In this document: positions 1 through 64,000 of the stretch, piece by piece | How positions within the stretch are numbered: the stretch's first letter is position 1 | How the letters are laid out: each line of letters opens with the position of its first letter | Origin: Corticibacter populi | Lineage (GTDB): Bacteria; Pseudomonadota; Gammaproteobacteria; Burkholderiales; Burkholderiaceae_C | NCBI RefSeq assembly: GCF_004217315.1 | Contig: NZ_SGWR01000005.1 | Coordinates: 186,001-250,000 of the forward strand | Reading direction: 5' to 3' | Length of the DNA stretch: 64,000 nt | Notes under the pieces: model-generated | What the model was told of the DNA's origin: nothing | Seen by the model: only the letters and a program-made list of their open reading frames with translations | Database searches by the model: none | Program-made: the position numbers and the translations under genes

Positions 1-567
1 CAGTTGCGCGTGCGCCCGGATGATGCGCAGCTCCACCTGGAACGTCTGCAGGCGGCCATGGACCTGCCGGGCAGCGATCCGTTGCAGGGCTGCCTGGCCG
101 ACCTGTTCCATGCCGTCACGGCGAGCCGTGGTCAGGATTTGCGCCAGCTGGCCAGCGAGCTGGCGCAGGCGCGTTTGCCGCGGCACGTCTCCAGTGTGTT
201 CCAGCAACTGCGCCAGAGTGGCCAGATGATCGGGCCGATCAGTCTGGTGGCCAACCGCTGGAGCGTCATGGTGCAGCCCTCGGCGGCGGCGCCGGCGCGC
301 AGTCGCCGCGCCAGCGGCGACGACTCGCGCCGTCTGGCCGAACAGGTGGTGCGCGCAATGACCGGTGGCGATGCCGCCGATGCCAGTGCCGCCGTCGAGC
401 TGCTGGAATACGAATTCCTGGCACACTGCAGCGCCTGCCAGGACAAGCTGGCCTTCATGCTGGCACGCCGCGAATTGCTGCGCCAGGGCCTGGAGCTCAC
501 ACCGGCCTGGCTGGATGTGGCCGCGAAGCTCGAAGGCGATGCCGCCGGCGCGGCCAGCGCCTCCTGA
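1..567 (+). CDS. Uncharacterised protein, probably 5'-truncated by window edge
   Basis: I do not recognise this family. The frame is open from the first base of the window; a TTG at position 4 could start it, but the true start probably lies outside. The visible 187 residues are rich in Ala, Arg and Leu and look helical and soluble, with no signal peptide or membrane segment. A short CxxC motif (HCSACQDK) lies at about residues 138-145. It ends 26 bases before the next gene on the same strand, so the two are probably co-transcribed. Codon use is typical of the window. Confidence is for this being a real gene, not for any function. Confidence 0.6.
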   Translation, partial: QLRVRPDDAQLHLERLQAAMDLPGSDPLQGCLADLFHAVTASRGQDLRQLASELAQARLPRHVSSVFQQLRQSGQMIGPISLVANRWSVMVQPSAAAPARSRRASGDDSRRLAEQVVRAMTGGDAADASAAVELLEYEFLAHCSACQDKLAFMLARRELLRQGLELTPAWLDVAAKLEGDAAGAASAS

Positions 568-593
568 CCCGTACATCCCAAGCCCCTTCTCCT

Positions 594-1247
594 ATGTCAT
601 CGATCCCACCTTCATCGTCACGAGCCCGGCCGTCGAACGGCCTGTTCGACAGCTGGCTGACCCTCACGCCCCAAGGTGTCCTGCAGGCCTTCGGCTCGGC
701 CGAGCCAAATGAGCTGCAGCTGGCCCTGCAATCGCTGTTGCGCAAGGAACTGGCCGTGAGCAAGAGCGAGTGGAGCATTTCGACGCGCCACAATGCCTAC
801 CTCGAACAGGCGCGCGATCAGCAATGGGTGCAGGTGCTGTCGGCGCCGGTCAACGGCCCGGATACGCGCCTGTCGGACTTCATCCGCCACGTCATCGCGC
901 CGCTCTCGGGCGAGCGCCGCGCGGTGCTCGCTTCCGAGAGCGGTTTCTGCCTTGATCGCGTGGGCGTTGAGCAGGACGAGGCCGAGGCGCTCAGTGCCGC
1001 CGCTGCCGACTTCTCCGAATATGCGCGGCGTCAGGCGCGTCGTGGCTGGCAGGGCGCGAGCCGCTATGTGTCCTTCTTCGACGATCCGCAGCTGCTGCTG
1101 CCGAGCTGGTCGTTCGTGCCGATCTGGGTCGATGGCGCCGGCTACTGGATCATCATCGGTGACGAGCCCCTGCTCAACAACCTGGCACTGGTCGAGTTGG
1201 TCTGGGGCATCTGCCTGGCCGGCAAGCGCTTCCTGCCGGATTTCTGA
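594..1247 (+). CDS. Uncharacterised protein, possibly roadblock/LC7-like
   Basis: 217 residues with no signal peptide. The ATG at 594 is the first start after the upstream gene. The central part (about residues 95-190) alternates hydrophobic strands and a helix: a VLASESGFCLD strand, then a helix rich in Ala beginning EAEALSAAAADF, then strands ending in GYWIIIGDEP. That pattern is reminiscent of roadblock/LC7 domains, which act as GTPase-associated or dynein-associated scaffolds, but the resemblance is by eye only. It follows the previous gene by 26 bases. Its TGA stop forms the first bases of a terminal inverted repeat of the element at 1246-1482. Function unknown. Confidence 0.6.
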   Translation: MSSIPPSSSRARPSNGLFDSWLTLTPQGVLQAFGSAEPNELQLALQSLLRKELAVSKSEWSISTRHNAYLEQARDQQWVQVLSAPVNGPDTRLSDFIRHVIAPLSGERRAVLASESGFCLDRVGVEQDEAEALSAAAADFSEYARRQARRGWQGASRYVSFFDDPQLLLPSWSFVPIWVDGAGYWIIIGDEPLLNNLALVELVWGICLAGKRFLPDF

Positions 1248-1482
1248 GAACCTGTTTACGATCTTTTCATGGGTCACGTTGTCCCGACAGGCGATGCGAT
1301 GCAAGGCGCAAACCGCAGTCGGGCCGGTGGCCCGGCGAGGATTTGTCACGTCGCAGCGCGCGCCTGCCGGGACAACCCGAAGGGCGGGAGGTCAAAAACG
1401 CACCGAGCGGCGTTGCCCGCCTTGCCCACTGCATTTTTGACCTTCCGCGTGACCCATGAAAAGATCGCAAACAGGTTCTGAG
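1246..1482. repeat. Terminal-inverted-repeat element, copy A
   Basis: The left end (GAGAACCTGTTTACGATC, then CTTTTCATGGGTCACG) is matched in inverse at 1450-1482 over about 32 bases with two mismatches. The interior contains a GC-rich segment (1298-1362) that is closely similar to the interior of copy D at 29370-29440, including GTGGCCCGGCGAGG. The element begins inside the TGA stop of the upstream gene. No coding frame of its own is convincing, so it looks like a non-autonomous miniature element (MITE-like). Confidence 0.75.
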
Positions 1483-1499
1483 CACATCGATGCGCATGG

Positions 1500-1528
1500 A
1501 AAAGGCCGCTTTCCAGCGGCCTTTTCTT
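1500..1528. terminator. Bidirectional Rho-independent terminator
   Basis: An 11-bp stem AAAAGGCCGCT / AGCGGCCTTTT with the loop TTCC, flanked by A and T runs on the two sides. It lies between convergent genes, the uncharacterised gene ending at 1247 and the nitroreductase ending at 1572, and can serve both. Confidence 0.8.
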
Positions 1529-1571
1529 CGGAGATCGGCGTGAACAGGTCCTGAGGGACTGGGTGTCCGGC

Positions 1572-2174
1572 TCAATCGCGGAAGGTGCGGAAGCGGATCG
1601 CGTCGTCGATGTAGGTCTTCTCGCCAAACGGCTTCTCGTTCGAGCCGAACGGCATCTGCGCACGCAGCTTCCAGGCTGGCGGAAGATTCCAGGTGCGCGT
1701 GACTTCGGCGTCGATCAGCGGGTTGTAATGCTGCAGGCTGGCACCGATGCCGGCCTCGGCCAGCGCCGTCCACACCGCCAGTTGGGCCATGCCGGCCGAA
1801 TGCTCGGAGAACACCGGAAAGTGCTCTGCGTAGAGCGCATATTTTTCCTGCAGGTCACGGATGGTCTCGCCATCCTCGAAGAACAGCACGGTGCCGGCTC
1901 CGGCGGCAAAGCCGTCGAGCTTCTTGTCGGTCGAGCCGAACTGGTCGGCCGGCACCAGCGGGCGCAGCGTCTCGCGCACGATGTTCCACAGCTTCACGCT
2001 GGCCGCACCGAACAGGATCACGGCGCGCGAGCTCTGCGAATTGAACGAGGAGGGCGCCAGGCGCACGGCCTCGTGGATCAGGGCTTCGGCCTCGGTCTCG
2101 GCGATGGGCAGGTTCTTGCCGAGTGCGTACTGGGTGCGGCGCTTGCGCAGCGCGTCGATGGCGGGATTGCTCAT
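1572..2174 (-). CDS. Nitroreductase family protein
   Basis: A 200-residue FMN-dependent nitroreductase-fold protein, the usual length for the small single-domain group. It begins MSNPAIDALRKRRTQYALG, the N-terminal helix and Arg-rich phosphate-binding segment that contacts FMN in this family. APSSFNSQSSR (about residues 37-47) is the conserved substrate/flavin loop, and GIGASLQHYNP near residue 145 is the glycine-rich loop. Family members reduce nitroaromatics or quinones with NAD(P)H in the cytoplasm; the real substrate is unknown. A longer upstream in-frame extension has poor coding character, so the ATG at 2174 was chosen despite a weak ribosome site. Short copies of the GAACCTGTTC-type repeat end lie just outside both ends of the gene (1535-1556 and 2197-2213). 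Confidence 0.85.
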   Translation of the reverse strand: MSNPAIDALRKRRTQYALGKNLPIAETEAEALIHEAVRLAPSSFNSQSSRAVILFGAASVKLWNIVRETLRPLVPADQFGSTDKKLDGFAAGAGTVLFFEDGETIRDLQEKYALYAEHFPVFSEHSAGMAQLAVWTALAEAGIGASLQHYNPLIDAEVTRTWNLPPAWKLRAQMPFGSNEKPFGEKTYIDDAIRFRTFRD

Positions 2175-2364
2175 GGTTGCAGAAGGCTTTCGTTGTGGAA
2201 GATCGTCAACAGGCTCCAGGCATCGGCCGACATGGGGATGAGGCCAGCGGTAGCGGCGGCGTGGCCGTTTGCCGTGCTGCACACCCCTTCGGCCCAGCCT
2301 GGTTTTGCAGCGCACAAGATAGCCGAAATCGCAATTCCCTGCAGACGCGGCTGCGATGCATGAT

Positions 2365-2396
<32 letters not shown>

Positions 2397-2485
2397 CGTG
2401 CTGCTTGCATAATGTTTGCGTTTGCCTATCCACCCCCATCGATCCGGCATGGGCGCGCGCGGCGTGATGCGCGAACCCTTGCCCC

Positions 2486-5305
2486 ATGAGCGCAAGAACC
2501 ATGAACACCTACCCGAACGAGAGCGAGAAAGAGCGTCCCCTGCTGGAAGACATCCGCCTGCTGGGCCGCATTCTTGGTGATGTGATCCGCGAGCAGGAGG
2601 GCGAGGACGACTTCGCGCTGATCGAACGCATCCGCCAGCTGGCTGTGGCCGACCGGCGCGAGCGCAGCTCCGACGAGGTGCCATTGCAGCGGTTGCTCGA
2701 GCAGCTCTCGGGTGACCAGACCGTGACGGTGGTGCGCGCCTTCACCTATTTCAGCCACCTGGCCAACCTGGCCGAGGACCAGCATTTCCTGCGGCGGCGC
2801 GAGGTGCACGAGCGGCGCGGCGAGCATTCGCGCGGCAGCATTGCCGGCGCCCTCGAGGCGCTGCGCCAGGCCGGTGTGGACAACGGCGCCATCGTGCGCA
2901 TGCTCGACAACGCCTATGTGTCTCCGGTGCTCACCGCGCATCCCACCGAGGTACAGCGCAAGAGCATTCTCGATGCCGAGAAGACCATTGCCGCATTGCT
3001 GGCCCAGCGCGGCCAGTGGCTGGAGCAGTCCCGCCTCGATGCGCAGCCCGATGCGCGCCTGCCGGGGCGGCTGGCCGACAACGAGGAGGCGCTGCGCGCG
3101 CGCGTGACGCAGCTGTGGCAGACGCGCCTGCTGCGTTACTCGCGCCTGAGCGTGCAGGACGAGATCGAGAACGCGCTGAGCTACTACGAAGCCACCTTTC
3201 TGCGCGAGATCCCGCAGCTCTATGCCGAACTGGAAAAGCGCCTGCACGAACCCCACATCGCCAGCTTCTTCCGCATGGGCCAGTGGATCGGCGGCGACCG
3301 CGACGGCAACCCCAACGTCACCGCCCAGACATTGCGCTATGCGCTGCGCCGGCAAGCGGCGGTGGCACTGCGCCATTACCTCGACGAGGTGCATGCGCTG
3401 GGCGCGGAGCTCTCGATGTCCGAGCGGCGCGCCGGTGTCAGCGCCGAGCTGCGCGCGCTGGCCGAACGCAGCGGCGACGACAGCCCGCACCGTGACGACG
3501 AGCCCTACCGGCGCGTGCTCACCGGCATCTATGCGCGCCTGGCCGCTACGCTGGCGCAGCTCTCGCCCGGCGCCCAGCCGCCCCGGCTGGTGCAGCGGCC
3601 CGGCCCGGCCTATGCCCACGCCGGCGAACTGCTGGCCGACCTGCAGGTCATTGCCGAGTCGCTGCGCAGCCACCATGGCACGGCGCTGCTGAGCGCCCAC
3701 TTGCAGCCGCTGCTGCGCAAGGTCGAGGTGTTCGGCTTTCACCTCACCACGCTGGACATGCGGCAAAGCTCCGACCAGCACGAAGCGGTGCTGACGGAAC
3801 TGCTGCAGGTCGCCCGCGTCGAGTCCGACTACGCCGCGCTGGACGAGGCCGCGCGCTGCCGCCTGCTGCTGCAGTTGCTGGGCGAGGCGCGGCCGCTGCG
3901 CGTGCTGGATCACGCCTATTCCGACAAGGCACAGGGCGAACTGGCCATCTTCGATGCCGCCCGCGAGGCGCTGACCACCTATGGCCCGCAGGCCATCCGC
4001 CACTACATCATCAGCCACACCGAAAGCGTCAGCGACCTGCTCGAGGCACTGCTGCTGCTCAAGGAGGCCGGGCTGGTGCAGGGCCTGCTGGCCGAGGGCG
4101 CGCGCGCGGCCATCATCGTCGTGCCGCTGTTCGAGACCATCGGCGACCTGCGCAATGCCCCGGGCATCATGCGCGACTACTACGCGCAGGACGGCATCGC
4201 CCGCATGGTGCTGGCCTCGGGCGCCGAGCAGGACATCATGCTCGGCTACTCGGACAGCAACAAGGACGGCGGCATCCTCACCAGCAACTGGGAGCTTTAC
4301 GTGGCCGAGACGCGGCTGGCCGAATGCTTTGCCGAGCTGGGCCGCCAGCATGGCAGCGCCATCGGCCTGCGCATGTTCCATGGCCGCGGCGGCGCCGTCG
4401 GCCGCGGCGGTGGCCCCAGCTACGACGCCATCCTGGCGCAGCCGCCGGGCACGGTGTGCGGGCAGATCCGCCTGACCGAGCAGGGCGAGGTGATCGGCTC
4501 CAAGTACGCCAATCCCGAAATCGGCCGGCGCAACCTGGAAACCCTGGTGGCCGCCACGCTCGAGGCCACGCTGCTGCCGCAGCGCCGCGAGGTGCCGGCC
4601 GACTTCCTGCAGGCGGCGCAGCAGCTCTCGGACGCCAGCATGGCCGCCTATCGCCAACTGGTCTACGAGACGCCGGACTTCGCCAGCTACTTCTTCAACG
4701 CCACGCCGGTGCGCGAGATCGCCGAGCTCAACATCGGCTCGCGCCCCGCCTCGCGCAAGCCGGGCCAGCGCCTCGAGGACCTGCGCGCCATTCCCTGGGG
4801 CTTCGGCTGGGGCCAGAGCCGCCTGACGCTGCCGGGCTGGTATGGCTTCGGCAGCGCCGTGGCCCATTACCTGGAGGCCGAGCCGGCCGGACGCGACGAA
4901 CGCCTGGCGCGGCTGCAGCAGATGGCGCGCGAGTGGCCGTTCTTTCGCACGCTGCTCTCGAACATGGACATGGTGCTGGCCAAGAGCGACCTGGCGCTGG
5001 CCGAGCGTTACAGCACGCTGGTGCCCGACCAGGCACTGGCGCGGCAGGTTTTTGCGGCGATGGCGGCCGAATGGCAGCGCACCGTCCTCGCGCTGACGCA
5101 GATCACCGGCCACGGCGAGCGCCTGGCCGCCAATCCGGGACTGGCGCGCTCGATCCGCCACCGCTTCCCCTACATCGATCCGCTGCACCACCTGCAGGTC
5201 GAGCTGCTGCGCCGCTGGCGCGCCGGCGAGACCGACGAGCGCGTGCAAACCGCCATCCACATCAGCATCAACGGCATTGCCGCGGCGCTGCGCAACACGG
5301 GTTGA
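2486..5305 (+). CDS. ppc: Phosphoenolpyruvate carboxylase
   Basis: A 939-residue cytoplasmic enzyme that carboxylates phosphoenolpyruvate with bicarbonate to oxaloacetate, refilling the TCA cycle. Hallmarks are present: [13 protein letters not shown] with catalytic His152, [18 protein letters not shown] near residue 266, SDSNKDGG near residue 590, the glycine loop [12 protein letters not shown] (633-644), and the C-terminal [18 protein letters not shown] that contributes to allosteric control. The length is slightly above the E. coli enzyme (883) because of a short N-terminal extension and insertions. The first ATG (2486) and a second at 2501 are both possible starts. It stands alone on the plus strand. 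A weak -10-like CATAAT lies at 2408-2413. Confidence 0.98.
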
Positions 5306-5371
5306 GCCGGGCAGGCGTCCGGCCGGTCCTGCTCTTCAGCGTGGCTGTGACCCAGATGCGGTGAGGGCGTT

Positions 5372-5522
5372 CAGGGCGTGTTCATGGTCTCGCCGCGCAG
5401 CCGCATGGCTGTGCCATGCCGTTCGGGCTGCACCTGGAAAACCGCGGCTGCGGCCTGAGCCTTGCCATCCATCACGATCTTTCAGGCGCAACGGCAAGCC
5501 CGCCGGGACTTTGAACAGGTTC

Positions 5523-5525
<3 letters not shown>
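5372..5525. repeat. Terminal-inverted-repeat element, copy B
   Basis: The left end GGGCGTGTTCATGGTCTCG (from about 5374) is the imperfect inverse of the right end GGGACTTTGAACAGGTTCTCA (5505-5525). On the minus strand the right end reads TGAGAACCTGTTCAAAG, where TGA is the stop codon of dctD. This is the same arrangement as copies A and D. The interior has no coding frame. It fills most of the space between ppc and dctD. Confidence 0.7.
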
Positions 5526-6920
<1,395 letters not shown>

Positions 6921-6936
6921 GGTGTGCGGCAGGTGT

Positions 6937-8799
6937 TCAGGTGGCGGCAGGCAACTGCAGGTTGAAACAGGCGCCGCCAGCGGGACGATTCTCGCCGCTC
7001 AGGCGCCCGCCCATCTCGCGCGCGAGGTGTTCGCTGATCATCAGGCCCAGGCCCAGGCCGACACCGGCGGGTTTGCTGGTGGAAAACGGCTCGAAGAGGC
7101 GTGGCAGCATGTCGGCGGCGATGCCCGGTCCGTTGTCGCAGATGGCGATGCGGACCTGTCTGGCTTCGCCAACCGTATCTGCACGGGCCTGGATGGCGAT
7201 GCGGGGCGCCGGCTGCTGCTGCAGGGCATCGGCGGCATTGCCGATCAGATTGACCAGCACCTGTTCAAGCCGCAGTGCATCGGCCTGCACCGCGAGGTCG
7301 GTCGGCGCGATGTCGACCTGCACCTGCACGGCCGCCGGGCCGCCGGTGGCCAATCGCGGCTCCAGCACGGCCAGCGCCTGCTGCACGGCCTGCGCCACCG
7401 GCACGGCCTGCAGCGGCGCAGTCGGCTTGTGCGCGAACACCTTGAGCGGCTGGGCAATGGCCGCCAGCCGCTGCACCAGCGTGCCGATGCGCTGCAGGTT
7501 GCGCGCCACGTCCGCATGGCGGTCATGCTGCAGCAGCACCTGGGCGTTGTCGGCCAGGGTGCGCATGGCCGCCAGCGGCTGGTTGATCTCGTGCACCATG
7601 CCGGCCGACATCTGGCCGAGCGCGGCCATCTTCTCGGCCTGGATCAGCTCCCGCTGGGTCTGCTGCAGCTGCCGGGTGCGGCGCTCGACCTCGGCTTCGA
7701 GCGAATCGTGGGCGGCCTGCAATGCCTGCTGGCTGGCGAGCCGCTGGCGCAGGCTGCGCTGGCGCTGGTAGCGCAGCGCCAGCAGCAGGAAAGCGACGGC
7801 GGCCAGTGCCGCCGCCAGCGCGCCCGCGCCGAGGGCGCGCTGGCGCAGCGGGCCGGTGGGCTCGAGCACCAACACCTGCAGCCCGCCCGAAGGCAAGGCG
7901 CGCCGCGAAGCCAGATAGGAGGTCTCCTCCAGCCGCACGAGCTGCGCATCAGGGCCCAGGTCTTGCAAAGGCCGCCATGGCAGCGATGCGCCGAGGGTGG
8001 TGCGGTAGCTGCGTTCGCGGTCGAGCTTGGCGCGGGTGGCGTCGGGAATCGGGTTCAGCGGGTGGTAGCGCCAGCGGCCCTGCGTGGACAGTACGGCCAC
8101 GCCGTTCTCGTCGAGCACCAGCACTTCGCCCGGCAGCTTGTGCCAGCGCTGCTCGGCATCGCTCAGGCCGATCTTGACCACCGCCACACCCAGCACCGCG
8201 TCGCCATGTTCGGGCTGCGCCGCGCGCGGCAGCGCATACGAAAGGTAGTAGCCCGGCCGGCCGGTGGTGATGCCGATGCCGAAGAAGTGCCCGCGGCCGC
8301 CGGCCAGTGCCTGCTGCACATAGGGGCGGTAGGCGAACGAGGTGCCCCATGGCGAGCCGGGCTGGCCAGCATCGTCGGCGGCGACGGCCAGGCCGCTGCG
8401 GTCCACCAGGTACAGCAGCTCGGCGCCTGCGGTGGCGTTGATGTGGTGCAGGTGCTCGCTGACCGTCGCCTGCAGCGTGCGGTCATCGCCGTGCTGCAGC
8501 AGCCGCATGACATCCGGGGCGTGCTCAAGCAGGGCCGGCAGGTATTCGAAGCGTGCCAGCGTGGCCTCCAGGTCGAGCGTGAGGAGCTCAAGCCGGTGTG
8601 CCCCGGCATCGCGCAGCTCGGCGAGGCCATGGCGCCATACCCAGGCGTGCGCGCCGCAGGCGGCGGCCAGCGTCAGCGCCAGGGCCAGCAGCGGCAGCAG
8701 CCAGCGGCGAAGGGGTGGGAGGATCGGGAAGACCGGGAGGGGCGAAGAGGGCATGCGAGGCCGTGGGGCGGGACAGCGCCAAGCATAGTCCAGATTCAT
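6937..8799 (-). CDS. dctB: C4-dicarboxylate sensor histidine kinase DctB
   Basis: 620 residues from the ATG at 8799, chosen because GGCAGGG sits at the right distance upstream; an ATG at 8754 is an alternative. An N-terminal membrane anchor (WLLPLLALALTLAAACGAH) precedes a periplasmic sensor of about 240 residues with the FAYRPYVQQAL and GRPGYYLSYALP motifs typical of DctB double-Cache domains, which bind C4-dicarboxylates. A second membrane segment (LGAGALAAALAAVAFLLLAL) follows, then a coiled coil, the H-box MVHEINQPLAAM, and the ATP-binding N, G1 and G2 boxes (NLIGNAADAL, DNGPGI, GLGLGLMISE). The operon order is S9 peptidase, dctB, dctD with gaps of 26 and 16 bases. Confidence 0.92.
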   Translation of the reverse strand: MNLDYAWRCPAPRPRMPSSPLPVFPILPPLRRWLLPLLALALTLAAACGAHAWVWRHGLAELRDAGAHRLELLTLDLEATLARFEYLPALLEHAPDVMRLLQHGDDRTLQATVSEHLHHINATAGAELLYLVDRSGLAVAADDAGQPGSPWGTSFAYRPYVQQALAGGRGHFFGIGITTGRPGYYLSYALPRAAQPEHGDAVLGVAVVKIGLSDAEQRWHKLPGEVLVLDENGVAVLSTQGRWRYHPLNPIPDATRAKLDRERSYRTTLGASLPWRPLQDLGPDAQLVRLEETSYLASRRALPSGGLQVLVLEPTGPLRQRALGAGALAAALAAVAFLLLALRYQRQRSLRQRLASQQALQAAHDSLEAEVERRTRQLQQTQRELIQAEKMAALGQMSAGMVHEINQPLAAMRTLADNAQVLLQHDRHADVARNLQRIGTLVQRLAAIAQPLKVFAHKPTAPLQAVPVAQAVQQALAVLEPRLATGGPAAVQVQVDIAPTDLAVQADALRLEQVLVNLIGNAADALQQQPAPRIAIQARADTVGEARQVRIAICDNGPGIAADMLPRLFEPFSTSKPAGVGLGLGLMISEHLAREMGGRLSGENRPAGGACFNLQLPAAT

Positions 8800-8825
8800 C
8801 GCCCTGCCACGCGGCAGGCTGCGGC

Positions 8826-10763
8826 TCACGGCTGCAGGTGGTGGCGCAGGAAGGCTTCCATCGCGGCATAGAACGCGAACTTGTTTTCATCGTTGTGGAA
8901 GCCATGGCCCTCGTTGTCGCGGACCATGTATTCCACCTCCACGCCGCGCTTGCGCAGGGCTTCGACCATCTGGTCGCTCTCGGCCTTGTTGACGCGCGGG
9001 TCGCGCGCTCCCTGGGCGATGAAGAGCGGCGTGGTGATCTGTTCGGCATGCAGGGCGGGCGAGGTCGCCGTCAGGCGCTCCTTGTCACGCACCGGGTCGC
9101 CCACCATGTCGCGCATTTTCTCCAGCATGGGCTTCCAGTACGGCGGGATCGTTTCCATGAAGGTGAACAGGTTGGAGACGCCCACGTAGTCCACCGCGGC
9201 GGCATACAGGTCGGGAGTGAAGGCCACTCCCGCCAGCGTGGCATAGCCGCCGTAGCTGCCGCCGTAGATGCCCACGCGCCGAGGGTCGGCGATGCCCTGC
9301 TCGATCAGCCAGTGCACGCCGTCGGTGATGTCGTCCTGCATCTTCAGGCCCCATTCGCCGAAGCCCGCTTCCCAGAACTGGCGGCCGTAGCCGGTCGAGC
9401 CCCGGTAGTTCATCTGCAGCACGCAGTAGCCGCGGTTGGCGAGGAACTGCACCTCGGGGTTGTAGCCCCAGCTGTCACGCACCCATGGGCCACCATGCGG
9501 GTTGACGATGCAGGCGAGATTGCGCGGTTCGCGGCCGGCCGGCAGCGTCAGGTAGCCATGGATGGTCAGGCCATCGCGGCTGGTGTAGCTGACGGGGCGG
9601 GTTTGCGACATCTGCGACTCGGGCAGCGCCGGGTTGATGTCGGCAAGCTTGGCGAGCGTGTCGGCGCGCGCATCGTACAGATAGCGCGAGCCGGGCGTGC
9701 GGTCGTTGTAGGCGGCGACGATGTAGGTGTTCTCGTCGCGGCTGGCGCCCTGCAGCGCCACCGTGTATCCCGGCAGATGCCGGCTGAGTGCCTCGTAGCG
9801 CTGGCGCGCCTGCGCGTCGAAGAAGTGGCGCTGCTCCTTGTCGGTCTCCCAGGACACCTCGGTCAGCACCTTGCGCAGGCGCGAATAGGAGGCCGAGCTG
9901 ATGTCCACTTGCTCGCTGGCATAGACGAGTTCCTCTTCGTCAGGCCGAGCCGGGTCGATGACCACCAGCGCCGATTTGTCGCGGCCGCGGTTGCTCAATG
10001 CGTAGAGCTTCTTGTCGTCGAAGCTGAAGAACAGCGGGCTGACCTCGGTGCGGTAGTTGGTGGAGATCAGCGGCTTGAATTCGCCGGCCTCGTCATCGCG
10101 GTACAGCAGCACGCTCTCCAGGCCGTCGCTGGCGATCGCCACGCGCACCCGCCCCTGGTGATCGGTGAGCCAGCCGACGATGTTGCCGGGGTTGGAGGCC
10201 ACCAGCTCGGAGGCACCGGTGTGCACGTTGACGCGGTAGACGTCGAACACCTCGGGCTGGCGCTGGTTGTGCGTCAGCAGCACGTGCTCGGGATCATCTT
10301 CCAGGTCGTCGATGATGCCCGCGCGCACGTTCTCGAACGGCGTCAGGTCGCGCACCTCGCCGCTGCTGGCGTCGACTGCCAGCACGTGGAAGTTCTCGTC
10401 ACCGCCGAAATCCTTGGAGTACAGGACGGTGTGGCTGCCCTTCCAGAAATAGCCGCCGATGTCGCGTGCGGTCTCGGCAGTGAGGCGCCGCGCCGCGCCG
10501 GTTGGCGCCAGGCCGTCGAGCGCCTGCACAAAGATGTTCATGCGGGGCGGCTGGCCATCGACGGAGACCGGCTGCATGAAGGCCAGCGTTTGACCATCAT
10601 CGGCCAGGCGGAAATAACCCTTGTCGGGATTGCGGAAGAAATCCTGCAGCGGGAACTGCCGGGCAGGTGAGGCTGTGGCTTCGGTTGTGGCGTTAGCGGT
10701 CATGGAAAAGGCCATCGAGAAAGCAAGAAAGCCGGCCAGAGCCGGGCGGGACATGGAGTGCAT
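8826..10763 (-). CDS. Secreted S9 family prolyl oligopeptidase-type peptidase
   Basis: 645 residues. The start at 10763 gives a clean signal peptide (MHSMSRPALAGFLAFSMAFS, cleavage near ATA/TEA), so export to the periplasm is likely. The N-terminal half (about 40-400) is a beta-propeller-like region and the C-terminal half an alpha/beta hydrolase. The catalytic triad is visible as Ser503 in GGSYGG, Asp588 in GARDPRVNK and His620 in NEGHGFH. Family members release dipeptides or cleave after specific residues of short peptides; the specificity here is not evident. It ends 26 bases before dctB on the same strand, an unusual partner for a dicarboxylate sensor. Confidence 0.88.
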   Translation of the reverse strand: MHSMSRPALAGFLAFSMAFSMTANATTEATASPARQFPLQDFFRNPDKGYFRLADDGQTLAFMQPVSVDGQPPRMNIFVQALDGLAPTGAARRLTAETARDIGGYFWKGSHTVLYSKDFGGDENFHVLAVDASSGEVRDLTPFENVRAGIIDDLEDDPEHVLLTHNQRQPEVFDVYRVNVHTGASELVASNPGNIVGWLTDHQGRVRVAIASDGLESVLLYRDDEAGEFKPLISTNYRTEVSPLFFSFDDKKLYALSNRGRDKSALVVIDPARPDEEELVYASEQVDISSASYSRLRKVLTEVSWETDKEQRHFFDAQARQRYEALSRHLPGYTVALQGASRDENTYIVAAYNDRTPGSRYLYDARADTLAKLADINPALPESQMSQTRPVSYTSRDGLTIHGYLTLPAGREPRNLACIVNPHGGPWVRDSWGYNPEVQFLANRGYCVLQMNYRGSTGYGRQFWEAGFGEWGLKMQDDITDGVHWLIEQGIADPRRVGIYGGSYGGYATLAGVAFTPDLYAAAVDYVGVSNLFTFMETIPPYWKPMLEKMRDMVGDPVRDKERLTATSPALHAEQITTPLFIAQGARDPRVNKAESDQMVEALRKRGVEVEYMVRDNEGHGFHNDENKFAFYAAMEAFLRHHLQP

Positions 10764-11080
10764 GGGGCTGGGTGTTCGGGAGGAATGGAGCCTCCTTGGA
10801 TACCGGATGGCCGCCAATCGTTCAACGCATTGTCGAGGGGCGACCTGCAATGCGCTGGACAAGTATCCCGTACGCCAGGCAGCCCGGCCCGGGTGCCTGC
10901 CGTGTTGTTACAAACCGTTGCCGTGGCGAAGGCTGCGGTCCGCAGTCTGGGTTTCGTACTCCTGGGCCGCTGCCTGTACCTGTGCCGGTGCTCGTGTCGC
11001 CCCATGCTCTTCTCGATGGGGTGATGGTGTCCCGGCGGGGGGGCGGCCGGTTCAAGCCATGTCGCCCGTTTCTGCCCGCC
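10764..11080. other. Intergenic region between dctA and the S9 peptidase, no gene seen
   Basis: 317 bases between two minus-strand genes. A weak inverted repeat CCCCAT/ATGGGG (11000-11005 and 11016-11021) has no T tract. I see no convincing promoter or small gene, though the peptidase-dctB-dctD promoter should lie here. Confidence 0.5.
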
Positions 11081-12472
11081 TCAGGCCTGGGCCGGCTTGT
11101 GCGAGGCTTCCATGGCATCGTCTGCTGCCGCATCCACACCGGCGTCGGCGACAGGGGCCAGATCGTCCACCGGCTCGCCGGCCAGCACCTTGTGCATGCG
11201 CTCGGTGTCGAGGTCGCCGGTGTGCTTGGCCACCACCAGCGTGGCCACGCCGTTGCCGATCAGATTGGTGAGCGCGCGCGCCTCCGACATGAAGCGGTCG
11301 ATGCCCAGCAGGATGGCGATGCTGGTGACATCCACGTGGCCGACCGCCGAGAGCGTGGCCGCCAGCACGATGAAGCCGCTGCCGGTCACGCCGGCGGCGC
11401 CCTTGGAGGTCAGCAGCAGTACCGCCAGCAGGGTGAGCTGCTCGAACAGCGACATCGGCGTGTTGGTGGCCTGCGCGAGGAACACCGCCGCCATGGTCAG
11501 GTAGATCGAGGTGCCGTCGAGGTTGAAGGAATAGCCCGTCGGGATCACCAGGCCCACCACCGACTTGCGCGCGCCCAGGTTCTCCATCTTGTGCATCATG
11601 CGCGGCAGCACCGATTCGGACGAGGACGTGCCCAGCACGATCAGCAGTTCGTCCTTGATGTAGCGGATGAAGCGCCGGATCGAGAAGCCCGTGTGGCGTG
11701 CGATGGTGCCCAGCACCACGAAGATGAACAGCAGACAGGTGCCATAGAAGGTCAGCATCAGCTTGCCGAGGTTGAGCAATGAACCCAGGCCGTACTCGCC
11801 GATGGTGAAGGCCATGGCGCCGAAGGCGCCGATGGGCGCGAGCCGCATGATGTAGCCGACGATCACGAACAGCACGTGCGAGAAACTCTCGATGAAGTCG
11901 AACACCCGCGTGCCGCGGCCGCCGAAACGGTGCAGCGCGAAGCCGAACAGCACGGCGAACAGCAGCACCTGCAGGATCTCGCCCTTGGCAAAGGCATCGA
12001 CAACGGTGTTCGGGATGATGTCCATCAGGAACTGCGTGGTGGTCTTCATCTTGCCCGGCTCGGTGTAGGCCGCCACGCTGGCGGCATCGAGCTTGGAGGG
12101 GTCGACGTTCATGCCGGCACCGGGCTGGATGACGTTGATCATCAGCAGGCCGATCAGCAGCGCGATGGTGCTGACGACCTCGAAGTACAGCAGCGCCAGG
12201 CCGCCGGTCTTGCCCACGCGCTTCATGTCCTCCATGCCGGCGATGCCCACCACCACCGTGCAGAAGATGATCGGCGCGATGATCATCTTGATGAGCTTGA
12301 TGAAGCCGTCGCCCAGCGGCTTCATGGCCTTGCCGCTGTCGGGGAAGAAGTGGCCAAGCGCGACGCCGATGACGATGGCGGCGATGACCTGGACGTAGAG
12401 GTTCTTGTAGAGCGGGGGGCGGGGCTGGTTCCACTCGCTGTTGGCCGCGGGCGTGGTCGTGGGATTTCCCAT
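11081..12472 (-). CDS. dctA: C4-dicarboxylate/H+ symporter DctA
   Basis: 463 residues, the usual length of the dicarboxylate/amino acid:cation symporter family. From the ATG at 12472, preceded by a strong AGGAGA site, the protein has eight membrane helices with two re-entrant loops. The serine-rich loop [12 protein letters not shown] and the [17 protein letters not shown] segment carry the substrate and ion-binding residues of the family. It imports succinate, malate and fumarate across the inner membrane. The neighbouring dctBD pair and the sigma-54 promoter upstream support dicarboxylate rather than glutamate as the main substrate. A hydrophilic C-terminal tail of about 40 residues ends the protein. 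Confidence 0.95.
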
Positions 12473-12572
12473 GTTTGTCTGTCTCCTGGCTGATGGCGCC
12501 GCAGCGCGGGGCGCAGTGGCGTGGCTGGTTGCTCTGGAAGGGATGGGCGCCGCATGCGCCGGCAGGCCCTTC

Positions 12573-12588
12573 TGCAAGACCAATGCCA
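12573..12588 (-). promoter_or_regulatory. Sigma-54 promoter for dctA
   Basis: On the minus strand the sequence reads TGGCAT-TGGTC-TTGCA. It matches the sigma-54 consensus TGGCAC-N5-TTGCW at all but one position, with GG and GC exactly 12 bases apart. Transcription would start near 12562, about 90 bases before the dctA start codon. DctD-class activators work only on such promoters. Confidence 0.75.
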
Positions 12589-12648
12589 GTTGACAGACTC
12601 GGGTATCTAACTGATTTTCAAGGGAATGGGCATTGCCCGACGGGTGTT

Positions 12649-12700
12649 TTCAATGGATTTCCATACAGACATCTGTTTGTCTGTATGGAAATCCATTGAA
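12649..12700. promoter_or_regulatory. Perfect 23-bp inverted repeat, candidate DctD enhancer
   Basis: Arms 12649-12671 and 12678-12700 are exact reverse complements around a six-base loop. It lies about 85-140 bases upstream of the predicted dctA start point, the usual place for a sigma-54 activator site. It also lies 25 bases after the stop of the upstream gene, but neither strand has a T run after the stem, so a terminator is less likely. Confidence 0.55.
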
Positions 12701-12724
12701 TGGAGCTTTCGAGCGTGGCCTTCT

Positions 12725-13750
12725 TCAGGACGCCTGCGCTGCCTGCGCCGCATGCCGGGCCAGCACCGGCTGGTAGGCAAACAGGCCGACGGCACCCCCG
12801 GTGTGCACGAACACCACGTTCTCGTCCTTGCGGAAGCGGCCCTTGCGGATCAGGTCCAACAGGCCGGCGAAGCCCTTGCCGCTGTATACCGGGTCGAGCA
12901 GGATGCCCTCGGTGCGGGCGAGCAGCTGAACGGCTTCGAGCATGCCTTCGGTGGGCACGCCGTAGCCGCCGCCCACGTAGTCGGCATTGGCCTCGACGGC
13001 CTCGCGCGGGAAGTCGCCGCGAATGCCCAGCAGCTCCCAGGTCGCCTGGGCCAGCCGGGCGACGTTCTCTTCCTGCTTTTCGCGCGGTGCGCGCACGCTG
13101 ATACCCAGCACCGGGATTTGCGCGTTGTTGCCCTCGAGGCCGACCACCAGGCCGGCCTGCGTGCCGGCACTGCCGGTGGCGTGCACCACGTGGTCGATGC
13201 GCAACTGCCGGTCATTGGCCTGCGCGATCAGCTCCTGCGCCGATTCCACATAGCCGAGCGCACCCACCGGATTGGAGCCGCCGCCGGGAATCAGGTAGGG
13301 CTCCTCGCCAGCGGCCCGCAGGCGCTCACCCACCGCCACCAGCTCCTGGTTCATGTCCAGACCTGCCGGGCGGTACTCGATGCTCGCGCCGAAGATCTGG
13401 TCGAGCAGCACATTGCCATTCTCGCGGTAGATGGCATCCGCCTCGGCCACGCGCTCCTCGAGCAGCACGGTGGCCTTGAGGCCATGAAGGGCCGCGGCGG
13501 CCACCGTCTGGCGCACGTGGTTGGACTGCACGGCGCCTTGCGTGACGATGTGCGTGGCCTTCCTGGCCAGCGCTTCGCCGATCAGGAACTCCAGCTTGCG
13601 GGTCTTGTTGCCGCCCAGCGCCAGGCCAGTGTTGTCATCGCGCTTGATGTAGAGATTGGGCCCGCCCAGCAACGCCGTCAGGCGCGCGAGGGGCTGCAGC
13701 GGCGTGGGCGCCTGGGTGAGTTTGACGCGGGGAAAGCGGCTCAGATGCAT
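12725..13750 (-). CDS. dcyD: D-cysteine desulfhydrase
   Basis: A 341-residue PLP enzyme of the tryptophan synthase beta fold. The PLP lysine is K49 in [12 protein letters not shown], followed by the family signature [17 protein letters not shown] near residue 80. D-cysteine desulfhydrase converts D-cysteine to pyruvate, H2S and ammonia; 1-aminocyclopropane-1-carboxylate deaminase is the close alternative and differs at a few active-site residues I cannot judge safely. It lies 72 bases downstream of an ABC transporter operon of the sulfonate/taurine type on the same strand, which favours a role in sulfur scavenging. Confidence 0.85.
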
Positions 13751-13822
13751 GGTGATGGTCTCAAGAGGGGAAAGCCCGGGCGCACAGGCCGGACGAGGTC
13801 GGTCAACAAATGGAAAGCCGTG

Positions 13823-14734
13823 TCATTTTTGCACGCCCCAGCGCCTGACGGTGACGCGTTCGAGCGTGTTGAAGACCAGATTCTCGACCAGCAGGCCCAG
13901 CAGGATGACCATGGCCAGGCCGGCGAACACGCGGTCGGTGTAGAGCTCGTTGCGGTTCTGGAAGATGTACCAGCCCAGCCCGCCATTGCCCGAGCTGCTG
14001 CCGAACACCAGCTCGGCGGCGATCAGCGTGCGCCAGGCAAAGGCCCAGCCCAGCCGCAGGCCCGAGAGAATGGCCGGCAGGGCCGCCGGCACGAGGATCT
14101 GGAAGATGTAGCGAAAGCCCCGCAGTCCGTAGTTGTGGCCCACCATGCGCAGCGTGTTCGGTACCGACAGGAAGCCGGTGTAGGTCGAGAGGGCCAGCGG
14201 CCACAGCACCGAGTGCACCAGCACGAAGATCAGACTCTTGTCGCCCAGGCCGAACCACAGCAGCGCCAGCGGCAGCAGCGCGATGGCCGGCAGCGGGTTG
14301 AACATGGCTGTCAGCGTCGAGAGCAGGTCGCGCCCGAGCTGGGTCGAGACGGCCAGCGAGGTGAGGGCGAAGGCCGCCAGCACGCCCACCAGGTAGCCCT
14401 GCAGCAGCACCTTCAGCGAGGTGCCCACGCGCACCAGCAGTTCGCCGCTTGCCAGGCCCTGCCAGAATGCCTGCGCGGTCTGCAGGAAGGTCGGCAGCAG
14501 CAAGTCGTTGTCGGCGATGCGCCCGGCAAGCTCCCACAGCAATGCCAGTGCCAGCAGAATCAGGCCCTTGCGCAGCCAGGTCTGCTGCCAGAGCCGACTG
14601 GCGATGGAGCGGTGGCGCACCACGGGCGCATCGGTGAAGGGGGCCAGTTCCAGCTCGTATTCGGGCCGCACCGGCGGCACCGCATGGTCGCCATGACCGG
14701 GGACGGGCGGGTGATGGGGCGTGTGCGTGCTCAT
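13823..14734 (-). CDS. ABC transporter permease, taurine/sulfonate (SsuC/TauC) type
   Basis: 303 residues. After a hydrophilic N-terminal stretch of about 50 residues there are six membrane segments of the BPD_transp_1 fold. The cytoplasmic EAA-like loop is the segment around MVGHNYGLRGFRYIFQILVP, which docks with the ATPase. GWAFAWRTLIAAELVFG is typical of the SsuC/TauC/NrtB group. The gene overlaps the ATPase gene by four bases (ATGA), so the two are translationally coupled. The exact substrate (sulfonate, taurine, nitrate or other) is not determined by sequence. Confidence 0.88.
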   Translation of the reverse strand: MSTHTPHHPPVPGHGDHAVPPVRPEYELELAPFTDAPVVRHRSIASRLWQQTWLRKGLILLALALLWELAGRIADNDLLLPTFLQTAQAFWQGLASGELLVRVGTSLKVLLQGYLVGVLAAFALTSLAVSTQLGRDLLSTLTAMFNPLPAIALLPLALLWFGLGDKSLIFVLVHSVLWPLALSTYTGFLSVPNTLRMVGHNYGLRGFRYIFQILVPAALPAILSGLRLGWAFAWRTLIAAELVFGSSSGNGGLGWYIFQNRNELYTDRVFAGLAMVILLGLLVENLVFNTLERVTVRRWGVQK

Positions 14735-15639
14735 ACCGAGATGTTGAAATAGCCGTCGGCATTGGGCCGCAGCCAGAAGACATTGTTTTGTTCGGCCTCA
14801 TCGCCCGGCTGCGGATGCTGCTCGTCGAACAGCAGCTGGTGGATGCGCCGCGCGGTGCGCTGGAACTGCGCGCCACCGCCGCCATGCAGGTCGAACTGGT
14901 GGCTGTTGATCTCGGCGCGCACCCGGCCGGGATGCGGCGAGAGCAGCAGGATGCGGTTGCCCACCACCATGGCTTCCTCGATCGAGTGGGTGATGAAGAC
15001 CAGCGTGAAGCGCACCTCGTCCCACAGCTGCAGCAGCTCTTCCTGCATCTTGCGGCGCGTCAGGGCGTCCAGGGCGGCAAAGGGCTCGTCCATCAGCAGG
15101 ATGCGTGGCTGCATGGCCAGCGCGCGGGCAATCGCCACGCGCTGCTTCATGCCGCCAGACAGGGTGTGCGGATAGGCATTGACGAAGCGGGCCAGGCCCA
15201 CCTTGTCGAGGTAGTGCAGGGCGCGTTCGGTGGCTTCGGCCTTGCCCATGCGCCGCGATGCCAGCAACGCGAAGGTGACGTTCTGCAGCACGGTCTTCCA
15301 GGGCGCGAGCTGGTCGAACTCCTGGAACACCACCACGCGGTCGGGGCCGGGCTGGTGGATGCGCTGGCCGTCCAGGCGCATCTCGCCCTCGGTGGGCGCG
15401 ATGAAGCCTGCGATGGCCTTGAGCAGCGTGGACTTGCCGCAGCCCGAGGGGCCCAGCAGCACGTAGCGGTCGGCCGCATGCACATCGAAGCTGACCTGGT
15501 GCGTGGCACGCACCACGTGGCTGGGCGTGGCGTACTCGAGGGTCACGCCGCTGACCTGCAACAGCGGCCCGGGTTGCGCCGAGCGCGTGCCCTCTCCTGC
15601 CCGCGCAGGGCCGGCGGGCGTGCTAGTCGTCAGGCTCAT
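14731..15639 (-). CDS. ABC transporter ATP-binding protein, SsuB/TauB type
   Basis: 302 residues. Walker A GPSGCGKST (63-71), Q-loop FQEFDQLAPW, signature LSGGMKQR (160-167), Walker B ILLMDEP (180-186) and the switch histidine in FITHSIEEA are all intact. It energises the adjacent permease. A C-terminal extension of about 55 residues goes beyond the usual 250-residue ATPase and ends in NVFWLRPNADGYFNISV; its role is unknown. It starts three bases after the binding-protein gene ends and overlaps the permease by four. Confidence 0.9.
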   Translation of the reverse strand: MSLTTSTPAGPARAGEGTRSAQPGPLLQVSGVTLEYATPSHVVRATHQVSFDVHAADRYVLLGPSGCGKSTLLKAIAGFIAPTEGEMRLDGQRIHQPGPDRVVVFQEFDQLAPWKTVLQNVTFALLASRRMGKAEATERALHYLDKVGLARFVNAYPHTLSGGMKQRVAIARALAMQPRILLMDEPFAALDALTRRKMQEELLQLWDEVRFTLVFITHSIEEAMVVGNRILLLSPHPGRVRAEINSHQFDLHGGGGAQFQRTARRIHQLLFDEQHPQPGDEAEQNNVFWLRPNADGYFNISV

Positions 15640-15642
15640 GGT

Positions 15643-16737
15643 TCAGCTGCCACCCTGGATGTGGGCGTCGTCGAAGAAGTAGTCCGTCAGGCGCTCGGGC
15701 TTGTTCTTGATCGCGCCGACGCGGTGCAGGAACTCACCCAACTGCAGCGTGTTGTGCGGCGTGGTGGTGAACGTCACCTCGGGGTTCTTGAGCACCTGCA
15801 GGATCAGGCCGCGGTCGGTCTTGGAGTCGGTCACGCGGATGAAGATGTCGGCCGCTTCCTCCGGGTTCTTCGTGATGAACTCGGCCGCCTCGCCCAGGGC
15901 GTCGACGAAGGCCTTGTAAGTCTTCGGGCTTTCGTTGCGGAACTTCTCGGTGGCATAGAGCACCGTCGCTGAGGCCGGGCCGCCCAGCGCTTCGTAGGAA
16001 TTGAGCACGATGTGGGCATTCGGGTTGTTCGCCAGGATCTGCTCGGAAAACGGCGGGTTGCCGAAATGTGCGTTGACCTCGGTGCCGCCGCTGATCAGTG
16101 CCGCGGTGGCTTCGGGGTGCGGCAGTTGGACCTGCAGCTTGTCGAGGCGGTTGAACTGCTCGTCGCCCCACAACTTGGCCGAGGCCAGCTGCAGGATGCG
16201 CGACTGCACCGACACCGTTACCGCCGGCACCGCGATGCGGTCCTTGTCGCTGAAGTCGGCAATGGTCTTCACATCCGGGTTGATGCTCACCAGATAGTAC
16301 GGGAAGTTGCCCAGCGAGGCCACGCCCTTGACGTTGTGGCGGCCCTTGGTGCGGTCCCAGATCGTGAAGAGCGGGCCGACGCCGGCGCCGGCGATGTCGA
16401 TCGAGCCCGACAGCAGCGCGTCGTTGACGGCCGCGCCGCCCGAAAGCCGCAGGTACTCCACATCGATGTCCACGCCGGCGGCCTTGCCGTGCTTCTCGAT
16501 CAACTGCTGCTCCTGCGCCACGTTGATGAGCAGGTAGACGATACCGAACTGCTGGGCGATGCGGATCTTGCCTTCGGCAGCCTGGGCCAGACCCGGCAGT
16601 GCCAGGCCACTGGCGAGGATGCTGGCGGCGGCGCTCCAGACCACCAACCGGCGCTGCCGGTGGTGGTGGGCGGCGTGCCCGCCGGTATTGCGCTTGAACA
16701 GGGCGCTCCAGCGCAGCGGGTTCCAACGGATGGTCAT
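15643..16737 (-). CDS. ABC transporter substrate-binding protein, SsuA/TauA/NitT type
   Basis: 364 residues from the ATG at 16737, which has a GAGGAGAA site. A long positively charged N-region is followed by a hydrophobic core (VVWSAAASILASGLALPG) and a signal cleavage site after AQA. The mature protein starts EGKIRIAQQFGIVYLL and has the NMT1/SsuA fold markers LSGGAAVNDALLSGSIDIAGAG and PNAHIVLNSYEALGG. It captures the substrate in the periplasm and passes it to the permease. It is the first gene of the operon with the ATPase and permease, and dcyD follows. Confidence 0.88.
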   Translation of the reverse strand: MTIRWNPLRWSALFKRNTGGHAAHHHRQRRLVVWSAAASILASGLALPGLAQAAEGKIRIAQQFGIVYLLINVAQEQQLIEKHGKAAGVDIDVEYLRLSGGAAVNDALLSGSIDIAGAGVGPLFTIWDRTKGRHNVKGVASLGNFPYYLVSINPDVKTIADFSDKDRIAVPAVTVSVQSRILQLASAKLWGDEQFNRLDKLQVQLPHPEATAALISGGTEVNAHFGNPPFSEQILANNPNAHIVLNSYEALGGPASATVLYATEKFRNESPKTYKAFVDALGEAAEFITKNPEEAADIFIRVTDSKTDRGLILQVLKNPEVTFTTTPHNTLQLGEFLHRVGAIKNKPERLTDYFFDDAHIQGGS

Positions 16738-16859
16738 GGGCTTCTCCTCGTGGCCTGCCGCATTGGGGGAAGGCCATCTCTGTTTGACTGGATGAGGCAC
16801 CCCGGCAGCTTGAACATGCCAGCAGGCCTCGGTGAAGCCGTGACTTTATGCAAGCAGAG

Positions 16860-16909
16860 ATATATGGAAAACGATTTGTTTGTGGTTTGCTAATTTCAAA
16901 TCGATATAT
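16860..16909. promoter_or_regulatory. AT-rich dyad upstream of the ABC operon
   Basis: CGATTTG (16872-16878) and CAAATCG (16897-16903) form a dyad, bordered by ATATAT at 16860-16865 and 16904-16909. It lies in the AT-rich divergent region between the ABC operon and the PhoU-like gene and could bind a regulator of either. The regulator is unknown. Confidence 0.4.
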
Positions 16910-17028
16910 GACGCCACATGAAAACCACAGCCGACACGGTTTGGGGCATCCAGGCCGGCGATGCAGGCAAGTTCTTTTACAATTTTGTGTCGTTAATATG
17001 ACGACCATCCAATACCGAAGGATTTCGC

Positions 17029-17676
17029 ATGCTGTTTGGGAAACTGTTGCCACGCGAGGGCAATTTTTTTGTGCTGTTCAACCAGCACGCCGACCGTATC
17101 GTCGAGGCGGCCGAGGCGCTGAACCAGCTGATCAAGCACTATGCCGATCCCCTGCTGCGCGAGAAGTACACCCTGGCGGTGGACGAGGCCGAGAGCGCGG
17201 CCGACACCATCACCGTGCTGGTCAACAAGACCATTCACCAGACCTTCATCACGCCGATCGACCGCGAGCAGATCCACAGTCTGATCAACACCATGGACGA
17301 TGTGGCCGACCTGATCCAGGACGTGGCAGAAACCCTGGTGCTGTATGACGTGCAGACCATCACCGAGGCCATGCACCGCTTTGCCGACCTGAGCATGCGC
17401 TGCTGCGAGCGCGTGCGCTCGGCCGTGGGCACGCTCGACAAGATCGCCGACGGCACGGTGGCCGAGGCGGCGCTCAAGACCTGCGAGGAGATCGACAAGC
17501 TCGAGGACGATGCCGACCGCGTGCTGCGTTCGGCCATGAGCGCGCTGTTCCGCGAGGAGCAGGACGTGCGCGAGCTCATCAAGCTCAAGGCCATCTACGA
17601 ATTGCTCGAGACCATCAGCGACCGCTGCGAGGACGTCGCCAACATCATCGAGGGCATCGTCCTTGAGAATTCCTGA
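17029..17676 (+). CDS. PhoU-like DUF47 protein, Pit accessory
   Basis: A 215-residue all-helical DUF47/YkaA protein related to PhoU. The pattern of long amphipathic helices with acidic metal-ligand clusters is clear (DEAESAADTIT, DDVADLIQDVAE, EEIDKLEDDADR, CEDVANIIEGIV). Members are soluble, bind metal ions and are encoded beside low-affinity phosphate carriers, whose activity they are thought to modulate. Here it ends 51 bases before the Pit transporter on the same strand, the standard arrangement. No clear Pho box is seen upstream. Confidence 0.9.
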   Translation: MLFGKLLPREGNFFVLFNQHADRIVEAAEALNQLIKHYADPLLREKYTLAVDEAESAADTITVLVNKTIHQTFITPIDREQIHSLINTMDDVADLIQDVAETLVLYDVQTITEAMHRFADLSMRCCERVRSAVGTLDKIADGTVAEAALKTCEEIDKLEDDADRVLRSAMSALFREEQDVRELIKLKAIYELLETISDRCEDVANIIEGIVLENS

Positions 17677-17727
17677 CGGATCCGTCACAACCCGCAAGCA
17701 CAACAACCCACAGGCGGACCCTCAATC

Positions 17728-18738
17728 ATGGTTACGGTACAGGCGGCCCTCTGGGTCGTGATCCTGCTGGTGCTGCTGGCGCTGGTGTTCGACTTCATGA
17801 ACGGTTTTCATGATGCGGCCAACTCCATTGCCACCGTGGTCTCCACCGGCGTGCTGCGGCCCACCCAGGCGGTGGTGTTCGCGGCCTTCTTCAATTTCAT
17901 CGCCATCTTCATCTTCCACCTCAGCGTCGCCGCCACGGTTGGCAAGGGCATCGTCACCCCGGAGGTGGTGGACACCCATGTGGTGTTCGGCGCGCTGGTC
18001 GGGGCGATCGCCTGGAACCTGCTGACCTGGTACTACGGCATCCCGAGCAGTTCCTCGCACGCGTTGATCGGCGGCATCGTCGGTGCCGTGGTGGCCAAGG
18101 TCGGCACCTCCGGGCTGGTGGTGTCGGGCATCCTCAAGGTGGTGGCCTTCATCTTCGTCTCGCCGCTGCTGGGTTACCTGCTGGGCTCGCTGATGATGGT
18201 GGCGGTGGCCTGGATCTGTCGGCGCAGCCGGCCCGGTCGCGTGGACCAGTGGTTCCGCCGTCTGCAGCTGGTATCGGCCGGCGCCTACAGCCTGGGTCAC
18301 GGCGGCAACGACGCGCAGAAGACCATCGGCATCGTCTGGCTGCTGCTGGTGGCCACCGGCTATCTGGATTCCGGTGCCGAGGCGCCGCCGCTGTGGGTCA
18401 TCCTCTCCTGCTACATGGCCATTGCCATGGGCACCATGTTCGGTGGCTGGCGCATCGTCAAGACCATGGGACAGAAGATCACCAAGCTCAAGCCGGTGGG
18501 CGGCTTCTGCGCCGAATCCGGCGGCGCGATGACGCTGTTCATCGCCACCGTGATGGGCATTCCGGTCTCGACCACGCACACCATCACCGGAGCCATCGTC
18601 GGCGTCGGCTCCACGCAGCGCGCCAGTGCAGTGCGCTGGGGCGTCGCCGGCAACATCGTCTGGGCCTGGATCCTGACCATTCCGGCCAGTGCCTTCGTGG
18701 CTGCGCTGGCGTATTGGTTCAGCCTGCTGCTGTACTGA
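17728..18738 (+). CDS. Low-affinity inorganic phosphate transporter, Pit family
   Basis: A 336-residue inner-membrane carrier, the short PiT form. The duplicated family signatures are both present: FDFMNGFHDAANSIATVVST near the N-terminus and GHGGNDAQKTIGIVWL at about residue 190. About ten membrane segments can be drawn. It imports phosphate, probably as a metal-phosphate complex, with protons. The preceding PhoU-like gene is its usual partner. The gene ends about 210 bases before upp. Confidence 0.93.
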   Translation: MVTVQAALWVVILLVLLALVFDFMNGFHDAANSIATVVSTGVLRPTQAVVFAAFFNFIAIFIFHLSVAATVGKGIVTPEVVDTHVVFGALVGAIAWNLLTWYYGIPSSSSHALIGGIVGAVVAKVGTSGLVVSGILKVVAFIFVSPLLGYLLGSLMMVAVAWICRRSRPGRVDQWFRRLQLVSAGAYSLGHGGNDAQKTIGIVWLLLVATGYLDSGAEAPPLWVILSCYMAIAMGTMFGGWRIVKTMGQKITKLKPVGGFCAESGGAMTLFIATVMGIPVSTTHTITGAIVGVGSTQRASAVRWGVAGNIVWAWILTIPASAFVAALAYWFSLLLY

Positions 18739-18894
18739 TCCGGCCGCGCGCGCCGCGCGGTGTTCGGCGCTGGCTGCAAAAAACAGCCGCCAGGGTGTGG
18801 CACAGCCGCATCGGCCGCTGCGGCCTCCGTAGAATTGCGGCTGTCTCCAACCTTGCCATCGCGGCCCGCATGAAGGACGACGGCCGTGGTCATG

Positions 18895-18918
18895 CCATGC
18901 CCATGCCCATGCCCATGC
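18895..18918. repeat. Hexamer tandem repeat, four CCATGC units
   Basis: Four perfect copies of CCATGC just upstream of upp. The repeat supplies several out-of-frame ATGs before the true start, so it may affect initiation, but this is speculation. Confidence 0.7.
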
Positions 18919-18952
18919 GCCTGCCTGGATGGCAGCCTGAACATTCCCGACA

Positions 18953-19594
18953 ATGACCCAACATCACGATACCTTGCACGTCATCGACCATCCGCTGGTG
19001 CAGCACAAGCTGACCCTGATGCGCAAGAAGGACACCAGCACCAACAGTTTCCGCCGTCTGCTCAACGAGCTGAGCACCCTGATGGCTTATGAGGTCACCC
19101 GCGACATGCCGGTGCAGCACATCGAGATCGAAACCCCGATGGAGACCATGCTCGCACCCGTCATCGACGGCAAGAAGCTGGTGCTGGTGTCGATCCTGCG
19201 TGCCGGTGGCGGTATCCTCGACGGCGTGCTCAATGTGGTGCCCGGCGCGCGCGTGGGCCACATCGGCCTCTATCGCGATCCCGAAACCCTGCAGGCGGTC
19301 GAATACTATTTCAAGATGCCCTCGGAAGTGGCCGAGCGCGACGTGATCCTGGTCGATCCGATGCTGGCCACCGGCAACTCGGTGGTGGCCGCTGTCAATC
19401 GCGTCAAGGCACTGGGGCCGCGCTCGATCAAGTTCATGTGCCTGCTGGCCGCGCCAGAAGGTGTGAAGACCCTGCAGCAGGCCCATCCCGACGTGCAGAT
19501 CTACACGGCGGCGGTGGACCGCGAGCTCAACGACCACGGCTACATCCTGCCCGGCCTGGGCGATGCGGGGGACCGCATCTTTGGCACCAAGTAA
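18953..19594 (+). CDS. upp: Uracil phosphoribosyltransferase
   Basis: 213 residues, close to the usual 208. It makes UMP from uracil and PRPP in pyrimidine salvage. The PRPP-binding motif [10 protein letters not shown] (134-143), the SILRAGG loop (80-86) and the C-terminal uracil-binding [17 protein letters not shown] are intact. The ATG at 18953 was chosen because [19 protein letters not shown] matches the normal N-terminus. It converges with the following yihY-like gene 25 bases away, with no clear terminator between them. Confidence 0.96.
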
Positions 19595-19619
19595 GCCAAT
19601 TCCGGTGTAAGGCGGCCGG

Positions 19620-20552
19620 TCAGTGGCTGCCGCCTGCGGCAGGCGGCGCCGGCTCCGGTGCAGTGGCTGCTTCGGTTTCTGGCGGCTCGCGGGAATCGGC
19701 CAGCGCCTTGGCAAAGCTGGCCGACAGCAGCAGGATGGCGCTGGAGAAGTACAGCCACATCAGCAGCGCCACCAGCGATCCGGCGGCGCCATAGGCCGAC
19801 ACCACGGCGGCGCCCGAGAGGTACATGGCCATCACGTGCTTGCCGATGATGAACAGCACGGCGCCCATCATCCCGCCCACCACCAGATAGCGCAGCGAGG
19901 GCTTGGGGCCATCGCTGATGCGCATCAGCCCTGTAAAAAGCAGCACCACGAACAGGAACGATACCGTTTCGTTGAGCAGCGACCAGAACCACGGATTGGT
20001 CAGCACGCCGTCGAGCCAGGAAGCCACCACCTTGAGCACCGCCGACATCACGAGCGAGGCGAACAGCAGGCCGCCGAGCACCAGCATGTAGCCGACGCCG
20101 CGCAGACGCACCACCAGAATCCACCACCAGGGCCGCTGGATCTCGGTGTTGGAACCCCAGATCGCCTTGAGCGCATCCTGCAGGGCCACGAACACTCCGG
20201 TGGCCGCCGACAGCAGCACGCCAAAGGCGATCAGCGAGGCGATGATGCCTTCCGATTTGGTGGTGGCACTGCTGAGCGCCTGCCGTACCACGCTGGCGGC
20301 GCGCTCGCCGGTGACGGCCTGGACCTGATTGATCAGGGTGCTCTCGACGGTGGATCGGTCCAGCCACCAGCCCAGCCCGGCCACCACCAGCACCAGCAGC
20401 GGCGCCAGGCTCAGCATGGCATAGAACGCCATGGCTGCGCTCATGCGCATGCCGTCGGCGGCCATCCAGGACTGCACGGCCCGCACCAGCCAGAAACCCT
20501 CGGCGCGCTCCTTGAGCGCGACCGATCGTTCGATCAATTGCTTGTTGTCCAT
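19620..20552 (-). CDS. YihY/BrkB family inner membrane protein
   Basis: 310 residues with six predicted membrane helices and the YihY/UPF0761 signature: MSAAMAFYAMLSLAPLLVLV near residue 40 and GAAGSLVALLMWLYFSSAILL near residue 250. The family was once annotated as ribonuclease BN, which is wrong, and as the BrkB serum resistance factor; its actual function is unknown and a transport role is often suggested. The C-terminal tail is Pro/Ala-rich and hydrophilic. It stands alone on the minus strand, with repeat copy C directly upstream. Confidence 0.88.
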   Translation of the reverse strand: MDNKQLIERSVALKERAEGFWLVRAVQSWMAADGMRMSAAMAFYAMLSLAPLLVLVVAGLGWWLDRSTVESTLINQVQAVTGERAASVVRQALSSATTKSEGIIASLIAFGVLLSAATGVFVALQDALKAIWGSNTEIQRPWWWILVVRLRGVGYMLVLGGLLFASLVMSAVLKVVASWLDGVLTNPWFWSLLNETVSFLFVVLLFTGLMRISDGPKPSLRYLVVGGMMGAVLFIIGKHVMAMYLSGAAVVSAYGAAGSLVALLMWLYFSSAILLLSASFAKALADSREPPETEAATAPEPAPPAAGGSH

Positions 20553-20576
20553 GGCGCTACTTTAGCAGCCTGTTTT

Positions 20577-20661
20577 GAGAGCGTGTTCATAGTCTCGCCA
20601 GGTGGACGCCACGATTTTTCTGGCATGTCGGCAAGCGTGTCGAGACTTTGACCACGTGCTT
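20577..20661. repeat. Terminal-inverted-repeat element, copy C (short)
   Basis: The ends are GAGCGTGTTCATAGTCTCG (from 20579) and, in inverse, CGAGACTTTGACCACGTGCTT (20641-20661), an imperfect match over about 20 bases. The element is only about 85 bases, lies upstream of the yihY-like gene and does not touch a stop codon, unlike the other copies. Confidence 0.6.
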
Positions 20662-20968
20662 ACGGGCATGTCGAATGGAGCCGCCAAAGCAGGCGAAGAA
20701 GGGGTCATGCGGCTTAGCTGGGGAAAGCATGGGAACGTTCACTGCCAAGCTTTTCCGAGGCCGGACAGGTGTGTGGAAAGCCTGATGGGGTCAATAGGCC
20801 GGTGTGGTGTCTCGCACGTAACTCGCATGGAAAAGGGCGTCTTCATCGCATGGCGGCATTGCAAATGATGGAGCAGCGGCTAGGGGCAGCAGATCGTCGC
20901 CACGGTGCGCCGCAGCGGCGTGTCCTGGATGGCTGGACGGCAATGCGGCCCTTCGGGTGGATGATTCG
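20662..20968. other. Intergenic region, no gene seen
   Basis: About 300 bases between repeat copy C and the MarR gene. Short frames exist on both strands but none has recognisable motifs or a good ribosome site. This may be the left border of the accessory region. Confidence 0.4.
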
Positions 20969-21508
20969 CTACCTGTTCCCAGAAGCGGCGCGGTTCGCAG
21001 GCGCATCCAGACTCCGCAGCAACTCGGATAGGCGCATGTCCAACTCTTCCAGCGCCGCCGCTGGCAGAGCGGACAAAATCCGGCGCTCGTTGTCGAGGTG
21101 CGCCTCCACGGCACGGTCGATCAGTGTGCGGCCTTTGCGCGTCAGCTGCACAAGCATGCTGCGCGCATCCTGCGCGTTGGGCACGCGCTCGATCCAGCCC
21201 TTGGCCTCCAGGCCCTTGAGCCGATGGGTCATCGTGCCGGAGGTCACCATCAAGGTGGAGAACAACTCGGTCGGACTCAGGCGGTACGGGGCGCCAGCGC
21301 GCCGCAGCGCGGCCAGCATGTCGAACTCCCAGAGGCTCAAGTCAAATTCGGCGAAGCGGGATTCCAGGCGCTGTTCCAACAACGCAGCGCAGCGCTTGAT
21401 GCGCCCGATCGGCCCCATCGGGCTGGCATCGAGATCGGGCCGCGCTTGCGCCCACTGGTCGAGGATGGCGTCCACCGCATCGGGTGGGCGTTGACTGGCT
21501 TTCTTCAT
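20969..21508 (-). CDS. MarR family transcriptional regulator
   Basis: 179 residues from the ATG at 21508. The winged helix-turn-helix spans about residues 55-130, with LSLWEFDMLAALRRAG, the recognition region LSPTELFSTLMVTSGTMTHRLKGLEAKGWIER and the wing NAQDARSMLVQLTRKGR, where DxRs is the family signature. It is a dimeric repressor or activator that usually responds to small aromatic ligands. It is divergent from an EamA-type exporter, and the 69 bases between them carry two palindromes. It probably represses itself and the exporter; the ligand is unknown. Confidence 0.9.
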   Translation of the reverse strand: MKKASQRPPDAVDAILDQWAQARPDLDASPMGPIGRIKRCAALLEQRLESRFAEFDLSLWEFDMLAALRRAGAPYRLSPTELFSTLMVTSGTMTHRLKGLEAKGWIERVPNAQDARSMLVQLTRKGRTLIDRAVEAHLDNERRILSALPAAALEELDMRLSELLRSLDAPANRAASGNR

Positions 21509-21511
21509 ATG

Positions 21512-21566
21512 TCTTGACTTCAAGATAATTGATCGACACAATCCTATTGTCTTGAATTAAAGACAA
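21512..21566. promoter_or_regulatory. Twin palindromes, candidate MarR operators
   Basis: TCTTGACTTCAAGA (21512-21525) and TTGTCTT-N6-AAGACAA (21547-21566) lie between the divergent MarR and EamA genes. Both contain a CTTGA half-site. Location and symmetry fit operators of the adjacent MarR protein. Confidence 0.6.
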
Positions 21567-21577
21567 GTGGCAAGATC

Positions 21578-22450
21578 ATGTCGACTGCAAGCGCATTGCC
21601 CTACTGGCGCGATGTCATCCTCACCGCGGTGGCCCCGGCGATCTGGGGCTCCACCTACATCGTGGCGTCGGAACTGCTGCCTCCCGATCGGCCTTTCACG
21701 GCTGCGCTCATCCGGACCTTGCCCGCGGGTCTGCTGCTGCTTCTGTTCACGCGCCAGATGCCTGCCCGGCGGGACTGGTGGCGTTTGCTGGTGCTTGGCG
21801 CGTTGAACATTGGCATCTTCCAGGCGCTGTTGTTCGTGGCGGCCTATCGCCTGCCTGGCGGATTGGCGGCCGTGCTCAGCGCGATCCAGCCGTTGCTGGT
21901 CATGGTGCTGGCCTGGGCTGTGGATGGCCGATCGCCAGCGCAAACCACGCTGTGGGCGGCGCTAGCGGGCGTTCTGGGAATGGCGATTCTGCTGCTGTCG
22001 CCGCAGACGGTGTTCGATCCTGTAGGGGTAGCCGCAGCATTGTTGGGTGCGGCGTGCATGGCCAGCGGCGTGTGGCTGACACGTCGCTGGCAATTGGATC
22101 TGCCCTTGTTGCCGCTGACTGGCTGGCAATTGGTCATCGGCGGATTGATGCTCGCGCCCGTCGCGTGGCTGGCCGACGCGCCGCTGCCGCCCTTGGCGCG
22201 TTTGCAATGGGTTGCCTACGCCTACCTCAGCCTGGCCGGGGCCTTGCTTGCCTATGCGCTCTGGTTCCGTGGCGTGGCCCGCCTGCCGACCGTCGCAGTG
22301 GCATCCCTGGGATTGCTAAGTCCGCTCACCGCCGTGGTACTGGGCTGGGCGCTGCTCTCGCAGTCGATCACGGGAGGGGCACTTTTCGGACTGGCGATGG
22401 TGCTGACCAGTGTCTTCGCCGTGCAGTGGACGACGCCGCGTAGCAAGTGA
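21578..22450 (+). CDS. EamA family (DMT superfamily) transporter
   Basis: 290 residues with ten predicted membrane helices in two repeated EamA domains (about 10-135 and 150-285). It begins MSTASALPYWRDVILTAVAPAIWGSTYIV, and the WGSTYIVASELLPPDRPF segment is typical of RhaT/YedA-like members. These carriers export amino acids, metabolites or drugs; the substrate cannot be predicted. It is transcribed divergently from the MarR gene. A short gap leads to the next nitroreductase gene on the same strand. Confidence 0.88.
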   Translation: MSTASALPYWRDVILTAVAPAIWGSTYIVASELLPPDRPFTAALIRTLPAGLLLLLFTRQMPARRDWWRLLVLGALNIGIFQALLFVAAYRLPGGLAAVLSAIQPLLVMVLAWAVDGRSPAQTTLWAALAGVLGMAILLLSPQTVFDPVGVAAALLGAACMASGVWLTRRWQLDLPLLPLTGWQLVIGGLMLAPVAWLADAPLPPLARLQWVAYAYLSLAGALLAYALWFRGVARLPTVAVASLGLLSPLTAVVLGWALLSQSITGGALFGLAMVLTSVFAVQWTTPRSK

Positions 22451-22490
22451 CTGCGCCCCTTCAAACCTCTTACTTTCCATCGGTAATGGC

Positions 22491-23108
22491 ATGAATACTT
22501 CCATACGAAGCACCATCGAGACTCGAACATCGGTCAATGACTTTCAGCCCAATCTTCCGCTGGATGATGGTGCCATTGCAAAGCTGGTTGACCTGGCGAC
22601 AAGGGCTCCGTCTGCCTATAACTTGCAGAACTGGCGCTTCATCGCCGTGCGCTCGCAAGACGCCAAAGTGCGGTTGAAGGCGGCTGCCTTCGGGCAGCAG
22701 AAGGTTGTCGATGCTTCCGTGACTTTCATCATCTGCGGCACGCTGGCAGCGCATCGGCAATTGAGGGCGGCTCTGCAGCCCAGCGTAGAAGCCCACGTCA
22801 TGGCCCAGCGGGTGGTCGATGCGTGGGTCGCGCAGGCCAGCGCGTCCCATGAAAATGACGCAGTCTTGCAGCGTGACGAGGCTGTGCGCTCGGCTTCCCT
22901 GGCTGCCATGACCCTGATGCTGGCCGCGCAGGGCATGGGGCTGGGTTCATGCGCGATGGGTGGCTTTGATGCAGCACAGGTGGCTCAGGCGTTTGGGTTG
23001 GGCCCATCTGAATTGCCCGTGGTGATTGTCGCCATCGGTCATCCGGCAACCGGCAATTGGCCACAGAAACCACGCAAGCCGCTACCTGAAATTCTGGCCA
23101 TCGTTTGA
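22491..23108 (+). CDS. Nitroreductase family protein
   Basis: 205 residues from the ATG at 22491. The first helix carries RTSVNDFQPN, where the Arg contacts the FMN phosphate. RAPSAYNLQNWRFIAV (about 43-58) is the family's flavin/substrate loop, and GMGLGSCAMGGFD near residue 150 the glycine loop. It is a cytoplasmic FMN oxidoreductase of unknown substrate, only distantly similar to the nitroreductase at 1572-2174. Base composition falls slightly from here to about 24480. It lies upstream of a small monooxygenase and an ECF41 sigma factor and may belong to the same functional unit. Confidence 0.85.
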   Translation: MNTSIRSTIETRTSVNDFQPNLPLDDGAIAKLVDLATRAPSAYNLQNWRFIAVRSQDAKVRLKAAAFGQQKVVDASVTFIICGTLAAHRQLRAALQPSVEAHVMAQRVVDAWVAQASASHENDAVLQRDEAVRSASLAAMTLMLAAQGMGLGSCAMGGFDAAQVAQAFGLGPSELPVVIVAIGHPATGNWPQKPRKPLPEILAIV

Positions 23109-23172
23109 AGGGCGCCGTGATGGCGCTTCTGTGCCGGCGTTGCGTGCTCAAGCCATGCTCATTGGCCGACCA

Positions 23173-23199
23173 TGTCACGTTTTTGCGGGTTGTCTTGTC
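23173..23199 (+). promoter_or_regulatory. Candidate ECF41-type promoter
   Basis: TGTCACG (23173-23179), then 16 bases, then TGTC (23196-23199). The motif described for ECF41 sigma factors is TGTCACA at -35 and CGTC at -10, so ten of eleven informative positions would allow one mismatch each side. It lies about 60 bases before the monooxygenase gene that precedes the ECF41 gene. Confidence 0.55.
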
Positions 23200-23259
23200 A
23201 TGTCTCAGGTGGCTTCTTTCGCGGCCACCATCGTCACAACCCAACTCAGAGGAGAAACC

Positions 23260-23598
23260 ATGACTGGCAAACAGCTGGCAACGATCGACCCAACGGCGGC
23301 GTACCTGACGCTGATAAACGTCTACGAGGTAGAACCTGACCATCAGGCTGCATTGGTGAAGGCGCTTGCGGAATCGACCGAGCACACCATCCGCCACCAA
23401 CCCGGCTTCGTATCGGTCAGCATCCACAGTAGCCTTGATGGCAAGAAGGTGGTGAACTATGCCCAATGGGCATCAAAGGAGCATTTCGAAGCATTCATGG
23501 CGAAGGCGCAGACACAGGCGCAACTCAAGCAGTTTGCCGGCCTCGCGAAATCGGTCGCGCCAAGCCTCTACAAGGTCAACGCGGTGCATGCAGCGTAG
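23260..23598 (+). CDS. Antibiotic biosynthesis monooxygenase (ABM) domain protein
   Basis: 112 residues, the normal size of a single ABM ferredoxin-like domain. The ATG at 23260 follows a strong AGAGGAGAAACC site. Family features include TLINVYEVEPDHQAALVKAL, HQPGFVSVSIHSSLDGKKV and YAQWASKEHFEAF. Such small dimeric proteins oxidise quinol-like substrates without a cofactor or bind haem-like ligands; the substrate here is unknown. It ends 15 bases before the ECF41 gene and has an ECF41-like promoter upstream, so it is likely both co-transcribed with and controlled by that sigma factor. Confidence 0.85.
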   Translation: MTGKQLATIDPTAAYLTLINVYEVEPDHQAALVKALAESTEHTIRHQPGFVSVSIHSSLDGKKVVNYAQWASKEHFEAFMAKAQTQAQLKQFAGLAKSVAPSLYKVNAVHAA

Positions 23599-23613
23599 CG
23601 CACAGATGCAGCC

Positions 23614-24477
23614 ATGAGCGACATCCTTTCTGACCCGACGTTCACCGAGATCCGTCCTCGCCTTGTCCGTCTTGCGTATCGCATGCTGGGCTCGGTCGCG
23701 GATGCGGAGGATGTCGTTCAAGATGCTTATCTGCGCTGGCTGGTGACAGACCGGGATGCGGTGCGCCAGCCAGCGGCGTTGCTGCGCACCATCGTGACCA
23801 GGCTTTGCCTCAACGAGCTGAAATCCGCTCGGCGCAGGCGCGAGACCTACATCGGGCCATGGTTGCCGGAGCCCATCGTCGAAGCCGACGAGATGGAGTC
23901 AATCGACGATATGACGCTGCCACTCATGATGGTATTGGAGCGCCTCTCTCCATTGGAGCGGGCGGCGTTTCTTCTGCATGACGTATTCGGCATCGGATTC
24001 GATGACATTGCCGATGCCCTGAATCGCGACACGGCGGCATGTCGAAAGCTCGCGAGCCGTGCTCGTGACCACATCCAGTCAGCCCGTCCGCGCTTTCCCG
24101 TGACGAAGGAGCATGGCTTGGAAATCGCCGCCGCATTTTTCATGGCGTCCAGAAATGGCGACCTGGACAGCCTGCGGTCTCTTCTCAGAGCCGATGTGAT
24201 GGCTTGCACCGATGGCGGAGGCAAGGTTCCTGCCTCGCTGCATCCGTTGATCGGCATTGCACAAGTCATGGCACGGCACGCAGCGCTTGCGCGGGCGTTC
24301 ATTGAGTCGCCGTCCTCGCTGGTCCGCTATGTTGTGATTGATGGACTTCCGGGCTTTGTCAGCATCGAGGGGGGAGGAATCGTTCAGACCACCGCTTTGC
24401 AAATTGAGGAAGAAAAGATCGTTGGCATCTTCATCACCAGAAACCCGGACAAGCTGCGGCACATCGGCAGTGTTTGA
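23614..24477 (+). CDS. ECF41 group sigma factor with C-terminal SnoaL-like domain
   Basis: 287 residues. Sigma region 2 (about 8-75) contains AEDVVQDAYLRWL and region 4 (about 105-160) contains LSPLERAAFLLHDVFG. Three ECF41 hallmarks are visible: WLPEP in the linker (83-87), DGGGK (200-204) and NPDKL near the C-terminus (277-281). In this group the SnoaL-like C-terminal domain takes the place of an anti-sigma factor and tunes activity; no anti-sigma gene is seen nearby. Targets in other genomes are usually the adjacent oxidoreductase-type genes, which fits the monooxygenase and nitroreductase here. Confidence 0.93.
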   Translation: MSDILSDPTFTEIRPRLVRLAYRMLGSVADAEDVVQDAYLRWLVTDRDAVRQPAALLRTIVTRLCLNELKSARRRRETYIGPWLPEPIVEADEMESIDDMTLPLMMVLERLSPLERAAFLLHDVFGIGFDDIADALNRDTAACRKLASRARDHIQSARPRFPVTKEHGLEIAAAFFMASRNGDLDSLRSLLRADVMACTDGGGKVPASLHPLIGIAQVMARHAALARAFIESPSSLVRYVVIDGLPGFVSIEGGGIVQTTALQIEEEKIVGIFITRNPDKLRHIGSV

Positions 24478-24606
24478 AGGCGCCCATAGCGCCTGTCCAC
24501 ATCAGTTCCCATGACTCTGCCTGCCGCGCCTCTTGCCGAATGCTCGGAAACGATGGCTTGGTGCTCGGCCCGTGTGCATGCCGTCATGTCCCGCACCGGG
24601 AGAGCG

Positions 24607-25518
24607 TTAGATGGTGTCCCACGGCGCCTGCCGCCAACGCTCCACCAGGAAATCGCTGAACGCCGTCAGCCGACGCGGCACGGGTTCGCGCCGCGCCCGC
24701 AGGATGCTGATCTTCGAGGGCGTGGCCTCCCATTCCGGCAGCACGCGTACCAGCCGCCCGTCGCGCAGTTCCTCGTGGATGTCCCAGGTTTCGCGCAGCG
24801 AGATGCCCAAGCCGGCCAGGCACCACGCATGCAGCACGTCGCCGCTGTCGCTGCACAGCGTGCCGCTGACGGTGACGGGTTTTTCCCGACGCCCCTTGCG
24901 CAGCGGCCAGGTGTTTTGCAGCAAGCCGGGATAAGCGAACACCAGGCAGTTGTGCCGGGCCAGGTCTTCGGGCGTTTCGGGCCGGCCATGCGATTTCAGA
25001 TAGACGGGCGAAGCCGCCAGGACGCGCCGGTTGCCGGCTACGCGCCGCGCCACCAGCCGCGAATCGGCCAGTTCACCCATGCGGATCGCCAAGTCCAGGT
25101 CGCCGCCATACAGATCCTGCACCTGATCGGACAGGCGCAGGTCGAAACCGACCTTGGGATGCAGGCGGCAGAAGTCATGGATTGCCGGGGCGACGAACTT
25201 GCGGCCGAAAGGTGTGGGCGCGGTCAGGCGGATGACGCCGCGCAGTTCCTGGCTGCCGCTGCTCGCCAGTTCCTGCACTTCTTCCAGCACGCCCAGCGCC
25301 ACGCGCGCGCGTTCGGCGATGGCGCGGCCTTCGTCGGTGATGCGCAGGTTGCGGGTGTTGCGCTCGAACAGCGTGGTGCCCAGCGCCTGTTCCAACCGGG
25401 CGATCTGCTTGCTCACGGTCTTGGGCGCCAGGTGCAGGGCGCGCGCAGCGGCGGAGAAGCTCTCGCGCTCCACCACATGCACGAACACCGCCAGGTCATC
25501 GAGGTTGCGCAGGGCCAT
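24607..25518 (-). CDS. LysR family transcriptional regulator
   Basis: 303 residues from the ATG at 25518. The N-terminal helix-turn-helix (about 5-65) reads LAVFVHVVERESFSAAARALHLAPKTVSKQIARLEQ, followed by the standard linker and a periplasmic-binding-type effector domain from about residue 90 (LRGVIRLTAPTPFGRKFVAP). It belongs to the CrgA/DhcR-like branch, which often controls an adjacent oxidoreductase. Its promoter region (25519-25588) has a 12-bp inverted repeat and is duplicated upstream of the DJ-1 gene at 27210, so that gene or its lost neighbour may be a target. Confidence 0.9.
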   Translation of the reverse strand: MALRNLDDLAVFVHVVERESFSAAARALHLAPKTVSKQIARLEQALGTTLFERNTRNLRITDEGRAIAERARVALGVLEEVQELASSGSQELRGVIRLTAPTPFGRKFVAPAIHDFCRLHPKVGFDLRLSDQVQDLYGGDLDLAIRMGELADSRLVARRVAGNRRVLAASPVYLKSHGRPETPEDLARHNCLVFAYPGLLQNTWPLRKGRREKPVTVSGTLCSDSGDVLHAWCLAGLGISLRETWDIHEELRDGRLVRVLPEWEATPSKISILRARREPVPRRLTAFSDFLVERWRQAPWDTI

Positions 25519-25588
25519 TTGGGTCGTTTCGTAGAAAGTGTTTGTCGATTCTGGTGATTCAAAGGATAGCCCGAAATCACCAGAATGA
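25501..25588. promoter_or_regulatory. LysR promoter/5' end, copy 1 of an 88-bp duplication
   Basis: Contains the first codons of the LysR gene and its upstream region. ATTCTGGTGATT (25548-25559) and AATCACCAGAAT (25575-25586) form a 12-bp inverted repeat, a likely binding site. The stretch aligns without gaps to 27094-27181, identical at 67 of 88 positions by my count. Confidence 0.65.
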
Positions 25589-25617
25589 CGATCCAAAATC
25601 GGCAAGCCGCAGCGGGG

Positions 25618-25992
25618 TCAATCGTCCCCGGCCAGTGCCTCGCCATGCGTTCGCATCCAGTCGGCGAGCGAATCCAGCGTCGGCCGTAATGACTGGCCCA
25701 GCGCGGTGATCTGGTACTCCACGCGCGGCGGCACCTCGGCATACACCTGGCGCCGGACCAGTCCTCGCCGCTCGAACAGGCGCAGTTGTCGCGTCAACTC
25801 CTTCTGCGTGATCGGTGCGATGGCGCGTTGTAGCTCGCTGAAACGGACAGCTACGCCGATCACGATCAGGCGGTAGAGGATCGGAATGGCCCATTTGCCC
25901 GACACCAGATTGACGAAACTCACCATCGGGCACGGTTCGATCGTGCCCGATGGTGGAGAAGATGGAGGGGCTGCGGGAATGTGATGCGGCAT
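25618..25992 (-). CDS. HxlR family transcriptional regulator
   Basis: 124 residues with the HxlR winged helix over about 22-115: VSGKWAIPILYRLIVIGVAVRFSELQRAI, ITQKELTRQLRLFERRGLVRR and PPRVEYQITALGQSL. The family's usual initial Cys is at about residue 21 (EPCPMVSFVNLVSGKW), a position used for redox sensing in some members. The family often controls aldehyde or quinone detoxification genes. It is divergent from an SDR oxidoreductase with a dyad between them, so local control of the SDR gene is likely. Confidence 0.88.
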   Translation of the reverse strand: MPHHIPAAPPSSPPSGTIEPCPMVSFVNLVSGKWAIPILYRLIVIGVAVRFSELQRAIAPITQKELTRQLRLFERRGLVRRQVYAEVPPRVEYQITALGQSLRPTLDSLADWMRTHGEALAGDD

Positions 25993-26011
25993 GGCGATCC
26001 AATGACCTCCT

Positions 26012-26048
26012 TGGTATCCAATAGGTGCCTACTATGCAAAGGATACCA
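26012..26048. promoter_or_regulatory. Dyad between HxlR and SDR genes, candidate operator
   Basis: TGGTATCC (26012-26019) and GGATACCA (26041-26048) are perfect inverse repeats 21 bases apart in the divergent intergenic region. This fits an HxlR dimer site controlling both directions. Confidence 0.5.
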
Positions 26049-26092
26049 TTGAGAAAACAATGCGGCTTTCCAATCGAATCACGGGAGCACGC

Positions 26093-26842
26093 ATGAAACG
26101 ACTGCAAGACAAATTCGCCCTGGTCACGGGCGGCACCAGCGGCATCGGCCTGGAGACGGCGCGGCAATTCCTGGCCGAGGGCGCGACGGTCGCCATCACC
26201 GGCCGCGATGAGCGCGCGCTGGAGCGCGCAAGAGTAGAGCTGGGCAGCGCCGCGCTGGCGATCCGCTGCGATGCCGGCGACATCGGCGCCCAGCACGATC
26301 TGGCGCAGGCGCTTGCACAGCAATGGCCGCGCCTCGACGTGCTGTATGCCAACGCCGGCGACGTCACCCATCGGCCGCTACAGGACTGGGACGAGACGAC
26401 GTGGGATCGGCTCATGGCGATCAACCTCAAGGGGCCGTTCTTCCTGATCCAGTCCCTGTTGCCGCTGCTGGCCGATCCGGCGTCGGTGATCCTGTGCGGA
26501 TCGAGCAGTGCCCATATCGGGCTGCCGCAGAGCAGCGCCTATGCCGCCAGCAAGGCTGGCCTGCTGTCGCTGGCGCGCACGCTTTCGGCGGAGCTGGCGG
26601 ATCGCGGCGTGCGGGTCAACGGCTTGAGCCCAGGCCCGACCGAAACCCCGGCCCTCGGCAAGCTGGGGCTGTCCCCGGAACAGCAACGCGCCATGCAGGA
26701 TGACATCCGCAAGCTGGTACCCATCGGCCGCATGGGCACGCCGTGGGAACTGGCGAAGGCGGCCGTTTTCCTGGCCTCCGACGAATCGCGCTTCGTCGTC
26801 GGCACGGAACTGCTGGTCGATGGCGGCGTGGCCAGCCTGTAG
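26093..26842 (+). CDS. Short-chain dehydrogenase/reductase
   Basis: 249 residues, classical SDR. The NAD(P)-binding motif is TGGTSGIG (12-19), followed by NAG in YANAGDV, and the catalytic YxxxK is Y150-K154 with a serine about 13 residues earlier in LCGSSSAH. The acidic or basic residue after strand 2 reads GRDERAL, which suggests NADP preference. The ATG at 26093 has a GGGAG site; an earlier in-frame ATG at 26060 would add 11 residues not typical of the family. The physiological substrate is unknown. Probable target of the divergent HxlR regulator. Confidence 0.9.
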   Translation: MKRLQDKFALVTGGTSGIGLETARQFLAEGATVAITGRDERALERARVELGSAALAIRCDAGDIGAQHDLAQALAQQWPRLDVLYANAGDVTHRPLQDWDETTWDRLMAINLKGPFFLIQSLLPLLADPASVILCGSSSAHIGLPQSSAYAASKAGLLSLARTLSAELADRGVRVNGLSPGPTETPALGKLGLSPEQQRAMQDDIRKLVPIGRMGTPWELAKAAVFLASDESRFVVGTELLVDGGVASL

Positions 26843-27209
26843 CACGACCGCGTATGCGGCGTGCGCTTTCAGCATCGTTTCAAGCACTACCCGTGCTTCG
26901 GCAAACCCGCAATCAGCTTTGCACGATCGAGTGGGCACGGAGGACATCGCGCCGACCATCAATGTGTTGGCGGCGAACATCGGCATTGTGTTCGTCAACT
27001 GGATTGGCGAACCGCTAACGGATTCGCGGCCGGGTGGGTGCAGGTCAAGGGTGCGATATCGCGAGTCAGCGCCATCACGACGGTCAAGTAATCGCAGTTA
27101 CGCAGGGAAATTTGGTTTATTTCGTAGAAAGTGTTTGTCTATTTGGGTCATTTAAAGAATATACCAAGCCCGCCAGAATGAAACGCTCCATTTCCATCAG
27201 GAGCTTCCG
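26843..27209. other. Non-coding stretch with LysR 5'-end relic
   Basis: No intact gene. One short plus-strand frame around 26930-27010 (GTEDIAPTINVLAANIG and following) looks protein-like but I cannot place it. The right part is the degenerate copy of the LysR 5' end and promoter described separately. Confidence 0.45.
27094..27181. promoter_or_regulatory. Copy 2 of the LysR promoter region, upstream of DJ-1 gene
   Basis: Aligns gap-free with 25501-25588 (67 of 88 identical). The segment equivalent to the LysR start codon has mutated (CAT to AAT on this strand), so only the promoter and first codons of a second LysR gene remain. The segment TTTCGTAGAAAGTGTTTGTC is unchanged between the two copies. 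It ends 29 bases before the DJ-1 gene. Confidence 0.65.
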
Positions 27210-27914
27210 ATGACCCAGCGCATTCTTTTCGTCCTCACCAGCCACGACCGCAAGGGGCCGGCCGACGCCGCCGATGCAGCGCCCAGCGGCTTCTATCTCT
27301 CCGAGGTCACGCATCCGCACCGGGTGCTGGCCGATGCCGGCTATGCCGTCGATTTCGTCAGCCCCAAAGGAGGAAAAACACACGTCGATGGCCTTGATCT
27401 GGACGATCCGGTCAATGCCGCGTTCTGGAACGATGCAACCCTGCGCGGCGCCACCGAAACCACGCTGGCACCGTCCCAGGTCGATGCCGACGCCTATGCC
27501 GCGATCTTCTATGCCGGGGGCCACGCGACCATGTGGGACTTCCCCGATAGCGCCGAGCTGGCCGCGATTGCCGCGCGCATCTACGAGCGCGGCGGCGTGG
27601 TCGCGGCAGTCTGCCATGGCCCGGCCGGGCTGGTGAACCTCAAGATGTCGGATGGCCGCTATCTGGTCGATGGGAAGAACGTGTCGGCCTTCACCAACGA
27701 TGAAGAACGCACGGTCGGCCTGTACGACACCGTGCCGCTTCTGCTGGCCGATGCCTTGCAGGAACGCGGTGCCCGCCACCTTCCCGCGCCGAACTTCCAG
27801 GCGCAGGTGGTGACGAGCGAGCGGCTGGTGACGGGCCAGAACCCGGCGTCGGCCAAGGGCGTGGCCGAAGCGATGCTGCCGCTGCTCGTGCTCGCTACCG
27901 CAGCGCAGGATTGA
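27210..27914 (+). CDS. DJ-1/PfpI family protein, Hsp31/glyoxalase III-like
   Basis: 234 residues. The nucleophile elbow is AAVCHGPAG with Cys135 and His136, and an acidic residue E32 in YLSEVTHPH completes a Cys-His-Glu arrangement seen in the Hsp31 branch. AIFYAGGHATMWDFPD (about 98-113) is the conserved oxyanion region. Members act as glutathione-independent glyoxalases, holding chaperones or deglycases, relieving methylglyoxal-type carbonyl stress in the cytoplasm. A GGAGC site precedes the ATG. A duplicated LysR promoter element sits directly upstream, and a relaxase relic directly downstream. Confidence 0.88.
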   Translation: MTQRILFVLTSHDRKGPADAADAAPSGFYLSEVTHPHRVLADAGYAVDFVSPKGGKTHVDGLDLDDPVNAAFWNDATLRGATETTLAPSQVDADAYAAIFYAGGHATMWDFPDSAELAAIAARIYERGGVVAAVCHGPAGLVNLKMSDGRYLVDGKNVSAFTNDEERTVGLYDTVPLLLADALQERGARHLPAPNFQAQVVTSERLVTGQNPASAKGVAEAMLPLLVLATAAQD

Positions 27915-27955
27915 TCCATGATCGAGCGAACAGGGCCCGGTCGAGTAAGTGCGGC

Positions 27956-28093
27956 CAGCGAGTCATCCTGGCTCGCAACCTGCTAGGCATGCTGCGCAAC
28001 CGGGAACTGGCGCAGGCCGCCAAGGACATTGCGGCGGAAATCGGCCTGGAATCTCGCCCGGTGGCCAACGGTCAGCGAGTGGTCGGTATCGCC
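27956..28093 (+). pseudogene. Relic of a conjugative relaxase (DUF3363 region)
   Basis: The translated fragment runs RVILARNLLGMLRNRELAQ, then AAKDIAAEIGLESRPVANGQ and RVVGIA. This closely resembles the C-terminal DUF3363 region of relaxases carried by Tn4371/RP4-type integrative elements of Burkholderiales, judged from memory of the family. Nothing of the relaxase before or after it remains, and its end runs into the 3' end of the TetR gene on the other strand. It marks past insertion and decay of a conjugative element. Confidence 0.65.
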
Positions 28094-28728
28094 AGAAGCG
28101 CGATGAAAAAATCGAGAGTATCTGTCATTGTCTGTTCCGTCGCGCGCTGCGGCTCGCCCCATTCAGGGAAGTGACCGTCTACGGACATGCGCGCCAGCCC
28201 ATAGACCAAAGCACGCGCCGCGATTTTCGCTAGTCCTTGGCTCCGTAAGTCCATGTGGTCCTTGAAGGCTTCAGCTAGCAGCTGCTCCATCACTTCGCGG
28301 ATCGCAGCATTGCTGCGTGTCAACGTTTCGGAACTTTCATAGTCGATCAACGGGCGCTCGCTGACAACGCGAAAGTGTGTCGGGTGCGCACTTGCCCAGC
28401 CCAGGTAAGCATGTCCAATGGCTGCGAGACGTACCAGTGGCGGCTGCTTTTCGACAGTTCGCAAGGCGCCTTGCACCTGCGTACGCAGATGCTCAGCCGC
28501 CTGCTCGGCGACTGCGGTGAGCAGCGCTGTGCGCGTAGCGAAATGACGGAAAGGCGCCCCTGGCGACACGCCTGCACGCTTGGCGGCTTCGCGCACGCTG
28601 AGCTTATCCACTCCCTGCTCCTCGATCAGCTGTACGGCAGCCTCAATCAAAGCTTCGCGTAAATGCCCATGGTGGTAGTTCTTGCGCGTGGACTGAGCGC
28701 GTGGTTTGAGTGGAGGAGAGTGGGGCAT
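28072..28728 (-). CDS. TetR family transcriptional regulator
   Basis: 218 residues from the ATG at 28728; an upstream ATG at 28767 is possible but would place an operator half-site inside the gene. The N-terminal helix-turn-helix (about 20-65) includes YHHGHLREALIEAAVQLIEEQG and LSVREAAKRAGVSPGAPFRHF, a branch with a TetR_C_33-like ligand domain after residue 80. It is divergent from a small secreted-protein gene with a near-perfect palindrome between them. Lower GC than the surrounding genes. Its 3' end overlaps the relaxase relic. Confidence 0.88.
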   Translation of the reverse strand: MPHSPPLKPRAQSTRKNYHHGHLREALIEAAVQLIEEQGVDKLSVREAAKRAGVSPGAPFRHFATRTALLTAVAEQAAEHLRTQVQGALRTVEKQPPLVRLAAIGHAYLGWASAHPTHFRVVSERPLIDYESSETLTRSNAAIREVMEQLLAEAFKDHMDLRSQGLAKIAARALVYGLARMSVDGHFPEWGEPQRATEQTMTDTLDFFIALLAIPTTR

Positions 28729-28789
28729 GCCTGGAGAGGGCTCATGGGAAATGTAATCACCGATCATTTCAGTGTAAGCTGCCCATGCG

Positions 28790-28808
28790 ATGTATTCATT
28801 GATTACAT
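28790..28808. promoter_or_regulatory. Palindrome, candidate TetR operator
   Basis: ATGTATTCATTGATTACAT is a 19-base palindrome with one mismatched pair. A further ATGTAATCA half-site lies at 28751-28759, closer to the TetR start. It sits between the divergent TetR and secreted-protein genes, 36 bases before the latter. Confidence 0.6.
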
Positions 28809-28844
28809 TGCATGGGTCATCAACAAATTTTTCTGGAGTTCGTC

Positions 28845-29321
28845 ATGCGTTTCAGCTCTTCTTTCCTAAAAGCGGCGTTTCGGGCCAGCGTGGCCTCGCT
28901 TTGTGTCAACCTTGCCGGACCTGTTACGGCGCAGACTGAGCCGGCTACGCTGAAGATTGTTTGGCCGCCCTCGGGCGCCACCGTACCCCTGAACGCGGAT
29001 GGAGAGCGTGCCATCGGCGTGCTGGTGGAAAGCAATTTCAAGCTGCTGGCTGCTGGCCAGTGTGGCAGCGACAAGCGTTGCGGGCACGTCCATATGAAAA
29101 TCGACCCACAAGGGGACAGTTGCAATCTACCGGGCCGCCCCTACAACAGCATGAATAGCGACTTCGGCGGACCGCTAATCAAGGCCAACTTTGGCGCTTG
29201 CGCCGTGCCAACAGGCGAGCATGTGATCGGCGTGCTATTGGCCGACGACCACCACCAGCCCGTGCTGATCGATGGCAAACCCGTGACAGCTCTCGTGCAA
29301 GTTCGAACCACTATGCCTTGA
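28845..29321 (+). CDS. Small secreted protein of unknown function
   Basis: 158 residues from the ATG at 28845, which follows a GGAG site. An N-terminal signal peptide (SSFLKAAFRASVASLCVNLAG, cleavage near VTA/QTE) predicts export. The mature part is beta-rich, with four Cys at positions suited to two disulfides: CGSDKRCGHVHMKID, DSCNLPG and FGACAVP. GEHVIGVLLADDHHQPV near the C-terminus resembles the extracellular beta-sandwich of DUF4399-like or superoxide dismutase-like small domains, but I do not claim a family. It is divergent from a TetR regulator. Its TGA is the first part of repeat copy D. Confidence 0.75.
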   Translation: MRFSSSFLKAAFRASVASLCVNLAGPVTAQTEPATLKIVWPPSGATVPLNADGERAIGVLVESNFKLLAAGQCGSDKRCGHVHMKIDPQGDSCNLPGRPYNSMNSDFGGPLIKANFGACAVPTGEHVIGVLLADDHHQPVLIDGKPVTALVQVRTTMP

Positions 29322-29508
29322 GAATCTGTTCAAAGTCTTGGTATGAGAGCCGTTGTGGTTGAAAGGTTGTGGCTGCAAGGCGCAAAACGCAGCCGGGCTG
29401 GTGGCCCGGCGAGGCTTTGCAACGCCGCAGACGTAGCATTTCAGCCGCAACTCACAGGGCATGGCGTTGCCATGCGGATCCATGCGGAGACTTTGAACAG
29501 GTTCTGAG
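29320..29508. repeat. Terminal-inverted-repeat element, copy D
   Basis: Ends GAGAATCTGTTCAAAGTCT (from 29320) and, in inverse, GAGACTTTGAACAGGTTCTGA (29487-29507). The interior (29370-29440) shares CAAGGCGCAAAACGCAGCC and GTGGCCCGGCGAGG with copy A. The left end begins in the TGA stop of the secreted-protein gene. Confidence 0.8.
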
Positions 29509-29704
29509 CGCGTGAAGCAACCTATCGAATGGTGGGGTTGCGGTAAGACGGCAATCTTGGGTCTAGCTGCGGTCACTACATCTAGTAGTTGTTCGTTCGC
29601 ACCAGCCGCAGTGCGCAGCCGACGCAGGCGGGCAGACACGCTATCGGGAACACCGCCGAAGTCCTGATGGATTCGTCCAGTGCGATGGCACTCAGACATT
29701 GAGG
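29509..29704. other. Intergenic region, no gene seen
   Basis: About 200 bases of lower-GC sequence between repeat copy D and the MarR promoter. Short frames exist on both strands, with nothing recognisable. Confidence 0.4.
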
Positions 29705-29733
29705 TTGACAGGTAATATGTAGCCAGCTACATT
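29705..29733 (+). promoter_or_regulatory. Promoter with overlapping operator for MarR gene
   Basis: A -35 TTGACA (29705-29710), 17-base spacer and -10 TACATT (29728-29733). The perfect palindrome ATGTAGC-CA-GCTACAT (29717-29732) covers the spacer and -10, so a bound repressor would block polymerase. This is the expected arrangement for autoregulation by the MarR protein encoded 18 bases further on. Confidence 0.75.
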
Positions 29734-29750
29734 TATCGAAAGGAGGACGC

Positions 29751-30278
29751 ATGCCGATGTTCGAGCTTAAAGACTTGCCCAGCTATGACACCTTGGAAGC
29801 CTTCGGGTCGCTCTACGGCAATCCCGACGTGAAGGGGCTTCAGACGTGGCTGATCTGGGCGTCGGCGACTCAGGAAATGCTGGCGGCGTTCGAGGCCAAT
29901 CTGGCGCGTGCCTGCGGCCTGTCGCAGACCCAGTTCTTCGTGCTGTTGCTGCTCAAGCGCAACCCGGACGGATTGAGCGTAGGCGCGCTGGCCGAAGGCG
30001 TGTCGGTGACTTCGCAGACCATGACGCGGGTGATTGACCGCATGGTGGGCGCGGGTCTGTGCAGCCGCGACATTGATCCGGCGGACGCACGGGCACGGCT
30101 GGTGAAGCTTGCGCCGACCGGCGACGACATGCTCGGCAAGGCGCTGCCCAGCCACTATGCCTGGGTGGCAAAGCTGATGCGCCACTTCAACGCCGGAGAA
30201 CGCCAGATGCTCAACCAGCTCATGTTCAAGCTCAACAAGGCCGGGCTGCTGCCTGGCGGAACGAACGAAGCGGGCTGA
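29751..30278 (+). CDS. MarR family transcriptional regulator
   Basis: 175 residues with an excellent AAAGGAGG site before the ATG. The winged helix is at about residues 50-135: LSQTQFFVLLLLKRNPDGLS, VGALAEGVSVTSQTMTRVIDRM and the wing DIDPADARARLVKLAPTG. It controls, by inference, itself and the MFS transporter 47 bases downstream, because its palindromic operator recurs in degenerate form before that gene. The next five genes run in the same direction and end in a molybdenum hydroxylase, so the ligand may be an aromatic or N-heterocyclic compound. Confidence 0.9.
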   Translation: MPMFELKDLPSYDTLEAFGSLYGNPDVKGLQTWLIWASATQEMLAAFEANLARACGLSQTQFFVLLLLKRNPDGLSVGALAEGVSVTSQTMTRVIDRMVGAGLCSRDIDPADARARLVKLAPTGDDMLGKALPSHYAWVAKLMRHFNAGERQMLNQLMFKLNKAGLLPGGTNEAG

Positions 30279-30296
30279 CGTTTTTTTTAAGAATTT

Positions 30297-30312
30297 ATGT
30301 AGCTTGCTGTCT
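30297..30312 (+). promoter_or_regulatory. Second, degenerate MarR operator before the MFS gene
   Basis: ATGTAGC-TT-GCTGTCT repeats the 29717-29732 palindrome with the left half intact and the right half partly preserved. It lies 14 bases before the MFS start, after a run of eight T. Confidence 0.5.
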
Positions 30313-30325
30313 ATTTGGGGACCTC

Positions 30326-31498
30326 ATGCAATCTCAGTACCTGCCGTCTTTCGCCTTGCGTGCCTTGCTGGTGGCCTGCGCATTAGCCGTGGTGTCCCTG
30401 CTGTACCTGCCTTTGCCGATCCTGCCGCAACTGGCGCAGGCCCACGGCCTTGGCGCTGCGGCAACGGGCATCATCAGCGTCTTCGGACTGGCCTATGCCT
30501 CGGGCTTCCTGGTTTTCGGCCCGCTGTCCGATCGGCTGGGCCGCCGTCGCGTCATGGTGTACGGATTGACGGCACTGGCCCTGGTCACTGCGCTGCTGGC
30601 CGCAGCCAAGTCGGCGCCGCTACTGTTGGCCGGCCGCGCCGTGCAGGGGCTGGCTGCTGCCGCTTTTCCGCCGGTGGTCATCGCCTACCTCGCCGAGCGC
30701 GGCACGCCGCGCCAGCGGGTGTGGAGCGTCGCGTGGTTGAGCACGGCATTCTTGTCGGCCGGGCTGCTCGGGCAAGTCTATGGCGCGTCGGTCGCGGGGC
30801 GATGGGGGATGGGCGCGGCGCCGCTGCCGCTGGCCGCCGTCTTTGCCCTGACCGCCTGCTGGCTCTGGTGCACGCCGGCCGATCCGGCTCGCGCTGCCAA
30901 TGCCCCATTGTCGAGTGGATACCGCCAGTTTGGCCGGCTGCTGGCCGATCCGCAACTGCGCCGCGTCTATGCTCCGGCGCTACTGCTGCTGATGTGCTTC
31001 GTCGCGTTCTACCTCGTACTGGACGCGCGGCTCGGGCCGGCGCTGCAAGCGCGGGGCATCTCTGCCTTGGCCGCACGGGAACTGGCCTTGCCGGGGTTTC
31101 TGGCGCCGCTGGCCGTGGCTGCCGTGATGCCACGCTGGGGCGCCGAGCGCGTCGTCATGGTCGGGCTGACCATTGCCACCGTTGGGCTCGGCCTATGCGC
31201 CTGGGCCGGCGGCGCGCACTTGTATGGGCTGCTTGCCGCCAGCGTGATGTTCGTCGCTGGCATCGGTATCAGCGTGCCGGGCTTGATCGCGCGGGTGGCC
31301 GGCATGGCGGAAGCGCCGCTGCGCGGTCTGGCCGTGGCGTTCTACACCTTCGTGCTGTTCGTTGGTGCCAGCCTGGGGCCGTGGCTGGCGCGGCAGACCG
31401 CCGCCTGGCCAGTCGAATACGCCTTCCTGCTGCTGGCTGCGTTGCTGGGCGCTGGGGCCATGTACGCGATTTCGGGGCGGTGCACTCCATCTCCGTGA
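30326..31498 (+). CDS. MFS transporter
   Basis: 390 residues with 12 predicted membrane helices. The MFS loop 2-3 motif is GPLSDRLGRRRVMVYG, with a second GRAVQGLAAAAFPPVVIAYL in helix 4-5, as in drug/H+ antiporters of the YnfM or Bcr type. It probably exports a toxic or aromatic compound across the inner membrane. The gene follows the MarR regulator and carries a degenerate copy of the MarR operator upstream, so it is likely induced by the same ligand. It is followed after 34 bases by a secreted-protein gene. Confidence 0.88.
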   Translation: MQSQYLPSFALRALLVACALAVVSLLYLPLPILPQLAQAHGLGAAATGIISVFGLAYASGFLVFGPLSDRLGRRRVMVYGLTALALVTALLAAAKSAPLLLAGRAVQGLAAAAFPPVVIAYLAERGTPRQRVWSVAWLSTAFLSAGLLGQVYGASVAGRWGMGAAPLPLAAVFALTACWLWCTPADPARAANAPLSSGYRQFGRLLADPQLRRVYAPALLLLMCFVAFYLVLDARLGPALQARGISALAARELALPGFLAPLAVAAVMPRWGAERVVMVGLTIATVGLGLCAWAGGAHLYGLLAASVMFVAGIGISVPGLIARVAGMAEAPLRGLAVAFYTFVLFVGASLGPWLARQTAAWPVEYAFLLLAALLGAGAMYAISGRCTPSP

Positions 31499-31532
31499 AT
31501 CCTCTTTTTCTTTGCCCGAAAGGACTTTCGCC

Positions 31533-32213
31533 ATGAAATCCGAGCCATCCGCCATCGCCCTGTTATCGGCCGTCATCGCTGCCACCGCGGCACTGCCAGT
31601 CACTGCACAAAGCACTTCCCAGGATCCGGACACCATGACCCGCGCCGCCGCCGCAGACGCCATTGCCGTTTTGATTCCAGCCATGCATCGCGAGGTCGGC
31701 CACCGCGCGGTGTCCGTCGATGGCGAGACGGTCAGGCTCACCCGCCACGAACGCCGCGATGGCCGCAACGCGGGCCTGGAAGGCGAGCATTTCAGCACCG
31801 TGGTGGCGGCCGATGGCACGCTCAAGGGCTTCGCCAACATCGCGCTGGACCTGGCCGGCAAGCCGCTGCCTTCACGCGAGCGCACCGAGGCCGTGGCGCG
31901 CGACTTCCTGAAAACCTACGCCCCTGATCTGCTGCCGCGCATGGAGATTCATTGGATCGACGCCCACGATGAACCCATTCGCGTGCAACGCGACAGCCGC
32001 ACCGAAACGGTGACGCTGACCGGCATGAAGGTCAAGGCGCGCAACCTGGCCGATGGCCGCTGGTTCTGGGTCATCGTCGGCGCCGATGAACGGCCGATGG
32101 TGTTTGAGCGCGACATCGTGTGGATCACATTCCCCGGCCGCCGCAAGACCGAGAAGTGGCTGCACGATGCCTGGCTCAAGGAGCACGGGCACGCCATCGG
32201 CAAGAGTGCGTGA
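31533..32213 (+). CDS. Exported protein of unknown function
   Basis: 226 residues from the ATG at 31533 (AAGGAC site). The signal peptide is MKSEPSAIALLSAVIAATAALPVTAQ. The mature protein is charged, with two repeated-looking strands (GETVRLTRHERRDGRN and SRTETVTLTGMKVKARN) and a C-terminal WITFPGRRKTEKWLHDAWLKEHG. No family recognised. It sits between the MFS gene and an SMP-30-like gene in a same-strand run with gaps under 50 bases, so it probably acts in the periplasm in the same pathway. Confidence 0.75.
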   Translation: MKSEPSAIALLSAVIAATAALPVTAQSTSQDPDTMTRAAAADAIAVLIPAMHREVGHRAVSVDGETVRLTRHERRDGRNAGLEGEHFSTVVAADGTLKGFANIALDLAGKPLPSRERTEAVARDFLKTYAPDLLPRMEIHWIDAHDEPIRVQRDSRTETVTLTGMKVKARNLADGRWFWVIVGADERPMVFERDIVWITFPGRRKTEKWLHDAWLKEHGHAIGKSA

Positions 32214-32252
32214 ATGTCTGGACAACGTTGATTTGAACAAAGGAGTGTCGTC

Positions 32253-33152
32253 ATGTCTTTCCTGCATCCAAACCTGAAAATCTGGCTGGCGTCGACCTTG
32301 CTGGCGCCGGCCGTGGCCCTGGCCGCCGAGCGCATCACCGTCGAGAACGCGGGCCTGGCCGCGCCGGAATCGGTGGTTCACGATACGGTGGACGACGTTT
32401 ACTACGTCTCCAACATGAATGGCGGTATCGCCGACAAGGACGGCAACGGTTTCATCAGCCGCATTGCACCGGACGGCAAAGTGCTGGCACTGAAATGGGC
32501 CGATGGCGCAGCCGCGGGCACTACGCTGCATGCGCCCAAGGGCCTCACGATCGCGGGCCGCACCCTGTACGCGGCCGACATCGACACCGTGCGCCTGTTC
32601 GACCTGGCGACGGGAAAACCGCAGGGCGATATTCCGATCCCCGGCGCGACCTTCCTCAACGGCCTGGCGGCGTTGCCTTCAGGGGAGGTGGTCGGGACGG
32701 AAAGCGCCCTGCTGGTGGAAGGCACCACCGTCACGCCGACCGGCAAGGATTTCATCTACCGCATCGGCACCGACCGGCGTGTTGCCATCGTGGCGCAGTC
32801 TCCCCAACTCAACCAGCCCAATGGCATTGCCGCGCTGCCTTCGGGCCACTTCCTCGTCTCCACGCGCGGCGCGGCCGAGGTCTATGAACTCACGCACCAA
32901 GGCGAGAAGCGCAACGTCCGCACGCTGCCCGGCAAGATCGTCGATGGCGTCGGCCTGGCGCCGGACGGCCGTGTTTTCGCCTCGTCCTGGGAAACCGCCG
33001 AAGTCTATGCAGTGACACCGGACGGCCAGGTGTCGAGTCCCTTTGGCAAGCTCGCCGCGCCGGCGGCGGACTTCCATTTCGATGTCAAGCGCAACCGCAT
33101 CCTTCTGCCGCTGCTGCGTGCCGACAGTCTGGTGCTGGCGCCCATCCCCTGA
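32253..33152 (+). CDS. Exported SMP-30/gluconolactonase-like beta-propeller protein
   Basis: 299 residues. The ATG at 32253 has an AAAGGAG site and begins a signal peptide ending ALA/AERITV. The rest is a six-bladed propeller pattern: APESVVHDTVDDVYYVSNMNGGI, HAPKGLTIAGRTLYAADI, GATFLNGLAALPSGEVVGT and QPNGIAALPSGHFLVST. The NG of QPNG and the D of DGVGLAPDG correspond to metal-binding positions in SMP-30 lactonases, but the full ligand set cannot be confirmed by eye. It could hydrolyse a lactone or be a structural propeller. It lies 31 bases before the molybdenum hydroxylase genes. Confidence 0.82.
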   Translation: MSFLHPNLKIWLASTLLAPAVALAAERITVENAGLAAPESVVHDTVDDVYYVSNMNGGIADKDGNGFISRIAPDGKVLALKWADGAAAGTTLHAPKGLTIAGRTLYAADIDTVRLFDLATGKPQGDIPIPGATFLNGLAALPSGEVVGTESALLVEGTTVTPTGKDFIYRIGTDRRVAIVAQSPQLNQPNGIAALPSGHFLVSTRGAAEVYELTHQGEKRNVRTLPGKIVDGVGLAPDGRVFASSWETAEVYAVTPDGQVSSPFGKLAAPAADFHFDVKRNRILLPLLRADSLVLAPIP

Positions 33153-33183
33153 TTCCAAGGGTTATCAGAAGGAGGTACGCACC

Positions 33184-33648
33184 ATGCCGACCCGCATTCA
33201 CGTCAATGGCCGCGAGGCCGTCGTCGATGCGGCGCTCGATACGCCGCTGCTCTACGTGCTGCGCAACGACCTGCAACTCAACGGCGCCAAGTACGGCTGC
33301 GGCGCGGCTCAGTGCGGCGCCTGCAAGATCATCCTCGATGGCCGCGACGTTCCATCCTGCGTAGTGCCGCTGTCGGCCGCCGTTGGCCTGCGCATCGAAA
33401 CGGTCGAAGGGCTGGCCAGGAATGGCCGGTTGCACCCGGTGCAGCAGGCATTCATCGACGAACAGGCCGCGCAGTGCGGCTACTGCACGGCAGGCATGGT
33501 GATCGCCGCCAAGGCATTGCTCGACCGCAGCCCGCGGCCCGACGAAGGCGACATCCGCGAGGCGATGGCCGCACACCTGTGCCGTTGCGGCACCTATCAC
33601 CGCATCATCCGTGCCGTGCAGCGCGCTGCGGCAAGGATGACGCCATGA
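33184..33648 (+). CDS. Molybdenum hydroxylase [2Fe-2S] subunit, isoquinoline 1-oxidoreductase alpha-like
   Basis: 154 residues, the usual small subunit. Two [2Fe-2S] clusters are evident: the plant-type cluster at about residues 38-59 (YGCGAAQCGACKIILDG to DVPSC) and the helical-domain cluster (QCGYCTAGM and HLCRCGTYHRI). It passes electrons from the molybdopterin subunit. The start at 33184 follows AGGAGG. It overlaps the next gene by four bases (ATGA). No cytochrome c or FAD subunit is encoded here, so the electron acceptor must come from elsewhere. Confidence 0.93.
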   Translation: MPTRIHVNGREAVVDAALDTPLLYVLRNDLQLNGAKYGCGAAQCGACKIILDGRDVPSCVVPLSAAVGLRIETVEGLARNGRLHPVQQAFIDEQAAQCGYCTAGMVIAAKALLDRSPRPDEGDIREAMAAHLCRCGTYHRIIRAVQRAAARMTP

Positions 33649-35789
33649 GCGCCAGCCGGTCGCGCCGCGCATTTCTAAGCAGCACCGGTGCGCTGGTCGT
33701 GCTTATCCTGGCGCCGGCCTGCCGTCGCACGGACGGCGCGCAAGCCATGCCGTCGCAGGCCCTCAATGACCGTATCGAAGTGAACGGCGACGGCACGGTA
33801 CGGCTGCATCTTGGCCGCATTGAGATGGGCCAGGGGCTCTACGCCGCCGTGATTCAGCTTGCGGCCGAGGAACTCGACCTGGATATGGCTCGCATCCAGG
33901 TGGCACCCGTCGATACCGCCAGCGCGCCCGACGAGGGTTTCACCGATTCCAGTGCGTCGATGCGCGGCGCCGGTATGGCCGTTCGCCGCGCCGCTGCCGA
34001 CGCGCGGGCCGTGCTGCTGGCATTGGCAGCGCAGCGATGGCGCGTACCCGCTGCCAGCCTGCGCGTTGAGGATGGCACGGTGCGAACCGAAGATGGCCGC
34101 AATACCGACTATTGGCAGTTGCTGGCCGGCGTCCGGACATTGCCGTCAGCACACGGCACACTCAAGCGTCCAAACGAGTACCGTCTGCTGGGCCGCCCGG
34201 CTCCGCGTCCTGATCTTCCGGCCAAGGTAAGGGGGGCGCCCGCCTTTGTGCAGGATCTTCGCCTGTCCGGCATGCTGCATGCGCGCGTACTGCGCCCACC
34301 CAGCCCCGGTGCCGTATTGCGCCGTGCCGATCTGGCTGCGGCACAAGCATGTCCGGGCGTGCAGCAGGTATTGCGCAATGGCAGTTTCCTGGCAGTGGTG
34401 GCGCAGCGCGAGGAACAGGCCATCGCCGCGTTGGAAACGCTGCGCGCCTCGTGCGTATGGAGCGAACCGGCGAGCTTGCCCGAACCGCAGGACTTGTACG
34501 CCTATCTGCGCCGGGAAGCCGGCCTGCCCGAACCCAAACCCGAATCCAGGCACTTGTCCCGAGAGCGGCGGCTCACGGCGACTTACGAAGTGCCGTACCG
34601 TATGCACGGCTCGATCGGGCCAAGCTGCGCGGTGGCGCAGTTCAACCAGGGACAGCTTACCGTCTGGACGCATGCCCAGGGTGTTTTTCCGCTGCGCTCA
34701 TCTCTGGCTGGACTCGTGGATTTGCCTGCGCGCGCCATTCGCTGCATTCATCTCGAAGGCTCCGGATGCTATGGCCACAATGGCGCTGACGATGCAGCCG
34801 CCGACGCCGCCTTGATCGCACGTGCTCTGCCGGGCGTGCCGGTGCGCGTTCAGTGGTCACGAGAAGACGAACACCGCTGGGAGCCCTATGGCCCGGCGAT
34901 GGTGATGCGCCTGGAAGGCTCGGTCGATGAGCTTGGACGCATCGCTCAATGGCGGCATGTGGTTGCCAGCCCCACACATTCGTCCCGCCCTGGTGGCGCA
35001 CAGCGCCTGCTGGCAGCCCGGCATCTCGATCCGCCGATCGCGCCGGGGTTTCTCGACAGCCTGACGACCTGGGCTGGCGGCGGAAGTTACAACGCACAGC
35101 CCTACTATCGCGTTCCGGCCATGGTGGACAACCGTTTCGTGCGCCGGGCGCCGCTGCGTTCCTCGGCGCTGCGCAGCCTGGGCGCTTACGCCAACGTGTT
35201 CGCCATCGAGAGCTTCATGGACGAACTGGCGGCACTGGCAAGCGTCGATCCCGTCGCGTTTCGCCTCGCGCACTTGGACGATCCGAGAGCCACGAGCGTA
35301 CTGCGGCTGGCCGCCCAACGTTTCGGCTGGCGCGCAGACAGATCGCCAGCAGTGGGGCAAGGGGTCGGGTTTGCCCGTCTCAACGGATACGGCGCCTATG
35401 TCGCGGTCTGTGTTCAAGCCGTGCATAACGAGAGGGAACAGCCGCGCATCACCCGCATGGTGGCCGCTGTTGACTGCGGCGAACTCGTCAATCCCGATTC
35501 GGTACGCAATCAGATCGAAGGCGGTCTGGTACAGGCCGCAAGCTGGACGTTGTATGAGCAGGTCGGGTTCGATCAGACCCGCATTACCAGCACCGACTGG
35601 AGCAGTTATCCCATCCTGCGATTCGGGGACTCGCCGCAGGTAGAAGTTCACCTGATCGACCAGCCAGGCCAAGCCTATCTCGGCCTTGGGGAAGCCGCGC
35701 AAGGCCCGGGTGGCGCAGCGGTGGCCAACGCCGTCGCAATGCTGCGTGGTTATCGCACCAGGACATTGCCACTGGTGCGGTCGCCATGA
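33645..35789 (+). CDS. Molybdenum hydroxylase large subunit, isoquinoline 1-oxidoreductase beta-like
   Basis: 714 residues. A twin-arginine signal (SRSRRAFLSSTGALVVLIL) predicts folded export with its cofactor to the periplasm, as in IorB-type enzymes. Motifs of the molybdopterin-binding family include GRIEMGQGLYAAVIQLAAEE, GFTDSSASMRGAG, RVQWSREDEHRWEPYGP and near the C-terminus YLGLGEAAQGPGGAAVANAV, where the Glu is the catalytic base. The enzyme hydroxylates an aldehyde or N-heteroaromatic ring; the substrate is not evident. The subunit is at the end of a MarR-controlled run of genes, and no XdhC-type maturation factor is seen nearby. Confidence 0.9.
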   Translation: MSASRSRRAFLSSTGALVVLILAPACRRTDGAQAMPSQALNDRIEVNGDGTVRLHLGRIEMGQGLYAAVIQLAAEELDLDMARIQVAPVDTASAPDEGFTDSSASMRGAGMAVRRAAADARAVLLALAAQRWRVPAASLRVEDGTVRTEDGRNTDYWQLLAGVRTLPSAHGTLKRPNEYRLLGRPAPRPDLPAKVRGAPAFVQDLRLSGMLHARVLRPPSPGAVLRRADLAAAQACPGVQQVLRNGSFLAVVAQREEQAIAALETLRASCVWSEPASLPEPQDLYAYLRREAGLPEPKPESRHLSRERRLTATYEVPYRMHGSIGPSCAVAQFNQGQLTVWTHAQGVFPLRSSLAGLVDLPARAIRCIHLEGSGCYGHNGADDAAADAALIARALPGVPVRVQWSREDEHRWEPYGPAMVMRLEGSVDELGRIAQWRHVVASPTHSSRPGGAQRLLAARHLDPPIAPGFLDSLTTWAGGGSYNAQPYYRVPAMVDNRFVRRAPLRSSALRSLGAYANVFAIESFMDELAALASVDPVAFRLAHLDDPRATSVLRLAAQRFGWRADRSPAVGQGVGFARLNGYGAYVAVCVQAVHNEREQPRITRMVAAVDCGELVNPDSVRNQIEGGLVQAASWTLYEQVGFDQTRITSTDWSSYPILRFGDSPQVEVHLIDQPGQAYLGLGEAAQGPGGAAVANAVAMLRGYRTRTLPLVRSP

Positions 35790-35814
35790 AGGGCGGGACA
35801 TCGGGAGATGTGGT

Positions 35815-36376
35815 GTGGAACGGCGTCATTTGCGCTGCTTCCTGGCCGTAGCCGAAGAACGCCACTTCGCTCGCGCCGCCGAGCGGCTGCACATCGAACA
35901 GTCGTCCTTGTCGCGCGCCATCAAGGAACTGGAAGAAGACCTGGGCATGCGGCTATTCATCTGCATCGCGCGCAGCGCCTGCCTGGCGCGCGTCGGGCAA
36001 ATGTTCCTGGGGCACGTCCTGCGCATCTTCATCACCTTGCAGCAGGCCCGCGAGAGCGTCAAAGCAGCTGCGGCCGGTCAGGGCGGCCAATCACATGTTG
36101 CCCATCTCCGATGGCCTCACACCGTCGCGCCCATGCGCTTTCCTGGTGCAGTGCCGCGAGGATGGCCCCGAGGCCGATCCACGAGGCCGATGCGATCCGC
36201 TGGTGGTGTCCGTGCCCTTGCGCCATCTTCTCCTGCTGACTCACAAGCGTGTCCCGCCGGAGGAAGTGTCGCGCTATCCGCTGGTGATGTGTGATCCGCG
36301 CATCTGCAAGGGCTACTGCTGCGAAATCGCGCGCGTACTTCGCACCGTGGATGAAATGAAAAAGGCCGCGTCGTGA
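35815..36376 (+). pseudogene. Frameshifted, 3'-truncated LysR family regulator
   Basis: A GTG at 35815 with a GGGAGA site opens a normal LysR N-terminus (ERRHLRCFLAVAEERHFARA and LSRAIKELEEDLGMRLF). Around 36085-36098 the frame shifts by one base; the sequence continues as ISDGLTPSRPCAFLVQCRED in the new frame, lacks roughly 30 residues of the effector domain compared with related proteins, then resumes at CDPLVVSVPLRHLLLLTHKR and RYPLVMCDPRICKGY. It stops at 36376 within the adk terminator, so about a third of the effector domain is missing. It marks the right end of the accessory region. Confidence 0.8.
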
Positions 36377-36383
36377 CGCGGCC
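36355..36383 (-). terminator. Rho-independent terminator of adk
   Basis: A 9-bp GC-rich stem GGCCGCGTC / GACGCGGCC (36364-36383), followed on the minus strand by TTTTTC. It lies 25 bases after the adk stop. Confidence 0.85.
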
Positions 36384-36408
36384 ATGGAGACGTGGCGATG
36401 CCAGTGGC

Positions 36409-38067
<1,659 letters not shown>

Positions 38068-38071
<4 letters not shown>

Positions 38072-38250
38072 TGGGCGAGTTCTTCGTCGGTCAGGGGACG
38101 GGCCTCGTTCTCGAGCAGGACGGGAATGCCGTCGCGCACCGGATAGGCCAGGCGCGCGCTGCGCGAGACCAGCTCCTGGCGCTTGCGGTCCAGGCTGAGC
38201 GGGCCCTTGGTGACCGGGCAAACCAGCAGTTCCAGCAGCTTGCTGTCCAT
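38068..38250 (-). CDS. Trm112/YcaR family protein
   Basis: 60 residues, the standard size. It starts [18 protein letters not shown] and ends with [20 protein letters not shown], the classic YcaR/Trm112 pattern. Only one Cys of the usual zinc-binding set is present (CPVTKG), as in many proteobacterial members. The function in bacteria is unclear, and it is almost always upstream of kdsB, as here, with a four-base overlap. Confidence 0.92.
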
Positions 38251-38403
38251 GGCGGTGATCCTTATGCTTGTGGGGTTCGAATGGAAAACGCAATGATACG
38301 GGATGGGCACGGCCCTGCCGGCATGCGCCGCCCCGATCGTTCCGGTCGCATTCGCTCCACCGGACTCTTCCTCCGCCTGACCCTGCATCAAGGAGTACGC
38401 CCC

Positions 38404-40275
38404 ATGCATCACCCCATCCCTTCATGGCGCGCCCAGGGCGCCGCCTGCGCCATCTGGCTGCTGGCCGCCACATTGGCTGGCTGCGCGTCCTGGTTGCCGG
38501 ACGGAGCCTCCCAGGGCAGGGCGACGAATTTCCAGTACCAGATACCCACGCAGCCCGAGGTGGCTACCGGGCGCAGCGAGAAACCCGGCTGGGTGACCCA
38601 ATCCTTTGCGGTGGCTGCGGCCAACCCGCTGGCCACCGATGCCGGCTATCAGGTGCTCAAGGCAGGCGGCAGCGCGGTGGATGCGGCCATTGCCGTGCAA
38701 ATGGTGTTGACGCTGGTGGAGCCCCAATCGAGCGGTATTGGTGGCGGGGCCTTTCTGCTGTTTGGCAATGACGCCGTGGTGCAGGCCTACGACGGGCGCG
38801 AGACGGCACCCGTTGCAGTTGGCGAGGACTTGTTCCTGCAGCCTGATGGTGGGCCCATGTCTTTCGAGCAAGCCGTGGTTGGCGGCCGTTCGGTCGGCAC
38901 GCCGGGCGTGGTGCGCATGCTGGAGCTGGCGCACCGCGAGCATGGCCAGCTACCCTGGGCGCAACTGATCGAACCGGCCATCGCGTTGGCCGAGCAGGGC
39001 TTCGCCGTCAGCCCGCGTTTGCACCAGATGCTGGCGGGGGAGACGGCGCTGCGGCAGGACCCGGAGGCACGCCGGTATTTCTACGACGCCAAAGGCCAAC
39101 CATGGCCGGTCGGGCATGTGCTGAAGAATCCCGCGCTGGCGGAGGTGTTGCGCCGCATCGCCCGTGAGGGCGCACAGGTCATGCATGAAGGGGAGCTTGC
39201 CGAGGCCATGGTGCAGAAGGTGCGTTCCCATCCCGCCAATCCGGGGCTACTCAGCCTGGCCGATCTGGCCGGCTATCAGCCTCAAAAGCGTGAGCCGCTG
39301 TGTCACGACCATGTGACGGCCCAGCAGATCGCCTATGTCATCTGCGGCTTTCCGCCGCCAAGCTCCGGTGCGCTGGCGATCGGGCAGATCCTTGGCATTC
39401 TGCAGCACACACCGGCGGCCGGGCTGCCGCTGGTCGATGGCCTGCCCTCCGCCGACTGGCTGTATGCCTACGGCGAGGCGGCGCGCCTGGCCTTTGCCGA
39501 CCGTGCCCAGTATGTGGCCGACCCTGACTTCGTGGTGCCACCGGGGGGCAGCTGGCACAGCCTGCTCGATGGTGCTTACCTGCGCCAGCGGGCCGGCCTT
39601 GTTGGCACCACCAGCATGGGGAGCGCGCTGCCCGGTGTGCCGCCGGGGCCGGCTGCACCGCAGGCCTTCGCGCCCATGGCGGAGCAACCCGAATATGGCA
39701 CCAGCCACATCAGCGTCGTTGATGGCCAGGGCAATGCCGTGGCGATGACTACCACCATCGAAGCACAGTTCGGCGCACGTCAGATGGTGCACGGTTTTCT
39801 GCTCAACAACGAACTGACGGACTTCAGCTTTGCGCCACGCGACGCCGAAGGCCGGCCGGTGGCCAACCGCGTGGAACCGGGCAAGCGCCCGCGCTCTTCA
39901 ATGGCGCCGACGCTGGTGTATGCCCGCAATTCCGATGGCAGCCGTGGTGCGTTGCTGGCCAGCCTGGGTAGCCCTGGCGGGGCGTTGATCATCCACTACA
40001 CCGCCAAGACCTTGTATGGCGTGCTCGATTGGGGCCTGACACCCCAGCAGGCCATTGACCTGCCCAATTTCGGTTCGCTCAATGGACCCACCTTGCTTGA
40101 GGCTGGAATGTTCCCGGCTCCTCTGGTCGAGCAGCTCAAGACCCGAGGCTCCGAGGTGCGGGAAGTGGACATGACCAGCGGTCTGCAGGCCATCACGCAG
40201 GGCGTGGCCCATGGCCGCAAGCTGTGGTTTGGTGGAGCCGACCCCCGGCGGGAAGGAATTGTGATGGGGGATTGA
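38404..40275 (+). CDS. ggt: Gamma-glutamyltransferase, predicted lipoprotein
   Basis: 623 residues. It cleaves gamma-glutamyl bonds, mainly of glutathione, and transfers the glutamyl group to water or amino acids. The catalytic Thr433 begins the small subunit ([10 protein letters not shown]), released by self-cleavage. [33 protein letters not shown] and the C-terminal [17 protein letters not shown] are the family signatures. The N-terminus is a lipoprotein signal ([10 protein letters not shown]), so the enzyme should be anchored in the envelope, unlike the soluble E. coli enzyme. Divergent from trm112. Confidence 0.92.
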
Positions 40276-40307
40276 GGCTGGTGCGCTCCCGCTTGGTGTG
40301 GCGCTTA

Positions 40308-40340
40308 GAGCCTGTTCATGAGGCGATCGTGGGCAGGTTC
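40308..40340. repeat. Terminal-inverted-repeat element, copy E (minimal)
   Basis: Ends GAGCCTGTTCATG and, in inverse, GTGGGCAGGTTC, only 33 bases in total. On the minus strand the right end reads TAGGAACCTGCCC, with TAG the stop of the small secreted-protein gene, the same placement as copies A, B and D. A core hairpin with nearly no interior. Confidence 0.55.
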
Positions 40341-40742
40341 CTAGGGCTGCCTGCCTGCAGGAGTCTCGGGCGGCAGCGTGACGGTGTCCTCGCGCCACAG
40401 GCCGCCGCCCATGACACTGCCACTGGCCCTTGCATTGCCGGTACCCAGCACACGTGCTTCACAGGCGCTGCGGTCGGCGGAGCCGGCGGCATGCACGGCG
40501 CAGCGCTTGAGCGCATTCTCTGTGAAGGTGTCGGCGTTGGCGCCGTGCGGGTCGATGGGCGCGGTGCGCTGCACGGTGGCCATTTCGCGGCGACAGGCGG
40601 TGCGGTCCTGTTCGCCGTCTTCACAGACTGACTGGGACTGGCCGGTGCCACTGCGTTGCTGCGCATGGGCTACAGGCGCGGAGGCAATGAGCAGTGCCGC
40701 CATCGTGAGTGCCAGTGTGGCTCCGGTGGGTTTGGCTTGCAT
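40341..40742 (-). CDS. Small exported protein of unknown function
   Basis: 133 residues from the ATG at 40742, which has an AAAGGAG site. A signal peptide (LALTMAALLIASAPVAHAQ) is followed by a mature part of about 110 residues with Cys in QSVCEDGEQDRTACRREM and LKRCAVHAAGSADRSACEARVLG. The repeated CxxxxxxxRxAC spacing suggests two disulfide-bonded helical hairpins. No known family. It stands alone, ending at repeat copy E. Confidence 0.7.
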   Translation of the reverse strand: MQAKPTGATLALTMAALLIASAPVAHAQQRSGTGQSQSVCEDGEQDRTACRREMATVQRTAPIDPHGANADTFTENALKRCAVHAAGSADRSACEARVLGTGNARASGSVMGGGLWREDTVTLPPETPAGRQP

Positions 40743-40961
40743 GGATGTGCTCCTTTGCTCGAAAACGATGAAGGAATGCTCAGTGTAGGCCGATCGGCTG
40801 CCCATGCTTGTAGGACGGGATGGTCAGGGCAAGGCGCGATGGCGCGGCCGACTGGCTGCTGCTGCGTTGGCGTGGCAGAGAAAGCGGCGCCTGATGATCC
40901 CCTGCGTACCCCCAGAAAACAGAAAAGGCCCCGGAGGGCCTTGATTCTGCTGGATATTCGG
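40743..40961. other. Intergenic region with tRNA-His terminator, no gene seen
   Basis: About 220 bases. Apart from the terminator for tRNA-His at 40912-40942 I see no gene or clear promoter, although the start region of the small exported protein must carry one. Confidence 0.5.
40912..40942 (-). terminator. Rho-independent terminator of tRNA-His
   Basis: A 7-bp stem AAGGCCC / GGGCCTT (40925-40942), followed on the minus strand by TTTTCTGTTTTC. It lies 20 bases after the tRNA. Confidence 0.75.
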
Positions 40962-41038
40962 TGGGGTGGCTGATGGGACTCGAACCCACGACGACCAGAA
41001 TCACAATCTGGGACTCTACCAACTGAGCTACAGCCACC
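40962..41038 (-). tRNA. tRNA-His (GTG)
   Basis: Cloverleaf on the minus strand. The acceptor is GTGGCTG paired with CAGCCAC, with the extra 5' G typical of tRNA-His opposite C73, and the CCA is encoded (40962-40964). The anticodon loop is ATTGTGATT, anticodon GTG, and the T-arm contains GGGTTCGAGTCC. About 27 bases after the ppiD stop on the same strand, with its own -10. Confidence 0.95.
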
Positions 41039-41050
41039 GGAGAATTCGAA

Positions 41051-41056
41051 ATTATA
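41051..41056 (-). promoter_or_regulatory. -10 box for tRNA-His
   Basis: A perfect TATAAT on the minus strand, 12 bases before the tRNA 5' end. The -35 region overlaps the end of ppiD and is poorly matched. Confidence 0.5.
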
Positions 41057-41065
41057 GCGGATAAA

Positions 41066-42979
41066 TCAGCCACCAATCGGATTCGGTACGCGAATCTGGA
41101 CCTTGTATTGCTGTTTCAGCACTTCGTAGTAAGCCTCGAGTTCGGCCACGGCCTGCATCTGGGCAATCTGCTGCTCATAGGCGCTGGTCAGGCGGGCCTG
41201 TTCCTGCGCTGGCATGTCGGGGTTCTCCAGCGGCGCGATGGCCGTGACCTTGACGATCAGGTAGCTGCCGTCGAATTGCACAAAGCCCAGGAACTGCGGC
41301 AGCGCATCGGTCGGGGTGGCCATGACCTGGCGCAGGCTGGTTTCATCGAGGCCTTGCGGATTGACGCGCGAGACGGTGACCGATTCGGCCAGTTGGGCGT
41401 CGTCCGGGCTGGCTTGCCAGGCCTTGAGCTTGGCCTCGCCGTCGGCCTGCGCCAGCTTGGCGGACTCCTGGGCGCGGAACTGAGCCTCCACCTGTGGCTG
41501 CACTTCCTCGAAGGATTGCTGGCGGGCGGGGTGGAACTCGCTGACACGGGCGGTGACGACCTGGCTGCTGCCGGTGTCGACGGCGTCGATGTTGAGCTTT
41601 TCCTGGGTGGCGCGGCTGCTGAACAGGGCATCGAGGACGGCCGGGTTCCGCAATGCCTCGGGGGCGCTGGCGGCATTGTCGCGTTCGACGGCCTTGGCAG
41701 ATTGGATCTGCAGGCCCAGTGCGCCGGCGAGCGGCTCCAGGCTGTCAGGCTGCTCGTGCGCAAGGTTGCGCAGCTGGTCGGCAGCTTCGATGAACTGGGT
41801 GTTGGCCAGGTTCCTCTTGACATCCTGTTCGAGGCGCTCGTGGACTTCCTCGAACGACGGGATGTCGGCAGGCTTGATGTCGGTCAGCTCGATGATGTGA
41901 AAACCATACTCGGTGGCCACCAGATTGCTGATGGCGCCCTTGCTCATGTTGAAGACGGCATCGTCAAAGGCGCTGACCATTTCACCGCGGCCCATGAAGC
42001 CGAGGTCGCCGCCATTGTCCCTGGTGCCGGGATCCTCCGACTCGGCGCGTGCCAGCTCGGCGAAGCGGGCGGGATTCTCGCGCACTTGCGCCAGCAGCGA
42101 CTCCGCCTTGGCGCGCGCGGCCTCGCGCTCGCTCTCTGACATGCTGGCATCGGAGTTGATCAGGATGTGGCTGGCGCGGCGCTGCTCGGGTGCGCGCGCA
42201 TAGCCCCCCTTGTTGCTTTCGTAGTACTGGCGCAGCTCGTCCTCGCTGATCTGGATGCTGGGCATGATGCTGTCGAGATCGAGCACCACGTATTCGACGT
42301 CGACCTGCTCGGGTTGCTGGAACAGCGCCAGATGGGCCTGGTAGTAGTCCTGCAGGGCCGCTGGCGTGACCTCGACCTTGTCCGCATAGTCGGCAGGCTG
42401 CAGGTGCGCGAGCTGCACGTCGCGGCGCTGGAACACGCTGCCAGCCGCGTTGCGGGCCAGGCGCGGCGTGGTCAGCGAGGCTTCCTGGACCACGCCCAGC
42501 ACCTGCTGGGTGGCGAGCTGGTAGCGCACGTTGGCCTCATAGCTTTCGGGTGAGAGGCCGCTTTGGGCCAGCAGGGCCCGGTAGGCCTCGATGTCCAGGC
42601 GTCCGTCGGCACCGCGCAGCGCGGCGATCTCGGGCTGATTCTGCAGCTCGCGCGCCAGCTGGGCATCGCTGACGAGGTAGTGGCGATCCCGGATGGCGGC
42701 GTTGATGACCTGATCGCGCACCATGCGCTCGAGCGTGCCGTAGCGCGCCGTCGGCGAATCGAGTTGCTGGACGGGGATGTTGCGGTTGCGGTCGGCCCAT
42801 TGGCGGTGGGCGAAATCCCAGTCGGCCTGCGTGATGTCTTGGCCGGCCACGCGCGCCACCACCGGGCTGCGCTGGGTCAGAAAGCTTGTGTCCACGCCAA
42901 CGAAAACAAAGGCAAAGATCACCAGTGGAAAGAAGATGATCATGACCACCGTGAGGTGCTTGCGGATGAATTCAAACAT
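41066..42979 (-). CDS. ppiD: Periplasmic folding chaperone/peptidyl-prolyl isomerase PpiD
   Basis: 637 residues from the ATG at 42979. A single N-terminal membrane anchor (VVMIIFFPLVIFAFVFVGVD) places the rest in the periplasm. A SurA_N_3-like chaperone region is followed by a parvulin domain at about 265-370, with RRASHILINSDA, GGDLGFMGRGEMV and TEYGFHIIELTDIK. The family helps outer-membrane proteins exit the Sec translocon. The C-terminal 250 residues are a second chaperone region. It is encoded downstream of tRNA-Val and hupB, as in many betaproteobacteria. Confidence 0.93.
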   Translation of the reverse strand: MFEFIRKHLTVVMIIFFPLVIFAFVFVGVDTSFLTQRSPVVARVAGQDITQADWDFAHRQWADRNRNIPVQQLDSPTARYGTLERMVRDQVINAAIRDRHYLVSDAQLARELQNQPEIAALRGADGRLDIEAYRALLAQSGLSPESYEANVRYQLATQQVLGVVQEASLTTPRLARNAAGSVFQRRDVQLAHLQPADYADKVEVTPAALQDYYQAHLALFQQPEQVDVEYVVLDLDSIMPSIQISEDELRQYYESNKGGYARAPEQRRASHILINSDASMSESEREAARAKAESLLAQVRENPARFAELARAESEDPGTRDNGGDLGFMGRGEMVSAFDDAVFNMSKGAISNLVATEYGFHIIELTDIKPADIPSFEEVHERLEQDVKRNLANTQFIEAADQLRNLAHEQPDSLEPLAGALGLQIQSAKAVERDNAASAPEALRNPAVLDALFSSRATQEKLNIDAVDTGSSQVVTARVSEFHPARQQSFEEVQPQVEAQFRAQESAKLAQADGEAKLKAWQASPDDAQLAESVTVSRVNPQGLDETSLRQVMATPTDALPQFLGFVQFDGSYLIVKVTAIAPLENPDMPAQEQARLTSAYEQQIAQMQAVAELEAYYEVLKQQYKVQIRVPNPIGG

Positions 42980-43064
42980 GCTTGCCTGCAGGAGATAGAG
43001 TGAAGCCACGCGCGTCACCCGGAGGGAACGCGCCTGCATGGGGGCTAGCGCATCGATGTGCGCA

Positions 43065-43098
43065 TAAGCAAAAGGGCGATCCCGGAAGGTCGCCCTTT
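43065..43098 (-). terminator. Rho-independent terminator of hupB/tRNA-Val
   Basis: A 9-bp stem AAAGGGCGA / TCGCCCTTT (43071-43098), followed on the minus strand by TTTTGCTT. It separates tRNA-Val from ppiD. Confidence 0.7.
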
Positions 43099-43144
43099 GT
43101 CATTGCCTGCCCTGGTCTTGCCCGGATGATCGGGCTGGATCGGT

Positions 43145-43220
43145 TGGTGGGTGCTAACGGGGTCGAACCGCTGACCTACGCCTTGTAAGGGCGCCGCTCT
43201 ACCAACTGAGCTAAGCACCC
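43145..43220 (-). tRNA. tRNA-Val (TAC)
   Basis: The acceptor GGGTGCT pairs with AGCACCC and the CCA is encoded. The D-arm is TAGCTCAGTTGGTAGAG, the anticodon loop CTTACAA gives TAC, and the T-arm has GGTTCGACCCC. It begins 13 bases after the hupB stop, so it is probably processed from the hupB transcript. Confidence 0.95.
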
Positions 43221-43233
43221 AACCTGGAAACGG

Positions 43234-43506
43234 TTATTTTACAGCGTCCTTGAGGGCCTTGCCGGCACGGAACTTGGGCACCTTGGCAGCCTTGATCTTG
43301 ATTTCGGCGCCGGTCTGCGGATTGCGGCCCTTGCGGGCGGCGCGCTTGGAGACCTCGAAGGTGCCAAAGCCGATCACGGAGACGGCACCGCCCTTCTTGA
43401 GGGTGGTCTTGATGGCGCCGATGGTGGCCTCGAGCGCGCGTGCGGCGGCGGCCTTGGAGATGTCTGCGTTGGCTGCGATGTGTTCGACAAGTTCTGTTTT
43501 GTTCAC
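43234..43506 (-). CDS. hupB: DNA-binding protein HU
   Basis: 90 residues, the standard HU length. It starts with GTG (43504-43506) after an AGAGAGG site. [20 protein letters not shown], the DNA-binding arm [14 protein letters not shown] and the terminal [12 protein letters not shown] are all typical. It bends and compacts DNA as a dimer. A two-tRNA neighbourhood and the ppiD gene downstream are common around hupB. Confidence 0.96.
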
Positions 43507-43709
43507 GATGTGCCTCTCTCAAAGAAATGGATGCCAAGCATTTCAGTACCGGCATGTTAGGCGAGCAACTGTATCACCAAACCCACGCCGCAAATGGCCC
43601 GGCAGCGGAAATAAACACGGCCCGAATCCAAAGCGTCCATTAAATAGCGGCTCGGGAGGCGCTGTCAAGGATTCGCGGGTTTCGCTTATCCGGGCAGTGC
43701 CAGGCTGGC

Positions 43710-44279
43710 TCAATGGCCGACCCTGGCGCGGATTTCCGGCATGGCCTGCCGCATGTAATAGACCATCGACGCGATGGTCAGCACGGCTGCGATCCACAGC
43801 AACACCAGGCCGATATGGGCAGTGTGGAACAGCGTGCCGATCGGCCCGTCATAGAGCAGGAACGGGATGGCCACCATTTGCGCGGTGGTCTTGAGCTTGC
43901 CGATCATGTGCACGGCCACGCTTCTGGAGGCGCCGATCTGCGCCATCCATTCGCGCAGCGCCGAGATGGCAATCTCGCGGCCGATGATGATGAGCGCCAC
44001 GAACACGTCGATGCGCTGCAGGTGCACCAGCAGCAGCAGGGTGGCGCAGACCAGGAACTTGTCGGCCACCGGATCGAGGAAGGCGCCGAATGCGGAGGTT
44101 TGCCCGAGCTTGCGGGCCAGATAGCCGTCGAGCCAGTCGGTGATCGCAAAGGCAATGAACAGCAGCGTGGCGATGATGTTGGCCTGGGAGGTGCCCAGAG
44201 GCAGGTAGAAGACCAGCACGATCACCGGAATGGCAATGATGCGGCTCCAGGTCAGCAGGGTGGGAATGGTGAAGAACAT
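43710..44279 (-). CDS. pgsA: CDP-diacylglycerol-glycerol-3-phosphate 3-phosphatidyltransferase
   Basis: 189 residues with about five membrane helices. It makes phosphatidylglycerol phosphate from CDP-diacylglycerol and glycerol 3-phosphate at the inner membrane. The CDP-alcohol phosphotransferase signature DG-x2-AR-x8-G-x3-D-x3-D is complete (DGYLARKLG then FGAFLDPVADK, from about residue 52). The ATG at 44279 gives the conserved MFFTIPTLLTWSRIIAIP. An N-terminal extension would be possible but is low-complexity. It follows uvrC on the same strand (190-base gap), a common gammaproteobacterial and betaproteobacterial pair. Confidence 0.95.
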   Translation of the reverse strand: MFFTIPTLLTWSRIIAIPVIVLVFYLPLGTSQANIIATLLFIAFAITDWLDGYLARKLGQTSAFGAFLDPVADKFLVCATLLLLVHLQRIDVFVALIIIGREIAISALREWMAQIGASRSVAVHMIGKLKTTAQMVAIPFLLYDGPIGTLFHTAHIGLVLLWIAAVLTIASMVYYMRQAMPEIRARVGH

Positions 44280-44468
44280 GGTGGTGCCAAAGCCGCCCGG
44301 GCGGGGCAGCGGTGCGCCGGCCGCTGAGAAGAAACTGACGGAACGGACAGGAAGTGGAGAGCGGGGACGAAAGGACGGCCGGTCGATTGTCGGGGTCTGT
44401 GCAGTGCACATTATCGGCGCTATCGCCGCGTTGCGGCGGCGGTGGGTGCAACCAGGTGTTCCGCCTGC

Positions 44469-46607
44469 TCAATGCAGGGCACGGTAGATGCTGGCGGCCA
44501 GTTCATGGGAGACTCCCTCGACCGAGGCCAGGTCATCCACGCTGGCATCGGCCACGCCCTGGATGCCGCCAAAGCGTTGCAGCAGGCGCGCCCGCCGCTT
44601 GGGGCCGATGCCGGCAATGTCTTCGAGGCGGCTGGCGCCGGTGCGGATCTTGGCGCGCTGGGCCCGCATGCCGGTGATGGCGAAGCGGTGGGCCTCGTCG
44701 CGTATTTGCGCCACCAGCATCAGCGCGGCGCTGTCATGGGGCAGGCTGGCCTTGGGGCGCCCATCGGCGAAGACCAGCTCTTCCAGGCCGACCTTGCGCC
44801 CCTCGCCCTTCTCGACGCCCACCAGCAGGCCGATGTCGAGGCCGAGTTGTTCGAAGATTTCGCGCGCGGCGGAGATCTGCCCCTTGCCGCCGTCGATGAG
44901 GACGAGGTCGGGCATGCGCAGCGCGCTGCGCTGCAGGGGCTGTGCCTGGTTCGGCTCAGCGCCCGCGCCGGGTTCCCCGCTCGTCGGAGGCGGCACCGGG
45001 TCGTCTGCCGCGGTTGTCACTGTGGCAGTTGCGGCGGCTTCCCGCGCCTGCATGGCCTCGACCAGCTTGCCATAGCGGCGCAGCAGCACCTGGCGCATGG
45101 CCTCGTAGTCGTCGCCGCCGGTGATGCCGCGGATGTTGTAGCGGCGGTATTCGCCGCTTTGCATCCGGTGGTGCTGGAACACCACGCAGGAGGCCTGCGT
45201 GGCTTCGCCGGCGGTGTGCGAGATGTCGAAGCATTCGATGCGCCAGTCGTCCAGCGCCGCATCGTCGAGGTCGAGCCGCAGGGCCTTGGCCAGCGCCTGG
45301 GTGCGGGCCTTCTGCGAGCCCTCCTCGGAGAGCAGCCGGGCCAGTTGCAGCCGGGCATTGTGCTGTGCCATTTCCAGCCACACGCGGCGCTGTTCGCGCG
45401 GCTGGTGGATGCAGCGTACGCTGCGCCCGCAATGCTCGGACAGCAGCTCGACCAGGCCCGGCTCGACCCGGCTGCTGGTGATGATCAGCGGCGGTGGCGG
45501 GTAGTGCAGGTAATGCTGCGCCATGAAGGCCTCCAGCACCAGTTGGCGGGCCTGTTCGGGCAGCCGCTCGGGGGCTGCCGCATCCTGTGCGGGCGTGGCC
45601 GCCGCACTGGTGGCATCGACGGGGTCCTCTCCGGCTTCATCGCTCTCTTCGGCATCCATGCCACCGGCGGCATGCACCCCGAGGGCCGCGTCGATCTGGC
45701 TGGGAAAGTAGGGGCGGTCGCCCAGGTGGCGGCCGCCGCGCACCATGGCCAGGTTGACGCAGGCCTTGCCGCCCTGGATGTGCACGGCAATGATGTCGGC
45801 ATCGCTGTCGCCGGAGGTGTCCACGGCCTGCTGGTGCAGCACTTGCGAGAGCGAGGCGATGCGGTCGCGCACCTGCGCGGCCTGCTCATACTCCATCGCC
45901 TCGGCATGCTGCATCATGCGGGCCTCCAGTTTGCGCAGCAGGCCATCGGTCTGGCCGCGCAGCAACGCCTTGGCTTCTTCCACGTCGCTCTGGTAGCCGG
46001 CCTCGCTGATGAAGCCCACGCAAGGGGCGGTGCAGCGCTTGATCTGGTAGAGCAGGCAGGGGCGGGTGCGGTTGTTGAACACCGTGTCTTCGCAGGTGCG
46101 CAACAGGAAGACGCGCTGCAGCAGCTGGATGGTTTCCTTGACGGCCCAGGCATTGGGGTAGGGACCAAAGTAGTCGTGCCGCCGGTCGGTGCCGCCGCGG
46201 TAATAGCTGATGCGCGGATAATGCGCAGCCTGAACGGCGTCGGTCTCCGCGCCTCCAGGGCGGTGGGCGGCGTGCGCCGAAATCTTCAGATAGGGGTAGC
46301 TCTTGTCGTCCCGGAACAGGATGTTATAGCGGGGGTGCTGGGTCTTGATGAGGTTGTTTTCCAGCAGCAGCGCCTCGGCCTCGGAGCGCACCACGGTGGT
46401 CTCCAGGCGCCGGATCTTCGAGACCATGTGGCCGACGCGTGTGCCATCGTGGTTTTTCTGGAAGTAGCTGGAGACGCGCTTCTTCAGGTTCTTGGCCTTG
46501 CCGACATACAGCAACTGTCCGTTCTCGTCGAAATAGCGGTAGACACCGGGCAGGCCTGGCAGCGAGGCCACCTGCTGCAGCAGGATCAGGAGGGAGGATT
46601 CGTCCAT
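44469..46607 (-). CDS. uvrC: Excinuclease ABC subunit C
   Basis: 712 residues from the ATG at 46607; a TTG at 46634 would add nine. UvrC makes both incisions in nucleotide excision repair. The GIY-YIG nuclease is at the N-terminus ([20 protein letters not shown]), the UVR motif for UvrB contact lies at [20 protein letters not shown] (about 240), and the RNase H-like nuclease carries the DDW and VLIDGGKGQ segments. Two C-terminal helix-hairpin-helix units end the protein ([20 protein letters not shown]). It is longer than the usual 610 because of acidic/Ala-rich insertions near 335-365 and 550-580. Confidence 0.96.
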
Positions 46608-46678
46608 CGGGGAAGGAACCGGTTCGGATGTCAAAAGGCCGGCGCAGGAGTGGTGGGCAATGGCTGGAAGGAGGGCGC

Positions 46679-47938
46679 GTGCGCTGGGACGTATTTTGTC
46701 AGGTCATCGATAACTATGGGGATGCCGGTGTTTGCTGGCGGCTGGCTTGCGATCTGGCCGCACGGGGCCAGACGGTGCGCCTGTGGGTGGATGATGCAAC
46801 GCCGCTGCAATGGATGGGCGCTGCTGCCGCGACGGCTGATGGCGGGGCCCATTTCGATGCCGGTGCTGGCCGCGTTGAGGTGCTGCCCTGGCGCCGCGCG
46901 CAGGAGGGCGGTGCCGCTTTGCAGGCACTGGGGCCACCGGAGGTGCTGATCGAGGCCTTCGGCTGTGAGATTCCCGAGGCCTATCTGCGCCATCTCGCCA
47001 GCCAGCGCCGCGATGGCGGCCCCGGCGCTGCGCCAAGGCGCTGGCCGCGTTGGCTGAATCTGGAATACCTCAGTGCCGAGGCCTATGTCGAACGCATGCA
47101 TCTGCTCGCGTCGCCGGTGATGTTCGGCCCGGCGGCCGGGCAAACCAAGACCTTCTTCTACCCGGGCTTCACGGAGCGCACCGGCGGCCTGCTGCGCGAG
47201 CCGGGTCTGCTGGCGCGGCGCGCACGCTTTGATGTGTCTGCCTGGCGCCGTGCGCGGTTGGCGCAGGCCGGACTGGCACACACCATCGCCGAGCAGGATG
47301 CCGAGACGAACAGCCAGGCCCAGTGGATCAGTCTGTTCAGCTACGAGCTGCCCGGCCTGCCCGACTGGCTGCAGGCCTGGGCTGCCAGCCCCCGGCCGGT
47401 GCATCTGCTGGCTGCTGCCGGACGGTCCCAGACGCACCTGAAGGCCTGTTGGCAGGCCTTGGGCTGGCCGCAGTGGCAGCGCGCAGAGGGGAATGCAGAG
47501 CGTGCGGATGGCGCCGGCCTGGCATGGGGGAGGTCTGGCGCGCTCACGGTGCACGGCCTGCCCTTCATGCCGCAGGCCGCCTTCGACGAACTGCTGTGGG
47601 GCTGTGACGCGAACATCGTGCGCGGCGAGGATTCGCTGGTGCGGGCACTGTGGGCCGGAGGGCCTTTTCTCTGGCACATTTATCCGCAGCATGACGATGC
47701 CCATCACGCCAAGCTGGCCGCCTTGCTGGACTGGTTGCAGGCACCGCAGGACTGGCGCGACTGCATGTTTGCCTTCAATGGCATTGGCCAGGCGTCGGCG
47801 GCCGTGCCGGGCGGGCCGGCTTTCGATCCGCAGGGGCGCTGGCGGGCTGCGCTGCAGGCCGCACAGCAGCGGTTGCTGGCCCGGCCCGACCTGGTGACCC
47901 AGTTGATGGCCTGGCTGCAGCGCCATCCATCGCCATAG
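46679..47938 (+). CDS. earP: EF-P arginine rhamnosyltransferase EarP
   Basis: 419 residues. EarP attaches rhamnose from dTDP-rhamnose to Arg32 of elongation factor P. The GTG start at 46679 follows GGAAGGAGGG and gives [20 protein letters not shown], with D11 and D15 at the positions known to be catalytic. [18 protein letters not shown] and the C-terminal domain with FIRGEDS-like [19 protein letters not shown] are family hallmarks; the latter binds the nucleotide sugar. It is divergent from uvrC and lies about 280 bases before efp. Confidence 0.95.
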
Positions 47939-48020
47939 CGCAAGAGCGCATGGCCCACGGATGGCGCCAGCGATGCTCGCTGCCGCCATTGGAGCGGACC
48001 GGCTTTCACCGGGGCCAAAT

Positions 48021-48049
48021 TTGGGGAATCGGTTCCCTGCGGTTAAAAT
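48021..48049 (+). promoter_or_regulatory. Candidate promoter for efp
   Basis: A -35 TTGGGG (48021-48026), 17-base spacer and -10 TAAAAT (48044-48049). It would give a leader of about 165 bases before efp and make efp independent of earP. Confidence 0.45.
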
Positions 48050-48220
48050 CCGCGCCCAAGCATGCAAGTGCCTTTCGCAAGTGCCTTCGTCAGCTCCGGG
48101 ACCGCAAGGAACGCTGGAGCGCGTTGATCGCGCCGCACCGGCGCCTTCACCGGCCATGCTGTTCTTTGCCTGTCTCCATTTGCAGCAGGCCTTCGTTTCG
48201 CAACACACCACACAGTCTTT

Positions 48221-48775
48221 ATGAAAATCGCGCAAGAAATCCGTGCCGGCAATGTCATCATGCACGGCAAGGATCCGATGATCGTCCTCAAAACCGAATA
48301 CGCCCGCGGTGGTCGCGGCGCCGCCACGGTGCGCATGAAGCTCAAGGCCCTGCTCTCGAACATGGGCACCGAAGTCGTCTTCAAGGCCGACGACAAGATC
48401 GACAACGTGATCCTGGAGAAGAAGGAGTGCACCTATTCCTACTTCGCCGATCCGATGTACGTCTGGATGGATGCCGACTACAACCAGTATGAGGTCGAAG
48501 CCTCCAACATGGGCGACGCGCTGAACTACCTCGAAGACGGCATGACCGCCGAAGTGGTGTTCTACGACGGCAAGGCCATCTCGGTCGAACTGCCAACCAG
48601 CGTGGAACGCGAAATCACCTGGACCGAGCCGGCCGTCAAGGGCGATACCTCGGGCAAGGTGCTCAAGCCGGCCAAGATCGCCACCGACTTCGAAGTGGCA
48701 GTGCCGCTGTTCGTCAGCCAGGGCGACCGCATCGAAATCGATACCCGCACGGGTGAATACCGCAAGCGCGTCTGA
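48221..48775 (+). CDS. efp: Elongation factor P
   Basis: 184 residues, three OB-like domains. It relieves ribosome stalling at polyproline stretches. The modified loop tip is Arg32 in [11 protein letters not shown], not the Lys of the E. coli group, which matches the EarP rhamnosylation pathway encoded just upstream. The C-terminal [17 protein letters not shown] is complete. A terminator follows about 100 bases downstream. Confidence 0.97.
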
Positions 48776-48871
48776 GTCGCCGGCGTATTGTTGCATGGCA
48801 CCTGAATGGTGCATACTTCCGTCTGGCCTGCGCGCCGTACTGGTGCATTTGTTGGACGTTCATTCGAAAAG

Positions 48872-48895
48872 GCTCCGTATCGCGGAGCTTTTTTT
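48872..48895 (+). terminator. Rho-independent terminator of efp
   Basis: A stem GCTCCG / CGGAGC with loop TATCG, followed by seven T (48889-48895). Confidence 0.85.
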
Positions 48896-49000
48896 CGCGC
48901 CTGCACGGCGGTTTCGAGCCGCCGGATGCAGAACGTGTTCACGGAAATGGGGCAGCAAGGGCCACCGCATGCGTTCTTTCGTTCCTTTCTGGTAATCATC

Positions 49001-50344
49001 ATGTCCGAACTGTCACTGACCCAATTCCTTGGCGATGTCGCCGCCCGCAATCCGCTGCAGCCCGAATTCCACCAGGCTGTCACGGAGGTGTTCGAGAGCC
49101 TGTGGCCTTTCATCGCCAAGAATCCGCGCTACGCCGGGCATGGGCTGCTCGAGCGCCTGGTCGAGCCCGAGCGCATCATCATCTTTCGCGTCAGCTGGGT
49201 CGACGACAACCATCAGGTGCGCGTCAATCGGGGCTTTCGCATCCAGCACAGCATGGCCATCGGCCCCTACAAGGGCGGCCTGCGCTTTCATCCGTCCGTG
49301 AACCTGTCGGTGCTGAAGTTCCTGGCCTTCGAGCAGACCTTCAAGAATGCGCTGACCACGCTGCCGATGGGCGGCGCCAAGGGCGGCTCGGACTTCGATC
49401 CCAAAGGCAAGAGCAACGGCGAGATCATGCGCTTCTGCCAGGCCTTTGCCAGCGAGCTGTTCCGCCACGTCGGCGCCGACACCGATGTGCCGGCTGGCGA
49501 CATCGGCGTAGGCGCGCGCGAGATCGGTTTTCTCTCGGGCTACATCAAGAAGCTGAGCAACCGGGCCGACTGCGTGTTCACCGGCAAGCCGCTGCAGCTG
49601 GGCGGTTCGCTGATCCGCCCCGAGGCCACCGGCTACGGCACGGTGTACTTCGCCGAGGAAATGCTGGGTGCGGTCAAGAAGTCGCTGCAGGGCATGAAGG
49701 TGGCGATCTCCGGCTCGGGCAATGTGGCGCAGTACGCCATCGAGAAATGCATGGCGCTGGGCGCCGAGGTGGTCACCGCCTCCGACTCCAGCGGTACCGT
49801 GTACGACCCGGAAGGCTTCACCCCCGAAAAGCTGGCGATCCTGATGGAGGTCAAGAACCAGCAGTACGGCCGCATCAAGGATTACGCCGAGCGTGTCGGC
49901 GCACGCTACCTGGAAGGGCAACGCCCATGGCAGATCCCGGTCGAGGTGGCGCTGCCGTGCGCGACGCAGAACGAACTGGACGAGCAGGATGCGCTGGCGT
50001 TGATCAAGAATGGTGCGGTTTGCGTGGCCGAGGGAGCCAACATGCCCGCCACCATGGAGGCGGCCAAGGCCTTCGAGGCCGCTGGCGTGCTGTTCGCGCC
50101 CGGCAAGGCCTCCAACGCCGGTGGTGTGGCGACTTCGGGGCTGGAGATGAGTCAGAACGCCGCCCGTCTGGCTTGGCCGCGCCAGGAAGTTGATCGCCGC
50201 CTGCTGGAGATCATGCGCGGCATCCATGCTGCCTGTATCGAATATGGTCGCAAGCCCGACGGCAGTGTCAGCTACATCAATGGCGCCAACATCGCCGGCT
50301 TCGTCAAGGTGGCCGATGCCATGCTGGCGCAGGGCGTGGTCTGA
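49001..50344 (+). CDS. gdhA: NADP-specific glutamate dehydrogenase
   Basis: 447 residues, the exact length of the hexameric bacterial GDH. It aminates 2-oxoglutarate with NADPH. GGLRFHPSVNLSVLKFLAFE and the catalytic lysine region PMGGAKGGSDFDPKGKSNGE are present, as is the nucleotide-binding VAISGSGNVAQYAIEK. The ATG at 49001 gives the expected MSELSLTQFL start; an in-frame extension upstream crosses the efp terminator and was rejected. It lies 59 bases before miaA. Confidence 0.96.
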   Translation: MSELSLTQFLGDVAARNPLQPEFHQAVTEVFESLWPFIAKNPRYAGHGLLERLVEPERIIIFRVSWVDDNHQVRVNRGFRIQHSMAIGPYKGGLRFHPSVNLSVLKFLAFEQTFKNALTTLPMGGAKGGSDFDPKGKSNGEIMRFCQAFASELFRHVGADTDVPAGDIGVGAREIGFLSGYIKKLSNRADCVFTGKPLQLGGSLIRPEATGYGTVYFAEEMLGAVKKSLQGMKVAISGSGNVAQYAIEKCMALGAEVVTASDSSGTVYDPEGFTPEKLAILMEVKNQQYGRIKDYAERVGARYLEGQRPWQIPVEVALPCATQNELDEQDALALIKNGAVCVAEGANMPATMEAAKAFEAAGVLFAPGKASNAGGVATSGLEMSQNAARLAWPRQEVDRRLLEIMRGIHAACIEYGRKPDGSVSYINGANIAGFVKVADAMLAQGVV

Positions 50345-50403
50345 TGGCTGCCTGATGGAGCGGCCGTGGGGATCGTGAACCGAACTCGCAAGGACGTGAA
50401 GCA

Positions 50404-51402
50404 ATGAGCGATATGCCGCGCCGCCCGGATGATCTGCGCTTTTTCATCCTCACCGGCCCGACCGCCTGCGGCAAGTCGGCACTGGCACTGGCACTGGCCG
50501 AGGCGGTGGCGGCCGAGCGCCCGCTCGAAATCATCAGCGTGGATTCGGCGCTGGTCTATCGTGGCATGGACATTGGCACGGCCAAGCCCAGCGCGGCGGA
50601 GCTGGCCCAGGTGCCGCACCACCTGATCGACATCCGCGCGCCGCACCAGCCTTACAGCGCGGCCGAGTTCGTGCGCGACTGCATGGCGCTGGTGGACGCC
50701 ATCCATGCGCGTGGCGCCTTCCCGCTGCTGGTGGGCGGTACCATGCTCTACATCCACGCGTTGCTCCATGGTCTCGATGCGCTGCCGCAGGCCGATGCCG
50801 CGGTGCGCGCGCAACTGGAGGCCGAGGCCGCCACACGTGGCTGGCCCGCCATGCATGCCTGGCTGGCGCAGGTGGATCCGGTCGCCGCGGCGCGTCTGCC
50901 ACCCAATGACAGCCAGCGCATCCAGCGCGCGCTGGAGGTCTGGCTGGTCAGCGGTCAGCCGATCTCGGCCCTGCAGACCCGTACGCCGCAATCATCGGCC
51001 TGGCAAGCCGACTGGTTGCGCACCCACATGCTGTCGCTGGAGCCTGCCTCACGAACCTGGTTGCACGAGCGCATCGGCCGGCGCTTCGAGGCCATGCTCG
51101 GGCAAGGCTTTCTGGCCGAGGTCGAGCGGCTGCGCGCCGATCCGCTGCTGCACGCGGAGCTGCCATCCATTCGCAGTGTCGGTTATCGCCAGGCCTGGCA
51201 GGCGCTCGATGGCGTTTTCCCCATGGCCGAGCTGTCCGCCCGCGCCGAGGCGGCAACGCGCCAGCTGGCCAAGCGCCAGATCACCTGGCTGCGCGCCATG
51301 ACCGGCCGCCAGATCGCCGCCAGCGACCAACTCGATGCGGCGCAGCTGCGCGCGCAGGCACTGGCACTGCTGCGCCCGCTGCTGGCCGACAGTCAGCGCT
51401 AG
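50404..51402 (+). CDS. miaA: tRNA dimethylallyltransferase
   Basis: 332 residues. MiaA adds a dimethylallyl group to A37 of tRNAs that read UNN codons. The P-loop is GPTACGKSA (18-26), followed by [19 protein letters not shown] (the substrate aspartate region) and [28 protein letters not shown] and the C-terminal [12 protein letters not shown] complete the signature. It probably follows gdhA in the same transcript (59-base gap). A weak repeat-end-like sequence lies after it at 51407-51473. Confidence 0.95.
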
Positions 51403-51608
51403 CAAGGGAACGTGTGCGGCGCAGGCGCCCACAGGCGCCAAAGCGTAGTATCGTTGCGGCTTGGAACAGGTTCGTCTGAACGCCTGCCGCAGCCTTTGGC
51501 TCCACCGCCCGCGCCTGTGGCTGGCGTGCCCGGCTGATGCACGGACCCGGTTCGGCCCATACACCGTCAATACCCGGCGCCGGCATGGACGGCCTGCGCA
51601 TCGATACC

Positions 51609-53261
51609 ATGAACACGGATTCCTACCACCCCAACCCGGTGCCGGCAGGCCCGGCGCCATTGCCGACCCGGCGCGCGCAACTGCTCTCGCAACTGGCCAA
51701 TCATCCTGGTTTCGATCTGCTGGTCATCGGTGGCGGCGCCACCGGCCTTGGCGTGGCCGTGGATGCCGTCACGCGAGGCCTCTCGGTGGCATTGGTCGAG
51801 GCGCACGATTTCGCCAAGGGCACCTCGTCACGCGCCACCAAGCTGGTGCATGGCGGCGTACGCTACCTGGCCCAGGGCAACATCGGCCTGGTGCGCGAAG
51901 CCCTGCACGAACGTGCCAGCCTGCTGGCCAATGCCCCGCATCTGGCGCAGCCACTGCCCTTCGTCATGCCATCGTACAAATTGTGGGAGACGGCGTTCTA
52001 TGGCGCCGGCCTGCGCGCCTATGACGCGCTGGCCGGCGCGGCCGGACTGGGCGCGACCGAGCTGCTGTCGACCCGCTCAGTGACGGCGCTGCTGCCCAAT
52101 GTGCAGCGGCATGGACTGCGTGGCGGCGTCAAGTACTGGGATGGCCAGTTTGACGATGCGCGGCTGGCGCTGGCGCTGGCACGCACGGCAGCGCAGCACG
52201 GAGCGCTGCTGGCCAATTACTGCCGTGTCGCGTCCGTGATGCACGATGGCCAGGGCCGCGCCTGTGGAGCCACCGTGGTGGATGCCGAGACGCAGCAGCA
52301 TTTTGCAATCCAGGCGCGCTGTGTCGTCAATGCCACGGGAGTCTGGGTGGATGCGGTGCGCGCGCTCGACGAGCAGGCGGCTGGCCGCAGCGTCGCGCCC
52401 ATGGTCAGCCCGAGCCAGGGCGCCCACCTGGTGGTCGATCGCCGCTTCTGGCCGTGCGAACATGCGCTGCTGGTGCCCAAGACACACGATGGCCGTGTGC
52501 TGTTCGCGGTGCCGTGGCTGGGCAAGGTGATCCTGGGCACCACTGATCATCCCCGCAGCGATCTGCCGCTGGAGCCGCGCCCCCTGGTGCAGGAGTTGCA
52601 GTTCATCCTGCAGGAGGCTGGCCGCTACCTGGCCGAAGCGCCGGAACTGAGCGATGTGCTGAGCGCCTGGGCCGGGTTGCGTCCACTGGTGCGGCCGACC
52701 GCCGATGCAGGCGGCAACACCAAGGGCATCAGCCGCGAGCACACGGTGCAGACGTCGGCCAGTGGCATGGTCACCGTCACCGGCGGCAAGTGGACCACCT
52801 ATCGGGCCATGGCGGAGGACGTGATCCGGCACTGCCAGCTGGCCGGCGTGCTGCCGGTCAAGCTGCCGGGCAGCATTACCCGCAACCTGGCACTGGCCGG
52901 TGCCGGTGCGCGCGAGGCAGGCCGTCCACAGTTGACGCACAGCCTGGCACTGTCCCAGGGCCTGCAGGCCTATGGAGCCGATGCACCCTGGGTACAGGCC
53001 TTGCCGGGCGCCGATGCACCGCTGGCGCCTGACCTGGGCCTGACCGAGGCCATGGTGCGTTTTGCCGTGCGGCATGAATACGCGCGCAGCGTCGAGGATG
53101 TGCTGGCGCGCCGCAGCCGCCTGTTGTTCCTCGATGCCCGTCTGGCGGTCCAGGTGGCCCCCCGGGTGGCCGCACTGCTGGAAGAGGAACTCGGCCAGCG
53201 GCCGCAAGGCGAGGACTTCGCTGCGCTGGCGGGGCAGTACGCGCTGCAGGACGTGGGCTGA
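51609..53261 (+). CDS. glpD: Glycerol-3-phosphate dehydrogenase (FAD, aerobic)
   Basis: 550 residues. GlpD oxidises glycerol 3-phosphate to dihydroxyacetone phosphate at the inner membrane, feeding electrons to quinone. The FAD-binding motif is LLVIGGGATGLGVAVDAVTR (from about residue 38). SRATKLVHGGVRYLAQGNIG, PWLGKVILGTTDHP and TVTGGKWTTYRAMAEDVI are the GlpD signatures. The ATG at 51609 is chosen; one at 51585 is possible. No other glp genes are adjacent. It ends 47 bases before the spc operon promoter. Confidence 0.94.
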   Translation: MNTDSYHPNPVPAGPAPLPTRRAQLLSQLANHPGFDLLVIGGGATGLGVAVDAVTRGLSVALVEAHDFAKGTSSRATKLVHGGVRYLAQGNIGLVREALHERASLLANAPHLAQPLPFVMPSYKLWETAFYGAGLRAYDALAGAAGLGATELLSTRSVTALLPNVQRHGLRGGVKYWDGQFDDARLALALARTAAQHGALLANYCRVASVMHDGQGRACGATVVDAETQQHFAIQARCVVNATGVWVDAVRALDEQAAGRSVAPMVSPSQGAHLVVDRRFWPCEHALLVPKTHDGRVLFAVPWLGKVILGTTDHPRSDLPLEPRPLVQELQFILQEAGRYLAEAPELSDVLSAWAGLRPLVRPTADAGGNTKGISREHTVQTSASGMVTVTGGKWTTYRAMAEDVIRHCQLAGVLPVKLPGSITRNLALAGAGAREAGRPQLTHSLALSQGLQAYGADAPWVQALPGADAPLAPDLGLTEAMVRFAVRHEYARSVEDVLARRSRLLFLDARLAVQVAPRVAALLEEELGQRPQGEDFAALAGQYALQDVG

Positions 53262-53307
53262 GCCACTGGCCCATTGCCGAACAGCTGCGCGCTGTGAAGA
53301 AAGGTGT

Positions 53308-53336
53308 TGACTGTCCATTTGAAAGTAGTGATAATT
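53308..53336 (+). promoter_or_regulatory. Sigma-70 promoter of the spc ribosomal operon
   Basis: A -35 TTGACT (53308-53313), 17-base spacer and -10 GATAAT (53331-53336), a strong match. It shows that rplN starts its own operon rather than continuing from rpsQ. Confidence 0.75.
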
Positions 53337-53343
53337 GGCGGCT

Positions 53344-53438
53344 TCACCTTTTTTAGGGTGATTTTCTGCCCAAACGCCGGGCGCGAACAGCGTCCGGTGA
53401 CGGGTCCAAGACTGACTGTGTGGCGAGGCTTTGCCTCG
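53344..53438 (+). promoter_or_regulatory. Leader hairpins before rplN
   Basis: The leader of about 130 bases contains TCACC/GGTGA (53344-53348 and 53357-53361) and CGAGGC-TTT-GCCTCG (53424-53438). These may be a target for a ribosomal protein or only stabilise the message; unproven. Confidence 0.4.
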
Positions 53439-53471
53439 TTCATTGCGCAGGAAAAGTTGGGAATTTAAACA

Positions 53472-53840
53472 ATGATCCAGACAGAATCTCGGTTAGAGGT
53501 TGCCGACAACACGGGCGCTAAATCCGTCCTGTGTATCAAGGTGCTCGGCGGCTCCAAGCGTCGCTATGCCAGCGTGGGCGACATTATCAAGGTCAGCGTC
53601 AAGGAAGCGGCTCCGCGTGGCCGCGTCAAGAAGGGCGAGATCTACAACGCTGTGGTGGTGCGTACCGCCAAGGGCATCCGCCGCCAAGATGGCTCGCTGG
53701 TGAAGTTCGACGGCAATGCTGCCGTCCTGCTCAATGCCAAGCTCGAGCCGATCGGCACGCGTATTTTTGGGCCGGTGACTCGTGAGTTGCGCACGGAGCG
53801 CTTCATGAAGATCGTCTCCCTGGCTCCCGAAGTGATTTGA
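53472..53840 (+). CDS. rplN: 50S ribosomal protein L14
   Basis: 122 residues. [20 protein letters not shown] is the normal start and the ending [20 protein letters not shown] is complete. L14 sits at the subunit interface. First gene of the spc operon, preceded by its own promoter and leader. Confidence 0.98.
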
Positions 53841-53848
53841 GGTGTGGC

Positions 53849-54181
53849 ATGAACAAGATTCGCAAGGGCGATGAAGTCATCGTGTTGGCAGGCCGTGACA
53901 AGGGCAAGCGTGGCGTTGTGTTGTCGCGCAAGGATGATTCCTACCTGTTGGTCGAGGGTGTCAATGTCGTCAAGAAGCACGTCAAGCCGAACCCGATGAA
54001 GGGTGAGGTTGGCGGTATCGTCGACAAGGTGATGCCGATTCACCAGTCCAACGTGGCGATCTACAACGCGAGCACCGGCAAGGGTGATCGCGTGGGCGTC
54101 AAGGTCGATCTGTCTGCGGAGAAGGGCGAACGTCGCGTGCGTGTGTTCCGCTCCAGTGGTGAAGCAATCAAGGTGGCGTAA
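53849..54181 (+). CDS. rplX: 50S ribosomal protein L24
   Basis: 110 residues from the ATG at 53849, eight bases after rplN. It has the KOW motif ([20 protein letters not shown]) and [11 protein letters not shown]. An early assembly protein of the large subunit. Its stop is followed directly by rplE. Confidence 0.97.
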
Positions 54182-54721
54182 ATGGCACGACTGCAAGATT
54201 TTTATCGTGAGAAAGTGGTTGCCGATCTGGCCAAGCAATTTGGCTACAAGTCGGTGATGGAGGTGCCTCGCATCACCAAGATCACCCTGAACATGGGTGT
54301 GGGCGAAGCGGTTGCCGACAAGAAGGTGCTGGACAACGCCGTGGCCGATCTGGTCAAGATCGCTGGTCAGAAGCCCGTCGTAACCAAGGCGCGCAAGGCC
54401 ATCGCCGGTTTCAAGATCCGCGAAGGCCAGCCCATCGGCTGCATGGTCACGCTGCGTGGCGTGCGCATGTACGAATTCCTGGACCGCTTCGTGACCATCG
54501 CGCTGCCGCGCGTGCGTGACTTCCGTGGTATCTCCGGCAAGTCCTTCGACGGCCGTGGCAACTACAACGTCGGCGTGAAAGAGCAGATCATCTTCCCGGA
54601 AATCGAATACGACAAGGTCGATGCTCTGCGCGGTCTGAACATCAGCATCACCACTACGGCGAAAACGGATGAGGAAGCCAAGGCGCTTCTGGCTGCTTTC
54701 CGCTTCCCATTCAAGAACTGA
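54182..54721 (+). CDS. rplE: 50S ribosomal protein L5
   Basis: 179 residues. [20 protein letters not shown] and [20 protein letters not shown] are typical. It contacts 5S rRNA in the central protuberance. It starts immediately after the rplX stop. Confidence 0.98.
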
Positions 54722-54729
54722 GGTGCAAC

Positions 54730-55035
54730 GTGGCTAAGAAAGCATTGATTGAACGTGAGCTCAAGCGTGAGAAGCTGGCTGCCAAGTATGCCGCCAAGCG
54801 CGCCGAGCTGAAGGCCATCATCGACGATGCCAAGCGTGGCGACGAAGAGCGCTACCAGGCCCGTCTGCTGCTGCAGAAGCTGCCCCGCAACGCCAACCCG
54901 ACGCGCCAGCGCAACCGCTGCGAACTGACGGGGCGTCCGCGCGGCACCTTCCGCCAATTCGGTCTGGCGCGCGCCAAGGTGCGCGAGTTGGCCATGTCGG
55001 GTGACATCCCTGGTGTCATCAAGGCAAGCTGGTAA
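54730..55035 (+). CDS. rpsN: 30S ribosomal protein S14
   Basis: 101 residues from a GTG start (54730). The long, zinc-free form without the CxxC pairs: the sequence [21 protein letters not shown] has a single Cys. Part of the small-subunit head. Confidence 0.97.
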
Positions 55036-55055
55036 GCACGGTAGGAGTATAGATT

Positions 55056-55451
55056 ATGAGTATGAGTGATCCGATTGCCGACCTGCTGACCCGCATCCGC
55101 AATGCGCAGCTGGTGTCCAAGGCATCCGTCAACGTCCCGTCTTCCAAGCTGAAGCTGGCCATCCTGCAAGTGCTCAAGGATGAAGGCTACATCGACGGTT
55201 TCGAGGTCAAGAGCGAAGGCGGCAAGTCCGACATTCGCGTCGACCTCAAGTACTACGCCGGTCGCCCGGTGATCGAGCGCATCGAGCGCGTCAGCAAGCC
55301 TGGCCTGCGCGTCTACAAGCCCAGCAAGGCCATTCCGCAGGTCATGAATGGCCTGGGTGTGGCGATCGTCACCACCCCCAAGGGCGTGATGACCGATCGC
55401 AAGGCCCGCGCTGCCGGTGTCGGCGGCGAAGTCTTGTGCTACGTGGCCTAA
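55056..55451 (+). CDS. rpsH: 30S ribosomal protein S8
   Basis: 131 residues. [18 protein letters not shown] opens it and GGEVLCYVA closes it, both typical. A central assembly protein of the 30S body, and in E. coli the repressor of the spc operon by binding near rplE. It cannot be judged here whether a similar site exists. Confidence 0.98.
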
Positions 55452-55475
55452 GCCGGGAATGGAAGGAATACTGAA

Positions 55476-56009
55476 ATGTCTCGAGTAGCAAAACTGCCGG
55501 TGGTCATTCCCTCCGGCGTTGAAGTCGCCATCAAGGATGGACGGATTTCGGTCAAGGGCTCCGCAGCGCAGCTGTCGGTCGCCGAGAATGTTCTGGTCAA
55601 GGTTTCCCAGGAAGACGGCGCCCTGAGGTTTGCGCCGGCCAATGACTCCCGCGAAGCCGACGCGCTGGCTGGCACATTGCGCCAGCTGGTCAACAACCTC
55701 GTGATCGGCGTCACCAAGGGTTTCGAGCGCAAGCTCAACCTGGTGGGCGTGGGCTACAAGGCTGCTGTCAACGGCAAGAAGCTCAACCTCTCGGTCGGCT
55801 TCTCGCACCCGGTCGAGTTCGACCTGCCGGAAGGCGTGGCCGCTGCAACACCGACACCGACGGAGATCATTCTCAAGGGTGCCGACAAGCAGGTGCTGGG
55901 CCAGTTCGCCGCCATCGTGCGCGAAGTGCGTCCCCCCGAGCCCTACAAGGGCAAGGGCATCCGTTATTCGGATGAGACGGTGGTCATCAAGGAAACCAAG
56001 AAGAAGTAA
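55476..56009 (+). CDS. rplF: 50S ribosomal protein L6
   Basis: 177 residues in two L6 repeats. [19 protein letters not shown] opens it, and the C-terminal signature [15 protein letters not shown] is complete. It lies near the sarcin-ricin loop. 24 bases after rpsH. Confidence 0.98.
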
Positions 56010-56020
56010 GAGGCTGCAAG

Positions 56021-56374
56021 ATGTTGAACAAGAAAGAACAGCGTTTGCGTCGTGCCCGCCAGACCCGTATCCGCATCGCCAAGCTTGGCGCGGCCCGCCT
56101 GACTGTGCACCGCACCAACCAGCATATCTACGCGACCATCATCTCCGGCGATGGTGCCCGCGTGCTGGCCACCGCCTCTACGCAAGAGAGCGAAGTGCGC
56201 GGCAACGTCAAGGGCGGCAACGCCGAGGCGGCTGCCCTGATCGGCAAGCGCATTGCCGAGAAGGCCAAGGCGGCTGGTGTTGAGAAAGTGGCTTTTGATC
56301 GTGCAGGCTTTGCATATCATGGTCGTGTAAAAGCATTGGCAGAGGCTGCGCGCGAAGCAGGTCTGCAGTTCTGA
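56021..56374 (+). CDS. rplR: 50S ribosomal protein L18
   Basis: 117 residues. [20 protein letters not shown] and the C-terminal [19 protein letters not shown] are typical. It binds 5S rRNA. 11 bases after rplF. Confidence 0.98.
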
Positions 56375-56383
56375 TCGAGGCGA

Positions 56384-56911
56384 ATGGCAATGGCTACAAA
56401 GAATCAAGCAAGAACGCAGGACGAAGGCCGCGATGACGGTTTCCGCGAGAAGATGATCGCGGTCAACCGCACCACCAAGGTGGTCAAGGGCGGTCGTATT
56501 CTGGCCTTCGCTGCACTGTCCGTGGTTGGTGACGGCGATGGCCGCATCGGCATGGGCAAGGGCAAGTCCAAGGAAGTGCCCGCCGCCGTGCAGAAGTCGA
56601 TGGAAGAAGCGCGTCGCAACATGGTCAAGGTGTCGCTCAAGAACGGTACCCTGCACCACGGTGTGGTCGGTCAGCACGGCGCCGCGCGCGTCATGCTGGC
56701 ACCGGCTCCCCAGGGTACCGGTATCATCGCCGGCGGCCCGATGCGCGCCGTTTTCGAAGTCGTGGGTATCACGGACATCGTGGCCAAGAGCCACGGCTCG
56801 AGCAACCCCTACAACATGGTGCGTGCCACGCTGGACGCACTGAAGCGGTCGACGACGCCGGCGGAAATCGCCGCCAAGCGTGGCCTGACTGTCGAAGAGC
56901 TGCTGGCTTGA
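56384..56911 (+). CDS. rpsE: 30S ribosomal protein S5
   Basis: 175 residues. The first ATG (56384) follows GAGGCGA; a second in-frame ATG at 56390 is possible. The double-stranded RNA-binding S5 domain starts with [39 protein letters not shown] is the S5 signature. It helps decoding fidelity and helicase activity. Confidence 0.98.
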
Positions 56912-56924
56912 AGAGGTGATGCAC

Positions 56925-57107
56925 ATGTCCACGAATCAAACCATCAAGGTCCAGTTGGTGCGTAGCCCGATTGGTACCAAGGAATCCCACCGCGCCACCG
57001 TGCGTGGCCTGGGTCTGCGCAAGCTCAACAGCGTGAGCGAACTCAAAGACACGCCTGAAGTGCGCGGAATGATCAACAAGATCAGCTATCTGGTCAAAGT
57101 CCTGTAA
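56925..57107 (+). CDS. rpmD: 50S ribosomal protein L30
   Basis: 60 residues from the ATG at 56925. [20 protein letters not shown] and LGLRKLNS are the L30 signature. 13 bases after rpsE. Confidence 0.97.
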
Positions 57108-57117
57108 GAGGTCGACG

Positions 57118-57549
57118 ATGCAACTCAATACAATCAAGCCGGCTGCAGGCGCCAAGCATGCAAAGCGCCGTGTTGGGCGCGGTATCGGCTCCGGTCTCGG
57201 CAAGACGGCCGGTCGCGGTCACAAGGGCCAGAAGTCCCGTGCCGGTGGCTATCACAAGGTCGGTTTCGAAGGCGGTCAAATGCCGCTGCAGCGCCGCCTG
57301 CCCAAGCGCGGCTTCAAGTCCACGACGCTGAAGTACAACGCCGAAGTGACTCTGGCTGACCTCGAGCAGCTCGGCGCCGCCGAAGTGGATCTGCTGGCGC
57401 TCAAGGAAGCCGGTCTGGTGCGCTCGATCGCCAAGGTCGTCAAGGTCGTCAAGTCCGGTGAGTTGACCCGTGCGGTCAAGCTCAGCGGCATCGGCGCGAC
57501 CGCTGGTGCCAAGGCTGCCATCGAGGCTGCCGGCGGCGCCGTGGCGTAA
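57118..57549 (+). CDS. rplO: 50S ribosomal protein L15
   Basis: 143 residues. The glycine- and lysine-rich N-terminal arm ([20 protein letters not shown]) and [17 protein letters not shown] are typical. 10 bases after rpmD, 30 before secY. Confidence 0.98.
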
Positions 57550-57579
57550 TCGGACAACTAGCGCAAGCGAGGCTGGATT

Positions 57580-58893
57580 TTGGCTACCAACACTGCACAA
57601 CTGGCGAAGTCGGGAAAATTCGGTGACCTGCGTCGCCGGCTGGTTTTCCTGCTGCTGGCGCTGGTTGTCTACCGCATCGGCACGCACATTCCGGTGCCCG
57701 GTATCGATCCGCTCGAACTCGAGCGGCTGTTTTCCGGGCAGCAGGGCATCCTGAACCTCTTCAACATGTTCTCCGGCGGTGCGCTGGAGCGCTTCTCGGT
57801 TCTGGCGCTGGGCATCATGCCGTACATCTCTGCATCGATCATCATGCAGCTGATGACCTACGTGGTGCCGAGCCTGGTGGCCCTGAAGAAGGAAGGGGAA
57901 GCCGGACGTCGCAAGATCACCCAGTACACCCGTTACGGGACGCTGGTGCTGGCGCTGTTTCAGTCGATGGGTATTGCCATCGCACTGGAGAGCCAGCCTG
58001 GCCTGGTGCTGGCGCCGGGTATGGGTTTCATGGTCACCACCATGGTTTCCCTGACGGCTGGCACGCTGTTCCTGATGTGGCTGGGCGAGCAGATCACCGA
58101 ACGTGGTCTGGGCAATGGCATATCGATCCTGATCTTTGCAGGTATTGCCGCCGGCCTGCCCAATGCCCTCTCGGGGACGCTGGAGCTGGTGCGCACCGGT
58201 GCGATGAACATCATCACGCTGTTGGTGATCGCGCTGCTGGTGGTGCTGGTGACCTACTTCGTGGTGTTCGTCGAGCGCGGGCAGCGTCGCATCCTGGTCA
58301 ACTATGCCCGCAGGCAGGTTGGCAACAAGGTGTACGCCGGCCAGTCCTCGCACCTGCCGCTCAAGCTCAACATGGCGGGCGTGATCCCACCGATCTTCGC
58401 TTCGTCCATCATCCTGTTGCCCGCCACCTTGGTGAACTGGCTTAGTACCGGTGAGTCGGTGCGCTGGCTGCGGGACGTTGCTGCTAAGCTCACGCCGGGG
58501 CAGCCAATCTATGTGCTCTTGTACGCATCGGCCATCATCTTCTTCTGCTTCTTCTACACGGCCCTGGTTTTCAACAGCCGCGAGACGGCAGACAACCTGA
58601 AGAAAAGTGGAGCGTTCGTGCCAGGAATTCGCCCTGGTGAGCAGACTGCCAAATATATTGATAAAATCCTCGCCCGTTTGACACTGGCTGGTGCTATCTA
58701 CATCACGGCGGTTTGCTTGTTCCCAGAGTTCCTGATGCTGCGTTACAACGTGCCGTTCTATTTCGGGGGCACTTCGCTGCTGATTTTGGTGGTCGTGACC
58801 ATGGACTTCATGGCACAGGTCCAGAACTACCTGGTATCGCAGCAGTATGAGTCGCTATTGAAGAAGTCCAACTTCAAGCCGGTTTCGCGTTAA
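57580..58893 (+). CDS. secY: Preprotein translocase subunit SecY
   Basis: 437 residues with ten membrane helices, the channel of the Sec translocon. It starts with TTG (57580-57582) giving [20 protein letters not shown], with GAGG just upstream; no ATG fits. [20 protein letters not shown] and the cytoplasmic loop [20 protein letters not shown] are signatures. A rare start codon in a highly expressed operon may reduce SecY relative to ribosomal proteins. Confidence 0.97.
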
Positions 58894-58925
58894 GTGGACG
58901 CATTTGGGAAATTTGGGAGTTAGCT

Positions 58926-59039
58926 ATGAAAGTTTCAGCTTCTGTGAAGAAGATGTGTAGAAATTGCAAGATCATCCGCCGCAACGGCGTGGTGCGCGTG
59001 ATCTGCAGCGACCTGCGTCACAAGCAGCGTCAAGGTTGA
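58926..59039 (+). CDS. rpmJ: 50S ribosomal protein L36
   Basis: 37 residues, too short for ordinary gene calling. [20 protein letters not shown] followed by [13 protein letters not shown]. The zinc-binding set is C11, C14, C27 and H32. It follows secY directly, with no infA between, which differs from Burkholderia and Neisseria-type operons. Confidence 0.97.
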
Positions 59040-59055
59040 TAATTAAAGGACGTAT

Positions 59056-59409
59056 ATGGCACGTATTGCTGGTATCAACGTACCGCCGCATAAGCATACC
59101 GAAATCGGTCTGACGGCAATCTTCGGTATCGGCCGCAGCCGCGCTCGCAAGATCTGCGAGGCTGCAGGCATCGAGTACACCAAGAAGGTCAAGGATCTGA
59201 CCGATGGCGACCTGGAAAAGATCCGTGACCAGATCGCGCAGTTCACCATCGAAGGTGACCTGCGTCGCGAAACCACGATGAACATCAAGCGCCTGATGGA
59301 CATCGGCTGCTACCGTGGTTTCCGTCATCGTCGTGGTCTGCCGATGCGCGGCCAGCGCACTCGTACCAACGCACGCACCCGCAAGGGCCCGCGCAAGGGT
59401 GTCAAATAA
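59056..59409 (+). CDS. rpsM: 30S ribosomal protein S13
   Basis: 117 residues. [20 protein letters not shown] at the start and the C-terminal [20 protein letters not shown] are standard. It contacts P-site tRNA and the 50S subunit. First gene of the alpha operon segment, 16 bases after rpmJ. Confidence 0.98.
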
Positions 59410-59438
59410 ATCGCTGATTAAAGTTAGCAAGGATAACA

Positions 59439-59837
59439 ATGGCTAAGACTTCTTCCGCGTCGCAACGGGTGCGCAAAAAGGTCCGCAAGAATATTGCGGA
59501 CGGTATTGCCCACATCCACGCCTCGTTCAACAACACCATCATCACCATCACCGATCGCCAGGGCAACTCGCTGTCCTGGGCTTCTTCGGGTGGTCAGGGT
59601 TTCAAGGGCTCTCGCAAGTCCACGCCGTTCGCAGCCCAGGTGGCTTCCGAAGTGGCCGGCCGCGCCGCCATCGAGCACGGCATCAAGAACCTGGATGTCG
59701 AGATCAAGGGTCCTGGTCCCGGCCGCGAATCCTCGGTTCGTGCACTGGGCGCACTGGGCATCCGCATCACCTCGATCTCCGACGTGACGCCGGTTCCGCA
59801 CAACGGCTGCCGTCCGCAAAAGCGCCGTCGCATCTAA
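59439..59837 (+). CDS. rpsK: 30S ribosomal protein S11
   Basis: 132 residues. [20 protein letters not shown] and the ending [20 protein letters not shown] are typical. Part of the platform near the mRNA exit. Confidence 0.98.
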
Positions 59838-59918
59838 TTTCATTCAAGACCACCGCCATTTCTGTCGAGAAATGGCTCCTGTGCCTATGTGCGCAGCAGA
59901 TGAACCTAGGAAAATCAA

Positions 59919-60542
59919 GTGGCACGTTACACTGGGCCGAAGGCCAAACTCTCCCGCCGCGAAGGCACCGATCTGTTCCTCAAGAGCGCTCGCCGCTCCA
60001 TCGCCGACAAGGCCAAGTTCGACAGCAAGCCTGGTCAACATGGCCGCATCTCCGGCAGCCGCACTTCCGACTACGGCCTGCAACTGCGCGAAAAGCAAAA
60101 AGTCAAGCGCATGTACGGCATCCTGGAAAAGCAGTTCCGCCGCTATTTTGCCGAGGCCGATCGCCGCCGTGGCAACACCGGCTCGAACCTGTTGTCACTG
60201 CTGGAATCGCGCCTGGACAACGTGGTGTATCGCCTCGGTTTCGGCTCGACCCGTGCCGAAGCCCGTCAGCTGGTCTCGCACAAGTCCATTCTGGTCAACG
60301 GCCAGCAGGTCAACATCCCTTCCTACCAGGTCAAGGCTGGCGACGTGATCGCCGTGCGCGAGCAGTCGCGCAACCAGGCTCGTGTGCAGGAAGCCCTGCA
60401 GCTGGCCCAACAAGTCGGTTTCCCGGCATGGGTGGAAGTGGCCCTCGACAAGGCCGAAGGCGTGTTCAAGAAGGCCCCGGATCGTGATGAATTCGGCGCT
60501 GACATCAATGAGTCGCTGATCGTCGAATTGTATTCGCGTTGA
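59919..60542 (+). CDS. rpsD: 30S ribosomal protein S4
   Basis: 207 residues from a GTG start (59919) after CTAGGA. S4 domain motifs include [20 protein letters not shown] and [20 protein letters not shown]. It nucleates 30S assembly and in E. coli represses the alpha operon. An 81-base gap separates it from rpsK. Confidence 0.98.
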
Positions 60543-60566
60543 TCGTTTTTGATTCATTCAATAAAG

Positions 60567-60587
60567 AACCGCGACTCGTTCGCGGTT
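60567..60587 (+). promoter_or_regulatory. Hairpin between rpsD and rpoA
   Basis: An 8-bp stem AACCGCGA / TCGCGGTT with a five-base loop, without a T run after it. It could be a processing site, an attenuator or a structural element between the ribosomal and polymerase parts of the operon. Confidence 0.45.
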
Positions 60588-60645
60588 TACTCGCTTCACC
60601 AGCCTTACCGGTGTAACGAGCCGGGGGTATTGACAGGAAGTATCT

Positions 60646-61638
60646 ATGCAGACCAACTTGCTAAAACCAAAGACCATCAGCGTTGAACAGATCGCAACCA
60701 ACCGCGCCAAGGTCGAGCTCGAACCGTTCGAGCGTGGCTATGGACACACCTTGGGTAATGCGCTGCGTCGCGTGTTGCTGTCTTCGATGGTCGGTTATGC
60801 ACCCACCGAAGTGACGATTGCTGGCGTTCTGCACGAATTCTCCAGCATCGATGGTGTCCAGGAAGATGTGGTCAGCATTCTGCTGAACCTCAAGGGCGTG
60901 GTCTTCAAGCTGCACAACCGTGATGAAGTGACGTTGAGCCTGCGCAAGGAAGGCGAGGGCGTGGTGACCGCCGCTGACATCCAGACGCCGCATGACGTCG
61001 AGATCGTCAACCCCGAGCATGTGATTGCCCACATGTCCCAAGGGGCCAAGCTCGACATGCAGATCAAGGTCGAGAAGGGTCGTGGCTATGTGCCCGGCAC
61101 AGTGCGACGCTTTGCCGACGAAGGCACCAGCAAGTCGATCGGGCGCATCGTGCTCGACGCCTCGTTCTCGCCGGTGCTGCGAGTGAACTACACGGTCGAG
61201 AACGCCCGTGTGGAACAACGCACCGACCTGGACAAGCTGGTGATGGAGATCGAGACCAATGGTGCGATCACTGCCGAGGATGCCGTGCGCACCTCGGCCA
61301 AGATCCTGGTTGAACAGCTGGCGGTGTTCGCGCAGCTGGACGACAGTGACCTGGCCGACTTCACGACGACCACGACCGCTTCGCGCAGCGCTGCAACCTT
61401 CGATCCGATCCTGCTGCGTCCGGTCGACGAACTGGAACTGACTGTGCGTTCGGCCAACTGCCTCAAGGCCGAGAACATCTACTATATCGGTGACCTGATC
61501 CAGCGCACCGACAACGAACTCCTCAAGACGCCGAACCTGGGTCGCAAGTCGCTCAACGAAATCAAGGAGGTGCTCGCCTCGCGTGGCCTCACGCTGGGTA
61601 TGAAGCTCGAGAACTGGCCGCCCGCCGGACTCGAGTAA
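60646..61638 (+). CDS. rpoA: RNA polymerase alpha subunit
   Basis: 330 residues. The N-terminal dimerisation domain has [20 protein letters not shown] and the C-terminal domain [20 protein letters not shown], with the UP-element and activator-binding [19 protein letters not shown]. Complete. It lies 103 bases after rpsD. Confidence 0.98.
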
Positions 61639-61720
61639 ACCCTTTCCACCGCGCCACTTTTGTTGCACCTGCGGGTACCTGATACGGCCCGCAGTTATTT
61701 AATCTAAAAAGGAAACTACC

Positions 61721-62125
61721 ATGCGACATCGTAATGGACTTCGTAAACTCAACCGCACCAGTGCCCACCGCCAGGCCATGCTGCGCAACATGAGCAACTC
61801 GCTGATCGAGCATGAGCTGATCAAGACGACGGTGCCCAAGGCCAAGGAATTGCGCCGTGTCGTCGAGCCGCTGATCACGCTGGCCAAGGAAGACTCGGTG
61901 GCGAATCGCCGCCTGGCCTTCAGCCGCCTGCGCAGCCGTGATGCCGTGACCAAGCTGTTCAATGAGCTGGGGCCGCGTTTCAAGACCCGTCCCGGTGGCT
62001 ACACCCGCATTCTGAAGATGGGCTTCCGCGTGGGTGATAATGCTCCGATGGCGTTGGTCGAGCTTGTGGACCGTCCAGAAGAGGCCGAAGCAGAGAATTC
62101 TGCAAATGTTCAGGACAACGCATAA
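61721..62125 (+). CDS. rplQ: 50S ribosomal protein L17
   Basis: 134 residues. [20 protein letters not shown] is the invariant start. A short acidic tail ends it ([17 protein letters not shown]). Last gene of the alpha operon. Confidence 0.98.
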
Positions 62126-62130
62126 AGCTG

Positions 62131-62139
62131 TGTTATAAT
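62131..62139 (+). promoter_or_regulatory. Extended -10 promoter of tRNA-fMet
   Basis: TGTTATAAT, a perfect extended -10 (TG-N-TATAAT), 11 bases before the tRNA. No good -35 is seen, which an extended -10 can replace. It starts only six bases after the rplQ stop. Confidence 0.65.
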
Positions 62140-62149
62140 TTTTGCTTAC

Positions 62150-62226
<77 letters not shown>

Positions 62227-62233
62227 AATTCAA

Positions 62234-62269
62234 GAAGCCTGCTGGAATGCCAGCAGGCTTCTTTTTTTT
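62234..62269 (+). terminator. Rho-independent terminator of tRNA-fMet
   Basis: A perfect 12-bp stem GAAGCCTGCTGG / CCAGCAGGCTTC with loop AATG, followed by eight T. Confidence 0.93.
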
Positions 62270-62868
62270 GCAGAAATCATTGATGCTTGGTGCCATTCTT
62301 GATGGGCATCCAGCGTTCTGATGTATTTGGTTCGGTTCAACCTGCTCAGAGGTCAAGCCACACTTATGCAAATGGCTCAGCGGGGGCCTCATGCCAAGCG
62401 TCTGGTGCCGGCACTGTTGATTGCAGCTGTGATCCAGTCGGCAATGACTCGGCTGGCCGTGCTGCAGCTTCTTGAATCCGCGCGCCGTGAACTGGTAGCT
62501 GCAGCCGCCGCCAATCTGGCTCAGGTAAATCCTGGGCGGTTTGCAGGCGCACGTCGTCGATGGTCTACAGACCCTGGTCGCCGAGTTGCGCGAGCACGTG
62601 ATCAGTCTGACCCACTGGGGCGTCTCGCGCAGGCTCAGGCCCAGGCGAGGGCCGTGGTACTCGGACCGGTGGCGAAGAAGGTGCCGAAATACTCGGTGGT
62701 TGGGGCGGCACTCGGTGAGTCGGTGACTTCGACGGCGGGCAGGCGAGATGTCTTGCGTTTGCGCTGCTAGCAGAGGGAGTGGATGGAACAAGCCCGGTCC
62801 ACTGGAGTGGGGAAAAAATCCCCCGCGCGGGAAATAGGAGCGGGTTTCACCATCGCGGCATGCACCGG
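62270..62868. other. 600-base region without a recognisable gene
   Basis: Between the tRNA-fMet terminator and the MFS gene. Frames on both strands are open for 60-150 codons, but none has motifs, a good ribosome site or family features. The minus-strand reading from about 62360 to 62700 shifts frame repeatedly and may be a decayed gene. Confidence 0.4.
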
Positions 62869-64000
62869 TTATGGATGCTGGTCTTCGGTGCGTGACCGGG
62901 GCGGTGAGAGGCTGGCGAGACAGCGGCGGCTCAAGGTAGTGGAGAGGCCCAGCAACACCAGCGCACCCACGCCGGCTGAAACGGCAAACACCAGCAGCAC
63001 CGATGAAGGGCCGTAGCCGGCGGCGAGGATATGTCCGCCGAGCACGGGTGCGATGACGGCGCCCAGACGACCCAGGCCGAGGGTGATGCCAATGGCGGCG
63101 GCGCGATAATGCTCCGGAAAGGCATCGGCCACCAAGGCATTGACGAGGTTCTGGGCACTGATGGCGCTCATGCCCAGCAGGGCGATAACGGCGAACAGAC
63201 CCCAACCGTTGAGTACGCGTGCCGCAACCAGCACCAGGCACGCGCTGGCCAGCAGGCCGGCGACGATGGCTACCGGACGGGAGCCCCAGCGAAACGCCAG
63301 GCTGGCCGTGAGCAGTGAGCCCACAATGGCACCTGTGTTGAGGGTGAACATCATCTGCATGGCATCGGTGAAGGGCACGTCGAACTCGCGCATCAGCTGC
63401 GTCAGCCAGACACTGACGCCATACCAGGTCAGCAGGTCGGCCAGCGTGGCCAGGGTGCCGAGTACCAGCACACCGAGGCTGGCGCCGCGGAGGATCGTGC
63501 GCCAGTCATGCTGCCGCACCGTCTGGTTGGCGTCCGAGTGGCGGGCTTGCCGTTCGATCCTGCCGAGATAGGGGGCAATGGACAATATCGCGAGCAAGCC
63601 GATGATGCCCCCGGCCACAAACAGCGGGCGCCACCCCCAGTGGGGAATGATGGCGTGAGAGACCACGGCAGCCAGCATGCCCCCCAGCGGGATGCCGGAC
63701 ATCACGATGCTGATGGCCATGGCTCCGTGGTGCTGCTGGCTGTGCTTGCGGGCCAGCGACAGTCCGGCGGGGAGTACGACGCCCAGCCCGAAACCTGCCA
63801 GCAGGCGCAGTGCCCCGAACTGCCAGCCGCTTTGCACCAGGGCGATCAAGGTGGTCGCGGCAGTGAAGCCGGCAAAGCCATAGCTCACGGTTCGGGCCAG
63901 GCCGAGCGATTGCGTCAGGCGCCCCGCCATGACGCCACCGAGCAGCATGCCCAGAAAGATCATGCTGCCGATGGTTCCGGCCTGGGCCTTGTCGATGCCC
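62869..64000 (-). CDS. MFS transporter, aromatic acid/H+ symporter-like (5' end beyond window)
   Basis: About 377 residues visible; the frame is open to the window edge, so the start is missing. It has MFS helices from roughly number 2 to 12: GIDKAQAGTIGSMIFLGMLL, GGVMAGRLTQSLGLARTVSY and LRLLAGFGLGVVLPAGLSLA. GIPLGGMLAAVVSHAIIPHWGW resembles the AAHS branch, which imports benzoate- or hydroxybenzoate-type acids. The GRR loop motif of that family reads GRLTQSLGL here, so the assignment to AAHS is tentative. Confidence 0.8.
   Translation of the reverse strand, partial: GIDKAQAGTIGSMIFLGMLLGGVMAGRLTQSLGLARTVSYGFAGFTAATTLIALVQSGWQFGALRLLAGFGLGVVLPAGLSLARKHSQQHHGAMAISIVMSGIPLGGMLAAVVSHAIIPHWGWRPLFVAGGIIGLLAILSIAPYLGRIERQARHSDANQTVRQHDWRTILRGASLGVLVLGTLATLADLLTWYGVSVWLTQLMREFDVPFTDAMQMMFTLNTGAIVGSLLTASLAFRWGSRPVAIVAGLLASACLVLVAARVLNGWGLFAVIALLGMSAISAQNLVNALVADAFPEHYRAAAIGITLGLGRLGAVIAPVLGGHILAAGYGPSSVLLVFAVSAGVGALVLLGLSTTLSRRCLASLSPPRSRTEDQHP

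Follow-up and report, generated by a model that had tools for sequence, protein, structure and literature searches.

The repeats dispersed through the window, a stretch of 64,000 nucleotides from a Corticibacter populi contig, are MITEs, that is, non-autonomous elements with inverted-repeat ends, and very probably a transposase of the IS5 family, acting in trans and targeting TNA within a palindrome, moved them, with surviving copies gathering on stop codons. That these repeats begin at stop codons thereby becomes a testable rule, in which the triplet that is duplicated can also serve as a stop, so that landing on a last codon would cost nothing. The elements and their parts in the window are as follows, with the coordinates of elements A to E excluding the flanking TNA.

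1245-1247, + strand: left target duplication of copy A, TGA, which is the stop codon of the gene at 594-1247
1248-1478, + strand: MITE copy A, 231 bp, with terminal repeats of about 31 bp whose arms are 94% complementary
1297-1356, + strand: core hairpin of copy A
1479-1481, + strand: right target duplication of copy A, TGA
1535-1551, + strand: lone right end of a further copy, with TGA directly after it
2201-2216, + strand: lone degenerate right end, GATCGTCAACAGGCTC, read from the sequence
5374-5522, no strand assigned: MITE copy B, with flanking TCA at 5371-5373 and 5523-5525
20579-20659, no strand assigned: MITE copy C, degenerate, flanked by TGA on the left and TTA on the right
29322-29504, + strand: MITE copy D, 183 bp, with flanking TGA at 29319-29321 and 29505-29507
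29373-29430, + strand: core hairpin of copy D
40308-40340, no strand assigned: element E, 33 bp, two ends with scarcely any interior, TTA on the left and CTA on the right

The first-pass annotation had described these repeats as dispersed elements with shared ends, and this was borne out: a consensus end allowing up to 3 mismatches matched 4 times in the window and never in 100 shuffles, and 35 times genome-wide against none with a reversed control. The ends read GAACCTGTTCA... with TNA on the flanks, and the elements are short, multi-copy and without a transposase gene. Copy A was matched at no fewer than 40 places in this genome (rows merged by hand; a lower bound, with 40 of 160 candidates scored), while copy D has 9 near-full copies including itself, the other eight being 87 to 97% identical over most of their length; a blastn search of copy D against plasmids gave no match. 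Chance GC-rich similarity has next to nothing in its favor as an explanation; loose pairing did produce false pairs within genes, but the shuffle and reversed controls were both zero, which rules out random similarity, and near-identical copies occur across the genome. The GC-rich interior that A and D had been said to share was also recovered, as 57 nt at 88% identity.

Target-site duplication is evident from the flanks. Candidate pairs numbered 70, with 28 at stops; tightening the end pattern reduced them to 45, and one more was dropped to leave 44, of which 27 have identical TNA on both sides and 17 have flanking triplets that are not identical TNA; the corresponding figure in two other species (G007 and G006 together) is 31 of 41 rows, against a random rate of 0.00015 measured in other loci. 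Copy B fell under the pairing filter, and neither it nor copy C is among the 44. The extended target approximates the palindrome GNTC-TNA-GANC, and the flanks are palindromic on the coding and non-coding sides alike. Two stop triplets fit TNA, namely TGA and TAA, which read TCA and TTA when the gene lies on the opposite strand. In other genera, where a looser end pattern was used, 4 of 43 pairs had identical TNA. When orthologous loci were compared, no clean empty site could be aligned; in G002 the orthologous gene stops at TAA and nothing element-like follows it, while G001 and G006 have apparent remnants at the same stop.

These observations recast the earlier claim that the elements start precisely at stop codons: the target TNA can indeed be the stop, but the inverted repeat itself begins at GAACC, and the TGA or other TNA preceding it is the duplicated target. 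Four elements had been placed at a neighbor's stop, and for A, B and E this holds at called genes, with the right TCA of copy B (5523-5525) forming the stop codon of the minus-strand gene at 5523-6920 and the CTA adjoining element E forming the TAG stop of the minus-strand gene at 40341-40742. The fourth case is less secure, as the open reading frame at 28812-29321 ends on the left TGA of copy D but was not called by our codon-usage gene caller, and a Pfam search with its 28845-29321 stretch gave no match. No called gene has its stop at the position of copy C. Element E is probably a degenerate copy or a deletion derivative. The solitary right ends (1535-1551 and 2201-2216) seem to be real, but the pair at 51407-51473 has weak arms and no TNA duplication and was dropped as an element, as were TIR-like pairs within called genes as parts.

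Enrichment at stop codons differs among three species. With gene calls from our home-made codon-usage caller, 18 of 24 sites in this genome (G000) lie at stops, against 6.8 to 7.0 expected in the locus and 11.8 to 13.7 in the same gap, and a second species (G007) has 12 of 22 at stops against 7.0 expected; the third species (G006) has no excess (1 of 9 against 0.9 to 1.3). Across 108 of 118 core loci in other genera, the looser pattern gave 43 paired copies, with 1 at a stop and 1.0 expected, an uninformative comparison. TNA sites total 8038, of which 1836 are non-disruptive, and stops are far more frequent among the non-disruptive sites that carry the two preferred flanking bases (31 of 109) than among those that carry neither (61 of 1025), insertion sites being excluded from both counts. 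The target sequence and the shortness of intergenic gaps, together with the lack of gene-breaking insertions among survivors, explain most of the stop enrichment, and we regard the pattern as mainly one of target choice. Searching the literature by phrase for elements inserting on stops found no match.

Target and gap do not account for the whole excess, however. A five-base flank matrix built from 48 flanks, with expectations covering G000 and G007, predicts 13.7 copies at stops in the same gap in G000 (sd 1.2; 18 of 24 observed) and 7.8 in G007 (sd 1.2; 11 of 21 observed), and within 40 bp of a stop it predicts 14.4 in G000 (sd 1.1; 18 of 19 observed) and 7.5 in G007 (sd 1.2; 11 of 15 observed). 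Both residuals would be expected if the transposase actively favored gene ends, whether by recognizing a more extended target feature at stops or by responding to the DNA state where transcription or translation ends. We consider this unlikely, as G006 has no such residual and as the estimate depends on a matrix of 48 flanks and a home-made gene caller and does not separate choice from selection; purifying selection may instead have made most of the remaining excess. Of the target-site preference proposed in the first-pass annotation, the duplicated TNA in its extended palindrome therefore stands, whereas a preference for gene ends as such is weakly suggested by the excess in two species and absent in the third. 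Less probable still is that gene ends retain the elements for the sake of hairpins that terminate or process transcripts. The core hairpins fold more stably than shuffled sequences (z of -1.9 to -2.9), 12 of 27 copies in this genome are in convergent placement, and a terminator scan limited to 1000-2400 returned 4 sites where shuffles gave 1.2, including one within element A on the minus strand (1419-1404). Against this, placement follows the target triplet, the two cores in the window have no T-run directly after them, and a Pseudomonas study, in the part drawn on here, explains convergent placement as that of least harm (PMC2718517). The role in 3'-end formation that had been proposed for the elements is unsupported here.

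The autonomous partner expected for such MITEs is present in congeners, four of which (G001, G004, G007 and G009) carry an insertion sequence (IS) of 844 to 850 bp with the same ends and the same duplication. The IS ends in G001 match the nine D copies exactly over 18 nt in 5 cases on the left and 8 on the right, of the 6 IS copies for which the two flanks could be compared, 4 have identical TNA, and ends matching the pattern occur in 8 of 9 congeners. One reading frame of the IS matches Pfam DUF4096 (PF13340) and the other DDE_Tnp_1 and DDE_Tnp_1_2 (PF01609 and PF13586), that is, a DDE transposase of the IS4/IS5 type. A PF01609 transposase in the present genome was rejected on a search for an intact copy (0 of 1), and the only relic there spans 46 residues. 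Judging from these sequence matches, the IS5-family element of the congeners is the probable source of the MITEs, and we infer that a transposase of this type moved the copies described here. The IS that was read did not show the interior core, and internal deletion of this IS is therefore not enough to account for the MITE.

Under the mechanism we favor, the IS5-family transposase would act in trans on the miniature inverted-repeat elements, which hold a hairpin of about 57 nt or a pair of them, and insertion into TNA within approximately GNTC-TNA-GANC would duplicate the TNA. Most TNA sites are intragenic, where insertion would break the gene, and the harmless sites with preferred flanks are frequently stop codons. 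Insertion on a stop would do no damage, since duplicating the triplet restores the stop, and survivors would consequently gather at stops and between convergent genes.

The shared interior is a covarying hairpin of about 57 nt that also occurs inside MITEs with quite different ends. Within the class, 99 of 369 genomes carry it, and for the phylum the figure is 63 of 398. Pairing is kept while the helix sequences vary: 86 cells have changes on the two sides, whereas shuffles gave 24.7 and sliding gave no more than 35. Where two hairpins occur, their centers are 103 to 108 nt apart in 15 and their orientations opposite in 16 of the 17 loci listed. Rfam scans recovered three tRNAs only in the window at gathering scores and, for 10 core loci up to an E value of 5, four weak miRNA matches, none on the core; an Rfam family for the core was rejected on these scans. 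A literal search of papers for the core sequence listed matches that look unrelated. For a second end family (AGTACTCTTTCAAGG), a search for an autonomous partner in G643 and G743 covered 62 ends, 19 stretches and five scanned proteins and found no transposase.

Paired hairpins at near-fixed spacing and in opposite orientation would also suit REP/REPIN-like hairpins moved by a tyrosine transposase, with the IS5-type ends incidental, but this is highly improbable given the long terminal repeats bordered by duplicated TNA or CTAG, the same-ended IS5-family element of the congeners and the lack of a GTAG tag in the core consensus. The hairpins may help the element to spread, as folded DNA or as RNA bound by some factor. 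More speculatively, and with the odds somewhat against it, the 57-nt hairpin could be a portable module across Pseudomonadota MITEs with many IS5-type ends, read as folded RNA or single-stranded DNA by a conserved host or transposition factor and driving success with successive transposases. It is also of note that MITEs whose ends are unrelated contain a conserved hairpin with covariation across a broad section of the phylum; an interior held in common while the ends are swapped suggests a long-lived parasite that exploits many transposases.

Among known systems, the MITEs of the IS5 family (IS427 and IS1031 groups, with the group traits given in ISfinder) are close to these elements. The elements resemble them in size, terminal repeats, a short TNA duplication and a same-ended IS in relatives; they differ in an interior not seen in the IS found and in a conserved hairpin common to MITEs of other ends. 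The Beta-proteobacterial repeat element (BRE) is a GC-rich repeat of Bordetella and the Comamonadaceae, including Polaromonas, Acidovorax and Verminephrobacter, which is sometimes tandem and has a small RNA transcribed from one copy (PMC3110155). BRE is about 90 bp long, and terminal repeats and target duplication are not mentioned for it in the part of that paper used here (PMC3110155); compared by description only, BRE and the core hairpin may overlap. The R0 and R2 repeats of Pseudomonas fluorescens likewise have ends identical to an IS in that genome, were proposed to be MITEs and are biased to tail-to-tail placement, but they are 89 and 110 bp long, and a conserved core hairpin is not mentioned in the portion consulted (PMC2718517). 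The Caulobacter CIR elements, also compared by description, share two inverted-repeat arms with a linker and conservation between species but are about 110 bp long, contain GANTC motifs and are only partly MITE-like (PMC2229807). Finally, REP/REPIN sequences are also many-copy hairpin repeats that often form dimers, and they differ in being 20 to 40 bp long with a GTAG or CGTC tag, the GTAG kind being associated with RAYT transposases (PMC3733652).

The window spans bases 186001 to 250000 of contig C5. We read the five dispersed repeat copies in it as MITEs, located as follows.

1248-1478, copy A
5374-5522, copy B
20579-20659, copy C
29322-29504, copy D
40308-40340, copy E

Their end, GAGAACCTGTTCAAAGTCTC, with up to 3 mismatches allowed, was matched 4 times in the window against 0 in 100 shuffles, and 35 times across the source genome (Corticibacter populi, 4.2 Mb in nine contigs) against 0 for the reversed control, so that the repeats are not random similarity. 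Copy A matched at least 40 places in this genome (84 rows merged by hand), a lower bound reflecting the scoring of the best 40 of 160 candidates, and its DNA was matched in 22 of the 60 genomes searched, the source genome among them. For copy D there were at least 8 further copies with 87 to 97% identity over most of their length, in addition to partial matches. Elements C and D lie at the two sides of positions 20800 to 29300, perhaps an island, where the coding signal is weaker in parts and a sigma factor and an EamA transporter are found, with a MarR regulator just past it. A perfect 23-bp inverted repeat with a 6-bp loop, unlike the elements' ends, is located at 12649-12700.

An alignment of both ends of all pairs placed the start of the inverted repeat at GAACC, with a TNA triplet bounding each side. 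TGA-GAACC, the junction described in the first-pass annotation, is therefore composite: GAACC belongs to the element, and TGA is the duplicated target. Filtering left 44 paired copies, and identical TNA flanked both sides in 27 of them (TCA, 9; TAA, 8; TGA, 7; TTA, 3), compared to a chance rate of 0.00015 for two random positions 200 bp apart in other loci. Flank triplets match in window copies A, B, and D but not in C or E. Target flanks pooled from copies in the source genome and in two other genomes, G007 and G006, had the same base preferences whether they were non-coding or coding: G beside the TNA (88/130 and 29/40, respectively), A at the second base (54/130 and 18/40), and C at the fourth (65/130 and 24/40). 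These preferences describe a palindromic target close to GNTC-TNA-GANC. Since the G and C come from the element ends, the target is recreated at each junction, and abutting copies in three loci (L020, L048, and L107) fit such junction-recreated targets.

Because every TNA reads as a stop triplet on one of the two strands, coincidence with stop codons has to be judged in frame. Genes were called from codon usage, with the window as the training set, empty sites were rebuilt, and the duplicated triplet was checked as the stop of a called gene; this procedure can undercount stops, because the caller missed the open reading frame ended by copy D. A first test, which gave each non-disruptive TNA in the gap an equal chance, found 24 of 39 copies at stops versus 13.1 (standard deviation [SD], 2.4) expected. 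We then set aside 3 of the 27 identical-TNA copies that were inside a called gene; 18 of the 24 kept were at stops. With non-disruptive TNA sites weighted by their flanks, the expectation was 7.0 (SD, 2.1) for the locus as a whole and 11.8 (SD, 1.8) for the gap alone; with a five-base matrix, it was 6.8 and 13.7 (SD, 1.2), respectively. Two further identical-TNA copies in this genome sit on TAG stops, rebuilt partly with the element's own base. G007 had 12 of 22 copies at stops versus 7.0 expected with flank weighting (11 of 21 versus 6.9 to 7.8 with the five-base matrix), and G006 had 1 of 9 versus 0.9 to 1.3. In the stretches examined, called genes overlapped 6202 of 8038 TNA sites, leaving 1836 non-disruptive; with insertion sites excluded, 31 of the 109 non-disruptive sites flanked by both preferred bases were stops, as were 97 of the 539 flanked by one of them and 61 of the 1025 lacking both, indicating that the target sequence itself is concentrated at stops. 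Set against the weighted expectations, the observed counts mean that target and gap explain most of the coincidence and leave a modest excess, which could reflect target choice or selection. The placement at stop codons reported in the first-pass annotation exceeds these expectations in C. populi and G007 but not in G006, and the preference for gene ends suggested there may account for part of this modest excess.

The probable source of the MITEs is an IS5-family element of 844 to 850 bp in congeners. The end pattern was matched in 9 of 12 genomes, including 8 of 9 congeners, and in G007 one pair of ends 848 bp apart encloses two frames, the first with DUF4096 and the second with DDE_Tnp_1 and DDE_Tnp_1_2. 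Matches to the second frame were recovered in 13 of 60 genomes, the source genome among them, and ends were paired 844 to 850 bp apart in 10 of the 30 loci with such a match (in G001, G004, G007, and G009); the size and two-frame layout resemble those of the IS427 group. In G001, one end of the IS is GAACCTGTTCAAAGTCTT, identical to the left end in 5 of 9 D copies (window copy D differs by one base); its other end, GAACCTGTTCAAAGTCTC, is identical to the right end in 8 of 9. Identical TNA flanks were present in 4 of the 6 IS copies for which both flanks were available. PF01609 had no match in the source genome, which does carry an IS relic of 46 residues (72% identity) adjoining a recognisable end. 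This relic (L088:1489-1760) apparently has a large internal deletion and is possibly a step from the IS towards a small element.

Orthologous loci were compared for copy A. In G002, the ortholog of the preceding gene (77.8% identity over residues 15 to 217) ends in TAA with nothing element-like behind it in the stretch read. What look like element remnants stand at the same stop in G001, as TGA-GAACCCATTTGCGC, and in G006, as end-like fragments surrounding TAA; five other loci were 46 to 58% identical, too diverged for judgement.

The shared interior of copies A and D noted in the first-pass annotation was confirmed as a 57-nt core hairpin with 88% identity. A DNA search that scored two candidates per genome matched the core in 43 of 399 genomes from the order, and in many loci read from this search it lay inside inverted repeats with other ends. 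Among 33 cores picked for motif likeness and diversity from 135 distinct loose pattern matches, some of them spurious, 83.5% of cells pair, and both sides have changed in 86 cells, more than in shuffled (24.7) or slid (at most 35) controls; a set of 68 cores, which was aligned to the model and hence leans towards it, gave 292 both-side changes versus 93.6. Paired changes of this kind could also arise by a mutational route in which template switching corrects imperfect palindromes; that the bulges and the internal loop are fixed argues against this route being the only cause. The foot, GCAAGGCGC plus GCAACGC, is nearly fixed, and the helices vary. One position is C-A or A-C on the plus strand in 22 of 33 cores, equivalent to G-U on the minus strand; no such strand bias was found over the remaining core positions taken together. 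With the source genome counted and E values rough, a covariance model found candidate matches in 99 of the 369 genomes searched in the class, spanning 76 of 272 genera, and in 63 of the 398 searched in the phylum, 34 of these lying outside the class; copy counts per genome are lower bounds because the best 14 to 15 candidates were scored in each. The core pattern was found in at least 118 stretches, and among the 80 core-bearing stretches listed, most names are ones we presume to belong to Burkholderiales. The pattern also occurs on a contig of a Desulfovibrionaceae MAG (L218), perhaps through contamination or transfer.

Elements bearing the core can hold two copies: in the 17 two-core loci listed, core centres were 103 to 108 nt apart in 15 and cores were in opposite orientation in 16. 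Lengths were 258 to 277 bp in 20 of 21 elements chosen for alignment, and shorter one-core forms of ∼160 to 220 bp are also present. The ends of 19 aligned elements had a mean identity of 0.43, versus 0.38 for shuffled ends, and their nine-base foot was 0.81 identical, a value that leans high since the foot was located by best match. Over 18 two-core loci, in an alignment fitted to the model, variable-helix pairing was higher within a core (361/423) than across cores (251/416), which suggests that pairing is maintained separately in each hairpin. A search for an autonomous partner of the one other end family examined found none. A one-core element of ∼160 bp in Castellaniella (L210:5250-5450) carries its core at the apex of a nested hairpin and is flanked on both sides by CTAG, a four-base duplication. 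Head-to-tail arrays of core-bearing elements with a period of ∼162 to 180 bp in G007 and G005 (L066:950-1600, L067:940-1790, and L068:940-1460) appear as if successive insertions had entered a target recreated at each end.

In the open papers searched, we came across no description of a covarying core of this kind, of its enclosure by differing MITE ends, or of stop codons occupied by MITEs that duplicate TNA. The nearest prior report to the core is that of BRE, described as a GC-rich repeat of ∼90 bp in Bordetella and Comamonadaceae, with a small RNA transcribed from one copy (PMC3110155). BRE may be the same repeat as the core.
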